DNA from: Chiridota heheva
Lineage: Eukaryota > Echinodermata > Holothuroidea > Apodida > Chiridotidae
DNA length: 64,000 nucleotides
NCBI GenBank assembly: GCA_020152595.1
Contig: JAIGNY010002230.1
Span: 302,001-366,000, forward strand
Reading direction: 5' to 3'
Part shown: in pieces, positions 1-64,000 of the stretch
Layout: every line of letters starts with the position of its first letter
Position numbering within the stretch: the stretch's first letter is position 1
The notes under the pieces: model-generated
Told to the model about the DNA's origin: nothing
Databases searched by the model: none
Seen by the model: only the letters and a program-made list of their open reading frames with translations
Position numbers and translations under genes: made by a program

Positions 1-334
<334 letters not shown>

Positions 335-576
335 TACAACAAAATTAATTGAAGGAGCCGTAAGCAGATAAGGGGCCTACTCATATTCCTTGGGGCGATC
401 GCCATTCCCCCTACCTCCCCTCTGTGATCTGCGCCTATGTGTCTAATCCAAGTAAGGTCTAGCAGTAGGTCGTCTTAGTACTACCTTTTCATCTGTATAA
501 AAACGATAGTAAAAACCATTCAAAAATCCAAGATTTCTACATTCGCATGCATTGAAACAAATTCTCCAGCGCCGCC

Positions 577-1043
577 ATAATCAGTCCGGAAGCGTGCCTA
601 AAACACGAGATTATTGAAGTCATGCAGCAATATTGTTCAGATATTGTGATAAAATGTCATAGTTCATAATTTATGTACTTGAAATATTAAGAATCATTGT
701 GTTGATTTCAAAATGGCCGTTTCGCGCCTAAAAGCCTAGCTCTATTGTCTATTTGTTCTAATATTTCGAAAACGGCGTGATGAACATATCAAATGGGAGT
801 AGAAAAGTTGTAGCCATGACAGTAATGAAGGTATTTTCATGAGTTTGAAGTTGTCCCTAGCAAAGATATTTTTCCCAGGCGTATTTCAATTTGAAATATG
901 TAACAATGCATAAGGCTTTAACGTTAGGATAGCAAAGGACCATGGGGAATATCACAAAATGGCGGCTTTAATGTAGCAAAATGTTCCCAATGTTTTGGGA
1001 ACGTTTATGTTCCCATTAATAGGCATGCTGCCGGACTGATAAT
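577..1043 (+). mobile_element. Non-autonomous DNA transposon, CAGTYCGG family, copy 1
   Basis: The element proper runs 582-1038. It starts CAGTCCGGAAG and ends with the inverse CCGGACTG, and both sides carry the same 5-bp duplication ATAAT (577-581 and 1039-1043). It has no coding capacity. Its inner part (about 710-1000, with the motif GGCGCGAAAC inverted and a stretch around AAAATGGCGG) recurs in reverse orientation at 53,565-54,083 and 55,998-56,285. The ends and target duplications are read directly. The superfamily is not assigned: 5-bp duplications are known for Transib and for some hAT groups, but the CAGTYCGG terminus is not a match I can name. Confidence 0.85.
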
Positions 1044-1211
1044 ATGAACCTCGTTCGCGATCTTAATTTGTATCCCTGCCACTGGAGAACTATACAGATT
1101 GCTAGAAATCCACCACACATTTTACATACGTGTAATATGTAGTGGTATAGGCGAGTAGGCCTATGCCAATTTATTCATATTATTCAACGATCATATGAAT
1201 ATTCATTGCAG

Positions 1212-1477
1212 GTTTTGGTACTCTCAAGTTTCAATTGGAAGAAGCTAGCTGCACTAACATCGTATTTGAAACAAGATGTGTGTCAGCAGAAGAGCTCGAA
1301 CAGATGGATCCCACATACGCCAATAGCGTTGAGATACTTAAACAAAACGGTGTTACAATCAGTGACGTAAGCGCATGCTTCTGTGATGGTGATCTGTGTA
1401 ATGGAGCATCAGCAAAGACTGCGGGTCTAACCATCATACTATCTGCCATATTTGCTTTGTTTTTCAGCCGTTTCTAA
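1212..1477 (+). CDS. Terminal exon of a Ly6/uPAR (LU, three-finger) domain protein, probably GPI-anchored
   Basis: A splice acceptor (TTGCAG ending at 1211) opens an exon that reads in one frame to a TAA stop at 1475-1477. The split first codon implies a phase-1 intron, and there is no start codon of its own, so this is the last coding exon and earlier exons lie upstream or outside the window. The translation has spaced cysteines followed by CFCDGDLCN. This matches the closing C-x-C-x4-CN signature of LU domains, whose disulphides hold the three-finger fold. Directly after it comes a short linker and about 18 mostly hydrophobic residues (AGLTIILSAIFALFF) ending at SRF, typical of a C-terminal GPI-attachment signal. 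The inferred product is therefore a small secreted protein tethered to the outer membrane face. The specific ligand or function cannot be told from one exon. A secreted or single-pass version is the alternative. Confidence 0.75.
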
Positions 1478-1591
1478 CTTTCATAAAGATTTATCACTAC
1501 TGTTTATCGTCTCTTTGGTGGTGGTATTAAAGATAAGACACTCTTTTTTAAATTGTGAAGTCTATGAAGCTGTAACGTTAACAAGTCTAGA

Positions 1592-1597
1592 ATTAAA
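1592..1597 (+). terminator. Possible poly(A) signal ATTAAA for the Ly6-like gene
   Basis: The hexamer ATTAAA, the commonest variant of AATAAA, lies about 115 bp after the stop codon of the Ly6-like exon, a normal 3'UTR distance. In AT-rich DNA this hexamer is frequent by chance, so the call rests on position alone. Confidence 0.35.
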
Positions 1598-1769
1598 TAA
1601 TTTTACAACCTTTAAACATCCATGAAACCCCATGCTGCCGCTTTCAGACCAATCAAAATTCCTTTAAAAAAAGCTCCGAAGTATCAGGTATGTCATATTT
1701 GACAAAGGTTTAGGATTCCCCGTAAGCCACAGGAGAATACAAATTTCTCGTTTATCTTACAAGAACCCA

Positions 1770-2367
1770 TTAACCCATACTCTTCCAGCCCTTTTTTGAA
1801 AACACGTTTGTAGGCGGAGTCAAAGACGGGACACCCACAATGGCGATAATATCGCCGCGTGGTAGAGTAAGGGTAAAGCACAGGCTGATTATTAAAGGGT
1901 CCTCTGTCTTCCGAGCAGCAGAGTTGGGCTTGTTCCGCTGCAATGATCTGGTGGGCCACACACCGGGATCATGCTGCATATATTTTTGACTTGGCACATT
2001 TTCCCGCGGATACAATAACCCTTACTCTTCCAGAACGTTTTTGAAAACACGCTTGGAAGGCGGAGTAAAAGATGGGTACCCAAAACGGCGATAATATCGC
2101 CGCGTGGTAGAGTAAGGGTTAAGCACTGGCTGATTATTAAAGGGTCCTCTGTCTCCCGAGCAGCAGAGTTGGGCTCGTTCGCTTCAGTGATCCGGTGGGC
2201 CACACACCGGGATCATGCTGCATATATTTTTGAGTTGGCACATTTTCCCGCGGATACATTAACCCTTACTCTTCCAGAACGTTTTTGAAAACACGCTTGG
2301 GAGGCGGAGTAAAAGATGGGGTACCCAAAACGGCGATAATAACGCCGCGTGGTAGAGTAAGGGTTAA
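1770..2367. mobile_element. piggyBac-like MITE with internal 244-bp tandem repeats
   Basis: Three blocks of about 108 bp (1770-1877, 2015-2122, 2259-2367) begin with TTAA (degraded to ATAA in the second) then CCC(T/A)TACTCT, and end with AGAGTAAGGG then TTAA (degraded in the first). The blocks are separated by two copies of a spacer of about 137 bp, so the whole is a tandem repeat of period 244-245 bp. TTAA target sites with termini CCC...GGG are the hallmark of piggyBac elements. The blocks carry an internal palindrome around GGCGATAATATCGCC. No transposase is encoded, so it is a non-autonomous element, either tandemly amplified or built with internal repeats. Confidence 0.75.
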
Positions 2368-3342
2368 TGTAACAAATGAAACACATAATGACCGTTGATG
2401 TGGGTATCGCAAAGCAACATTTGTGGGTGTCATAACTGTGTGTCATTATACTTTGAGAATTTATTTGCACATTTAAACTGTTTAAATTTGTATCAAATAT
2501 TTCGAAAATCATATACTACAGTACTAATGATATGGCGTGTCATCAGTGGAGGGAAATATTGACTTTCGTAGGTGAACAACTGGTCAATCTGTTTGGGAAA
2601 AATGGCAAATATGTAGGCGTGTTTTGTCACTCGATTTTGGATTCTGTACACGTTATACGTCCCGAATTTATGAGCAAGCACGTGACTGAAGAATTGCATC
2701 TTATGAGTGATAATATCGATTATACTAAAAGGCAATAATTGTTACACAAACAGTCGTATACAAAAACGGAGCCCCCACTGGTTTTCAAGCATATTTGCAT
2801 TAGAGAAATTAAATCGGCTCTGAGGAGAATTAGGAATGGATCGAAATCATCACAATCTAAAAGGTCTTTATCCGACATCACCTATCACCAGATCATTGCT
2901 TATAATGAGCTAACAAGCTGAAAGACAATGACGGTGAAAACGCTACAAATAAGTTGGAAATTAAGCTTGATGAGGAATAGTTCTTGAGATGATTTCCATT
3001 CTACATGGCATTGTAAACGACTGTTCGATTTTCTAGATTACCTCCCCCCGCCCCGCCCACCCCTATTAAAAGGGGTTACTTTACCTTTATTGGTTTATTG
3101 AAATATGGAATTCTTCATACCCTTCGACCATTATTCACTAACGAGCCGCGAAGAAATGGGTAAAACTGCAGTCTCGCTTTCAAAACTATTAATTAATAAT
3201 AATAATAAATAATCAATAATGCAAATCAATTCCATATAAAATGTTGACATTATGAGCAGTCGCAGTTCTTCATATATTCATTATGCCAAGTATGAAGCAA
3301 ATCATATACAAAGTATACATACACACGCCAGCTTGACTATGT
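2368..3342. other. AT-rich non-coding stretch with two weak open frames
   Basis: No recognisable gene. Two adjacent plus-strand open frames (2532-2738, 68 codons; 2739-2921, 60 codons) have ordinary amino-acid composition, but I recognise no domain, and both are short enough to be chance. Positions about 3186-3215 hold an imperfect AAT run. Confidence 0.4.
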
Positions 3343-3881
3343 CAGTTCAGAAGATTCTCTTCTTCAGAAGAAAATTATTTTCCCCCGAAGAGGGGAAATT
3401 TCAGACCACATTTTGAAGATTACCCATGATGCCTCTAATAAAACATCGTAACGCTATGGCACAAAACTTGTGTGGGTTGTAGAAATGTTATAGCCAAGTA
3501 GGTCAATTTCATTTTTGCATTTTCAAAATCTTTACTTATCTATCTACAAATTATCCGGTTCCCCAAATGGATATCCACCACGCCGTTTAAGAGATATTTA
3601 TTGACAAACTTACAAATTCTGGCCTGTTTTCGCTAGGGATTATCGGAGTAAAGCAGACACCATCCAGTACCATACAAGAAAGAGAATGTCCATTGCACAA
3701 ACAGGTATGCACACAAGGCAGCATGGTCACTTTGCACATACAATGACCGCATATAAGCTAAATAAAAACCTTAGGTCAAAGCACTTGTAAATGGAAATCC
3801 GGAAGTTACATAATTTACATAGGTTTTCCCCTCTTAGGAAAAAAACATTTTTTCTCCTGCACAGGGGAATCTCCCGAACTG
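3343..3881 (-). mobile_element. Non-autonomous DNA transposon, CAGTYCGG family, copy 2
   Basis: Starts CAGTTCAGAAGATTC and ends with the inverse of CAGTTCGGGAGATTC. The flanks TATGT and TATAT are an imperfect 5-bp duplication. The inner motifs CCATGATGC (about 3425) and CCACGCCGTTT (about 3578) are shared with the copies at 53.6 and 56.0 kb in the same order, which fixes its orientation. It does not code for protein. Confidence 0.75.
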
Positions 3882-4106
3882 TATATACGTTGGTTCCCCT
3901 AACATCACTTTCAGAATCGTCACCATATGATCTAGCTAATGGTGCCTCTGAATTGTCATCAGTTTGGCATAAGCAGGTGCTATTTACTTATAGTGATCAT
4001 AAGTAATGAAACATTGACATGTCTATCTTGTATGATACAGAGAAGTAGAACTGAACACCTGCTGTTATATCTTGTTCTGTTCATGTTCGGATGTCCCAAC
4101 TTGTTA

Positions 4107-4667
4107 TTAAAGGAATATTCCCATGTTTTTCGTAACCTTTCATAAGAAAAAAGAAAAATATTAGAAAGCATTTAGTACAAAAATCATGTTGATATCTTAT
4201 TCCTACCAGGAGATATTCAAACTTTAAGATTCACTATTAATACATGCCAATAAACGAATAGGAAAAGGCTCAGTATGACATCACAGCAACACATTCTCCC
4301 ACAAAGTTGATGTATTCATTAAAATCTATCATCCTTTTTTATTAGTAAAGCCTGCTGGAAAAATAAATCAATCAAAGTTAGGTATTTATATACATTGCCA
4401 AATATACCCTTCTTCTGGAAAATTGTTTTTAATCATTCCGAAAGAACCAATTAACATTCAAAGAAATACATAACCATTTGCAATGGAAATTGCCTCTATG
4501 ACATCATCAAACACGAATTCATCATACTGTACAAAAACTTTTAAATACAATTGGGAAATCTTTAAAAACCCATATCTCCTAAACAGAATACGATATCAAC
4601 CCTATTTTTGTGCCAAATTAGCTCTAAAAGTAAAATTTTACAGAAATCCATGGGATTATTCCTTTAA
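4107..4667. mobile_element. MITE with TTAA target site and AGGAATA termini
   Basis: TTAA at 4107-4110 is followed by AGGAATATTCCCATG. The right end carries the inverse, CATGGGATTATTCCT, followed by TTAA (4664-4667). Inverted similarity continues inward for over 100 bp, for example around AAAAATCATGTTGATATC near 4180 and its inverse near 4590. TTAA duplications with AGG termini fit the Kolobok superfamily, known for TTAA sites and RGG ends. A short open frame at 4483-4701 lies inside the right arm and is a by-product. Confidence 0.8.
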
Positions 4668-5010
4668 AATGACTGGTGTAGAAAGTCTACTACATGAGTA
4701 AGGCCAGAGGTTTTAAAGGCCTCCATTTATCTTTTACAATCAAACCTTTGCCACAAAGATTTAAGGAAATAGCTTGAATCTTCACAGATTTAACTTGACC
4801 TGACAGCCAATGAACATGTAGGAGGGAAAGACGTTAAGAGTTTGTCACTTTTGTTACAATCGGTCATTTTTAAGGCCATTTTTTCTAATTAAATAACATT
4901 TGACATGTTTTATAGGAAGGTAAATTACATGTACTTTACTATATTATATTTTTGGATCTACTCATATATCGAATGACTGTAAGACACAAAATCTCAGGAT
5001 TAAAATGTTG

Positions 5011-5360
5011 ATTGTATACAAATAGGTTAGCACTTTAACAGGAATGTCTTAAGAGAATAAGATTCAAATGAGCATGATACAGAGACAATATTCAGAAAGA
5101 ACCAACGTTATTTCACTTTCTCACTCGAAACTTTCAAATATGAATTAAATTTTCTTAAATACATTCAGTGTTGTTTTAATTCTTTAAAATTATAAGCAAA
5201 ACGAAATTCTGTTTTTTCCCTTTTTAATTGAAGTTGAGGAACACATGATAGTTTTAAAAAGGTTTGATCCGTTGTCACAAATAGTTTGATTTCAGTCAAT
5301 TGTATACAAACAGGTTAGCACTTTAACCTGGAACGACTTAACAGAATAAGGTTTCGAATA
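5011..5360 (+). repeat. Direct repeat of about 60 bp, spacing 287 bp
   Basis: The stretch containing GGTTAGCACTTTAAC occurs near 5023 and again near 5310. Matching sequence extends on both sides (TTGTATACAAA before, ACTTAACAGAATAAG or AGAGAATAAG after). The sequence between the two is AT-rich and otherwise featureless. Confidence 0.7.
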
Positions 5361-5394
5361 CTTTGTTTACCATATGTTCCTTTTATTGTCCTTT

Positions 5395-5852
5395 TATAAC
5401 AATCCGGGAGATCTCCTAAACTTCATCTCCAAGAAGTAGGAGATAGAAAAGCTATAGGGCCCGCCATTACGCGATATTACTAAAAATGCCGCTATGCTCT
5501 CCCATAGACGTAGTGTGCGAATCAAATTTAAAACTGTTGGGAATTTGTTCTAGGCTTTAGCACAACATGGGAAATGAGTATAAAGTTACTGTAAGAGTTA
5601 ATGAACAAAAACGTGCTGCTTCAAGAAATTTCACTGTTTAGATTTCGAAAAATTTGGCTCGAAAAAGTCCCGACCTTTACCTGAATTCTTCAATGACTTA
5701 AATGTAGAAGAACAAATACTAGGCCTCTAGGTATCTTTACATAAAGATTTAAGAAAAATGCGTTGATAATGGCTTCAAGTAATTGAAACACCCAAATGTC
5801 ATCTCCATAAAAATAGATTTCCTACTTTAAGGAGATCTCTCGGACTGTATAA
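5395..5852 (-). mobile_element. Non-autonomous DNA transposon, CAGTYCGG family, copy 3
   Basis: The element is 5400-5847. Its ends CAATCCGGGAGATCTCCT and AGGAGATCTCTCGGACTG are inverse with two differences. The flanks are a perfect 5-bp duplication TATAA (5395-5399 and 5848-5852). It is 448 bp long, non-coding, and more divergent internally than the other copies. Confidence 0.85.
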
Positions 5853-6930
5853 GATGATCATGACTGTTTTCTAAATTAATCTCGTAAATCTAAACCTGCA
5901 AACTACTTATATGCACTACGAAAATTACCTGCATTACGAAAATGGTGCAAAAAAGGCACCTGCTTGGGAGGCACACATACACCCATACACGTTTAGACCC
6001 TACAACTGGTGGCATATCCATAATCCTATATAACTGGTGACCAGTCACCCATACATGTGTAGACCCTACAACTGATGACGTGGGCGTAATCCAAAATAAC
6101 TGGTGACCAATCAAGATACAACACACACATGGGATGGCGGTAGTAGGAAATTAGGTTACACCCGTATTTTTAACTTATCCTATCTAACAGGTGACATGTA
6201 CCGAAATGCAAAAATACTGAACTAGAGTAGTGTTTAGTCATAATAGTTTTGAAACATCCATCTTTTAGAACTAAAACAACCGAGGACGTCATCGGTTGTG
6301 TGCGTGTCATCGCTTTAAAGGTGTGTAAACATACGAATGTCGTCAGTTGGAGGGCCTAAAAATATTCACACACACATACACACACACACAAACTTTTGAT
6401 ACGTGAAGTCGGCTTGTACCTCAGGCACCGTACTAGTCCATATTTGTCTCAAAATTAACGCATAGGCCAATATAATTCTTACCCCAATTTGTATTGAATT
6501 TTGGCAATTTATGGGGCATTCAAGTTGAAATGCTCATATCTACATGTCGAGGAGCTTTCAGGGGCTTCAGATTCCGGGGCATCTGGTCACGCTTTGAGAT
6601 CAGTGGCCCTGCTGGTGTCACTGATACTGCCAGCAAATTTCAGTTTGTACCTCCTCTTTTTTAAATTCACAGGTCTGGAGCGCCCCATTAGATAAAAATA
6701 AAATATATAGTTGTTTTATGAATATGGATGTGACATAACCTCACACACCTGTATTTTCTCTGTAATTTAAATGACAGGTATTTAAGTCCAACAGTGGCGC
6801 ATTATATAGCTAGCTAGCTTCCAAGTAGTGTGTGTGGGAGGGGGCGGGGATCTAAGATTGTGTTATTTTATGGTAATGTGAGGACTCCGATCTTTCATCT
6901 CTTGCACCTATTGAGTCGTCATTGTTTGCA
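5853..6930. other. Non-coding stretch with a 66-bp duplication and a CA tract
   Basis: No gene seen. Positions 5980-6111 are two tandem copies of a 66-bp unit starting CACCCATACA. Positions about 6366-6394 are a short CA microsatellite. Small open frames here show no recognisable domain. Confidence 0.6.
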
Positions 6931-7480
6931 TCAGTCAGTTCGGGAGCAGCCCGAAAAACTGGGTACTTTGAAATACCTAAAAAATTGGGTACTTTTATGC
7001 TTTACGTCATCGCATGAGCCTGCACATTTGACTAGCCCACACTAAACATGGGGTTTCTCATTTTCCGCTCCGGATTGTCCAAAATTTTACTGGATATCCT
7101 GAAATTTTGGAGACGGATAGTAAAAAGAATAGATATTCAAAACTTTTTGCCGCTGCTTTTTGAAATTCATTGTCGTTTTAAGAAAATGAACAAAACAGAC
7201 TACCCATAATCTGTTTTATTCATTTTCTCAAAAAAGCGACTGTAAATTTAAAAAAGCAGGGGCAAAAAGTTTTGAATATCTATTTACTATCCGTCTCCAA
7301 AAATTTCAGGATATTCATTGAAATTTTAAACAATCCTGAGCGGAAAATGAAAAACCCCATATGATAAGCGTGGGCTAGTCAAATATGTAGGCTCATGCGA
7401 TGACGTAATACATAAAAGTACCCAATTTTTTGGGAATTTTAAAGTACCCAATTTTTCGGGGCTGCTCCCGAACTGTCAGT
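6931..7480. mobile_element. Foldback (long inverted repeat) DNA element with 5-bp duplication
   Basis: The element spans 6936-7475 (540 bp). It begins CAGTTCGGGAGCAGCCCGAA and ends with its near-perfect inverse. Almost the whole element is two inverted arms of about 250 bp: GACTAGCCCAC near 7030 pairs with GTGGGCTAGTC near 7370, and TCATCGCATGAGCC near 7008 pairs with GGCTCATGCGATGA near 7390. Both flanks are TCAGT (6931-6935 and 7476-7480). The terminus CAGTTCGGGAG and the duplication length tie it to the CAGTYCGG family. A transcript through it would form a long hairpin. Confidence 0.9.
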
Positions 7481-7587
7481 AGTTTAAATCAGGTCCGTAA
7501 TTCTCCTTCACAAAGTAGGGGACATAATTATGAGACCAACATTTTTCGCTCAGTGTTTTTCAAAAGCTTATGTATTTTTAAATTGAA

Positions 7588-7613
7588 AATAATAATAATA
7601 ATAATAATAATAA
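7588..7613. repeat. AAT trinucleotide microsatellite
   Basis: Eight to nine AAT units in a row. Nothing else is seen in the surrounding 7,481-7,759 stretch. Confidence 0.9.
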
Positions 7614-8432
7614 TTGAAATTTAGATTCTGCCGGAAAGTGTGTGTGGGCAGGTGGGGAGGGGAAGTCTCCATATTTCACAGGCATTACGGCCCTGGTTTT
7701 GATAATCCAAATCGTTTTTGGTGAAATGAATATTTCGTTAAAGTCGAATTGTTATTGCTCTCAGACTTCCGTTTCCCCAGCTGATTTACCTGTCAACTGC
7801 CTGAGCCGTTTACATGCTGCATAAGCGTATAAACCCGATTTTTTTATTCTCAACTTGCTGCTGTAGATGACCCACGGGCATAGCAAAAAAATATTCCTCT
7901 TCTCTCGCTTCATCCCTGGCCCTGTTTGGATGGCATCCAAGGCCCTACCAATTGAATTTGATCCAAGCCAGGGCCGTAATTCCTGGAAATTTAAGATACA
8001 CATTACGTTTGTGAAAAACAGTGTTGGGAAAGATTGTTGGGGGAAATATTTGCATAATTTATTCAAATAATGCCTCAAAATGGTCATTTGGTAATCCATC
8101 TTGATGGAACAAAATTTTCTTTCAATTTAGCTCAAGATGTTGCTTCCTGTCCATGGAACTTTGAGTCATAGTAATGATATGAAATTATTTGTTCAAAAGT
8201 TAGCCATGGTAATATTACGGAAGGTTGTAAGGTGCATGCATGGCAGCTAATTCGTGTAAGCGTATGTGTATTAACAGGTATGGTGATGGGGATGCACCTT
8301 CTCGACTACCTTACTTACGCCGGGCAAAGCCGATGCAGCAGCAATGGGTAGGTGGGCAGCGAACCGATTCGTTTAATCCCTAAAATGGCCATTCTGTCAA
8401 AAGATGTTGTGACAATGGGAAAGAAAACAATT

Positions 8433-8673
8433 TTAAAGGTGGACTAGATCCATATGTCAGGGCGTCTTGTCGTAAATTTTCAAATATTCATTGACCCTGT
8501 TTTACCTCCCATAGTTATAAATTGATATTGTTTATGAATCTCTGATTGCTACTTCGTATATGAAATTGGTGTTAGAGAAGTTTCGAAGCTCTCCACGACG
8601 TTTAAAAAGCTTTGCAGAATATTTGTGAGTCTGAAAAATTGTGTCCTCACTTTTCGGTGTAGTGCCCCTTTAA
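8433..8673. mobile_element. Short MITE with TTAA/AGG termini nested in a larger repeat
   Basis: TTAA (8433-8436) then AGGTGGACTA, and at the other side TAGTGCCCCT then TTAA (8670-8673). The same termini occur at the matching places of the copies at 44.58-44.76 kb and 46.75-46.97 kb, so this insertion preceded the spread of the larger repeat. Confidence 0.6.
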
Positions 8674-8737
8674 CATAATTGATTGAGATTACATGGGGTC
8701 ACGATGTATGTGTGAAATGTCAATGAATGTATGGAAA

Positions 8738-8870
8738 GGGAGTTTAAAAAGCCAAAGACGCGGGAAATTTTGATATTTGTTATTCTGGATTTGATCATGG
8801 CACTTTGGAGCGTCTTGAAGCTTTCTGTCTACAGGCGGAGGAAATCAAGCTCTTAGAAAAGGTAATTAAT
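8738..8870 (+). repeat. Module of about 140 bp ending in AAAGGTAAT, copy 1
   Basis: The module runs from AATGTCAATGAATG through GACGCGGGAAATTTTGATAT and TTCTGGATTTGATCATGGCA to CTTAGAAAAGGTAAT. Related copies lie at 9,345-9,470, 11,540-11,720, 11,735-11,875, 44,335-44,560 (reverse) and 46,575-46,720 (reverse). No long frame is shared by the copies. Confidence 0.65.
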
Positions 8871-8873
8871 GTT

Positions 8874-10104
8874 TTAATATTTTATTATTATAGCATATTA
8901 TCTAAGAAAGACTGATTTATCATGCTTATTCATGTTTGTTTGTTTTTTCTAAAAGAAGCTTGACACACTATTTAAGTACAATTTTGAGTGTTAATTTAAA
9001 ACTATTGACAAATATTCAACATTCTAATTGTACAACCTTTAATTCTCCTGGCAGCCTGGGCTGGTTTTCCTTTCCCCTACCGTATTTTGAAAATCCTATA
9101 GAATAACGGTAGGAGTATTAATCCTATAGAATAACGGTAAGAGTATTCAAAAAATGTACACAGGTTTGCGGTTATACCTAAATCAATATAGTTTTTAATT
9201 TTCTAAGCGCATAGAAGTTTAGCGGAATAAAGACAAACTGATAAAACGGAGAAAAAAAAGAAGTCTAAATAAAAATCCAGTTTCTACTGTTGTATAGCGA
9301 TTTACCGCTTTTTTTTTTTGTTTCATTCCTTTTCAGAGACGCCTTGCTGAGGCAATGTCAATGAATGCAGGCATGGGAAATTTTGATTTCTTCTGATTCT
9401 GGATTGAAGCTTGCTGTCTATCAAGCAGTCAGACAGGAAAATCGACCTCTACCAAAAAGGTACTCGATGCTTAATTCTTACCTTTCTTACCAAGGTTGAG
9501 GTAAGTAAGTCTTGTAGGCATGTTACCTTCCCTCTACAGATCATGGCCTGCAGTCTTAATTGCGGACAGATTTTACAAACACTTCAAACATGTATTCATT
9601 TGTTATTATTAGGACAGTAGCCATGACTTTTCGTTAGATGGGAGGGGGAAGGGGGGGGGGGGGAATGCAGAAGGATTTTACGAGGGGCACTTAGGCAGAT
9701 TATGCATATACCCTTGTGTTATATTTATTTGTTTGATGCCTTCGCAGGGGAGAAGACGGTCCCTGTGCCGTATACTTGCTGCGGGCCTGGTTATTATGCA
9801 AATATAATCTAATAACTATTTACCACATTAATTTTTTTTTTTTAAGTTTAAAAAACTATCAAAAGTGTAATTCTGATTAATGAAGGATTGTTGACAAATT
9901 TTCCCTGTTTTGACATAGTGAAGAATATATAGTGGCGAACAATATATGACGAATATGCATTATCAATGTTTTAATGCAAATTACCACGGTTTAGAAATAT
10001 CTGCATTTCGTACTTGTGCCATTTCTTGATTATAATTTACAGTTTATCTAATTATAAAAATCGATGGCAAGATGATTCACAATATCGAACAATATAACAT
10101 GTGA
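8874..10104. other. Non-coding stretch with a 28-bp duplication and a module copy
   Basis: No gene seen. A 28-bp unit (AATCCTATAGAATAACGG and following) is duplicated at 9092-9147. A second copy of the 140-bp module lies at 9,345-9,470, ending at CAAAAAGGTACT. A G-rich run is at about 9630-9663. Confidence 0.5.
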
Positions 10105-10652
10105 TTAAAGGATTGTAGATCAAGGTTCAAGCAAGAGAACTTCAAAAGAAAGAAAATGGTAAAAAAAACATTCACAAATCTTATTCCGTTAAGGAGATAG
10201 GCTATTCAGGTTTGAAGCTCTTGTAAAATCTATATAAAAAAGACTATTGTATATACAGATTTGACGGAACTTGAATATCTCCTTAAAGGAACATGACTTG
10301 TCCTTCTCCTTAAAAATTTGTTCCAGCAAATCATAACCACACACTTACAATAGCAAATAGTGAGACTACTTTATCTTAATTAAAATGACCACACAATAAG
10401 GACTTCATCCATTGCTAATCTGATATTCAGCACCAACTTCCACAACAACTAAGGTTTTCAGAATAAAGAAAATAAAGAGTAAAAATCTGACCCGACCTGG
10501 TTATTTATCAGATCGGGTCTGACTATTTGAAACTTTAAGGAGCAGAGCAACTAATGAATAAAATGTTTGAATGCTTTTTTTACCATTTTGTTTCCTTTAA
10601 AATCCTCTTTCACATAAGATGAATATGCTTGACCACTGAACTAAACCTTTAA
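10105..10652. mobile_element. MITE with TTAA target site and AGGATT termini
   Basis: TTAA (10105-10108) then AGGATTGTAGATCAAGG. The right end reads the inverse CTTGACCACTGAACTAAACCT then TTAA (10649-10652). The inner inverted parts match through AAAATGGTAAAAAAAACATTC near 10,155 and its inverse near 10,575. Partial copies with the same ends are at 50,233-50,480 (left end) and about 43,550-43,650 (right end). It is Kolobok-like by target site and terminal AGG, and does not code for protein. Confidence 0.78.
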
Positions 10653-12500
10653 GCACATTCGTCAGTATGTCAAAACGAAAAAAACTTTTGCAGTTAACGC
10701 ATACACATTTGTCACTATATGTCAAAATAGGAATGAAATATATTCAGCACTACTTGTAGCCTATAGATCTAAACAACTTTTGATTCTCCTGGGCTGCAGG
10801 GCTGGGGTTTTCTTTTCCCCAATTAAAAGTTTAAAAGGTACAAAAGTTTATGTGTAATTACCTATCAAAAAGAAGATTAAATTCTGAGTGTATTCGACTT
10901 TGAATTTTAAAAATACCATGTGTAGTTTTCAAGTTATGGAGTAATCAAAGTGTGAAATTTTGTTTCATACATTGAAAAAATATGACGTATGAACAGGAAA
11001 ATAGTTCAAAATTCTTCTGTTTTGCTTAAGGCCTATATCTGTTTATCTTTCTTCCCTTAAATCTGTAAATTCAGACCTTTGTTCAAATTGTTTAAAATGA
11101 CTTCTCTACTGCTTGAGGTTGGTTGTGGGGTATGAAAAGATAAAATCCTCTTCATTAGAATTATCTTCCTTTTTCAATGAGAAATTGCAGAGGGCTAAAA
11201 CACAATTTATATAAGAAATTAGAGACGTCACAAGAGTAACAATTTTTTTCGCATATTTGCCGTTATTTGCACAAAACTTCAGAAAACTGTCAAATGTAAA
11301 ATATTAACCGATTTTGATATTTTTTCTCGCATTTTTCATGTTTTTTTAGTGGATTTTAGTTCTAAATGTTGATTCTACCTCTCCATATATATAATAACTG
11401 AAAGAGCACAGTATTAAGAAAGAATTCATCAAAGATTTACAAGTTTGGTGCAAAATCGCATAATTTTCACGAAGATATATAAAGCGATTTATACCATTTT
11501 GCATTATTTTAAAATTTTAATCCTAAAATTCAGAGGCGTCATAGTATCTGTCCGGCTGGGGCAACGTCCATGCAGGGAGCTGCCATTCAATGTTCAATGC
11601 AGAAAAAGAAGTTTGAAAATTGAAGAAGCAGGAAAGTTTGATATTTTTTGTTATGGATTTGATAATGGCACTAAAGGGACGTGTTGCTGTCTGTCAAGCT
11701 GGGCTTATGTCAATGGAAAAAGGAAACAAAGTTTAACAAGCAAATGACGCGGGATATGTTGCTGTTTTTTTGTTGTTCTGGATTCGAGCATGTATGCACT
11801 TCGGACTGTCGGAGACATCTGTCGGGCGACCAGGTCAAAGAAATCTACCTCTTTCGGAAAGGTAATGCTTTTTATATATACTGTATGTAAAATTGCATAG
11901 GCGGGATTTGAGAGGAGCAATGGACCCTTGCCTCCCCCACCTCACACTTTTCTTAATTTCACTCTTTTTCATGGTAATTTGTGGTATATTAGCGTGATTT
12001 TAGGATTGTTCCCCACTTTTAACTCTCCAACGCCCACCCTCACCCTACACACACTTTCAGTAGGCAAATCCCGTCTATGTATAAAAGCATGTTCTAAGAA
12101 ATATTGATTTATTATAATTATTCATTTTAGGCACAAAAGAAGTTTGACATGATGCTATCTAAGAATAATTTTGAGTATTAATTTACGATTGTTTATTAAA
12201 TACGCAACTCTATCTATATAAGGATGTTTCAGTTGACGTCATGAGGTCACATAACATTGTTTACATCGCCATTTTGTAGGGAGTCATTTTGTAGAAAAGA
12301 CTGTCGTCTGCTGTACACTTACATACGTCTGCATGTTGAGATTACGTTTGTAAGTGAATCTTGCTGTGCAGTTGGTTGCACTAACTAATAGACTTGTTTA
12401 TAATCCACTGATTAAGTTTACTTGAAGGACTTGGAGGATAATTTTTTCTTTAAAATAACATTTTATATTTAAAAAATGATTCATCTGGCCAGTTCATTTT
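10653..12500. other. Non-coding stretch with two module copies
   Basis: No gene recognised. Two head-to-tail copies of the 140-bp module lie at about 11,540-11,720 and 11,735-11,875, the latter ending in GGAAAGGTAATG. A perfect CRE palindrome TGACGTCA lies at 12,234-12,241, followed by TGAGGTCA. Open frames at 11,445-11,747 and 11,681-11,920 overlap these repeats and are not credible genes. Confidence 0.5.
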
Positions 12501-12501
12501 A

Positions 12502-12695
12502 ACCAGCGCGTGTTTATATGCCCATCACGTGTTTTACATGCTCAGCGTGTGTTTTCATCACCAGCGCGTGCTAGCGCGTGTTATAGATCGAATCTGTTTG
12601 TTTTACGTGTGATGTGACCACAGATATATTTATAAGGTAGATACTCTGACGTCAAAGTTTGGTATCTACCACATTATATTTCTGTAGATGTGACT
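12502..12695. repeat. CGCGTG-rich degenerate repeat followed by a CRE-loop hairpin
   Basis: From 12,502 to 12,585 the motif CAGCGCGTG or CACGTG with a TTTTNCATG-type spacer recurs about five times. It is followed by an inverted repeat of about 30 bp arms (12,614-12,643 and 12,661-12,694; core GGTAGATAC / GGTATCTACC). The 17-bp loop holds a perfect TGACGTCA (12,647-12,654). Whether it is a fossil transposon or a regulatory cluster cannot be told. Confidence 0.5.
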
Positions 12696-12854
12696 GAGCT
12701 GTGTGAAGATCACGAGTGAAATACTAAACGCAAAAAGCTCTGCCATGTACAATGACTCCTAGTTGAGTTTAGAGTCACGTGATGAAATCCCTCTATAGAA
12801 CTATGCTCTAGTTGCATACCCATATCTTCTCAAGGCGTGGCTTATTATGTTTAT

Positions 12855-13945
12855 TAGAACTGTCAGAAGGACAGTATGCTCGACTATTCAAAGCTAGTAT
12901 AGAGAATAGTATATACAAAAATAGGGTATCAGGGACAGATGATTTCAAAGTACTTGAGCTTTGAAAGATGCACTTTCATTTTTATTTGCACTACAAGCTT
13001 CAAAATGTTCTTGAATGACAATGCTCTTCACATATATGATCATTTGTGTAAACAAAACCCCCACTCCCACTTTAATTTAAGAGATATCATAGATACAAAA
13101 TTTTCATTGTTATGCAATTAGGCTAATTAATATGCACACACAACCTTCCAATCATGCATATTTGAACAGTACCTTGTCCTCTACCCATGTGCCTAGTTAC
13201 ATAAATGTACATCATTCATAACTTAAGTTATGTGCTCATGAATGTTGAACATTTTGTACGAAAGTTTATTGCTATGCAAATAACCTAATTATCATGCACA
13301 CTTCACCTCAGCATCAAGTGTAGACAACGCTCTTCACATAGACAATGCTCTTCACAATATATGATCATTTGTGCAAACAAAATCTACACTTTAATTTAAG
13401 AGATATCGTGGATACAAATATTTTCATTGTTATGCAAATAAGCTAATTAGTATGCACACCTAATCATGCTCACTTAAACAGTATCCCTATGCCAAGTTTC
13501 ATGAATGTACACCACTCATAATTTAAGTTATGAAAACTTTAACCAAAACTTTAACCTAAAAAATATGTTCATTGTTATGCAAATAAGCTAATTAGTATGC
13601 ACACACAATCCCCAATTATGCTCATTTGAACAGTACCCATGTCCTTTACCCCTATGCCAAGTCACATGAATGTACACCATTCATAAGTTATGAAAATCTT
13701 TAACCAAAACTTTAACCTGACAAATATTTTCATTGCTATGCAAATATGCTAATTAGTATGCATACACAACCCTCTAATCATGCTCATTTGATCAGTATTC
13801 ATGTCTTCTACCCCTATGCCAAGTCACATGAATGTACACTATTCATAACTTAAGTTCTGAAAACTTTAACCAAAACTTTACCGGACGCTGGCGCCAGAGG
13901 TAGTATAATAGCCTTACTATTCTTCGAACAGTCGAGTTAAAATTA
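12855..13945. mobile_element. Interspersed element with internal repeats bearing POU octamer and TAATTA sites
   Basis: A unit of roughly 145-165 bp recurs about five times (cores near 13,098, 13,262, 13,421, 13,565 and 13,725). Each core reads close to TTCATTGTTATGCAAATAAG followed by CTAATTAGTATGCACAC. Four copies keep the exact octamer ATGCAAAT. A second conserved part is CCAAGTCACATGAATGTACA. The ends are imperfect inverses: GCTCGACTATTC near 12,878 and GAACAGTCGAGT near 13,928. No coding frame. I take it as an old non-autonomous element; the exact boundaries are uncertain. Confidence 0.6.
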
Positions 13946-14066
13946 GTCCCATAAAATAAGGATACAATTTACCCAGTTTTGTGCAAAAATTGCATAATTT
14001 TCACCTTTAGACCTCAATCAACCGGCAAATCATTTGAAAAAAAAGCCAAAAAACTGTAATTAGTTT

Positions 14067-14666
<600 letters not shown>

Positions 14667-15539
14667 GTTAAAACTGATCAAATTTTTGAGCAAACCAGAA
14701 TATAATTGTTATACTATAGATATCACAAATCAAAGTTTAAAGATATATTTAGCATGCATGTGTAAAAGTAATGATAGGCCTATATAAAAATGAATAGTAA
14801 TACACTGAATTTCTATGGATCTAAAATTGCATTCTACTGCTAAATCTGGGTCAAAGTTCTAATTTTCTCTTCACTATAATTTTCTTTTATTCTATTCAAA
14901 CTATTTGGTAGAAAGTGATAAGTGAACGTAAGCAATTTTCTAGTTGTCTAATTAATTCTGAGGTCAGAAAACAATTTTTGACTGATTTTGATGTAAACTT
15001 TTGTTGTTTGCATATTTTTTACTATATAAAACCATGTAAGCTCATATTTTTACTACCTGTCCATACCTACCATGTGAGCTCATATTTTTGGTACCTATCC
15101 ATACCTTAAAAATGTCTTATTTGTTGTAAGTGATGTGCGATGTATGATTAGGCGGGTACTTTCAGGCAGCGTTTTTTTCTTCTTCCCAGTACAAATGTGT
15201 TCATTTGTACTGCAAAAAAAACAAAAAACCTAACCCTAAGCTTACCCTAACTATACACTGGGCAGCTGGCCGCGTATTATTTTTTCATGTTTTTTGGCAG
15301 TACGAATTATGTGCGAATAACTCACATTCGTGTTGGAATAAATATTGTCGGGCAGCTTAAAATCTTGATGTATGTACTGAAAATGATGTACATTGGATTG
15401 AAAGAAAATTAGAAACTGAGCAAATCACTTTTTAAATTTTGAAAATAGCACTTTGTAATTTGTGACTAAATTATTATGTAATTCTGTAAGTTTCTTTCTT
15501 AAAGGAGATATCTGAAGAAATTTCACATACAAAACAATT
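14667..15539. other. AT-rich stretch without a gene
   Basis: No feature beyond a small duplication around GTAAGCTCATATTTTT (15,035-15,105), a perfect 9-bp hairpin GTACAAATG/CATTTGTAC near 15,189-15,210, and a short CCTAACCCTAAG-like stretch at 15,229-15,240. Confidence 0.5.
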
Positions 15540-15806
15540 TAGTATATATTTTAGCATACATTTTAGTGTACATTTTAGCATACATTTTACTATACATTTT
15601 AGTATACATTTTAACATGCATTTTAGCATGCATTTTAGCATGCATTTTAGCATACATTTTACATACATTTTAGCATACATTTTAAGCATACATTTTAGCA
15701 TACATTTTGACATACATATTAGCATACATTTTAGTATACATTTTAGCATACATTTTAGCATACATTTTAGCATACATTTTAGCATACATTTTAGCATACA
15801 TTTTCT
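15540..15806. repeat. 12-bp minisatellite (ACATTTTAGCAT)n
   Basis: About 22 tandem copies of a 12-bp unit, with one 2-bp and some 1-bp changes. Because 12 is a multiple of 3, frames of MLKC or SIHF repeats stay open; they are not genes. Confidence 0.97.
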
Positions 15807-15954
15807 AAATGATAAATTTCAAAATAAGATTACATGGGAGCGGCCATTTTGTTCCTAATTCTTCTAAAAAATGATGTCATACCCCCAGTACAGATTAGAA
15901 TATCAATGTATTAAATAATTTCAAACTTTTTTTCTTTTTTTTTTCTTTGGTATA

Positions 15955-16109
15955 TGATATTAATGATTCAAGTCTTACATGATATTGATGATTCAAGCCC
16001 GTACATGATATTAATGATTCAAGCCCTTACATGATATTAATGATTCAAGCCCTTACATGATATTAATGATTCAAGCCCTTACATGATATCAATGATTCAA
16101 GCCCTTACA
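15955..16109 (+). repeat. 26-bp minisatellite, six copies
   Basis: Six near-identical copies of a unit containing TGATATTAATGATTCAAGCC; the first copy lacks one base. Confidence 0.97.
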
Positions 16110-17142
16110 CATTCATGTTGAAGCATTTTGAAGAAAAAATCCAAAGCGAATTATTCTAAAGAAATACATTGCCAGCACGTATATAGGGCGAAGGATGTCA
16201 TCATTCATTGGCATGACTTCAACACCAAACTAGACAATGGCAGCTCGATGTTACAACTTGGATAGGATGAGAATGGAATCAGATTTTATGATGGGGTTTT
16301 TGGTAGTTGGTTTATTTGTGTATTCTCTATCATATATCAAGGTACAATCTGTTACTTTATGTTTGATTTAAATTCTGAAAATGATGAGAATGTCCTGCAT
16401 GCAGGAATTTAATTGGGGAGACTCGAAAGACTTTTGGTCAGAAATTATTGCATGTGCACTATTTCAAAAGCCTCTGAGGGACAGAATTTACCTTAAGAAA
16501 ATGACAACTAAGGCCACTCGGTCAAGAATTATCTATTGATCAGTTGACGAAATTTTCTGATTAGTTTTACCCGATTCTGCAGGGCTTTTTTTTTTTGAAT
16601 GCTCGCAGGTAGTTGTGATCCCATACAGCAAAGTTTAGTTCCTTTTATGTATATACATAACCAGACAACTTCAAACTACGTTTTACAAATATGTGAAACA
16701 GTCACGTGGAGAATAAATTATATACATCAAAAGCCTTGCATTCCGGGACTACGCGCTGCTAGCTGTAGAAAGCTTCATTGTGGTGTAATTTTTCTTTGGA
16801 GTAGCCTCGCTTATTGTTGTGTTTTTCAATACGTGAACAACGTTGGTAAATTGCAATACTGTACTAGGCCTACTTACTGTAGCTGACTTGTTGCTTACAC
16901 CAGCCGTAAGTTACCAACTTGCCAGTTAGGGCATTATCAATTATTTACCTGAAATTGTGGCATAATTCCAAGATAATATTTATCTTATAGCACAATTGCT
17001 CATCATGTTGTGTATTTAGTGGCATAATCTGATAATTGCAAGATCATCTAGTCATAGGCCTATTCATCATATAGCATAATTTTTGTTTTGAATTTATTGG
17101 CATAATGGTAAATAATACCTATGATGTTTCCTGGACAAAAGG
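16110..17142. other. AT-rich stretch without a gene
   Basis: No recognised gene. The 95-codon open frame at 16,599-16,886 has no domain I know and begins without a methionine codon. TGGCATAAT recurs near 16,955, 17,020 and 17,100, a weak repeat at the 3' side of the retrotransposon fragment. Confidence 0.45.
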
Positions 17143-17640
17143 TTAGTAGCCTGAGATTCCAGACCTAGAATTGTAAAGTAATTCGTGACTCCCGACCTTA
17201 AAGTGAAAGCGAAAAGCCCGATTACACCACTGCTTATCTAGCCTGTTCTTAAACAAATTTAGATTGCATGCTTCCACGACCTCAGGCAAATTATTCCATA
17301 ACTTGCAAATCCGATTGGAGAACAAATTATGTCGAACGCTGGTGAAAGAATGTGATTGAAGAATTTTTTTAGAACCTCTTGTTCTAGTATTATTACGAAT
17401 AGGTAATAAATTTGCAACTCTTGTATATGTGAGACTATTTTATACAGTATACTTCAATCATATCACCTCTTGCTCTTCTGTAACTTAATGTTGGTAGTTT
17501 CAGATTATTAAGCCTGTCAGTATATGGCAGATTACGCAAATGTTGGATAAGTTTGGAGGCTCTCCTTTGAACATTTTCGATCAAGTCAATGTGTTTTTTT
17601 ATTTGATGGGTGCCAGACACAATAAATTATGATATCTGCT
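17143..17640 (-). pseudogene. 5'-truncated non-LTR retrotransposon ORF2 C-terminus (CR1/Jockey-like)
   Basis: Read on the minus strand from 17,640, the translation starts in the post-RT region with HIDLIENVQRRASKLI, LRNLPYTDRL and LSYRRARGDMIEVY. After a stop near 17,435 it continues with TRTRGSKKILQSHSF, LFSNRICKLWNNLPEVVEA and FKNRLDKQW before the final stop at 17,143. These blocks are the usual C-terminal tail of CR1/Jockey-group ORF2 proteins, which normally also carry endonuclease and reverse-transcriptase domains. Those are missing here, as expected from 5' truncation during target-primed insertion. It cannot make an active product. Confidence 0.9.
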
Positions 17641-18224
17641 GTCTTAAAAGTGTAACTGTGTGTCGGTAATTTGGTGTCGCTGGCTTGAAAACCCCCTTTA
17701 GGCCTACCAAACCAAGAATTGTATCAAAGGAGTTCGCTTGCTTTTCAGCTTTTGGGATTTCTTTAAAAAAAGTGGGATTTCTTTTCTTTTTTTTAAATGC
17801 GAATTTGATGGGATTTTTTTTTCTTCATGAATTCTTTATGGATTTTGAATCAATGTAGTAAATGTTGCCCATACACGCGATCTCATGCACAATTTGCATA
17901 TTTTATGCAAATTTTTTAATGTATTACTCGAACGTATAATATTTTCTTTTTTAAATCCTTTTTATTTTCTATCATAATTATTTGGACCAAAGCTGTATGC
18001 GTCTTTATTTACCATAACCCCCGATCAAATTCTAGCAAGAATATATACTTTCTCATGATTTTAGGTGACTTAGATTTAGGAAATAGATTTAAGGAATTAC
18101 AACAATATTATGAGCTGTTCGCCCATTCATACACCATAAGATTTTCTTTAAATCAAGAACATGAAACTTTATGATCTAGCCATAACTCAAAAGCTAAAGA
18201 GTTTTTTTTTCTTCAAAAATCAAA
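17641..18224. other. AT-rich stretch without a gene
   Basis: I see nothing coding or structured here beyond T-rich runs near 17,790-17,825. Confidence 0.5.
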
Positions 18225-18420
18225 AACTGGAGGTGCAGAAAGCGGGGACAGGGGGAAAACTGTCCCTACGAAAGAATGATTTCGCCTTCTCGGATGCATA
18301 CTTTCTTCCCTGTTTAGACGTGAAATTATGAAAGCTAAAAAATTGAGGAAACAATTTAATGAAATTTTCATAGATTTTGGTACAATTTGTCAACGTGTCC
18401 AAAATATTGAAAGAAAATTT
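18225..18420 (-). repeat. Dispersed repeat R3, partial copy 1
   Basis: The part around GGGGGAAAACTGTCCC and the following 130 bp matches, in reverse, the repeat at 42,760-43,110 and 51,030-51,560, and in the same sense 20,225-20,560. It does not code for protein. Confidence 0.55.
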
Positions 18421-18459
18421 CAAAAGTATTCTTTTAGTGAACAAAATGTAGAGTATAGA

Positions 18460-18828
18460 GAAAAGGGGCAGGGGAGGCAATAGGGGAAGGGGGAGGCAAT
18501 AGGGGGCAGGGTGGAGGCAATAGGGGGCAGGGTGGAGGCAATAAAGGGGCAGGGTGGAGGCAATAAGGGGGCAGGGTGGAGGCAATAAGGGGCAGGGTGG
18601 AGGCAATAAGGGGCAGGGTGGAGGCAATAAGGGACAGGGTGGAGGCATTAAGGGGCAGGGTGGAGGCAATAAGGAACAGGGTGGAGGCAATAAGGAACAG
18701 GGTGGAGGCAATAAGGGGAAGGGTGGAGGCAATAAGGGGAAGGGTGGAGGCAATAAAGGGCAGGGTGGAGGCAATAAAGGGCAGGATGGAGGCAATAAAG
18801 GGCAGGGTGGAGGCTATAAGGGGCAGTG
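18460..18828 (+). repeat. 21-bp G-rich minisatellite (GGGGCAGGGTGGAGGCAATAA)
   Basis: About 17 tandem copies of a 21-bp unit of which GGGCAGGGTGGAGGCAATAA is the core. The unit is a multiple of 3, so frames stay open in several phases on both strands and are not genes. Runs of G make G-quadruplex formation plausible. Confidence 0.96.
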
Positions 18829-18934
18829 TGAATCACCTGCCTGGAAAACTAGGTGCTTGTTGGCGGAACGTGGGGCACAGGGGAACGTGCCCCCAACTTT
18901 TTTTTTAAGTTTAAAAAGAGTCCTTTTTTAGAAG

Positions 18935-19000
18935 GAAAAGTGCCCTTCTTAAGAAAGAAAAGTGCCCTTCTTAAGAAAGAAAAGTGTCCTTTCAAAGAGG
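18935..19000 (+). repeat. 22-bp repeat, three copies
   Basis: Three tandem copies of GAAAAGTGCCCTTCTTAAGA plus two bases, the last one degenerate. Confidence 0.9.
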
Positions 19001-20224
19001 ACAAATGCTATTTTTTTTAGCGAAGGAACACAAATATCGCACACAAAATTGGGGACTCTACAGCCTTCTATATTGGACTTTTGCATACTTAAACAACTTT
19101 CGCCCTTGTTTTGTCAGCATATAATTTGTAAAAAAACTTGTTCAAATAGGGCCTTTCTGAGTGTGCGAGCTACCCCAAATTTCATTAGTGAGGCAGCTTT
19201 GAAATGGGACATGCAGGGCCATTGTCATGACATAAACTGACGTTCCCTCCCCCATCTCCTTTATAAAGTTTACGAGGTGCCCCTTTACAGAGATAAAAAA
19301 AAAGGTTATTTAAAATATCAAATGATATTTAAGTCTCCTTAATATAATTGATTTGTTATTGACAGATTGAAGAAAGTAACACAAATAGCAAGTAAAATAC
19401 CCCAATTCTCAGTCGTGGAGCGCCTGTAATATCTGAAAAAGAAACAATATAATGGCAGAATGGGGACCCTTGCCTCTGACTTTCTGAAGATTAGGTGTGA
19501 ATTTGGGCCATCTGGTCGAATTTTATAATTCAAACAGACATAGGCTATACCGATTTACATTTATTCTCAGCAAGAAGGTGATGGCCTCCTAAATAATTCT
19601 AATGACCCCTTATTTGCTTTTCATATCATTTTAGACATCAAATATATTCGGATTCATGACCAATACAATTGGCTAATCATGATCTATAGATCTGTAAGTC
19701 TCATTCCTTTCAATTTCAAGACCTATGATCTATAAATTTTCCATCTTTTGTAGATTTTGGATAAAATTGTCCTATTTTACCTAATTTTGGGCTAAAATAT
19801 TTTGAATTTTTGAATCTGTAAATTAAAAAAATGAAGGGAAACTGGAGCGCCAGTATTTTTCGGACCGATAAAAGTTTAGAAATGTTCCGGTGTGGGGTGG
19901 GGGTTGACCCATAAAGCTATTTATACTGCTTTGAAAATACGACAGTTGGGAAAGTGCCCCTCCAGATCCTGTGCCCCTCCAGATTCAAACATCTTCCGCC
20001 CTCTACAGTTGCATTGACTCAATGTAATAGCGTAGTGCGCTCGTTTTTGTTCTCCATGCAATTAAAAAAAAAACATTAATTGTATCTTTTTATACCATGT
20101 GCTATTATTTTAGTAACATCTATTTGATATATCCGATCAGCAAACGATTTTGTTAATTAAGTGTAGAAATCTCAAGAGCGGCATTTTCCTCGATTCTAGC
20201 CATTTAACCAGTTAATTACTAGAC
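19001..20224. other. AT-rich stretch without a gene
   Basis: No gene or clear repeat beyond a small duplication of GTGCCCCTCCAGAT at about 19,953-19,984. Confidence 0.5.
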
Positions 20225-21369
20225 ATGAACTAGAGTCGTAGGATGCGGGGGCAGGGCAGGACTGTCCCCCTGAGCAGCTGAGAGGATTTTACCTTCCCGG
20301 TTGTATGCTTTTTCCCCGGTTTGGAGGTGAAGGTTATTATCATATAGCATTGCAAAAATGTGGTTAAAATATTTGATCATTTGGGTAAAATTTCTGAAAA
20401 CTGGCAAACATTTCCTGAAAACTTACCAAAATTTAACGAAAATTGAAGAAAAATTATCGTAAAAGGAGGACATTTTCCGAAAATGAAAAATGGACGTGGA
20501 TTTCCCGATTAGCAGCAACTTTTGATGGAAACTTTCCTAGTACAATTGTTCCACTAGTCATTAGGATTTTTTTTTTTGGAAGGGGAAGAGGGTGGGCGGA
20601 GGCGAGAGGCGACCCTTCCAAGCCCTGTCTTAAACCCATGTTTTTTGTCATCAAATGTAGCCTATATATTTCTTTTATTGTCAAAACAAGTAATAATTTT
20701 ATAGAACATGGCGACGTCTATTCATTAAATAAACAAATCTTTAATTTTAAGGATTTGACCCCTTAGAATTACTATCTGACGGTTTTGCTAGACCTCTACT
20801 TGTCCACAAAAAAAGTTTTAATGGACTTATAGCAAGAACATAAACAATGAAAATAGCAAACAATGTAATATAATCGGTTAAAAAAATGACCATTTCACAG
20901 CTGCATTTTAAATTTTTAAGGCCGTGTTGTAATAAATTATGCAAATTTCTAGAAATGTTTGAGACATAACATCAAGTTGTCTTAATTTTTTCCTATCCTC
21001 CAACAACAATCTTCATCATACCCTTTATTAAAATTTAGCAGGAGAAAACAAGACTGATTTTCAATAACTGACATTTGAACTTGAAAGCAGAACTTTAAAG
21101 ATATTCAGCTGTCTTCTTATATACTTTAAAACTTTTGTATATATTCTAATTATATTCGAATATATTCTAATTAGCCATATCTTGGAAACTACGGGTGCTT
21201 TTTATGTAACAATTCAAAGACCATTCTGTTCAGTATTTAAGGATCTTTGTGCTTATCAACATCTTTATCTTTTCATGTACACCTTTAAAGCAGGTTATCT
21301 TATCTTTAGCATTTTTGCTGTTAGAATTCTCCATGTGGTTCCACAATATGGCATGTAGAATGCAATGCC
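20225..21369 (+). repeat. Left arm, single-copy-like part of a large inverted duplication
   Basis: This stretch matches 42,035-43,110 in reverse complement. Clear anchors are AGCAGCAACTTTTGATGGAA (20,511) against its inverse near 42,800, CAAACAATGTAATATAAT (20,857) against ATTATATTACATTGTTTG type sequence near 42,500, and TTTAGCAGGAGAAAACAAGA (21,036) against its inverse near 42,335. Its first 330 bp also belong to dispersed repeat R3. Open frames here are short and have no domain. Confidence 0.85.
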
Positions 21370-22790
21370 ATGGCGGTCAATGTGAGATGGCAGGTGGATA
21401 ATAGGTGGGGTGTCGTGTGGGTCATAAGTGGGGTGGCATGTGAATCATAGGTTGGGTGTCATGTGGGTCATAGGTGCGGTGGTATGTGGGTAATAGGTGA
21501 AATGACATGGGACGTAGCTGCGATGGCATATGAGTAAGCGATGGCATATGAGTAATAGGTGTAATGGCATATGGTACGTAGCTGCGATGGTATATGTGCA
21601 ATAGGCGCAATGGCATATGGTATGTAGCTGCGATGGTATGTGGGTCAGGTGCAATGACATATGGTACGTAGCTGCGATGGTATGTGGGTCATAGGTGCAA
21701 TGACATATGTGCAATAAAATATGGTATGTAACTACGGTGATATGTGGGTCATATGTGTAATGGCATATGGTACGTAGCTGTGATGGATGGTATGTGGGTA
21801 ATAGGTGTAATGGCATATGGTACGTAGCTGCGATGGTATGTGGGTAATAGGTGCAATGGCATATGGTACGTAGCTGTGATGGTATGTGGGTAATAGGTGT
21901 AATGGCATATGGTACGTAGCTGCGATGGTATGTGGGTAATAGGTGTAATTGCATATGGAACGTAGCTGCGATGGTATGTGGGTAATAGGTGCAATGGCAT
22001 ATGGTATGTAGCTGCGATGGTGTGTGGGTAATAGGTGCAATGGCATATGGTACGTAGCTGTGGTGGATGGTATGTGGGTAATAGGTGCAATGGCATATGG
22101 TACGTAGCTGTGATGGATGGTATGTGGGTAATAGGTACAATGGCATATGGTACGTAGCTGTGATGGTAGGTGGGTAATAGGTGCAATGGCATATGGTACG
22201 TAGCTGCGATGGTATGTGGGTAATAGGTGTAATTGCATATGGAACGTAGCTGCGATGGTATGTGGGTAATAGGTGCAATGGCATATGGTATGTAGCTGCG
22301 ATGGTATGTGGGTAATAGGTGCAATGGCATATGGTACGTAGCTGTGGTGGATGGTATGTGGGTAATAGGTGCAATGGCATATGGTACGTAGCTGTGATGG
22401 ATGGTATGTGGGTAATAGGTACAATGGCATATGGTACGTAGCTGTGATGGTAGGTGGGTAATAGGTGCAATGGCATATGGTACGTAGCTGCGATGGTATG
22501 TGGGTAATAGGTATAATGGCATATGGTACGTAGCTGCGATGGTATGTGGGTAATAGGTGCAATGGCATATGGTACATCGCTACGATGGCATTTGAGTAAT
22601 AGGTGCAATGGCATATGGTATGTAGCTGCGATGGTATGTGGATAATAGGTGCAATGCCATATGGTACGTAGCTGCGATGACATGTGTGTAATGGGTGCAA
22701 TATCATATGGGACGTAGCTGCGATGACGTGTGTAATGGGTGCAATGTCATATGGGACGTAGCTGAGATGGCATGTGAGTCATGTATGGGA
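21370..22790 (+). repeat. Left-arm satellite, 46-bp dimer of a 23-bp module
   Basis: About 30 tandem copies of a 46-bp unit made of two 23-bp halves, approximately GATGGTATGTGGGTAATAGG+TGC and AATGGCATATGGTACGTAGC+TGC. Some units carry a 4-bp GATG duplication, giving 50 bp. A higher-order repeat of 284 bp (six units) is seen: the rare variant GTAATTGCATATGGAACG occurs at 21,945 and 22,229, with matching variants around it. Minus-strand frames of up to 412 codons over it have the same repeated peptide in all three phases and are not genes. Confidence 0.95.
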
Positions 22791-23924
22791 TGACACGTGG
22801 GTCGTAGGTGGGATGTCATGTGGGTCATAGACAGGATGACATATGGATACAGCTTGGGGTGGATGGTATTGGATAAAGGTTGGGTTTGTGTATAAGAAAG
22901 GGTGAGATCAAATGTGGAACAAATCATAGAGTAGAATGGCATATAAGCCATAGAATGTGATGACTTTAGATATATCACATTGGTGGGATGGAGGCCTGGG
23001 TGGCATGTATGGTTCATATAAATGACAAATGGGGTATAGGGTGGGAGGTCATATGAGACATTGATTGGGATGAAAGGGAAAGAGTGGGATTGCCTATAAG
23101 AACGGTGGAATATCACATTGGACATCAGGAGTGTTGGTATATGGGACGAGAGTGGGATGGCATGTGTGGGATGGTGGATATGATGGCGTGCATATATACG
23201 ACAAGGCGGGTTGTCATATAGGACATTGAGTGGAATGGCATATGGGAGATGGATGGGATGGAATATCAGGCATAGTATTGTATAGCATATGGGGCATAAG
23301 GTGGGATGGAGGATTGGATGTTACATAGGTTTGAATAACGTATACGGCATATATGGTGCGATGAAATGTGTGACGTATGGTCGCTGCATTGATGATGAAT
23401 GTGAAATGCACTGAGATTGGAAATAATAAAGGTTGAATTGCGCATAAGAAATATGGTGGAGTATTACTTGGAAAGTGTGGGATGGATTAATTTCGAAAGT
23501 GTGTAAGACGTAGAGGTGGTTGCTATTTGGTTTGGGACACGGGTGGGATGGCTTATGGCGCTTAGTATAGGATACGGTGAGATACAAGGTTGGATGGCAT
23601 ATGCTACATAGATTAAAATGCCATTTGAAGCTTACTGTCATGTGGGACGTAGGGTGCGATGGCATGTTGGGTATATATGGTGGATAGAATTTATTGGATA
23701 AAGGATGGGATTGATTATAAGAGAAAGGGTGGTATATCATATTGAACATTGGGTGGGTTGGGCGTAAGAGACATGGGTTGCATAAATAGGATAGTGCGTG
23801 TACGACATGGATAGCATATGGTACATAAGTTAAAATGTTACATGGAACATGTGGGTCGTATAGTGAGATCGAAAATATTGGATCGAGGATGAAATTAAAT
23901 ATACGACATAGGGTGGGATATCAC
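22790..23924 (+). repeat. Diverged satellite zone of the left arm
   Basis: Degenerate 23-bp-type sequence without exact period. The part 23,120-23,655 matches 37,940-38,410 in reverse complement in the same order, for example GGTGGATATGATGGCGT (23,173), TGGTGGAGTATTACTT (23,455) and TTACTGTCATGTGGGACG (23,633). A partial direct copy is at 27,220-27,430. Confidence 0.8.
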
Positions 23925-24165
23925 ATGGGACATGGGGCATAGGGTGTAATGTCATATGGGACATAGGTTGTAATGTCACATGAGACATAGGGTGGAATGT
24001 CACATGGGACATAGGGTGGAATAACACATGGGACATAGGGTGGAATGTCACATGGGACATAGGGTGGAATGTCACATGGGACATAGGGTGGAATGTCACA
24101 TGGGACATAGGATGGAATGTCACATGGGACTGAGGGTGGAATGTCATATGGAACATACATTAGGG
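23925..24165 (+). repeat. 24-bp satellite variant
   Basis: About ten copies of a 24-bp unit (AATGTCACATGGGACATAGG+GTGG). Aligned with the 23-bp module it differs mainly by one extra base. Confidence 0.95.
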
Positions 24166-25190
24166 TGTAATGTCATATAGAATAGGGAGATATGTATATG
24201 ATAATGGGTTTGGCGTACACGTATGCGACATAGCGTGGGTTGTCATATGGGACATGGTTTGGGATGGGACATAGTTTGGGATGGGACATATGGTGAGATG
24301 GTATATGGGACATAGGATGTGTTGTCATATGGAACATAAGTTGTCATATGGGGTATTAAATGGGGTGGTATGCGAGACAGGGTTAGGATGGCATGTGAGT
24401 TACAAATTACAACTTTTAAGTTAGAAGATACTGGATAAAGGTGGGATTGTGTATAAGACAAAGTTGGATATCATGTGGGACATTGGTAGGTTTGCATATG
24501 GAATATCGTGGCATGTGCAGTATGTATAGAGGATGCGATGGCGTACACGTACAATCAAAGGATGGGTTACGTAGGAGCATAACATTGGATAGTATATGAG
24601 CATAATATTAGAGTTGGGTGGTACATAGTTGGAATGCCATATGGGGCATATGGTGCGATGGAATGTGGGACGGATAGTATTTGGATAAAGGGGTGGAAGA
24701 TATTACATGGGGGGTGAGATTGCGTATAAGAAATTGCTTGAAATATCATATAGGATATTGGGTGGGTCGGCATATGTATGGAATAAGGTAATATGTATAA
24801 GATGTGGGTTTGGCATACACGTGTGCGACATAGTGTTATATGGGAGATAGTTTGGGATGGGACATATGGTGAGATGGCATATGGGAATAAGGAGTTCAAA
24901 TGGGAATAAGAGTGGATGACGTAGGGATTGACATGTAGATATAGTTGGGATGGGGGGATGGAATGTGGGGCCGGATAGTATTTGGATAAAGGGGTGGGAT
25001 ATTACATGGGGGTGTCACGTGTAACATATAAGAAATTGCTTGAAATATCATATAGGATATTGGGTGGGTCGGCATATGTATGGAATAAGGTAATATGTAT
25101 AAGATGTGGGTTTGGCATACACGTGTGCGACATAGTGTTATATGGGAGATAGTTTGGGATGGGACATATGGTGAGATGGCATATGGGAAT
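24166..25190 (+). repeat. Diverged satellite zone with a 302-bp direct duplication
   Basis: Degenerate module sequence. The segment at about 24,660-24,899 is repeated at about 24,960-25,200 (AAGAAATTGCTTGAAATATC at 24,728 and 25,030), with a shift of 302 bp. The copies include the same long non-satellite stretch, so this is a recent duplication. Confidence 0.88.
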
Positions 25191-27220
25191 AAGAGTGGGA
25201 TGACATGTAGATATAGGATGGGATGGCACGTGTAATATAGGGGGTTGTCAAATGGGAATAAGAGTGGGTTGACATGTATATATAGGGTGGGATGGCACGT
25301 GTAATATAGGGGGTTGTCAAATGGGAATAAGAGTGGGATGACATGTATATATAGGGTGGGATGGCACGTGTAACATAAGGGGTTGTCAAATGGGAATGAG
25401 AGTGGGATGACATAAAGATATAGGGTGGGATGGCACGTGTAATATAGGGGGTTGTCAAATGGGAATAAGAGTGGGATGACATGTATATATAGGGTGGGAT
25501 GGCACGTGTAACATAGGGGGTTGTCAAATGGGAATGAGAGTGGGATGACATAAAGATATAGATAGGGTGGGATGGCACGTGTAATATAGGGGGTTGTCAA
25601 ATGGGAATAAGAGTGGGATGACATGTAGATATAGGGTGGGATGGCACGTGTAACATAGGGGGTTGTCAAATGGAAATAAGAGTGGGATGACATAAAGATA
25701 TAGGGTGGGATGGCAAGTGTAACATAGGGGGTTGTCATATTGGAATAAGAGTGGGATGACATGTATATATAGGGTGGAATGGCACGTGTAATATAGGGGG
25801 TTGTCATATGGGAATAAGAGTGGATGACATGTAGATATAGGTGGAATGGCACGTGTAATTAATATAGGAATTGTCACATGGGAATAAGAGTGGGATGACA
25901 TGTAGATATAGGGTGGGATGGCACGTGTAACATAGGGGGTTGTCATATGGGAATAAGAGTGGGATGACATGTAGATATAGGGGTGGAATGGCACGTGTAA
26001 TTAATATAGGAATTGTCACATGGGAATAAGAGTGGGATGACATGTAGATATAGGGTGGAATGGCACGTGTAACATAGGGGGTTGTCAAATGGAAATAAAG
26101 AGTGGGATGACATGTAGATATAGGGTGGGATGGCACGTGTAATTAATATAGGGGGTTGTCATATGGGAAAAAGAGTGGGATGACATGTAGATATAGGGTG
26201 GGATGGCACGTGTAACATAGGGGGTTGTCATATTGGAATAAGAGTGAGATGATATGTAGATATAGAGTGGAATGGCACGTGTAAATAATATAGGGGGTTG
26301 TCATATGGGAATAAGAGTGGAATGACATGTAGATATAGGGGTGGAATGGCACGTGTAATTAATATAGAGGGTTGTCATATGGGAATAAGAGTGGGATGAC
26401 ATGTAGATATAGGGTGGGATGGCACGTGTAACATAGGGGGTTATCAAATGGAAATAAGAGCGGGATGACATGTAGATACAGGATGGGATGGCACGTGTAA
26501 CATAGGGGGTTGTCATATTGGAATAAGAGTGGAATGACATGTATATATAGGGGTGGAATGGTACGTGTAATTAATATAAGGGATTGTCATATGGGAATAA
26601 GAGTGAGATGACATGTAGATATAGGGTGGGATGGCACGTGTAACATAGGGGTTGTCATATTGGAATAAGAGTGGGATGACATAGATTTAGGGTGAATGGC
26701 AGTAATTATAGGGATTGTCATATGGGAATAAGAGTGAGATGACATGTAGATATAGGGTGGGATGGCACGTGTAACATAGGGGGTTGTCATATTGGAATAA
26801 GAGTGGGATGACATGTAGATTTAGGGTGGAATGGCACGTGTAATTAATATAGAGGGGTTGTCATATGAGAATAAGAGTGGGATGACATGTAGATATAGGG
26901 TGGGATGGCACGTGTAACATAGGGGGTTGTCATATGGGAATAAGAGTGGGATGACATGTAAATATAGGGTGGGATGGCACGTGTAACATAGGGGGTTGTC
27001 ATATTGGAATAAGAGTGGGATGACATGTAGATTTAGGGTGGAATGGCACGTGTAATTAATATAGAGGGGTTGTCATATGGGAATAAGAGTGGGATGAAAT
27101 GTAGATATAGGGTGGGATGGCATGTGTAACCTAGGGGGTTGTCATATGGGAATAAGAGTGGGATGACATGTAGATATAGATAGGGTGGGATGGCACGTGT
27201 AACATAGGGTTGTCATATGG
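25190..27220 (+). repeat. Left-arm satellite, 69-bp trimer of the 23-bp module
   Basis: About 29 copies of a 69-bp unit. It divides into three 23-bp thirds: GGGAATAAGAGTGGGATGAC+ATG, TAGATATAGGGTGGGATGGC+ACG and TGTAACATAGGGGGTTGTCA+TAT. Some units hold a 4- to 6-bp ATTAAT insertion in the last third. Minus-strand frames to 318 codons (repeating TTPYVTRAIPPYIYMSSHS-type peptide) follow from 69 being a multiple of 3 and are not genes. Confidence 0.96.
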
Positions 27221-27700
27221 CACGGAGTGGGATGATGCATGGTGGATATGATCGCGCACCTGTATAAGATAAGAGGGTGGGATGTATTATGGGTCATGTG
27301 TGGAATGGTATATGAGAAATGGATGAGAGGGTATATGAGGCCTAATATTGTATTGTCTATAGAACATAAAGGTGGGACAGACTCAAGGGTCGGATGTTAT
27401 GGTTCATATATTTTAGTGACGTATGAGGTATAGGGTGTGATGATATGGGTGACGTGTGATGGCTTCCTCGGTGGTGTTTGCGTGTGGACTAAGATATCAA
27501 ATGGGAAATAGGGTGGGGTGGGATGTATTATTGGACATGTGCGGGATTGCGTACAGTTAAGATATGGACAGAGATATGAGACATATGCAACAGAGTGGGA
27601 CGGAATAGTGGAACTGATGACGGACATGTCTAAAACAGGATAACCACATAGAGTGGCATAGAGATTCAAATTACGGGTCATAGGGTGGGATATCAATAGG
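27221..27700 (+). repeat. Second copy of the diverged left-arm zone
   Basis: GGTGGATATGATCGCGCACC and the following 200 bp resemble 23,170-23,340 in the same orientation, so the left arm carries this segment twice, on either side of the 24- and 69-bp arrays. Confidence 0.65.
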
Positions 27701-28389
27701 TGGGGATGTTCTTTTAGATGGGAGGTTGTGATGACATAGTTTGTCTCTTTTGTGCTAAGCTTATTTTAGGGGAGGTTTTTTTTTAGTTTACCAGAAAGAG
27801 CTCTTAGGTTTAAAAGTTTGAAATTTTAATGAATGCAAAAGTTGTTGTTGTTTTAATTCCTGTTTATTGTAATCAGCTCCTCCCAATCAATATATTTGGG
27901 GGAAGGACCGAAAAACAAAGTCAATAACAACAAATTTATTGGTATATCATTCTAATATCCACAAATTATTACGCAATTTATGCTAAAAAGGTATCTAAGT
28001 TTAAAAATGCTGTTAAATGTTTTTTAAGATATTCTGGTGTTGTTACTTTGTTCATGCTTGGTGTTTAGTATAGGCCTATTGTAAACCCTTTAAGCTTGGG
28101 ATGTTGAGTTGAGTACCATTATCTCAACAGATCAGATTTAAAATTTCCAAAGTAACGTTATCGGTCATGGCTGATGTATGTGTCTGGGTGAACAGCTCAA
28201 AATATTTATGTAATTTATTATAAAACCCGACAAAGACAAATTTAAGAACATTGTAACTTTAAAAGTGTAGCTTTAAAGTAGTAAATTTAAAATTGCAATC
28301 TTTAAGTTACAACTTGCACAAAATTTAAATGTATAATTTTAAAGGTACAACATGCATGAATTAGTATTTTGATTTTTATACTAGTAAAT
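27701..28389. other. AT-rich spacer between AT-side and GC-side satellites
   Basis: Non-repetitive AT-rich DNA with short TTTAAA-type runs. I see no gene. Confidence 0.55.
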
Positions 28390-29430
28390 CTGGACGCGAG
28401 GGGAGTAAATCAGGGACTTTTCAAATGCAGTTTATGGGCGCGGACCCGGGAGGGACTTGGGCGCGACCGAGGGGACTAAATCTGAGTAGCTGACTTTTCA
28501 AATGGGGATGCCGGCACGCACATGCGAGGGGACTTGGGGGAAGCTGGAAAATGGGGAGGGACTTGTCTTGCTAGACGAGGACGGAGGGATGGGAAGCGGG
28601 AGGGAGCGCCGGACGCCGGGGACTGGGCGCCAGACGAGGAGGTCTTGGGCGGACGCGACTTGATGCCGGACGCCGGAGAGATTTGGGCGCCGAGGGAGGG
28701 AGGGACTTGGCGCTAGACGAGGAGGGAATTTGGGCGGACGCGGAGGGACTTGGGCGGGCGCGAGGGGACCGGTGCGGACGCCGAGGGGGACTTGCAGACG
28801 AGGACGCTGGAGCGCGGGGCGGAGGGAGCGCGTGGACGCGGAGGGACTTAGGACTTTGGCGGACGCGGAGGGACGCGTGGGGGCGGACGCGATGGGGACT
28901 TAGGCGCCGGGGACTTAGCTGGACGCGGGAGAGATTTAAGGGGAGGGGGCGCGGGGGGACTTCGGCGCGGACGCGGAGAGATTTGGCGTGGAGGGGGCGC
29001 GGAGGACTTGCGACGCAGGACGCCGGAGGGGACGCCGGGGACTTAGGCGCGGGGGACGGCACGGAGGGACTGGACGCCGGGGACAGAGCGCTGGGGGCTG
29101 GGGACTTGGCGCGACGGAGGGACTTAAGCGCCGGACGCCGGAGGGACTTACGGGACGCCGCGGGACGGGGACGCTGGGACTGGGCGCCGGGGACGCTGGG
29201 ACTTGGGGAGCGGGGCGCCGGGGGACTTTGGCGCGGGACGCGGGGGGGACTTTGGCGGGGACGCTGGGACTTTGGCGCTTGGGGACGGGGACTTTAGCGC
29301 GGGGACGGGGACTTGGCGCGGGACCTGGGACTTTTGCTGGACGCTGGGACTTTGCGCCGGACGCGGGGACTTGGGCGGACGCGGGGACTTTACGCTGGGG
29401 GGACTTTAGGGGACGCCGGGACTGGGACTT
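28390..29430 (+). repeat. GC-rich minisatellite sub-block 1, GGGACTTGGGCGC type
   Basis: Irregular GC-rich repeat alternating GACGCGGAGGGACTTGGGCG-like segments of uneven length. The change from the AT-rich spacer takes place over about 60 bp. All open frames in it are low-complexity Arg/Gly or Pro/Ser runs. Confidence 0.9.
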
Positions 29431-29830
29431 TGAGGGGGACGTGGGAGGATGACGGGGGAGGGGGGACTTGAGGGGGACGGGGACTTGAGGGGGACGCGGG
29501 ACGGACTTGAGGGGGACGCGGACGGACTTGAGGGGACGGACGGACTTGAGGGGGACGCTGGACGGACTTGAGGGGGACGCGGGGACGGACTTGAGGGGGA
29601 CGGGACGGACTTGAGGGGGACGCGGGACGGACTTGAGGGGGACGGGGACGGACTTGAGGGGGGGACGCGGACTTGAGGGGGAGCGGACGGACTTAGGCGC
29701 TGGACGCTGGACGGACGCGGGACGGACTTGAGGGGGACGCGGACGGACTTGAGGGGGACGGGCCGGACTTGAGGGGAGGCGAGAGGGACGGACTTGAGGG
29801 GGGACGCGGCGCAGAGGGACGGACTTGAGG
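29430..29830 (+). repeat. GC-rich sub-block 2, 21-bp unit
   Basis: About 19 copies of GGACTTGAGGGGGACGCGGA plus one base, with frequent 1- to 3-base length changes. Confidence 0.93.
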
Positions 29831-31905
29831 GAGGGACCCCGGCGAGAGGGACCCCGGGAGGGACCCCGGCGAGAGGACGCTGGCGAGGGACCCCGCGGAG
29901 GGACGCTGGCAGAGGGACCCCGGCAGAGGGACGCTGGCGAGAGGACCCCGGGAGGGACTTGGCGAAGAGGGACCGCGGGAGGGACGCGATGAGGCGAGGG
30001 ACCGGCGGAGGGACGCTGGCGAGGGACCCCGTGGGCGGAGGGACGCTGGCGGAGGGGACCCCGCGGGGGCCATGGAGGACGGGAGGGACAGAGGGACCCC
30101 GGCGGGAGGGACGCGGGCGAGAGGGACCCCCGGCGGGAGGGACGCGGGCGAGAGGGACCCGGGGAGGGACGCTGGCGAGAGGGACCCCGGCGGGAGTGGA
30201 CGCGGGCGAGAGGGACCCGGCGGGAGGGTGGAGGGACGCGGGAGGACGCTGGCGAGGGACCCGCGGGGGCCTTGGCGGGAGTGGACGAGAGGGACCCCGG
30301 GGGGAGGACGCTGGCGAGGGACCGCGGGGGGGGACGCTGGCGAGAGGGACCCTGGCGGAGTGGACGCTGGCGAGAGGGACCGGGCGGAGGGACGCGGGCG
30401 AGAGGGACCGGCGGAGGGACGCTGGCGAGAGGGACCCGGCGGGAGGGACGCTGGCGAGAGGGACCCCGGGGGAGGGACGCTTGGCGAGAGGGACCCGCCG
30501 GCGGGAGGGACGCTGGCGAGAGGGACCCCGGGCGTGGAGGGACGCTGGCGAGAGGGACCCCGCGGGAGGGGCGAGAGGGGACCCGGGCGGGAGGACGCTG
30601 GCGAGAGGGACCCGGCGGGAGGGACGCGGGCGAGGGACCCCGGGAGGGACGCTGGCGAGAGGGACCCCGGCGGAGGGACGCTGGCGAGAGGGACCAGGCG
30701 GAGGGACGCTGGCGAGAGGGACCCGCGGGAGGGACGCTGGCGAGGGACCCGGCGGGAGGGACGCTGGCGAGAGGGACCCGGGCGGAGGGACGCGGGCGAG
30801 AGGGACCCCCGGCGGGAGGGACGCTGGCGAGAGGGACCCGGGCGGGAGGGACGCGATGGCGAGAGGGACCCCGGGCGGAGGGACGCTGGCGAGGGACCCC
30901 GGGCGGAGGGACGCTGGCGAGAGGGACCCCGGGCGGGAGGGACGCTGGCGAGAGGGACCCCGGCGGGAGGACGCTTGGCGAGACCCGGGGAGGGACGCTT
31001 GGCGAGAGGACCCCGGCGGGAGGGACGCTGGCGAGAGGACCCCGGGGGGGAGGGACGCGGGGAGAGGGACCCAGGCGGAGGGACGCTGGCGAGAGGACCG
31101 GAGGCGGAGGGACGCTGGCGAGGGACCCCGAGCGGGAGGGACGCTGGCGAGAGGGACCGCGGGAGGACGCTGGCGAGAGGGACCCGGGCGGAGGGACGCT
31201 GGCGAGAGGACCCCGGGCGGAGGGACGCTGGCGAGAGGGACCCGCGGGAGGGACGCGGGAGGCGAGAGGGACCCCGGCGGGAGGACGCTGGCGAGAGGGA
31301 CCCCAGCGGGAGGGACGCTGGCGAGAGGACCCCGGCGGAGGGGACGCTGGCGAGGGACCCCCGGCGGGAGGGACGCGGGCGAGAGGGACCCCCGGCGGGA
31401 GGGACGCGGGCGAGAGGGACCCCCGGCGGGAGGGACGCGGGCGAGAGGGACCCGGCGGAGGACGCGGGCGAGAGGGACCCCGGCGGAGGGACGCGGGCGA
31501 GAGGACCCCGGGCGGAGGGACGCTGGCGAGAGGGACCCCGGCGGAGGGACGCTGGCGAGAGGACCCGGCGGAGGGACGCTGGCGAGAGGGACCCGGCGGG
31601 AGGGACGCTGGCGAGAGGACCCCTGGCGGAGGGACGTGGGCAGAGGGACCCCCGGGCGGGGGACGCTGGCGAGAGGGACCGGGCGGAGGGACGCTTGGCG
31701 AGAGGGACCCCCGGTGGAGGGACGCTGGCGAGAGGACCGGGCGGAGGGACGCTGGCGAGGGACCCCGCGGGAGGGACGCTGGCAGAGGGACCCCGGCGGG
31801 AGGGACGCTGGGCGAGGGACCGGGACGGGGAGGACGCTGGCGAGGGACCCCGGGCGGAGGGACGCTGGCGAGAGGGACCCGCGGGAGGGACTTGGCGAGA
31901 GGACC
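29830..31905 (+). repeat. GC-rich sub-block 3, 30-bp unit
   Basis: About 70 copies of a unit of about 30 bp joining GAGAGGGACCCCGGCGGGAG and GGACGCTGGC. Unit length wanders by a few bases through small changes in G and C runs. Confidence 0.94.
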
Positions 31906-33140
31906 GGGAGGGACGCGGGCGAGAGGGACCCAGGGAGGGCGGGAGGACTCGGAGGACTCGGGAGAGGGACCCGGGAGTGGGACGCGGGCGAGAGGGACCC
32001 CCGGGAGGGACTGGCGAGAGGGAACCCGGGAGGGACTCGGGCGAGAGGGAACCCCCGGGAGGACTCAAGGCGAGAGGGAACCCCGGGAGGGACTCGGGCG
32101 AGAGGGGAACCCCGGGAGGGACTCGGGCGAGGGAACCCCGGGAGGGACTGGCGAGAGGAACCCGGGAGGGACTCGGGCGAGAGGGAACCCCCGGGAGGGA
32201 CTCGGGCGAGAGGGAACCCCGGGAGGGACTCGAGGGAATCCCCGTGGAGGGGCGAGAGGGAACCCCGGGAGGGACTGGGGAGGGAACCCCGGGAGGGACT
32301 CGGGCGAGAGGGAACCCCCGGGAGGGACTCGGGCGAGAGGGAACCCCCGGGAGGGACTCGGGCGAGAGGGAACCCCCGGGAGGGACTCGGGCGAGAGGGG
32401 ACCCCGGGAGGGACCCGGGCGAGAGGGAACCCCGGGAGGGACTCGCTGGCGAGAGGGGAACCCCGGGAGGGACTCGGGCGAGAGGGAACCCCGGGAGGAC
32501 TGGCGAGAGGGAACCCCGGGAGGGACTCGGGCGAGAGGGAACCCCGGGAGGGACTCGGGGGAGGGAACCCGGGAGGGACTGGCGAGAGGGAACCCCGGAG
32601 GGACTCGGCGAGAGGAACCCGGGAGGGACTCGGGAGAGGGAACCCCGGGAGGGACTGGCGAGGGAACCCCGGGAGGACTCGGGCGAGAGGGAACCCCGGG
32701 AGGGACTCGGGCGAGAGGGAACCCCGGGAGGGACTCGGGCGAGAGGGAACCCGGGAGGACTCGGGCGAGGAACCCCGGGAGGACTCGGCGAGGGAACCCC
32801 CGGGAGGGACTCGGGCGAGGGGACCCCGGGAGGGACGGGCGAGAGGGACCCCGGGAGGGACTCGGGCGAGAGGGGACCGGGAGGGACTCGGGCGAGAGGG
32901 GACCCGGGAGGGACTCGGGCGGGAGAGGGACCCGGGGAGGACTCGGGGGGACTGGCGAGGGACCCCGGGAGGGACTCGGGCAGAGGACCCCAGGGAGGGA
33001 CTCAGGCGAGGGGACCCCGGGAGGGACTCGGGCGGGAGGGACCCCGGGAGGGACTGGGCGGAGGGACCCCAGGGAGGACTGGGCGAGAGGGACCCCAGGG
33101 AGGACCTCGGGCGAGAGGGACCCCAGGAGGGACTTGGGCG
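31905..33140 (+). repeat. GC-rich sub-block 4, 28-bp unit
   Basis: About 44 copies of GAGAGGGAACCCCGGGAGGG+ACTCGGGC. Sub-block 3 passes into it by replacing GGACGCTGGC with GGACTCGGGC and GGGACC with GGAACC. Confidence 0.94.
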
Positions 33141-33640
33141 AGAGGGAGACCCATGGCGATGGGCGGCGAGAGGGAGACCCGGGCTGGCGGCGGCGAGGGG
33201 AGACCCGGCTGGCGGCGGCGAAGAAGACCCGGGGCGGCTGCGAAGAAGACCCGGGCGGCGGAGAGGAGACCCGGGCGGCGGCGAGAGGAAGACCAGTCTG
33301 GGCGGCGAGAGGGAGACCAGTCTTGGCGCGCGATAGGGAGACCCGGGCGGCGCGACCATAGGCGGCGGCGAAAAGGGAGACCGGGGCGGCGCGTGAGAGA
33401 CCAGGGGCGGCGGCGAGAGGACGACCCGGGCTGGCGGCGGCGAGAGGGAGACACGGGGCGGCGGCGAGAGGGAGACCCGGGACGCACCGGGCGTGAGACC
33501 CGTGACGCACCGGCCGTGAGACCCGTGACGCACCGGGGCGTGAGACCCGCGACGCACCGGAGCGCCAGACCCAAAACAAACCGGGGCACCAGAGATCCGG
33601 GATTCACCGGAGCGCCAGACCGGGACGGCTGTGGCGCCAG
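33140..33640 (+). repeat. GC-rich sub-block 5, 22- to 24-bp units
   Basis: Units of GAGAGGGAGACCCGGGCGGC plus GGC, then from about 33,480 CGTGAGACCCGTGACGCACC+GGG. This is where GAGACC first replaces GGGACC. Confidence 0.88.
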
Positions 33641-34090
33641 GGACAAGTGGCGGCGCACCGTGGCGCCAGAGACGACTGGCGGCGCACCGTGGCGGCGCAC
33701 TGTGGCGCCAGAGACGAGTGGCGGCGCACCGTGGCGCCAGAGGCGAGTGGTGGCGCAGTGGCGCCAGAGACGAGTGGAGGCGCACTGGGGCCGGAGACGA
33801 ATAACGGCGCACCGGGGCCAGAGACGAGTGGCGGCGCACCGTGGCGCCAGAGACACGAGGCGGCCCACCGTGGCGCCAGAGGCGGGTGGCGGCGCACCGT
33901 GGCGCCTTTGGCGATCGGCGGCGCACCGTGGTGCCAGTTACGAGTAGCAGCGCACTGGGGCCCGGAGACGAGTGGCGGCGCACCGGGGCCGGAGACGAAG
34001 GCGCGCGACAGAACCGAGACGCCGCACTGGGGCCGGAGACGAGTGACGGCGCATTAGAACCGGAGACGCGCACCGGGGCCGGAGACGAGT
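33640..34090 (+). repeat. GC-rich sub-block 6, 29-bp unit
   Basis: About 15 copies of a unit with GCGCCAGAGACGAGTGGCGG+CGCACCGTG, containing the palindrome GGCGCC. Confidence 0.92.
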
Positions 34091-34590
34091 GGCGGCGCAC
34101 TAGGGCCGGAAACGCGCACCAGGGCCGGAGACGCGCGACCAGGGCCGGAGACGCGCGACCAGGGCCGGAGACGCCGCGACCAGGGCCGGAGACGCGCGAC
34201 CAGGGCCGGAGACGCGCGACCAGGGCCGGAGACGCGCGACCAGGGCCGGAGACGCGCGACCAGGCCGGAGGAGACGCCGACCAGGGCCGGAGACGCGCGA
34301 CCAGGGCGAGACGCGCGACCAGGGCCGAGAGCGCCGACCAGGGCCGAGACGCCGACCAGGGCCGAGACGCGCGACCAGGGCCGAGACGCGCGACCAGGGC
34401 CGGAGAAGCGCGACCAGGGCCGGAGACGCGCGACCAGGGCCGGAGACGCGCGACCAGCGCCGGAGACGCGCGACCAGCGCAGGAGACGAGACGCGCACCG
34501 GGCCGAAGACGCGCGAGTGCCGGAGACGCGACCAGGCAGGAGACGACGCGCGCACCGGGCCAAGACGCGCGAGGGGGTAGGAGACAAAAG
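34090..34590 (+). repeat. GC-rich sub-block 7, 20-bp unit
   Basis: About 23 copies of CGCGCGACCAGGGCCGGAGA. It is highly CpG-dense. Confidence 0.94.
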
Positions 34591-35720
34591 GGGCGACCGA
34601 CAGGAGACGAGGGGCGACCGGGACGGAGACGAGGCGCGACCGACGGAGACGAGGGCGCGACCGGGACAGGAGACGAGGGGCGCACCGGGACAGGAGACGA
34701 GGGGCGCACCGGGACAGGAGACGAGGGGCGCACCGGGACAGGAGACGGCGACCGGACGGGAGACGGGCGCACCGGACGGGAGACGAGGGGCGACCGGGAC
34801 GGAGACGAGGGGCGACCGGACGGAGACGAGGCGCACCGGACGGGAGACGAGGGGGCGACCGGGACAGGAGACGTGGAGACAGGAGACGAGGCGACCGGAC
34901 GGGGAGACGAGGGGCGACCGACAGGAGACGAGGGGCGACCGGACGGAGACGAGGGGCGACCGGGACGGGAGACGAGGGGCGACCGACGGGAGACGAGGGG
35001 CGACCGGACGGGAGACGAGGCGACCGACGGGAGACGAGGGGCGACCGGGACGGAGACGAGGGGCGACCGACAGGGAGACGAGGCGACCGACGGAGACGAG
35101 GCGACCGACGGAGACGAGGGGCGACCGACGGGAGACGAGGGGCGACCGGGACGGAGACGAGGGGCGACCGACCGGACGGAGACGAGGCGCACCGGGACGG
35201 GAGACGAGGGGCGCACCGGGACGGGAGACGAGGGGCGACCGGACGGGAGACGAGGGGCGACCGACGGAGACGAGGGGCGACCGGGACGGAGACGGGGCGC
35301 ACCGGGAGGGGACGAGGGGCGACCGGACAGGAGACGAGGGCGCACCGGGACGGAGACGAGGGGCGACCGGACAGGGAGACGAGGGCGACCGAGGGAGACG
35401 AGGGGCGACCGGACGGAGACGAGGGGCGCACCGGGACGTGGGAGACGAGGGGCGACCGACGGGAGACGAGGGGCGCACCGGGACGGGAGACGAGGGGCGC
35501 ACCGGGACGGGAGACGAGCGACCGGGACCGGGACGAGGGGCGACCGGAGGGAGACGAGGGAGCGACCAGGGACGGGAGACGAGGGCGACACCGGACGGGG
35601 ACGGGAGCGACCGACGGGGGCGCACCGGACGGGAGACGAGGGGCGACCGGGACGCGACCGGGCAGGGACGAGGGCGCACCGGGACGGGAGACGAGGGGCG
35701 CACCGGGCAGGGACGGAGAC
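34590..35720 (+). repeat. GC-rich sub-block 8, 22- to 24-bp unit
   Basis: About 50 copies of GAGACGAGGGGCGACCGGGA+CGG or the GCGCACC variant. The plus strand is almost free of T here. Confidence 0.94.
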
Positions 35721-36925
35721 GAGGGTACGCAGGGGACCGACGGGAGACGAGGCGCACCGGGGACGGGAGACGCAGGGGAGCACCGGGCGGAGACGAAAGG
35801 GGCGCACCGCACGGGAGACGAGGAGCGCACCGGGCGGAGACGAGGCGACCGGGCAGGGACGAGGGGCGACCGGGCAGGGACGGGAGACCGGGCAGGGCAC
35901 GCAGGGGAGCGACCGGGCGGAGACGAGGCGACCGGGCGGAGACGAGGCGCACCGGGCAGGGAGACGACCGGGGGAGCGCACCGGGCAGGGACGAGGCGCA
36001 CCGGGCGGGACGAGGGGAGCGACCGGGCAGGAGACGAGGGGGCGACCGGGCGGAGACGAGGGAGCGACCGGGCAGGGAGACGAGGGGCGCACCGGGCAGG
36101 GAGACGAGGCGCACCGGGCGGGAGACGAGGAGCGCACCGGGCGGGACGAGGCGACCGGGCGGGGACGAGGGGCGCACCGGGCAGGAGACGAGGGGCGCAC
36201 CGGGCAGGGAGACGAGCGCACCGCAGGGTACGCGCACGGGCAGGGCGGAGACGGAGGCAGGGCACCGGGCGGGCAGGGGGGAGACGCAGGGGCGACCGGG
36301 CGGAGACGAGGGGCGCACCGGGCGGGAGACCGGGCAGGGAGGGAGCGCACCGGGCAGGGAGACGAGGGAGCGCACCGGGCGGGACGAGGGGCGCACGGGC
36401 AGGGGCGGAGGCAGGGTACGGTGAGCGCACCGGGCAGGGTACGAGGCGCGACCGGGCGGATACAGGGGAGACCGGGCAGGGTACGAGGGGAGCGCACCGG
36501 GGCAGGGTACGAGGGGAGCGCACCGGGCAGGGATACGAGGAGCGACGGGGCAGGGCGGCATACGAGGAGACCGGGCAGGATACGAGGGAGCGCACCGGGC
36601 GGATACGAGGGAGCGCACCGGGCGGATACGAGGGGCGCACAGGGTGAAGGGGGCGGGCAGGGTACGAGGAGGCGCATCGGGCGGATACGAGGGGAGCGAC
36701 CGGGCAGGGGTACGAGGGGATACGCAGGGTACGCAGGAGCGCACCGGGGCAGGGTACGAGGGGAGCGACCGGCAGGGGATACGAGGGCGCACCGGGCGGG
36801 ATACGGGGCGCACCGGGCGGATACGAGGAGCGCAGGGGGCAGGATACGAGGGGGCGCACCGGGCGGGATACGAGGGCGCACCGGGCAGGATACGAGGGCG
36901 ACCGGGCAGGGTACGAGGGTGACAG
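35720..36925 (+). repeat. GC-rich sub-block 9, 23- to 25-bp unit
   Basis: Units of GAGACGAGGGGCGCACCGGG+CAGG, from about 36,420 mostly with GGGTACGAGG or GGATACGAGG. Confidence 0.93.
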
Positions 36926-37310
36926 GGCGAGGGGACCGGGCAGGATACAGAGGGGCGCACCGGGCAGGAGACAGAGGGGCGCACCAGGAGACAGGAGGGC
37001 AGGAGACAGAGGGGCGCACCGGGCAGGAGACAGAGGGGCGCACCGGGACAGGAGACGAGGGGCGCACCGTGACAGGAGACAGAGGGGCGCACCGGGACAG
37101 GAGACAGAGGAGCGCACCGGGACAGGAGACAGAGGGGCGCACCGGGACAGGAGACAGAGGAGCGCACCGGGACAGGAGACAGAGGAGCGCGACAGGAGAC
37201 AGAGGGGCGGGACAGGAGACAGAGGGCGCGGGACAGGAGACAGAGGGGCGCACCGGGACAGGAGACAGAGGGGCACGAGACAGGAGACAGAGGGGCGACC
37301 GGGACAGGAG
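36925..37310 (+). repeat. GC-rich sub-block 10, 25-bp unit
   Basis: About 15 copies of GAGACAGAGGGGCGCACCGG+GACAG with few changes; one of the most uniform parts of the GC block. Confidence 0.95.
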
Positions 37311-37930
37311 ACGAGGCGCACTGGAGCAGGAAACGAAAGGCGCACTGGAGCAGGAGACGAGGGGCTCACCGGGGCAGGAGGCGAGGGACACTTATTGAGG
37401 GAGGAGACAGAGGGGCGCACCGGGGAAGGAGACGAGTGGCGCACCGGGGCAGAAGAGTGGCGACCGGGGCAGAAACGAGGGCGCACTGGGGCAGGAGACG
37501 AGTGGCGCACCGGGGCATGAAACGAGGGGCGCACCGGGGCATGAAACGAGGGGCGCACCGGGGCAGGAGACGACGGGCGCATAAGGACAGGAGACAGCGG
37601 GACTCACTGAGGAGAAGACAAGAGGGGCGCACTGGGGCAGGTGACGAGGAACGCGCCGGGGCAGGAAACGGGGGCGCACTGGGGTAGGAGACGAGGGGCG
37701 CACCAGGACAGGAGACCAGGGGCGTACCGGGGCAGGAGACCAGGGGCGTGCCGTGGCAGGAGACGAGGGGCACACCGGGGCAGGAGATGAGGGGCATCGG
37801 GTAGGGAGACGAGGGGCGACCGGGTAGGGAGACGAGGGGCGCACCGGGGTAGGAGACGAGGGGCGCACCGGTGGAGGAGACGAGGGGCGCACCAGGGGGG
37901 GAGACGAGGGGCGCACCGGGAAAGGAGACA
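37310..37930 (+). repeat. GC-rich sub-block 11, 24-bp unit, and right junction
   Basis: About 25 copies of GAGACGAGGGGCGCACCGGG+GCAG. The array stops abruptly at about 37,930 (AAAGGAGACATGCC), where the right arm begins in opposite orientation. Confidence 0.94.
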
Positions 37931-38690
37931 TGCCATCGTCCCACATGACAGTATGTTTCATACGTCATTTTAACCAATACAATTTAATATGCCATCCATT
38001 CTTCCATCTCACCGTATGCCTCATATGCTATCTGCCATAAGCCATTGTTCCATACGCCACCTTAAACTATGTTCCACATGTTAGCCAACTTTTTGTCGTT
38101 TTCGCCATTGCACTCACTATCCCATCCCCCGTATCGCACGTAATACTCCACCATTACGCAATCCAATTCTCTATCCATTATCATGCATATACGTCGTATG
38201 TCATTCAAACCTATACCAAACCCTCACCTTATGCTCCATATGCCAAACAATACTATGCCTTGTATTCCATCCCATGTCCGATAGGCCATTCCACTCGATG
38301 ACAACCCGCCCTCTATAATATACATGAACGCCATCATATCCACCATCTTACACATGCCATCCCACGCCGTCCCATATACCAACACTCTCGATGTCAAATA
38401 TGATATTCCACCATTCTTATACGCAATTTCACTCGTTACCTTTCATCCCAATCAATGTTTCATATGACCTCCCACCCTATGCCCTATATGCCATTTCATC
38501 TTATGAACAATATGTGCCACCCAACCCTCCATCCTATCTTGTGTCGATTGTGATGTATCCAGTGTGCCATCATATTCTGTCTCAAATGCTATTCTACCCC
38601 ATGTCCCACATTTCATCTCACCCTATTTCTTATATACAACCGTTTAACCTTTGTCCAATGCCGTCAACCCCGAGCTGTATCACTGTCATC
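37931..38690 (-). repeat. Right arm, diverged zone inverse to 22.8-23.7 kb
   Basis: Reading in reverse complement, this zone follows 23,655 back to about 22,800 in order. Shared stretches include CTGTCATGTGGGAC, GTGGAGTATTAC, TGGTGGATATGATGGCGT and CATAGTATTGT. Periodicity is weak. Confidence 0.8.
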
Positions 38691-41600
38691 CCATCTATGA
38701 CCCACATGCATCCCATTTTGACCCACATGTTATCCCATCTATGACCCCATGCCATCTCAGCTACGTCCCATATGACATTGCACCTTTACCCACTGCCATA
38801 TCAGCTACGTCACATTCCACCCGCACCTACGACCAACATGCCAACCCACATATGATCCACATACCATCCCACCTATAAACCCCATGTTATCACATATATG
38901 ACATACATGCCATCTCACCTACGTCCCATATGCCATTCAACCTATGACCCATATACCATCCCACCTATGACCAACATGCCAACCCACATATGATCCACAT
39001 GCCATCCCACATATGATCCACATGCCATCCCACCTATGACCCACATGCCATCCCATCTATGACCCATATGTCATCTCTTTTATGACCAACATGTCATCTC
39101 AGCCACGTCCCATATGTCAGTCCAAATATGCCCACATACTACCCCACCTGTGACCCACATGCAATCCCACCTATGACCCACATGCCATCCCACCTATGAC
39201 TCACATGCCGTGAACCACATGCCTCCCCACATATTATCCACGTGGCACCCCACCTATGACCCACATGCCATCCCACCTATGATCCGCATGCCATCCCACC
39301 TATGATCCACAAGACATCCCACCTACAACTCACGTGCCACCCTGCCCATAACTCACACGCTACCCCACCTATGACCCACATGCCATCCCACCTACGATCC
39401 TTATGTCATTCCACCAATAACCAACATGCCATCCCACCTATGATCCACATGCCATTCCACCTACGACTCACATGCCATGACTTACATGCCATCTCACCCA
39501 TGACCGAAATGCCACCTCACCCACTACCCATATGCCACCCCACCTATGACCCACATGCCATCCCACCTATGCCCCACATGCCATCCCACCTATGATCCAG
39601 ATGCCATCCCACTTACGACTCACATGCAATCCCACCTACGACTCACATGACACCCACCTATGAACAAACATGCCATTCCACCTACGACTCACATGCCATC
39701 TCACCCGTGACCCACATGCCATCGCACCTATGATCCACATGACATCGCATCTATGACCCACATGCCACCTCACCCATGACCCACATGCCACCCCACCCAT
39801 GACCCACATGCCACCCCACCCATGACCCACATGCCACCCCACCCATGACCCACATGCCACCCCACCTACGATCCACATGCCACCCCACCTATGGCCCACA
39901 TGCCATCCCACCTATGGCCCACATGCCATCCCACCTATGATCCACATGCCATCGCACCTATGATCCACATGTCATCTCATCTACGTCCCATATGCAATTA
40001 CACGTATTATCTACATGCCATCTCAGCTACGTCTCATATGCGAGTTAACCTATGACCCACATAGCACCCCACCAATGACCCACATGCCATCCCATCTATG
40101 ACTTACATATTATACCATGAACCACATGCCACCCCACATATTATCCACATGGCACCCCACCTATGATCCACATGCCATCCCACCTATGATCCACATGCCA
40201 TCCCACCTATGACCCACATGTCATCTCATCTATGACCCACATGTCATCTCATCTACGTCCCATATGCAATTACACCTATTATCCACATGCCATCTCAGCT
40301 ACGTCCCATATGCCAGTTCACCTATGAACCACATAGCACCACACCTATGATCAACATGCCATCCCACCTATGATCCACATGCCCTCGGACCTACAACTCA
40401 CATATCATCTCATCTATGACCCACATGCTACCCCACCTATGATCCACATGCTTTTCCACCTACGACTCACATGCCATCTCACCCATGACCCACATGCCAC
40501 CTCAACTATGATCCACATGCCATCGCACCTATGACCCACATGCAATCCCACCATGACCCACATGTAATCCAACCTTTGACCCACAAGCCATCCTACCTAC
40601 GACTCACGTGCCACCTTACCCATAACCCACATGCCATCCCACTTATGATCCACATGCCATCCAACCTACGACTCACATGCCACATGACCCACATGTCACC
40701 CCACCCATGACCCACATGCCACCCCACCTACGATCCACATGTCATCCCACCTATGACCCACATGCCATCCCACATGCCATCCCACCTATGGCCCACATGT
40801 TACCCCACCTATTATTCACATGGCACCCCACCTATTATTCACATGGCACCCCACCTATGATCCACATGCCATCCCACCTATGACCCACATGTCATCTCAT
40901 CTATGACCCACATGTCATCTCATCTATGACCCACATGTCATCTCATCTACGTCCCATATGCAATTACACCTATTATCCACGTGCCATCTCAGCTACGTCC
41001 CATATGCCAGTTCACCTATGAACCACATAGCACCACACCTATGATTAACATGCCATCCCACCTATGACCCACATGCCCTCGGACCTACAACTCACATATC
41101 ATCTCATCTATGACCCACACGCTACGCCACCTATGATCCACATGCTTTTCCACCTACGACTCACATGCCATCTCACCCATGACCCACATGCCACCTCAAC
41201 TATGATCGACATGCCATCGCACCTATGACCCACATGCAATCCCACCATGACCCACATGTAATCCAACCTTTGACCCACAAGCCATCCTACCTACGACTCA
41301 CGTGCCACCTTACCCATAACCCACATGCCATCCCACTTATGATCCACATGCCATCCCACCTACGACTCACATGCCACATGACCCACATGTCACCCCATCC
41401 ATGACCCACATGCCACCCCACCTACGATCCACATGTCATCCCACCTATGACCCACATGCCATCCCACATGCCATCCCACCTATGGCCCACATGCCATCCC
41501 ACATGCCATCCCACCTATGGCCCACATGCCACCCCACCTATTATTCACATGGCACCCCACCTATTATTCACATGGCACCCCACCTATGACCACATGCCAT

Positions 41601-42030
41601 CCCACCTACGACTCACGTGCCACCTTACCCATAACCCACATGCCATCCCACCTATGATTCACATGCCTTACCACCTCACCCACGACCAACATGTCACCCC
41701 ACCTATGACCAACATGCCATCCCAACTATGACTCATATGCCATGAACCACATGCCACCCCACCCATTATCCACATGGCACCCCACCTATGACCCACATGC
41801 CATCCCACCTATGATTCACATGCCATCCCACCTACGACTCACGTGCCACCATACCCATCACCCACATGCCATCCCACCTACGACTCACATGCCACCTCAC
41901 CTATGACCCACATGCCACCCCACCCATGACCCACATGCCACCCCATCCATGATCCACATGTCAACCCACCCACCTATAACCAACATGCCGTCCCACCTAT
42001 GATCGACATGTCATTGCACTCTACATTCCA
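38690..42030 (-). repeat. Right-arm satellite, 23-bp module
   Basis: About 140 copies of a 23-bp unit, GATGGCATGTGGGTCATAGG+TGG on the minus strand, including dispersed variants with CAGCTACGTCCCATATG (inverse of the left-arm second half). It is the same module as the left arrays with opposite polarity. Confidence 0.96.
40208..41600 (-). repeat. 694-bp direct duplication inside the right-arm satellite
   Basis: A block of about 30 modules recurs with a shift of 694 bp: the rare variant GCCCTCGGACCTACAACTC is at 40,381 and 41,075, with the same series of variants on either side. A diverged part of the block is also seen at 39,960-40,080. Confidence 0.9.
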
Positions 42031-43110
42031 TATTAAAAAACCACATGGAGGTTTTCAACAACAATGATAAGAAGAACTCTGAAGTAATAGCATGTTGGAT
42101 CTAAATTTTATCAGGATGTGCTATAGAACAAATCCCTCATTTACAGGTATATGGACAGATTTGTAATATTCACCACAAAGATCCATAAATACTTAACAGA
42201 ATAGTCTCTAATTATGTCAAAAGCACCCATAGTTTTTAAGATATGACTAATTAAAATATATACAAATATTTTGATGTTTTTAAGAAGACCGTTGTTAAGT
42301 TCTCTCCTAAATGTCAGTCACTGAAAATCAGACTCGTTTTCTCCTGCTAAATTTTAATAAAGCGGTATGGAGATTCAAAACGTTGTTAAAGGATTGAAAA
42401 ACAATAAGTTGTGTTATGTCTTAGTTCTTATAAATTTGCATAATGTATAATAAGACTTGAAAACTTAAAATACAGCAGTAAAGTGGTCATTTTTTAACCA
42501 ATTATATTACATTGTTTGCTATTTTCATTGTTTATGTTGTTGCTATATGATCTTTAATCAATACTTGTTTTTTTGTGGACAGGTCTCTAGAGGCCTACTG
42601 AAACAGGCAGGGAGTAATTCTAAGGGCTCAAATCCTTAAAATGAACATGTATCACAGAAATATGAATATTTTCAAAATATGATGCAAAAAACCATGGGTT
42701 CAAGACAAGAGGTTTGAAGGGTCATCTCTCAGTAGACCCAAAGATAGTTCTGGTGACAAGTGGAAAAATTGCACTGGTAAATCAAGTTTCTATCAAAAGT
42801 TGCTGCTATCGGAAAATCTACGTTAATTTTCTTTAAATTTCCTCCTTCGCGTGAATTTTTCTTCAATTTCGTTCAATTTTTGTTTGGCCAATTTTCGGAA
42901 ACGTTGGGTCAGTTGTCGGGAAATGTTAGTTAATTTTCGGGAAATGTTGGCCAGTTTTTGGGAAATTTTACCAAAATACTCAATAATTCCCTTGCAACTT
43001 TATATTAATAATTTCCCAATTTCAACGCCCAAACGGGAAGAAAGCACGCAACAAGGGGACGGTTTTCCCCATTTCCTACGACTGGTTCAAGAAAATTTGT
43101 CCATCTTGAT
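42031..43110 (-). repeat. Right arm, AT-rich part of the inverted duplication
   Basis: Inverse counterpart of 20,225-21,369, in matching order and directly next to the satellite as on the left. An open frame of 125 codons (42,851-43,228) lies over the TTTTCGGGAAATGTT-type part of repeat R3; its repeated NFREML-like peptide reflects DNA repetition, not a gene. Confidence 0.85.
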
Positions 43111-44334
43111 TTCGATGGTTATGGCTGGATTTGAGGGAAATGCCTTGCCGCTTTTAATCTGGAGATTTCTACACTTCAACCATATCGATTACTTATCGGA
43201 TACCTTTAAGAGTTTGTTACCAAAATAATAGCACATGATATAAATGATGGTTTGGTTTGGTTTGTTGATGTTTAACGGCACTGCGACAGTCACAATTGTT
43301 GATGTATTTTGAGAAAAATTGATTTGAACTTTTTCAATATCTTAATTATTTTTCTTTAAACTTTCTTCAGGTGGTGAATTATAAATACCCTTACTATAGA
43401 TTATATTTTACTACTGACATATCCAATATGTGTTAAGGCACAAAATTACAACAACAAGTAGGATAGAATACATAAAGACTTGGGAATCTGAGGTTGTGAC
43501 GTCACAACTAGCCTTATTTCACCCGTTGCTAAATGCTACAGAAATCAAATATTTCCATAAAACAGATTAAGATTTTGAATGCTTTCTTCACCAGTCACCA
43601 TTTTGTTTCTCTTTCATATGAGATAAACTTGCTTGACCTTTAGTTTGGCTGTAATCTTAACTGATTTGGCTTTTGGACGCGTGCACCAACCCTGGATGGG
43701 AATCAGAAACAATCATTTTAGTGGGCAGGAGCTATAGCATACGTTAAACGAAATTTGGGATCAATAGGAGGAAGGAGGGGGTGCTATCAATCGCCGAGTC
43801 TTATAGGCCAATGCTGATTTTACAAATGAAAGATCTATAGATATTATTAAGTCGGAACTTTAAAGGCCATCTATCGTGATTAAAATGTGGCGGCGTACAA
43901 TTTATTCCAAAACGATACTGATTGGCCTATCAATGTAAGTGCACATTGTACCATTGTGTTTCGACCAATCAAACACAGGATTTAAATTTCATTTACCTCG
44001 TATGTTAAAGACAACTGATCTTTAGACTTCTGCACCTGTCTGTCTACCTCAATTAAAAAAGTGCAAATCATATCAAGGCGGTAAATCACTTTATAAATAA
44101 TCTGTGACTCATGATGACTTGTTCCCTTTGTATGTTTTTAATCTGATTTAGGCTTAAGGCGAAAATTATGCGATCTGGTGCAAAACGTGGGTACATTCTT
44201 AACAAGTATTCTATGATTGATAAAAATCTCAAAATAACACTTAAATAGTTTTGCAAGCTTCTTTTTTATAAAAATTAATAATAAACAACAAATTATATTT
44301 TAAATCATGGTATTATATGTATAAAAGGCATTAC
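43111..44334. other. AT-rich stretch with a partial TTAA-type MITE
   Basis: No gene. About 43,550-43,650 matches the right end of the 10,105-10,652 element (TTTTGAATGCTTTCTTCACC and GCTTGACCTTTAGTTTGG). A perfect TGACGTCA lies at 43,497-43,504. Confidence 0.5.
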
Positions 44335-44780
44335 CTTTCCGAAAGAGTTTGATTTCCCCACCTGGTTGCCCGGCAGACCGTCTCCGAAGTTCCATGATCA
44401 TCCAAAATAACAAATATTCCAAATTTAATCGTCTGTTTGCTTCTTGTAACTCTCCTGCATTCATTGACAACAGCATCCCGCGTTTTTTTGTTTTTTAAAC
44501 TTCCTTTCGTGCATATTGCATTTATTGACATTTGTCCCAGCATGGAGCTACTATTTGGTCCCAAATGAGTTTTCAAATATTTACTGACCTGCTTTATTTT
44601 CCAACAGTGATAAAATTATATCGTTTATGAATCTCGGAAAGCTTTACTTCTTGTGAATATTGGTGGTAGAAAAGTACTGAAGCTCTCCACAAGGACCAAA
44701 AAGCTTTGCAAAACATTTGTGAGTCTCAGGAAAGTTTGGTCTAGTTTCCTTTTAACATAATTGAATGAGTTAAATCGCTT
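44335..44780. repeat. Rearranged copy of the 8.4-8.9 kb repeat
   Basis: 44,335-44,560 resembles the 140-bp module in reverse, while 44,580-44,780 follows 8,500-8,700 in direct orientation (GAAGCTCTCCAC, AAAGCTTTGCA, CTTTTAACATAATTGAATGAG). Opposite senses side by side imply an inversion or separate insertions. Confidence 0.6.
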
Positions 44781-45004
44781 TGGGATTTTATTTATGATAA
44801 TGCCTTCTTTCCATTTTCTGCCTTTATTCCGCTATAAGCTCAGGCAATCAAAATACTGAACTGATTTAGGTCTAGAGCAAAATATATGCGTTTAAGTTGT
44901 GCAAAACTGCATTAGGTCAATTTAACGGATTTTGTCCTTATACCAGTGCAATGTATATACTCTTGCCATTAATCTAGAATTTTAAAATAAGAGCCCTGCA
45001 GCCA

Positions 45005-46575
45005 AGGAGAATCAAAGGTTATATTAGAGGCTATGCCTACTATTAAAGACAAAAAACATTCATAAACACAGTAAATCATTGTTTCCTAGATTATATGCAT
45101 GCTATAATAACAAAATAATTAAGCGTTAATTACTATTTCCGAATCTTAAAATACAGTTGAGAAAAAAAACCCTCTGAGAATTGGGGTAGGCCTACAATTA
45201 AAGATATGTCAATAGTCGTTAAATAGGCCTTATAAAAACATTAATAAACACGGTTTATCATTGTTTCCTAGATTATACGCATGCTACAATTACAAAATAA
45301 TTGAGCGTTAATTACCATTTCTGAATTTTTAAATACAGTTGAGGAAAGAAACTTGCAACCGAGGAGAGTCAAAGGTTATAATAGAGGGTAGACCTACACT
45401 TAAATATATAACATAACATAACAAGATTACGGGCTAAGAAGGGTCAGTCACCCCATAAAAAACTTTAAAAAAACTAACATTACCACCACACACAAAAAAT
45501 CAAAGACGCAGAGAGTTAGTAAAGAACTTATCAATATTGACCTTGAAATTGTGAACAGAATTGATGCTAACTACCCACTCGAGCAAACCTTTCCACTCAA
45601 TAATAACTCATTGCGAAAAGCTAAAATGCCGAATATATATCCGTGAGAACTCTTTGGTCAACTTCAAACTGTTACCACGTGTCACATGCAGATTAACTGA
45701 AACATGGAAGAAATAACAGGAAGTCAAGTATCACTATCAGATAGGAACTTAAAAACCTGAATCATATCGCCACGTACTCTTCTCAACCAAGAATTCGCAA
45801 CCTAGATACAGAAGAGAGATTCCTTACTTCGGGAATAAGTCTAGTGGTTCTTCGCTGCACCTGCTCCAAAATGAACTTATCCTTCTCATTAAAGGGACTC
45901 CCAAGCCTGAATAGCATACTCAAGGTGAGGCCTGACTAGCTGCTTATACAAATTAAGAACAACCTCACTAACAAGAAAACAAAAATTTCTTCTAATTAAA
46001 CCAAGCATCCTATTTGCCCTGGCAGTTGCTAAAGCACACTGTTTAGAAGGCTTCGGATTGCTAGTAATGACAACACCTAGATCCATTTCTTGATCAACAC
46101 AACCAAGATTTAAACCATTCATGCAGTAATCAAAAGCCAAATTGTTCTGACCAAAATGAATAACGTTGCATTTATCAACATTAAATGACATCTATCTGCC
46201 ATGTTTAGGACCAAGAAACTAACTTATCCAGATCAGTTTGCAAAAGTGAAGAATCCTTAGCATCATCAACAATCCTGTACAGCTTAGTGTCATCAGCAAA
46301 TTTACAAATCCTGGAGCCAAGGGAAACATCAATATCATTAATAAAGATTAAGAGAAGAAGCGGACCTAATACAGAACCCTGAGATTCTTCCATGGAGATA
46401 AGAAAGAGTTGAGGAAAGAGAAGCCCTGCAGCCGAGGAGAAAGGGTAGGCCTACAATTAAAGACAATAGTCGCTAAATAGGCCTTATAAAAACATTAATA
46501 AACACAGTACATCATTGTTTTCTAGATTATTTGCTATAATAACAAAATAATTAAGCGTTAATTACTATTTCCGAA
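45005..46575. repeat. 185-bp tandem repeat, interrupted by a retrotransposon fragment
   Basis: The unit containing AAACACAGTAAATCATTGTT and AATAATTAAGCGTTAATTAC occurs at about 45,060, 45,245 and 46,495. The third unit is split by the reverse-transcriptase fragment: its left part (TAGACCTACACTTAAAT) ends near 45,403 and its right part (GAGTTGAGGAAAG) resumes near 46,400. Confidence 0.75.
45405..46396 (-). pseudogene. Non-LTR retrotransposon ORF2 fragment with reverse-transcriptase motifs (CR1/Jockey-like)
   Basis: Read on the minus strand, the fragment begins inside the reverse-transcriptase domain with QGSVLGPLL and FINDI, then the catalytic FADDTK (the YADD-type motif that binds metal), DLDKLVSW, then NVDKCNVIHFG, DLGVVI, ANRMLGLIRRNF and LYKQLVRPHLEYAIQAW. 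It continues into the C-terminal tail (EKDKFILEQVQRRTTRLIP, RVRGDMIQVFKFL, EWVVS) and stops at about 45,500. It is broken: a stop and a frame change occur near 46,205, another frame change near 45,889, and more follow. A 3' tail of three GTTAT units closes the element near 45,412, typical of CR1/Jockey-type short tails. The endonuclease and first RT blocks are absent (5' truncation). Confidence 0.93.
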
Positions 46576-47835
46576 GAGGTTGATTTTCCCCGCCTGATAG
46601 ACAGCAAACTTGAAGACACGTCTTCAAAGTGTCATAATCAAATCCAGAATAACAAATATCAACATTTCCCGCGTCTTTGGCTTTTTAAACTCCCTTTCCA
46701 TACACTCTTTGACATCTGCATCGTGACCCCATGTAATCTCATTCAATTATGTGAAAAGGAAACTAGACCAGATTTTCCAGAGAATCACAAATGTTTTGCA
46801 AAGCTTTTTGGTCCTTGTGGAGAGCTTCAATACTTTTCTAACACCAATATTCATACGAAGTAAAGCTTTCCGAGATTCATAAATGATATAATTTTATCAC
46901 TTTGGGAAATAAAGCAGGTCAATAAATATTTGAAAATTCACCAAAAACTGCGCCCAGACATATTGGTCTCGTCCACTTTGAAAATCGTTGTTTCCAATTT
47001 TCACACCTTTTGTCAGCCTGAGAAAGCCCATTTTAAGGATTAAACCAACCGGTCCACTGCCCATGCACATTGCATCGATTTTACCATATAGTATACGGTA
47101 GCCTGGAAAGTTGGCACCTGCAATGCATCGACATATAGCTCAGTGTCAGAATTAAGTACCGTGCATGTATCTTACAACCCTCCGTGATCTCCGGAAAAGA
47201 TAGTTAATGCTTAATTAATCAGTACATAATCTAAGACTTAATGACCCATTGATAGTAGGAAACTTTGTCAGTCCCATGTACGGAGGGAATGTAATTCCAT
47301 TGGAAAAGTGTCCCTTTCTAAAATGAAGCCCTTGTAGCAGTTTGCTGTAGCATACAGCCATATGCATTGTTCAACTACAAAGGAATATTTGTTTGTATAT
47401 AAACTGTTTCATCAATTGGAAACATCTTCTTTAGCTGGCCCTTGTCACAACAACACTACACCCCTAAGGTACCTTGAGCTTAATGGAAAGAAATATACTG
47501 TATAACGTTTTATTGCAAGATGGATTAACAATTGCAAATTTATGCAAATATTTTCCCAACAGTGTTTCAAATTGCCAACACCGTTTTTCTCTTCAAAAAC
47601 TTATGTTATTTTTCTCTTCAAAAACTTATCTTAAATATCCGCAGGAAGTAAGCTCCTGATATTGGGCAAATGCAGTTGGTAGGGCCATGGACGCCATCCA
47701 ACAGTGCCAGGGAACAAACTCAAGGGGTATTTTTCCCGTGAGTCGTCTGCAGTAGCAAGTACAGATATAAATAGGCTATACGCATATGCAGATGTAAATG
47801 GCTCTGGCAGTCAACAGGTCAATCCCTTGGAGAAA
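46570..47835 (-). repeat. Long interspersed repeat, inverted partner of 7,760-8,870
   Basis: Matches the 7.8-8.9 kb segment in reverse along its whole length, including the nested TTAA/AGG MITE (about 46,755-46,970) and a module copy at 46,575-46,720. The copy is about 150 bp longer through small insertions. The short open frame at 47,474-47,659 is incidental. Confidence 0.75.
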
Positions 47836-48840
47836 ACGGAATACCAATGACACTTCGACTGTGACCGTATTAAAATGGATCTCAAAAGGCGATTACACCC
47901 AAAACGACCGGAATGTATCTTAAAGTTCTCGAAGGTACAAGAGGTCCTCGAAGGTACTAGGTCGGTTAAAATCTCAAAGGTACCAAGGTCTGCACACACA
48001 ATGCGTACAGTGCACATACTTAAGAAACAATCCACAACCGGATGTAACGTGAGATATGAACATCGCAAATTTACGAATATTACTGAGACGAGATTTTCTC
48101 TTTGATTAACCAGATTTAGGTTTCAAGCAGAAAGGGATACTTTTATCAGCTCATCTGTGTTTGTTAGGACGGAAATAAATTGAGGGGAAAATATAATTAT
48201 TTGTTGACCGCATACTTGGTTCTAGCAGAGTGAATTTGATTCGCTAACGATGGGCCAATATTTACATGATCCTCCCTTACGGAACTTAAGGGAGGTGTGG
48301 GGGTGATATTCCCTTTGAAAATGTTTTTCGTAGAGCAATTCCAATCAATCTTCGACTTTTTGTCGGCTAAACAATGGCTGCGTCAGTATTGAAGGAAGAA
48401 AAGTGTAGGAAAATCAATTTAGACTATTACTTTATGTTTTTGTTTCTTCGCAAAAAGACAAAATACTTTTGAAAATATTACTGGTAATTTCATAGTTTCT
48501 TTGGTATATTTATGCCGTTCTTAGTCGACAGATGTATGTAGAATATCGGATGAAGCCTACTTATATCAGTCACGGTATATCTCAAGTCAAGCCCGACTCG
48601 GGATATCAGAATGTCCTCCAGACCACCGTCGACTCGGCATGATGCTGACAATCATACTTGGGCGCTTAGTCGGACAGAGATTTAAAATGTCGGATGTACT
48701 ATTTAAATCAAGAGATACATCTCAATCATGCCCAAATTGTCTAGATATCAAAATTATCTGCGCTCAACTCGACATTATACCGATTGGACTCGGGTTGGGC
48801 AACGGCCTGACGGCAGTATATATGAACATTTTGGAATTAT
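47836..48840. other. Stretch without a recognised gene
   Basis: Small open frames (47,875-48,105; 48,639-48,959) lack known domains; the second runs into the tRNA-like sequence. GACTCGG-containing segments recur near 48,595, 48,630 and 48,790, possibly a decayed repeat. Confidence 0.45.
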
Positions 48841-48913
48841 GTATTTTTGGTGTAGTGGTTAGTGCTTTGCCCTCTCACCTACACGTCCCGGATTCAATTC
48901 CCGGTGGGTCTGC
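48841..48913 (+). repeat. tRNA-like sequence, probably a SINE head derived from tRNA-Glu
   Basis: GGTGTAGTGGTTAGTGCTTT fits a tRNA D-arm with an A-box-like part, and GATTCAATTCC fits a RNA polymerase III B box. CCGG before and CCGG after it can form most of a T-stem. CTCTCAC sits where a Glu (CTC) anticodon loop is expected. The acceptor stem does not pair, so this is not a working tRNA gene; a tRNA-derived SINE or pseudogene is likelier. Confidence 0.55.
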
Positions 48914-48974
48914 AACCAGTGAGTTCGCAACTGGTTATCAAAGGCCGTGGCCGTCTTGATATAATGTCCAGCAC

Positions 48975-49680
48975 TAACTTTTGATAAAGTTTCTTACACT
49001 TTTGGACCATTGTTCTTCGATTTTTAGAAATATTTATGATATCCTTTTTCAATGTTTGGGAACTTTCTTTTATTGCTTGTTCAATTTTCGGGAATTTCAT
49101 TCATTTATATACTGAGGGACAATTCTGTTTTCATCTTCCGTCAAGTTCTTCAATTTTAGGTAAGTATTTTTTTCAATGTTTGCGAAATTTTCTTTAACAG
49201 TTAAATATTTAAAATATCTCTTCTTTGATCAATTGTCGGTAAATTTCCTTCAATGTTTGGGAAATGTCTTTCAATTTTGGGAAATTTCCTTAATTCTCAT
49301 GTAGTTTTCAATTTTGGGACAATTTTTGTTGTGGAAATTTTTCTTTAATTTTTGATAATTCTTCTATTTTCTGCAATTTTCAAGAACTTTCTTTTATTTT
49401 GGAGCGATTTTTCTTCAATTTTATGTAAGTTTTCTGCAATTGTTGGGAAATTTTCTTCAATGTTTGGGATCTCTATAAATTGAGGGGAATTGTTTTTCGT
49501 TCTCGTGCCATCTTCAATTTTCGGAAAATTTCTTTCATTTTTGGCGCAATTTGTCCTCGATTTTTGGTATAATTTTATCAATTATCGAGAAATGTTGCCA
49601 AATTTTGCTTAAACTTCCAAGGATTTTACCAAATTTTCCTTCAATGTTTTGTCCATAATTCCCCAAGTTTCCCTTCCCTA
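48975..49680. repeat. Degenerate TTTTCGGGAAATTTT/CTTCAATTTT repeat
   Basis: Irregular alternation of TTCAATTTT and GGGAAATTT motifs about every 25-35 bp over 700 bp, akin to the inner part of repeat R3 at 42,840-42,970. Minus-strand frames with repeating FPKIEE-like peptides come from it and are not genes. Confidence 0.7.
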
Positions 49681-50232
49681 TCTAGAGAAAACCTTTCAGG
49701 AAGTACCCTTTTTCTCTGCTTCCCATTTATTAGACAAATGTTCCATTGTCCCAGTATACATGGTGTCAAAACTGTGCATAAAACACGTTATCACATCATC
49801 CCTGGTTTCGTTTTGCTTGACCCTCCTGACCATTTTATCCTGGCTACGCCCCTGAGGAAAAGTAAAATAATTTGCTTGGCCCCTGACATTTCATCCTGGT
49901 TACGCCCCTGTGGAAAGTTGAGATATTTTGAAGAAAATTAAAAAAAAAAGAAGTCTGGTATTTTGAAGGAAAAGTCGGATATTTTAAGAACAAAGTGTGA
50001 AATCCGGTTTTCGGAAATGCTGTGATAATTTTTTCCAAGATGGCTGGTACAACCGAATTTTCAAACAAGGTTTCTTTTTCTGGATTTCATCAAGATTACC
50101 AAAATATCAAATGAACTGAATTTATATTGTGCAAATAAAAATATCTGCACAAATTTTCCGACTTTTTGGAAAATTGCTCCTCTGCCCCCTTGCTTATTTT
50201 ACCAATATTACTTTGGCGTCTTCCTGACAAAA

Positions 50233-50480
50233 TTAAAGGATTAGTTCAAGGGTCAAGCAAGTTATCTTATATGAAAAAGGACGTAAAAAGAAACAAAATG
50301 GTAAAGAAAGCATTCAAAAATTTTATTCCGTTGAGATAATCAAGTTGGGTATAATTCGTGTAGAAACGACTAGTTGTGATGTCATAGCCTCAAGATTCCT
50401 CAAAATCCATGGCAATATTCATTTTTTCCTTGTATTGTCTATCTTTCAAAGCTAATTACCTCATACTAAATTATTGCAAT
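50233..50480 (+). mobile_element. Partial TTAA/AGGATT MITE (left end)
   Basis: TTAA then AGGATTAGTTCAAGGGTCAA, followed by AAACAAAATGGTAAAGAAAG, matching the left end of 10,105-10,652. I could not find its right end before the next repeat starts, so it is truncated. Confidence 0.6.
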
Positions 50481-50574
50481 CTTTAGGCAAACTATGTATT
50501 CATTATTCTGTCCAGGGTGTAGGCGGGATCAGTGGCGCAGCAAGGATTTTCATATTGGGAGAGAGGGAGGGGGA

Positions 50575-50957
50575 ATTGAATTGAACCGACACGATAATTA
50601 TTGGTGTTACTTTAAACAAAAAGCGCTTGAATTGTCGGCGTGGGGTCCAGGGGCCCGCTTAAGGGTCCGTGGTGGGGTCCAGGGGCAAATCCCCGGACGC
50701 CCTCGCAAAATTGACACTTCAAGGAAAAAAAAAGTATGTCACAATGCATAGTAAGAAGGTGTATTATACTACTCAAAAAGAGCTATAATACACCATATAC
50801 AAAATCAAAGCGCAAAGCGCTCGACTTGTCGGCCATGAGGCCCGCTTAAGGGCTCCTGGTGGGGTCCAGGAGCGAAGCCCCCGGAAGCTCTCGCAGAATT
50901 GACATTTCAAGGGCAAAAACTATGTCATAACACATCATAGTAAGAAGGTGTATTATA
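50575..50957 (+). repeat. Two tandem copies of a unit of about 190 bp with GGGGTCCAGGGGC
   Basis: Both copies contain AAAGCGC, TGTCGGC, GGTGGGGTCCAGG, a CCCCGGA(C/A)GC segment, GACA-TTCAAGG and GTAAGAAGGTGTATTATA (50,751 and 50,940). Just upstream GGATCAGTGGCGCAGCAAGG (about 50,518) has an inverse relative near 57,119-57,138, so this is probably the end of a transposable element. Confidence 0.7.
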
Positions 50958-50967
50958 CGGCACCAAT

Positions 50968-51027
50968 CTGAATCGACCGATTAAAATCTGAATCGACCGA
51001 TTAAAATCTAAACTGACGGATTAAAAT
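50968..51027 (+). repeat. 20-bp repeat, three copies
   Basis: Three copies of CTGAATCGACCGATTAAAAT, the last with four changes. Confidence 0.92.
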
Positions 51028-51029
51028 TT

Positions 51030-51560
51030 CGGGGGTATTGCCCTCCTCTGGATACAGTTTATCATACGAATATACAAGAATCCCAAAACTTTCCCGGTGA
51101 CAAGAGGGAAATGTGAACTGGTAAATGTTTCCGCCAAAAATTGCTTCATCGGAAAATCTCGTCTTAAGAAGTAGGCGTCTTACGTTACTGTTTGGCAAAT
51201 ATTTTTTCTTCAATTTAACCAGTTTTTAAACAAAATCATTCCCCAACTTTATACTATTTATTTGGTTGGTGTCACGTCACATCCGGGAGATGACGTCATT
51301 TTCTGGAGCGAAAACAAACCTTTGCGCGATACACGTGGGCAAGTCCGTATGGTTTACTGTGTGCTTTACGTATGACAATTAAACAAACACAGCTGATCGC
51401 TTGTTTTCACTCCAATGCGGGGTGAATGCGCGCGGTTGCTATGCGGTCTCATGACCTCCGGTCACATTCCGACCAAGTGAATACCAACCGGGGAAAAGCA
51501 TGTAACTGGGAAAGTAAAATTATCTCAATGGGGTCAGTTTTCCTCCTGTCCCCGCTTCCT
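51030..51560 (+). repeat. Dispersed repeat R3, copy at 51 kb
   Basis: Shares AAAATTGCTTCATCGGAAAA and later CCGGGGAAAAGCATGTAACT with the 42.8-43.1 kb copy and inversely with 20.2-20.6 kb. A GC-richer insertion of about 200 bp (51,270-51,470) with a perfect TGACGTCA (51,291-51,298) is specific to this copy. Confidence 0.65.
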
Positions 51561-51711
51561 ATGCCTCCGTACATTGAATTTAAAGATTACCCTCGGCATA
51601 TTCGATTAAAGTTTTGCTTCCAATTTTGTTCGCAGATTTGGAAGTCACTCTCAAGCGCTCTGGCTCCCGAGGTTCTCTAGGTTGCAGTTATGTATTCAGG
51701 TGACAGAAGCA

Positions 51712-52083
51712 TCACTCTATACAGGCGCAGTCCCAGAGTCCATGATTTAAATACCCGCCTAAAATTCGACAAGAACACTGACCATTAACGGTGAAGCCAA
51801 TATAACTTGATATCTGATCTAACTTTAATACCACCACATGCATGCTGTCCACCAGCTTTAACATTTCATCTTTTTGACAAATACATTTTGTGTGTTCACA
51901 ACTAAAGGCCCTCCTATGCCACCCGTTCGATTTTGCCTGGAACCACACACCCCGTTGCTCTTCCAATTGGTAGTCTTGCAATTTTGTGTAAATATAAATG
52001 AAACAATGAAAACTTGTTGACGAATTTACGACAGAAATCATTCTATCAGTCCATTGGCTAATCATGATAAGAATAGGCGTCAA
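51712..52083 (-). CDS. Unrecognised open frame of 123 codons
   Basis: An open frame of this length starts with ATG on the minus strand and codes for a cysteine-containing, non-repetitive protein with a tail rich in Cys (CSCRILGG, WDCACIE). I do not recognise a domain, signal peptide or membrane segment. In AT-rich DNA of this size a few open frames of about 120 codons are expected by chance, and no splice or promoter context supports it. It is listed only because it lies outside any repeat I could find. Confidence 0.15.
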   Translation of the reverse strand: MTPILIMISQWTDRMISVVNSSTSFHCFIYIYTKLQDYQLEEQRGVWFQAKSNGWHRRAFSCEHTKCICQKDEMLKLVDSMHVVVLKLDQISSYIGFTVNGQCSCRILGGYLNHGLWDCACIE

Positions 52084-53559
52084 TGTTTGAAATAAGTTTT
52101 AATGTTTTTATGTAAACGTATTTAATCTCATGAATCTTACAAATTATGCTTATGTTGAAAATAAAAGAGTTAACGATGTGTAACGATTTTCAGTAGTTCG
52201 GCATATGGCTTTCAAGTAACATATATACCAAAATATGTTTGTTTGATATATTTCATATAACGTAGAAACATGTATGTTTTTATAGTTGGATAATTTTCTT
52301 CTCATTTCTTTTGTTACTGCAGACTTACTATAGAATCAAGGAAGCAGCTTCATCAATTTTCATTAAATGTTTTTCTTCTGTTTTAATAATCCGCAAGATC
52401 TCATTGGAATGTTAGAGTTCATCATGTGAGGAAACAAGACTGCAATTGCAAGACCGAAATATTTTTTACCGGAATATTTTCGTCTAAGAAAGAAACAGTT
52501 GACAAGAAAGAGCTGAATTAAGTCATTTGAAGAGCGCAATGAATCATCACGAAAGAGTTTGAATCTTATTAACCATGAAGTAAATATATTACTTAAAAAA
52601 AATCTTTACCAATTAACATAAAAGTAATGACCCCCGACACAAAACTAACATTAACAAATTTAAGGGATTATTCCATATTTACGTGTCGGAACTATCATCG
52701 TTTAATTTAAGTTTAATACACAATGCAACGTCATTTAGCATAAACAGAGAGCTGCCATTGAAATGGTAGCTCCTTGTATATCGTTTACTAAAATATTGAA
52801 TATGAATTTACAGGGAAATTTCATGATTTTGATTTTTTTCCCGAGAGGTAATGTTTAATATGAACGCGCCTAGATATAATGTCTAGTACATACTCAGTGA
52901 CACTCCGGAGTAATAGACCGAAAAGTGAGGGCGTAGTTTAATGGGATGGGGGGGGTTCAAATGGTCATCCAGCACGCAACGGTATAGCAATTTTCGTGGT
53001 AATTTTTATATTTACCATGTTGTATACACCAAGGGCTATATCAGGCATAATTATATTCAAGTGACCTTTGCCCTCACGTCGCATGTGGGCTATTTTCGGT
53101 CTAGCGCCAACAATAAGATATAACTTTGATGCATGTTTTATGATTTGTGTTTGATATATTTACGTTCAAGTATTTATTGAAGGTCTCAACACTTTTACCT
53201 CACTAATATAAACAACTCACACATGCCTATACGATGACCACTTGTGCGAATAGCCTTTTCGTGTGTCAGAATACACAGTTAAAATCGCAACAAGTAACCT
53301 GAAATTTGAATATGCATGTGATGTTAAGTTTCGTCCACAGATATAAAACAGATAAGAGATAAACCTATTATTTTGTTTTGATTCTGATTTTCTAACTTGC
53401 TTTTGAGGGAAATTTGTCAGTCAGAAATGTTAGTCTTTAATGCAAAACTTTTAATCAAAAAACATAAACGACTGTGAAGATAAGTCTATTGTATACTTAT
53501 TAGACTGCTATAGAAATCCAACTGCAGTGACGTTATACCCTCATTAGAGCAACGATTGA
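52084..53559. other. AT-rich stretch without a gene
   Basis: I see no gene, repeat or transposon end here. Confidence 0.5.
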
Positions 53560-54088
53560 AATGTCAGTCCGGGAGAGGTCCTAAAATAAACAACCAAAAG
53601 ATTCGTATAATTAGTAACTTTTCTTGACATGGATATCGCCATTTTGTGATATTTCCCATGATGCTTACTATACTAACGTTAAGCGCTATAGTGCTATAAT
53701 TTTCAAAAACCTGTGCGAAAAATTTCTTGGCCCAGCGAAAGAAATCTCATTGATAAACATTCCTTGCTTTCATAGCTAAATATTATCGACTCCCTTTACA
53801 TATTTGCCACGCCGTTTTTTGCGAAAAAATCGAGAAAAAAGCTAGGCTTTTAGGCGCGAAACAAATCATTTAAAAAAATTGTAACAGTATAATTTTGTCG
53901 TTGAGATGGCAGCTTCTAAGGAATAGAATTACACATCGAAAAATCTTACAATCTCTATGACAAAATGCTCTCAGTTAATCGTTCTGTAACATGTTTATCG
54001 CAAAATATGAACAAAACGGCTGCTGGACGTCGATTAGCTCAGATAATTTACAGCTTCCTTTAAATAGGATATCTTCCGGACTGAATGT
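53560..54088 (-). mobile_element. Non-autonomous DNA transposon, CAGTYCGG family, copy 4
   Basis: The element is 53,565-54,083. Its ends CAGTCCGGGAGAGGTCCT and AGGATATCTTCCGGACTG are near-inverse, with a perfect 5-bp duplication AATGT on both sides (53,560-53,564 and 54,084-54,088). Inner motifs GCCATTTTGTGATATT and TTTTAGGCGCGAAAC place it in reverse orientation to copy 1. Confidence 0.88.
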
Positions 54089-54728
54089 ATTGCATTAAAA
54101 ATTATTTGAACCGTTTTTGCTATAATCGACTTTTTAGAGTCTGCTTGAGGACACTCCAGAGATCATTCCAAAAATCTTAGAAAACATTTTAACTTGAATC
54201 CAATGTACAGTCTTTTGGTAAATTTGTGAATAGCCATTACTACTGTACTAAAAAAATAATTACTTTGAATATTTTGACCACTTCTTCAGTCCGTTCGATA
54301 TTGTCTTTCTTATATTATTTTGTTGTTGTTGTAAAAACTCTTTGCATGTTTTTTTTTGGAAGGGGGGGGAGGATTGGGGTTGTTAGAAGTTATATATGTG
54401 TATAGCAGTAATAATGAGGAAAAATACAACAATTGTCATCAAAACTGATTAGAAATTTAATGAACATTTTATAACCGAATTGTAGGTGTCTTAGTGCAAA
54501 GGCTTAAAATAATTTGGCCAGAATTTGCAGCACCCCTTAAAAGAATATGACAGGTAAACATAGAAAATACCATTTACTTCACCCCTTAAAAGTATCATGA
54601 CGGACACAAAAGGATTAACGTAGAAAATACCAATGTCTTCCAGCCACTTTGCTAGCTGTAAGTTAACTGTTTGAAAAAGTAAAATGGTAAAGTTTCAACC
54701 AATTTTGATGAGAAACTTTCGGCTATTT
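54089..54728. other. AT-rich stretch with a small duplication
   Basis: CCCCTTAAAAG and CATAGAAAATACC / CGTAGAAAATACC are duplicated at about 54,533-54,632 with a shift of about 49 bp. A G run lies at about 54,357-54,372. I see no gene. Confidence 0.5.
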
Positions 54729-55100
54729 TCATGATATGATGTCCCTATGCAACGTTGCTTTTAAGTACCAAAACAAAGGACATTTGTTCATTATTATTTG
54801 AACTTTTATTGTTTCCATTTTCAGATGAAGAACATTTGCATCTTGAGGGTTATCTTCCTCTATTTCATCAGCTGCCTTTATCATTTGATCTGCGTCCTCA
54901 CTCTCTACATCTAAAGTTTGATCCATCACAGTTCTTTTAATTGTTTTGAGATGCATATACATTTTCTTGGTGTTATAGAAAATAAGTTCCTTCAAAACAA
55001 GCTTTGTTGCAAATGTAACCGGTGCAGGTGTTTATCGTGTCTTTGTCAAGTTCACACAGAAATTGATATAGAGCTCTCATTTGTTGCTGTTTCTTCTTAA
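54729..55100 (-). other. Weak coding-like stretch, unrecognised
   Basis: On the minus strand an 88-codon frame contains an acidic, non-repetitive part (DQTLDVESEDADQMIKAADE then IEEDNPQDANVLHL). A second frame of 36 codons (MRALYQFLCELDKD...) precedes it in another phase. This could be a decayed gene or exon, but I recognise no family and find no splice sites that join them. Confidence 0.2.
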
Positions 55101-55110
55101 ACGATCGTTT

Positions 55111-55470
55111 ACCGCTCCTGACGTCATCAATGTTCACTATGATCAGCTTTTTTCCGGCTGTATCTTGAGTATGGTCCTTTTACACTTGCAATGGTTCACA
55201 AAAGCTTCCAGTTTTAAACTTAGAAATTGCGACGAGCTCTTCATATACTCATGAAATGCTGGTAATTTTCAGGTTGCTGCTCCTGACGTCATCAAAGTTC
55301 ACTATGGTCAAAGTGTTTATATATATATTTTTTTAAGTTCTTTTCCGGCTGTACCTTGAGTATAGTCCTTTGCGTTGTTTTGCACTTGCAATAAAAAGCT
55401 TTTAGTTTTAAACTTTAAAATTACGACGAGCTCTTCATAAACTCATGACATGCTGGTAATTTTGAGGCTG
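55111..55470 (+). repeat. Tandem duplication (period about 165 bp) with a perfect CRE in each copy
   Basis: Both copies start GCTCCTGACGTCATCAA and contain GTTCACTATG, TTTTCCGGCTGTA, CTTGAGTAT, GACGAGCTCTTCATA and ACTCATGA. TGACGTCA is at 55,119-55,126 and 55,284-55,291. The second copy has an extra TA-rich segment. Confidence 0.85.
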
Positions 55471-55475
55471 TAAGG

Positions 55476-55997
55476 GAACAAAAGAAATTAATCACTGACT
55501 AATCAAATACATTTATGACAACAGCCTATGGTTTAAAAAGTCAAAACTTTTGGAATCATATAATCCATTGCAGTGGCTTAGCGTGGAAGGGAGGCACCCA
55601 ATATTTTGATCCCTCTGTTGAGATTTGTACATGTCGGTACATCTTATTGTATCCCCTCTTAGTGGCACGGGTCAGGGGAACACTGCCCGCCAGTGAAGCT
55701 TAGAGGTCACCCAATGCTCAAGGGCGCAAAAATTGTCCTGAGAATATATCTTTATTTACATTTTATTTCTCAACGTTTGCAATTTGTATTATTTACAAAA
55801 TATTTAACGTTCATGTTTTATGTTTTTTATCAAAGCTTCTCAAGCAATCTAAAACATAAAAATCATCCCTGAACTCCCAATTTAAGACAACATTGTGTAG
55901 GCAATGGGATCCTACATAAGATAAGAAATGTATATTTCTGTTAGTTAACTTATAAAGTGTGGAAATGACACAATTTTAAGCAGTTTCTGATACCAAA
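55476..55997. other. Stretch without a gene
   Basis: GCAGTGGCTTAGCGTGG near 55,570 resembles a transposon end also seen near 50,520 and 57,120 (AGTGGCG...). Nothing else is recognised. Confidence 0.4.
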
Positions 55998-56285
55998 CAG
56001 TTCGGTAGTATGCTTAATAACTTGAACATAAATGTACATGGAAGCCGCCATTTTGTATGATCCTTTACTATCCTAACGTTAAAGCCTTATGCAATGTTAC
56101 ATATTTCAAATTTGAAATACGTCTGGGAAAAATATTTTTGCTAGGGGAAAATCATGAAAATACTTTCATTACGGTCATGGCTACAACTTTTCTACTCCCA
56201 TTTGATAGTTCACCACGCCGTTTTAGAAATATTAGAAAAAGACAATAATAGCTAGGATTTTAGGCGCGAAACGGCCATTTTGAAA
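55998..56285 (-). mobile_element. CAGTYCGG family, copy 5, one end only
   Basis: CAGTTCGGTAGTATGCTTAA opens a segment that follows the right half of copy 1 (1,038 back to about 710) closely in reverse: GGAAGCCGCCATTTTGTA, ACTATCCTAACGTTAAAGCC, CATGGCTACAACTTTTCTAC and TTTTAGGCGCGAAACGGCCA. The other end is lost; similarity ends at about 56,285. Confidence 0.85.
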
Positions 56286-56900
56286 AAGCAATGTTTTGCT
56301 ACCAAAATCACCATAAGAGCAGGGCCTTCCTGGATTTGACGTGATTTTAAGCAATTTTCTGTTATCAAAATCACGAGAAACGCAGGACTCCCAAAAAAAA
56401 AAAACGCTATAAGCTTCGGAGGCTTCGCCCTCTGCAGTTAGGCGCACCTACAATGCGAGCCTGCAAGGTGCGCCGACAAGGCGCGCCGACAAGGCGCGCC
56501 GACTAAGGCGCGCCTACAAAGCGCCTACCATGACTTCAAACCTGGAATGGACACAATTTTAAATGATTGTTTGCTACCAAAATCACCAAAGGCGCAGAGC
56601 TTCGCCCCCTGCAGTTAGGCGCGCCTACCAGGACTTCGACCCTGGAATTGACATAAATGTGAATCATTGTTTTGCTACCAAAAGCGCAGAGCTTTAAGCA
56701 ATATTATGCAGTCAAATTCATGTGAAACGCTTTGCCCCTGGACCCGTACCAGGTCTTTGCCTCTCGAATGAAACACTTGATGTTACGCAATTAATGCTTC
56801 CAAAATCACGAGAAATGTATCGCTTCGCTCTTGAAAGTTTTGACAAGATTTTAAGAATATTTTTGCTGTAACAAAATAGCGAGAAACACAGGACTTCTCG
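56286..56900. repeat. Irregular repeat with TTTGCTACCAAAATCACC and GGCGCGCC motifs
   Basis: TTTGCTACCAAAATCACC or a close variant recurs near 56,295, 56,570 and 56,675, and AAAATCACGAGAAA near 56,370 and 56,800. Between them GCAGTTAGGCGC(A/G)CCTAC and a row of GGCGCGCCGACAA units (56,470-56,525) form a CpG-dense spot in AT-rich DNA. It does not code for protein. Confidence 0.7.
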
Positions 56901-57639
56901 GGCCCGTGCCCTTACAACGGATGCAGTGCCTATAAGAGAAATAATAAATTTACTACTGTCAATTCAATGAATTTACCTGGCATCTAAATGGTGCATGCCA
57001 ATTTAAATCTTTCAACGTTTTACTCTTATGAGCATTCTTTTTTTTTAAATCTATTTTTTTGGGGTAGGTGGGTTAGCAAATTGCCCCAGTGAAACAGGAC
57101 CAACCACGCCCATATGGAAATCCTTGCAACGCCACTGATCCATTCTTTCAGAAAATTCAGCTTGCATACAAATTCTGTTTTCCCTTGTGCTTCTGTGTCT
57201 ATAACTCCGTACAATACGCATACACAGAAGCGTGGAAAGTCACAATTTTTTTCTCACCTTTACTTTTTGATGATTTCCGATGGTCTATCAGTGGTGTCTT
57301 TCATTTTTCCTCTGTCGATTTAAATCCGATTGATGTGGATTAATACTATTTTTATATTGCACAATGTGAATATTACTTTAACATATTAATATCCCTCATC
57401 AAACATATACATGATTAGGGATGTAACGGAAACAAGCTCGATGCATCCCTAAGCATGATTTTCTGTAAGTAGAAACAAGCAATGTCCTCTGAAGAATGCC
57501 TTTACAATGAAAGGATTTCCATAGGTGACACAAATGTAGCTTTATGCTTTGCTCATTTGAAATGATAGAGGACAACTAAAGAGAGTGTATGGCTGTACTG
57601 TCTATAAAGTCATTCTTCCGTAGAATTTGAATATACATT
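56901..57639. other. Stretch without a gene
   Basis: TTGCAACGCCACTGATCC near 57,122 is an inverse relative of the element start near 50,518. Open frames at 57,089-57,343 cover this repeat and are not credible genes. Confidence 0.45.
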
Positions 57640-57845
57640 AATAAGCACGAATATGGATGATATGCTTGAATAAGCATGAATATGCATGAAAATGCATGTT
57701 AAGCGTGAATATGCATGATTATACATGAATATGCATGTTTAAACATGAATATGCATGTTTAAGCATGAATTAGCATGATTTAGCATGAATATGCATGTCG
57801 GCATGAATATGCATATTCACAACATGAATATGCATGATTTTTCAG
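57640..57845. repeat. ATGCAT-rich repeat of about 20 bp
   Basis: About ten irregular copies of GAATATGCATG with a variable TTTAAGCAT spacer, leading up to the large 20-bp array that begins 60 bp later. Confidence 0.85.
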
Positions 57846-57904
57846 ATTGATATGGATTAATATTATTTTCAAAGCATAAAGCTACTTATGTGTCACCTTC
57901 ATAA

Positions 57905-60900
57905 ATCAAATGGTGTGTCAAAACATTGAAATGTGCGTTAAATGGTGCGTCAAAACATTGAAATGTGCTTTAATAGGCGAGTCAAATGGTGCCTCAATAC
58001 ATTGAAAGGTGCGTCAAATGATGCGTCAAAACATTTGAAAGGTGCGTCGAAATATTGAAAGTGCGTCAAATGATGCGTCAAAACATTTGAAAGGTGCGTC
58101 GAAATATTGAAAGTGCGTCAAATGATGCGTCAAAACATTTGAAAGGTGCGTCGAAATATTGAAAGGTGCGTCAAATGGTGCGTCAAAACATTGAAAGGTG
58201 CGATAAATGGTGCGTCAAAACATTGAAAGGTGCGTCAATGGTGCGTCAAAACATTGAAAGGTGCGTCAATGGTGCGTCAAAACATTGAAAGGTGCGTCAA
58301 TGGTGTGTCAAAACATTGAAAGGTGCGTCAAATGGTAATTAGAATCATTAAAAGGTGCGTCAAAACATTGAAAGGTGCATCAAATGGTGTGTCAAAACAT
58401 TGAAAGGTGCGATAAATGGTGCGTCAAAACATTGTAAGGTGCGATAAATGGTGCGTCAAAACATTGAAAGGTGCGATAAAAGGTGCGTCAAAACATTGTA
58501 AGGTGCGATAAATGGTGCGTCAAAACATTGTAAGGTGCGTCAATGGTGCGTCAAAACATTGAAAGGTGCGTCAATGGTGCGTCAAAACATTGAAAGGTGC
58601 GTCAATGGTGCGTCAAAACATTGAAAGGTGCGTCAATGGTGCGTCAATGGTGCGTCAAAACATTGAAAGGTGCGTCAAAACATTGAAAGGTGCGTCAATA
58701 CATTGAAAGGTGCGTCAATACATTGAAAGGTGCGTCAATACATTGAAAGGTGCGTCAATACATTGAAAGGTGCGTCAATACATTGAAAGGTGCGTCAATA
58801 CATTGAAAGGTGCGTCAATACATTAAAAGGTGCGTCAATACATTGAAAGGTGCGTCAATACATTGAAAGGTGCGTCAATACATTGAAAGGTGCGTCAATA
58901 CATTGAAAGGTGCGTCAATACATTGAAAGGTGCGTCAATACATTAAAAGGTGCGTCAATACATTAAAGGTGCGTCAATACATTAAAAGGTGCGTCAATAC
59001 ATTAAAAGGTGCGTAATACATTAAAAGGTGCGTCAATACATTAAAAGGTGCGTCAATACATTGAAAGGTGCGTCAATACATTGAAAGGTGCGTCAATACA
59101 TTAAAAGGTGCGTCAATACATTAAAAGGTGCGTCAATACATTAAAAGGTGCGTCAATACATTAAAAGGTGCGTCAATACATTAAAAGGTGCGTCAAAACA
59201 TTGAAAGGTGCGTCAAAACATTGAAAGGTGCGTCAAAACATTGAAAGGTGCGTCAATACATTGAAAGGTGCGTCAAAACATTGAAAGGTGCGTCAAAACA
59301 ATGAAAGGTGCGTCAAAACAATGAAAGGTGCGTCAAAACATTGAAAGGTGCGTCAAAACATTGAAAGGTGCGTCAAAACATTGAAAGGTGCGTCAAAACA
59401 TTGAAAGGTGCGTCAAAACATTGAAAGGTGCGTCAAAACATTGAAAGGTGCGTCAAAACATTGAAAGGTGCGTCAAAACAAAACAAAAATGAAAGGTGCG
59501 TCAAAACAATGAAAGGTGCGTCAAAACATTGAAAGGTGCGTCAAAACATTGAAAGGTGCGTCAAAACATTGAAAGGTGCGTCAAAACATTGAAAGGTGCG
59601 TCAAAACATTGAAAGGTGCGTCAAAACATTAAATGGTGCGTCAATACATTAAAAGGTGCGTCATTAAAAAAACATTCAAAAGGTGCGTCAAAACATTGAA
59701 AGGTGCGTCAAAACAATGAAAGGTGCGTCAAAACAATGAAAGGTGCGTCAAAACATTGAAAGGTGCGTCAAAACATTGAAAGGTGCGTCAAAACATTGAA
59801 AGGTGCGTCAAAACATTGAAAGGTGCGTCAAAACATTGAAAGGTGCGTCAAAACATTGAAAGGTGCGTCAAAACATTGAAAGGTGCGTCAAAACATTGAA
59901 AGGTGCGTCAAAACATTGAAAGGTGCGTCAAAACATTGAAAGGTGCGTCAAAACATTGAAAGGTGCGTCAAAACAATGAAAGGTGCGTCAAAACAATGAA
60001 AGGTGCGTCAAAACATTGAAAGGTGCGTCAAAACATTGAAAGGTGCGTCAAAACATTGAAAGGTGCGTCAAAACATTGAAAGGTGCGTCAAAACAATGAA
60101 AGGTGCGTCAAAACAATGAAAGGTGCGTCAAAACAATGAAAGGTGCGTCAAAACATTGAAAGGTGCGTCGTCAAAATTGAAAGAATTGAAAGGTGCGTCA
60201 AATGGTGCGTCAAAACATTGAAAGGTGCGTCAAATGGCGCGTCAAAACATTGAAAGGCGCGTCAAATGGCGCGTCAAAACATTGAAAGGTGCGTCAAATG
60301 GCGCGTCAACACATTGAACGGTGCGTCAAAACATCGAACGGTGCGTCAAAACATCGAACGGTGCGTCAAAACATCGAACGGTGCGTCAAAACATCGAACG
60401 GTGCGTCAAAACATTGAAAGGCGCGTCAAAACATTGAAAGGCGCGTCAAAACATTGAAAGGCGCGTCAAAACATTGAAAGGCGCGTCAAAACATTGAAAG
60501 GCGCGTCAAAACATTGAAAGGTGCATCAAATGGCGTCAAAACATTGAATGGCGCATCAAAACATTGAAAGGCGCGTCAAAACATTGAAAGGCGTCAAAAC
60601 ATTGAAAGCGTCAAAACATTGAAAGGCGCGTCAAAACATTGAAAGGCGCGTCAAAACATTGCGTCAAAACATTGAAAGGCGTCAAAACATTGAAAGGCGT
60701 CAAAACATTGAAAGGCGCGTCAAAACATTGAAAGGCGTCAAAACATTGGTGCGTCAAAACATTGAAAGGCGTCAAAACATTGAAAGGCGTCAAAACATTG
60801 AAAGGCGTCAAAACATTGAAAGGCACGTCAAAACATTGAAAGGCGCGTCAAAACATTGAAAGGGCGTCAAACACGTCAAAACATTGAAAGGCGCGTCAAA

Positions 60901-63440
60901 ACAATGAAAGGTGCGTCAAAACATTGAAAGGCGCGTCAAAACATTGAAAGGCACGTCAAAACATTGAAAGGCACGTCAAAACATTGAAAGGCACGTCAAA
61001 ACATTGAAAGGCACGTCAAAACATTGAAAGGCACGTCAAAACATTGAAAGGCGTCAAAACATTGAAAGGCACGTCAAAACATTGAAAGGCACGTCAAAAC
61101 ATTGAAAGGCACGTCAAAACATTGAAAGGCACGTCAAAACATTGAAAGGCACGTCAAAACATTGAAAGGCACGTCAAAACATTGAAAGGCACGTCAAAAC
61201 ATTGAAAGGCACGTCAAAACATTGAAAGGCACGTCAAAACATTGAAAGGCACGTCAAAACATTGAAAGGCGCGTCAAAACATTGAAAGCACGCACGTCAA
61301 AACATTGAAAGGCACGTCAAAACATTGAAAGGCACGTCAAAACATTGAAAACATTGGCGCGTCAAAACATTGAAAGGCACGTCAAAACATTGAAAGGCAC
61401 GTCAAAACATTGAAAGGCACGTCAAAACATTGAAAGGCGCGTCAAAACATTGAAAAAACGTCAAAACATTGAAAGGCACGTCAAAACATTGAAAGGCACG
61501 TCAAAACATTGAAAGGCACGTCAAAACATTGAAAGGCACGTCAAAACATTGAAAGGCACGTCAAAACATTGAAAGGCACGTCAAAACATTGAAAGGCACG
61601 TCAAAACATTGAAAGGCGTCAAAACATTGAAAGGCACGTCAAAACATTGAAAGGCGTCAAAACATTGAAAGGCACGTCAAAACATTGAAAGGCACGTCAA
61701 AACATTGAAAGGCACGTCAAAACATTGAAAGGCACGTCAAAACATTGAAAGGCACGTCAAAACATTGAAAGGCACGTCAAAACATTGAAAGGCACGTCAA
61801 AACATTGAAAGGCACGTCAAAACATTGAAAGGCACGTCAAAACATTGAAAGGCACGTCAAAACATTGAAAGGCGTCAAAACATTGAAAGGCGTCAAAACA
61901 TCAAAGGCGCGTCAAAACATTGAAAGGCACGTCAAAACATTGAAAGGCACGTCAAAACATTGAAAGGCACGTCAAAACATTGAAAGGCACGTCAAAACAT
62001 TGAAAGGCACGTCAAAACATTGAAAGGCACGTCAAAACATTGAAAGGCACGTCAAAAAACATTGAAAGGCGTCAAAACATTGAAAGGCACGTCAAAACAT
62101 TGAAAGGCACGTCAAAACATTGAAAGGCACGTCAAAACATTGTCAAAGGCACGTCAAAACATTGAAAGGTGCGTCAAAACATTGAAAGGCACGTCAAAAA
62201 AACATTGAAAGGCACGTCAAAACATTGAAAATGGTGCATCAAAACATTGAAAGGCACGTCAAAACATTGAAAGGCATCAAAACATTGAAAGTGCGTCAAA
62301 ACATTGAAAGGCATCAAACGTCAAAACATTGAAAGGCACGTCAAACATTCAAAGGCACGTCAAAACATTGAAAGGCACGTCAAAAATTGAAAGGCATCGT
62401 CAAAACATTGAAAGGCACGTCAAAACATTGAAAGGCACGTCAAAACATTGAAAGGCACGTCAAAACATTGAAAGGCACGTCAAAACATTGAAAGGTGCAC
62501 GTCAAAACATTGCATCAAAAAGGCACGTCAAAACATTGAAAGGGCGTCAAATGGTCGTTAAACATTGCAGTCAAAAATTGGTGCGTCAAAACATTGAAAG
62601 GTGCATCAAATGGTGCGTCAAAACAGCGTCAAAACAGTGAAAGGTGCGTTAAATGGTGCGTCAAAACATTGAAAGGTGCGTTAAATGGTGCGTCAAAACA
62701 TTGAAAGGTGCATCAAATGCATCAAATGGTCAAACGTCCAAACATTGCATCAAATGGTGCATCAAAGTTAAAACATTGCGTCAAATGGTGCGTCAAAACA
62801 TTGAAAGGTGCGTCAAAGGGTCAAAACATTGTCCAAACATTGGTAAAATCAAAGGTGCGTTCAAAAATGGTGCGTCCAAACATTGAAAGGTGCGGAAAAT
62901 GGTGCGTCCAAACATTGAAAGGTGCGTCAAATGGTGCGTCTAAACATTGAAAGGTGCGTCAAATGGTGCGTCAAAACATTGAAAGGTGCGTCAAATGGTG
63001 CGTCAAACATTGAAAGGTGCGTTAAATGGTGCGTCCAAACATTAAAAGGTGCGGAGCCCAAACATTGAAAGGTGCGTTAAATGGTGCATCCAAACACTGA
63101 AAGGTGCGGAGCTCAAACATTGAAAGGTGCGTTAAATGTTGCGTCTAAACACTGAAAGGTGTTGAGTCCAAACATTGAAAGTTGCGTTAAATGGTGCGGT
63201 CTAAACATTAAAAGGTGCGGTAAATGGTGCATCCAAACATTAAAAGGTGCGTTAAGTGGTAAGTCCAAACATTGAAAGGTGCGTTAAATGGTGCGTCCAA
63301 ACATTGAAAGGTGCGTTAAATGGTGCATCAAAACATTGAAAGGTGCGTTAAAGCATTAAAAAGTGCGTCAAAACATTGAAAGGTGCGTCAAGCATTGAAA
63401 GGTGCGGTAAATGGTGCGTCAAAACATTGAAAGATGCGTC
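57905..63440 (+). repeat. 20-bp satellite array (GGTGCGTCAAAACATTGAAA)n, 5.5 kb
   Basis: Roughly 260 tandem units of 20 bp with visible zones. The edges (57,905-58,620 and 62,530-63,440) mix 12-bp and 20-bp segments (GGTGCGTCAAAT plus the 20-mer, 32 bp). The interior has uniform 20-bp blocks: CAATACATT variants at about 58,680-59,190, CAAAACATT with GGTGCG to about 60,210, GGCGCG to about 60,830, and GGCACG to about 62,480. Frames such as PFNVLT or QNIERR repeats are artefacts. Confidence 0.97.
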
Positions 63441-63449
63441 AAATGCTGT

Positions 63450-64000
63450 TGTCAAAAAACTTGTGATCTGGTAAATAGAAAAAAGGGAATACTTGAGTTA
63501 TTTGACACGGGCTACTAAAAAAAGAATGTAAGAAGACATTTATCTGTCAGGGAAATATCACATAAGGGTTTGAAGATGTTGGATTGAAAGAAAAGTCGTG
63601 CGTATATTGCAGTTGGTAATGCCACATAATAATGTTGAAAAACAAATGTAGTGTAATTATCTAAAGGACCATGGACATCTAGCAGATTTAAGATCTGCGA
63701 AAAAGCATGGAATTCCGAGTAAAACAAGTCTTTACAATTTGTAAGCTTATCTAATGTTCAAGTTATGACTAAACAAAGTTTCAAGATTTGTTCATTTGTG
63801 CGGAATTCAAGTTGTGATAAAGTAATCAAAATCTGTATTTAATTAAGAATGAGACACAAAACTGAAATGTGTCATTAATAACAAGAAGAGTTTGTCGTAA
63901 AAAGTAGTTGGGCTTATTAGAAAAACAAGGTTCTTGATATATTTTAGGCCGACGGTTTGAAACCAGACCTCTTAGGCTACGAATAAAAAAAAAAATAGGC
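63450..64000. other. AT-rich stretch without a gene
   Basis: I see no gene or repeat after the satellite ends. Confidence 0.5.

Follow-up and report, generated by a model that had tools for sequence, protein, structure and literature searches.

The window analysed here, 64,000 nucleotides of Chiridota heheva contig JAIGNY010002230.1, contains two satellite-bearing arms that face each other around a GC-rich minisatellite core (Table 1). The arms align colinearly in reverse, left 20,089-23,667 against right 43,244-37,928, with scores far above shuffles and well beyond short anchors, which bears out the same-order, opposite-sense layout described in the earlier note. In local alignment the outer flank reaches a score of 456.5, where the best of 100 shuffles gives 93, and the inner zone (22,762-23,667 versus 38,760-37,928) reaches 395, where 50 mononucleotide shuffles give at most 51.5; the two arms also share the borders of the 23-bp array at either end. 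The outer limits of similarity, 20,089 and 43,244, lie about 135 bp beyond those given before, and past them the left-right score of 48.5 is not above shuffles (mean 47.8, max 71, n=60). The arms measure 3.6-5.3 kb (8.3 kb with the spacer). The four anchors previously picked out by eye keep their mirror order (left/right positions 20511/42792, 21034/42336, 23456/38140 and 23635/37938); three are exact on both sides, whereas AGCAGCAACTTTTGATGG is matched only over the first 16 of its 18 letters. Within the left satellite, 21 of 34 69-bp pieces find their best match at a single spot of the right array (40,236-40,335).

Table 1. Parts of the composite in the 64,000-nucleotide window
Feature	Position	Strand	Basis or remark
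Left outer flank	9500..20088	+	Parts of it also seen to the left in other composites
FD, AT-rich outer domain of left arm	20089..21345	+	Left-right alignment
23/46-bp satellite of left arm	21346..22850	+	Repeat analysis
ID, inner diverged zone of left arm	22850..23667	+	Left-right alignment; matches on other contigs
Further 24- and 69-bp satellite	23668..27220	+	Left arm only; 69-bp unit also at C3117
SP, spacer	27700..28376	+	Genome matches
GC-rich core, left part	28390..33150	+	GGACTT, then GGGACGC / GGGACCCCGG units
Core, transitional units	33150..34550	+	
GC-rich core, right part	34589..37929	+	GAGACGAGGGGCGCACCGGG units
ID of right arm	37928..38686	-	Directly adjoins core
23-bp satellite of right arm	38687..42014	-	
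FD of right arm	42015..43244	-	
Right outer flank	43289..43750	-	Recurs opposite the SP side at seven other loci

The arms are old and diverged, as had been proposed, and not a recent mirror copy: masked flank pieces share 73-76% identity between left and right by BLAST. Ungapped K2P distances over ten pieces range from 0.12 to 0.27, with the underlying ungapped identities inflated, since for three pieces shuffled controls at the same gap costs average 73-76%. An informal look at the arm alignments revealed nothing striking in the way of recent arm-to-arm conversion. A continuation of the mirror, 7.7-9.0 kb versus 46.5-47.9 kb, was rejected; these stretches are read as a dispersed repeat, because more partial copies of them, in either orientation, lie at 11.6-11.9 and 44.3-45.4 kb. 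An extra FD fragment at 51.1-51.6 kb was likewise set aside, as it gave short BLAST pieces, yet its full alignment did not exceed control blocks.

The core (28.4-37.93 kb) has a GC content of 75% and no inverted self-similarity by BLAST. Its units differ, in the stretches tested, mostly by 1-base indels, with indel/substitution ratios of 1.7-9.3; five other arrays in the window give 0.17-1.09, and the stretch 37,289-37,888 gives 0.24-0.42. This excess runs in the wrong direction for age and fits consensus error; counting against a simple error reading, however, the stretch at 33.6-34.0 kb within the core carries merely 0-4% indels. A lag test on unit variants, setting sequencing error against real indels and run also under a wider unit-length limit, had a mixed outcome, with a weak lag-5 excess at 34,589-37,000 (reached by 7 of 500 shuffles), so the error reading rests on the indel/substitution ratios. 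The base-level sequence of the core is doubtful. A 2,661-aa ORF there, which exists because the + strand is nearly without T, was rejected as a sign of a hidden gene.

A search of the 1.10-Gb genome (3,744 contigs; all figures hold among the matches listed) found FD, ID and SP all dispersed, with at least 59 matches, self included, to the FD query 20,225-21,225. None of 44 non-self SP matches among those listed extends past 28,376, and arrays weakly similar to the right part of the core (68-76%) appear, among the matches listed, at C2416, C161, C2543 and C3. Among those listed, the best match of the left arm is C3117 (ID 90%, SP 87%) and the best matches of the right arm are C161 (86%) and C2416 (87%). 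In the arm tree, the R-type FDs of the window, C161, C2416 and C3668 form one clade (UFBoot 99; FastTree support 0.995), and the left arms of the window and C3668 fall outside it. The SP-bearing arm of C1373 adjoins the R clade, so that the side of an arm does not always agree with its type; SP-like sequence is also present on the right side of C2. The right sides of C2 and C3668 align poorly to ID, and that of C2 is not alignable to FD either. In the tree alignment, identities are 79% between the two window arms, 86% between the left arm and its C3117 counterpart, and 84-86% between the right arm and other R arms, a smaller contrast than by BLAST. Sequence comparison shows the left and right arms, with their outer flanks, to be separate old lineages, two in number, of a single satellite-carrying repeat.

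The same architecture was looked for elsewhere in the genome, as the earlier note had suggested, and was found. Neighbouring arm pairs within 45 kb (n=15 among the matches listed) comprise 9 inward, 0 outward and 6 direct; the inward excess has P=0.010 without the window and, counted by locus, 8/10 with P=4e-4. Beyond the arms, the right outer flank matches C161, C1595, C1390, C2, C3668, C3714 and more weakly C3363, among the matches listed, and all seven matches lie opposite SP and point inward. For the left outer flank, C2, C3668, C1390, C161, C3117 and C1622 give matches (among those listed), all on the side of SP; those of C1390 are not colinear with the window. Left and right sides can be assigned at eight loci and face each other at all eight, with the assignment made post hoc, after the data had been seen; both outer flanks serve as evidence at five of the eight (window, C2, C3668, C161, C1390), and at C3714, C1595 and C3363 the left side is assigned from SP alone. 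Other arrangements occur as well: C3117 has L-type flanks at both sides, C1622 and C3373 carry direct copies, and many arms have no partner among the matches listed.

Since the outer flanks recur and the sides face each other at eight loci, the whole composite seems to be the dispersed unit. On balance we favor the interpretation that these arms and their core form the middle of a single copy of a composite repeat unit, ~31-41 kb long, that is dispersed over several loci; our confidence goes only somewhat above even, because the assignment is firm at 5 of the 8 loci and C1373 and C2 blur the sides. The "giant satellite-carrying element" among the earlier suggestions comes close to this multi-locus composite. 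We envision that left arm, core and right arm would be copied together, either moving as a non-autonomous element of the foldback type or spread by segmental duplication, that the arms would decay after copying, and that the central minisatellite would turn over by unequal exchange, its unit being replaced at each locus. A host function is neither shown nor needed. No transposase appeared among 10 window ORFs scanned against Pfam (sub-threshold matches: DUF7773 at 1,199-1,474 and RVT_1 at 46,208-46,450), and neither ARAGORN, Rfam at gathering threshold, nor the IMG/VR and GTDB patterns gave matches. No target-site duplication above random pairs was seen at 20,089/43,244, where left-right similarity ends and which is probably not the unit end; no unit end was found, the left flank from 9500 included. 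Such a unit is not named in the open-licence PMC literature searched.

Old segmental duplications of one non-mobile chromosomal region, for example subtelomeric or pericentromeric, with the inverted satellite structure already in the ancestral block, are an unlikely origin in our view. They would suit a unit without recognised ends, the piecewise homology that spans at least window positions 9.5-43.75 kb, and the position of C161, C1595, C1622 and C2416 near contig ends. Contig ends are expected anyway at unassembled satellites, however, and a telomere search pointed to three contigs among the matches listed, with no composite locus among them, while C2, C1390, C1373 and C3228 lie well inside Mb-size contigs (up to 2.3 Mb). 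These interior loci do not speak for a centromere or heterochromatin nucleus, another of the earlier suggestions. It appears quite unlikely that two copies of a dispersed satellite repeat inserted independently and came to lie head to head around a minisatellite, by chance or preference: arms do occur at many genomic places, the window arms are not sisters and direct clusters exist, but the flanks past the arms are shared between loci on matching sides, which independent insertions would not yield, and none of the 15 listed pairs faces outward. A local inverted duplication of one satellite segment, the amplified inversion raised earlier, would account for satellite borders and both flanking zones common in mirror order, but is highly improbable given similar composites at other loci and arms that are each closer, by BLAST and tree, to arms on other contigs than to their partner. 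A foldback with near-identical ends was dropped after the genome matches and arm tree.

Tandem arrays between facing arms are GC-rich at most loci, with a unit that differs by locus; of nine minisatellites measured beside arms, eight reach at least 73% GC (the C3668 row from the arm side excluded, and C1595 read from the arm side only). The C3714 core has a GC of only 0.54-0.61, and C1622 shows no minisatellite after one SP within the 1 kb read. At C2, C1373, C3117 and C2342, arrays of 23-60% GC lie beside SP and are followed further in by 65-79% GC; the 18-bp unit of C3117 keeps GACTCTG..AGAG while turning GC-rich. The window and C3206 have no comparable AT-rich array beside SP. It is a tentative idea, which we rate as rather doubtful, that the loops of the composites, taken as giant foldback units, are hot zones of recombination, in which GC-biased repair would rebuild SP-side minisatellites of low or modest GC into GC-rich ones toward the centre, and would do so independently at many loci.

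By analogy, the anatomy of the composite resembles, at larger scale, a foldback element such as Tetris of Drosophila virilis; here and below, the comparison draws on part of each cited source. The inverted ends of Tetris consist of an outer flanking domain, a tandem-repeat outer domain and an inner domain (PMC4079207), and the likeness extends to a variable middle without apparent coding capacity and a link to satellite DNA (PMC4079207). Long inverted arms, their modular build and dispersed copies of like structure are all found in the composite, with the terminal position of the arms putative and the arms being separate old lineages. Tetris ends, however, measure at most 1,735 bp, contain repeats of ~220 bp and are accompanied by target duplications of 8-10 bp (PMC4079207). 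The composite has arms of 3.6-5.3 kb in units of 31-41 kb, its arm repeats are 23 bp long, its core is GC-rich, and no target duplication was found for it. The Tm1 Mutator/Foldback family also has long inverted ends made mainly of short tandem repeats in variable number, but its repeats are 14 bp long, and it carries terminal motifs as well as target duplications that mostly measure 9 bp (PMC3169594); none of these features was found in the composite. Oyster Cg_HINE Helentrons share dispersed repeats and satellite-like arrays between two flanking modules; they differ in having left and right modules, short subterminal inverted repeats and a 3' palindrome, without two long inverted arms in the part of the description consulted (PMC7492417). 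The palindrome of the mammalian IgH 3' regulatory region, the sequence of which varies between species, is likewise a long inverted duplication around a central segment, but a single regulatory locus with enhancers, for which the cited part describes no multi-locus family (PMC9936319); nothing seen in the composite points to regulation. Human Y palindromes are large inverted repeats too, and GC-biased conversion is reported for the Y, but their arms are >99.9% alike through conversion (PMC3723533), against 73-76% by BLAST in the window.

If our interpretation is true, foldback-like architecture, which in Tetris has arms no longer than 1.7 kb (PMC4079207), would also occur at a scale of 31-41 kb, in a multi-locus family of units whose loops are fast-changing and mostly GC-rich. 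With many parallel copies per genome, minisatellite birth, loss of arm similarity and GC enrichment could then be dated against each other, and such composites may account for assembly gaps and noisy GC-rich sequence in genomes of this kind.

The two arms of the window are colinear in inverse orientation, as the earlier note had claimed, and their alignment scores lie far above those of shuffled sequences: the AT-rich outer domains (FD) reach 456.5, where the best of 100 shuffles gave 93, and the inner diverged zones (ID) reach 395, with a maximum of 51.5 over 50 shuffles. The mirror order of the four anchors proposed there also holds, one of them matching over 16 of 18 letters. Both borders of the 23-bp array between FD and ID are common to left (L) and right (R) arms. 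When the left array is cut into 69-bp pieces, 21 of 34 have their best match at one place of the right array, and three further pieces at a duplicate of that place; because the pieces converge in this way, the left array looks to have been re-amplified from one dimer.

The arms were placed among their relatives with an FD alignment of 11 sequences (889 columns kept, all rows retained) analysed in IQ-TREE and FastTree. An R clade brings together C161, C2416 and the right arms of C3668 and the window (C-numbers denote contigs of the same genome; UFBoot 99 in IQ-TREE, 0.995 in FastTree), whereas the left arm of the window groups with that of C3117 (support 97) and the left arm of C3668 falls outside the R clade. 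Branching among C2_L, C1390, C734 and C3668_L is without resolution (49–63). In the same alignment, the window's left FD is 79% identical to its own right FD and 86% to C3117_L, and its right FD is 86% identical to C3668_R, 85% to C2416 and 84% to C161. Grouping and identities together indicate that the two arms are not sisters, in the window and likewise in C3668. Side thus largely predicts how arms group, but the split between left and right is not strict: on this tree the arm of C1373 that bears the spacer (SP) branches beside the R clade (85), and SP-like sequence lies on the right side of C2.

The arm parts are dispersed across the window's own genome (1.10 Gb, 3,744 contigs; the window is C2210:302,001–366,000), with at least 59 matches for FD, 45 for SP, 152 for ID and 69 for the right FD, counts that are lower bounds, so that absence from the matches listed means little. 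Among these, the closest relative of the left arm is C3117 (ID 90%, SP 87%), and those of the right arm, by BLAST, are C161 (86%) and C2416 (87%). SP matches stop at or before 28,376, none of the 44 non-self matches listed going further; the short string GAGTAGCTGACTTTTC directly after this point is common to the window, C3117 and C161.

Neighbouring arms tend to face each other. Match rows compiled by hand, 152 in number, resolve into 117 arms on 99 contigs, and the 15 pairs at most 45 kb apart among the matches listed comprise 9 inward, 0 outward and 6 direct pairs, the last all from C3373 and C1622. With the window left out, the inward excess gives P=0.010 against an expected 1/4, and the comparison of inward with outward pairs P=0.004; counted per locus, 8 of 10 are inward (P=4e-4). 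Outside this tally, C2 too has an inverted C-rich 23-bp array, and its far side carries a right outer flank. The right outer flank has 75–90% matches at C1595(+), C161(-), C1390(+), C2(-), C3668(+), C3714(-) and C3363(-), in 7/7 loci opposite the SP side and directed inward; one portion belongs to a common repeat, for which at least 30 further rows start about 110 bases later. Of the left outer flank, 9.5–12.4 kb matches C3117 (both ends), C1622, C2, C3668, C1390, C161 and C1776, and 16.1–20.1 kb matches C3117 (both ends), C1622 and C1390.

L and R sides could be assigned at the window and seven other loci, the like architecture elsewhere that the earlier note had suggested looking for, and they face each other in 8/8. 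Both outer flanks back the sides at the window, C2, C3668, C161 and C1390; the L side is assigned from SP at C3714, C1595 and C3363, and the R side of C3363 from a single 75% match. First-to-last spans are 31.5 kb (C1390), 32.5 (C161), 33.0 (C2), 35.1 (C3668), 40.2 (C1622) and 40.9 (window, its right limit set by the match to C1622). Two loci are exceptions: C3117 has L-type flanks on both sides and FDs 89% alike, while at C1622 SP occurs as three direct copies and the contig end matches the window's far right flank.

The arrays between the arms, adjoining SP or satellite, have a unit that varies by locus, several being known up to the edge of the stretch read. Peak GC is 0.73–0.80 in the window, C3117, C3668, C2, C1373, C2342, C3228 and C3206, and 0.61 at C3714. 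After one SP of C1622, no such array was found within the 1 kb read.

Features of the window, family loci and genome (window positions unless a contig is named)
Feature	Position	Observation
Left arm	20,089–23,667	outer and inner limits of arm similarity
Right arm	37,928–43,244	GC-rich core adjoins inner limit without gap
Spacer (SP)	27,700–28,376	between further satellite and core
Best-match place of left array	40,236–40,335	duplicate near 40,954–41,029
Right outer flank	43,289–43,750	
Core stretches tested	29,411–29,800; 30,090–33,152; 34,102–34,550; 34,589–37,288	indel/substitution 1.7–9.3
Adjacent stretch	37,289–37,888	10–11% substitutions; indel/substitution 0.24–0.42
20-bp satellite GGTGCGTCAAAACATTGAAA	57,944–62,551	4.6 kb; strong sharing between neighbour units; CpG observed/expected 1.47 (58,000–62,500)
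Palindrome, MITE-like	6,936–7,475	540 bp; self-complementary at 85% (BLAST)
Repeat of ~266 bp	10,291–10,556	recently spread, since >20 genomic copies among matches listed at 94–97% identity
LINE-like fragments	45,408–46,383; 17,112–17,621	each ~30–40 genomic copies among matches listed, at 84–90%
Reverse transcriptase trace		in window; weak, sub-threshold
TTAGGG arrays		present in genome; with the reverse transcriptase trace, point to a eukaryote, probably an animal
FD-like direct cluster	C3373:162,213–175,296	four copies ~3–5 kb apart; fifth at 141,726
Larger family palindrome	C3117:497,886–552,772	28-kb core; L-type flanks on both sides, 82–91% like window left flank in most pieces
C3117 core		TGTGACTCTGTTAAGAGT then CGGCCCTGGCGACTCTGGAGAGCCGGCC; 18-bp unit reappears reversed on far side
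C2 core		AGTTGTTGCAACTTTAG then GGACCAGACGACCCCGGACC
C3668 core		CTCCCGGTCCGGGTCCCCGGT type
C1373 core		CTTCAAAGTTGTTACAA then CCTCCGGTCCGGGGTTCC
C1390 core		25-bp array
C2342 core		GTTGCGACTTGAG then GCTCCAGCCCGGGGAGCGCAACGAC; 13-bp unit reversed on far side
C3228 core		CGGACTCTGCCGGG
C3206 core		TCCCAGCGCCGGGCC
C3714 core		20–21-bp CGCGCGCAC array
C161 core		GTGACTGTGGTAGAGG adjoining SP; AGACGAGACGAGGGGGAAGGG near right arm

Single-base indels make up most unit differences in the core stretches tested, whereas in five arrays elsewhere in the window the indel/substitution ratio is 0.17–1.09. We read this excess as poor consensus in GC/GA-rich sequence, because fewer indels would not be expected at the older edges of an array; in the human genome, GA-rich sequence has been recorded as lacking HiFi coverage (PMC9186530). 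Against this reading, indels are few at 33.6–34.0 kb, within the core, and lag tests on unit variants had a mixed outcome. Over 28,400–37,929, the + strand is only 4.4% T and alone carries G4-like motifs, at a density of 38.6 per kb; C2 and C3668 also hold arrays almost without A or T.

Taken together, the family is dispersed, its arms cluster by side with the exceptions named and pair inwards, and its cores are locus-specific. Inverted ends bearing satellite are known already; searches of open-licence PMC brought up no mention of a multi-locus 31–41 kb family with locus-specific, mostly GC-rich loops. Neither a transposase, among ten ORFs scanned against Pfam, nor a unit end was found, and we therefore make no choice between transposition and segmental duplication as the copying route. 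The composite has in common with Tetris, a foldback element of Drosophila virilis, an outer domain, tandem repeats, an inner domain and a variable middle (PMC4079207); membership among foldback elements is not established by this likeness, and we would call the composite foldback-like in anatomy. By either route, we infer that arms, core and outer flanks are copied as a whole.
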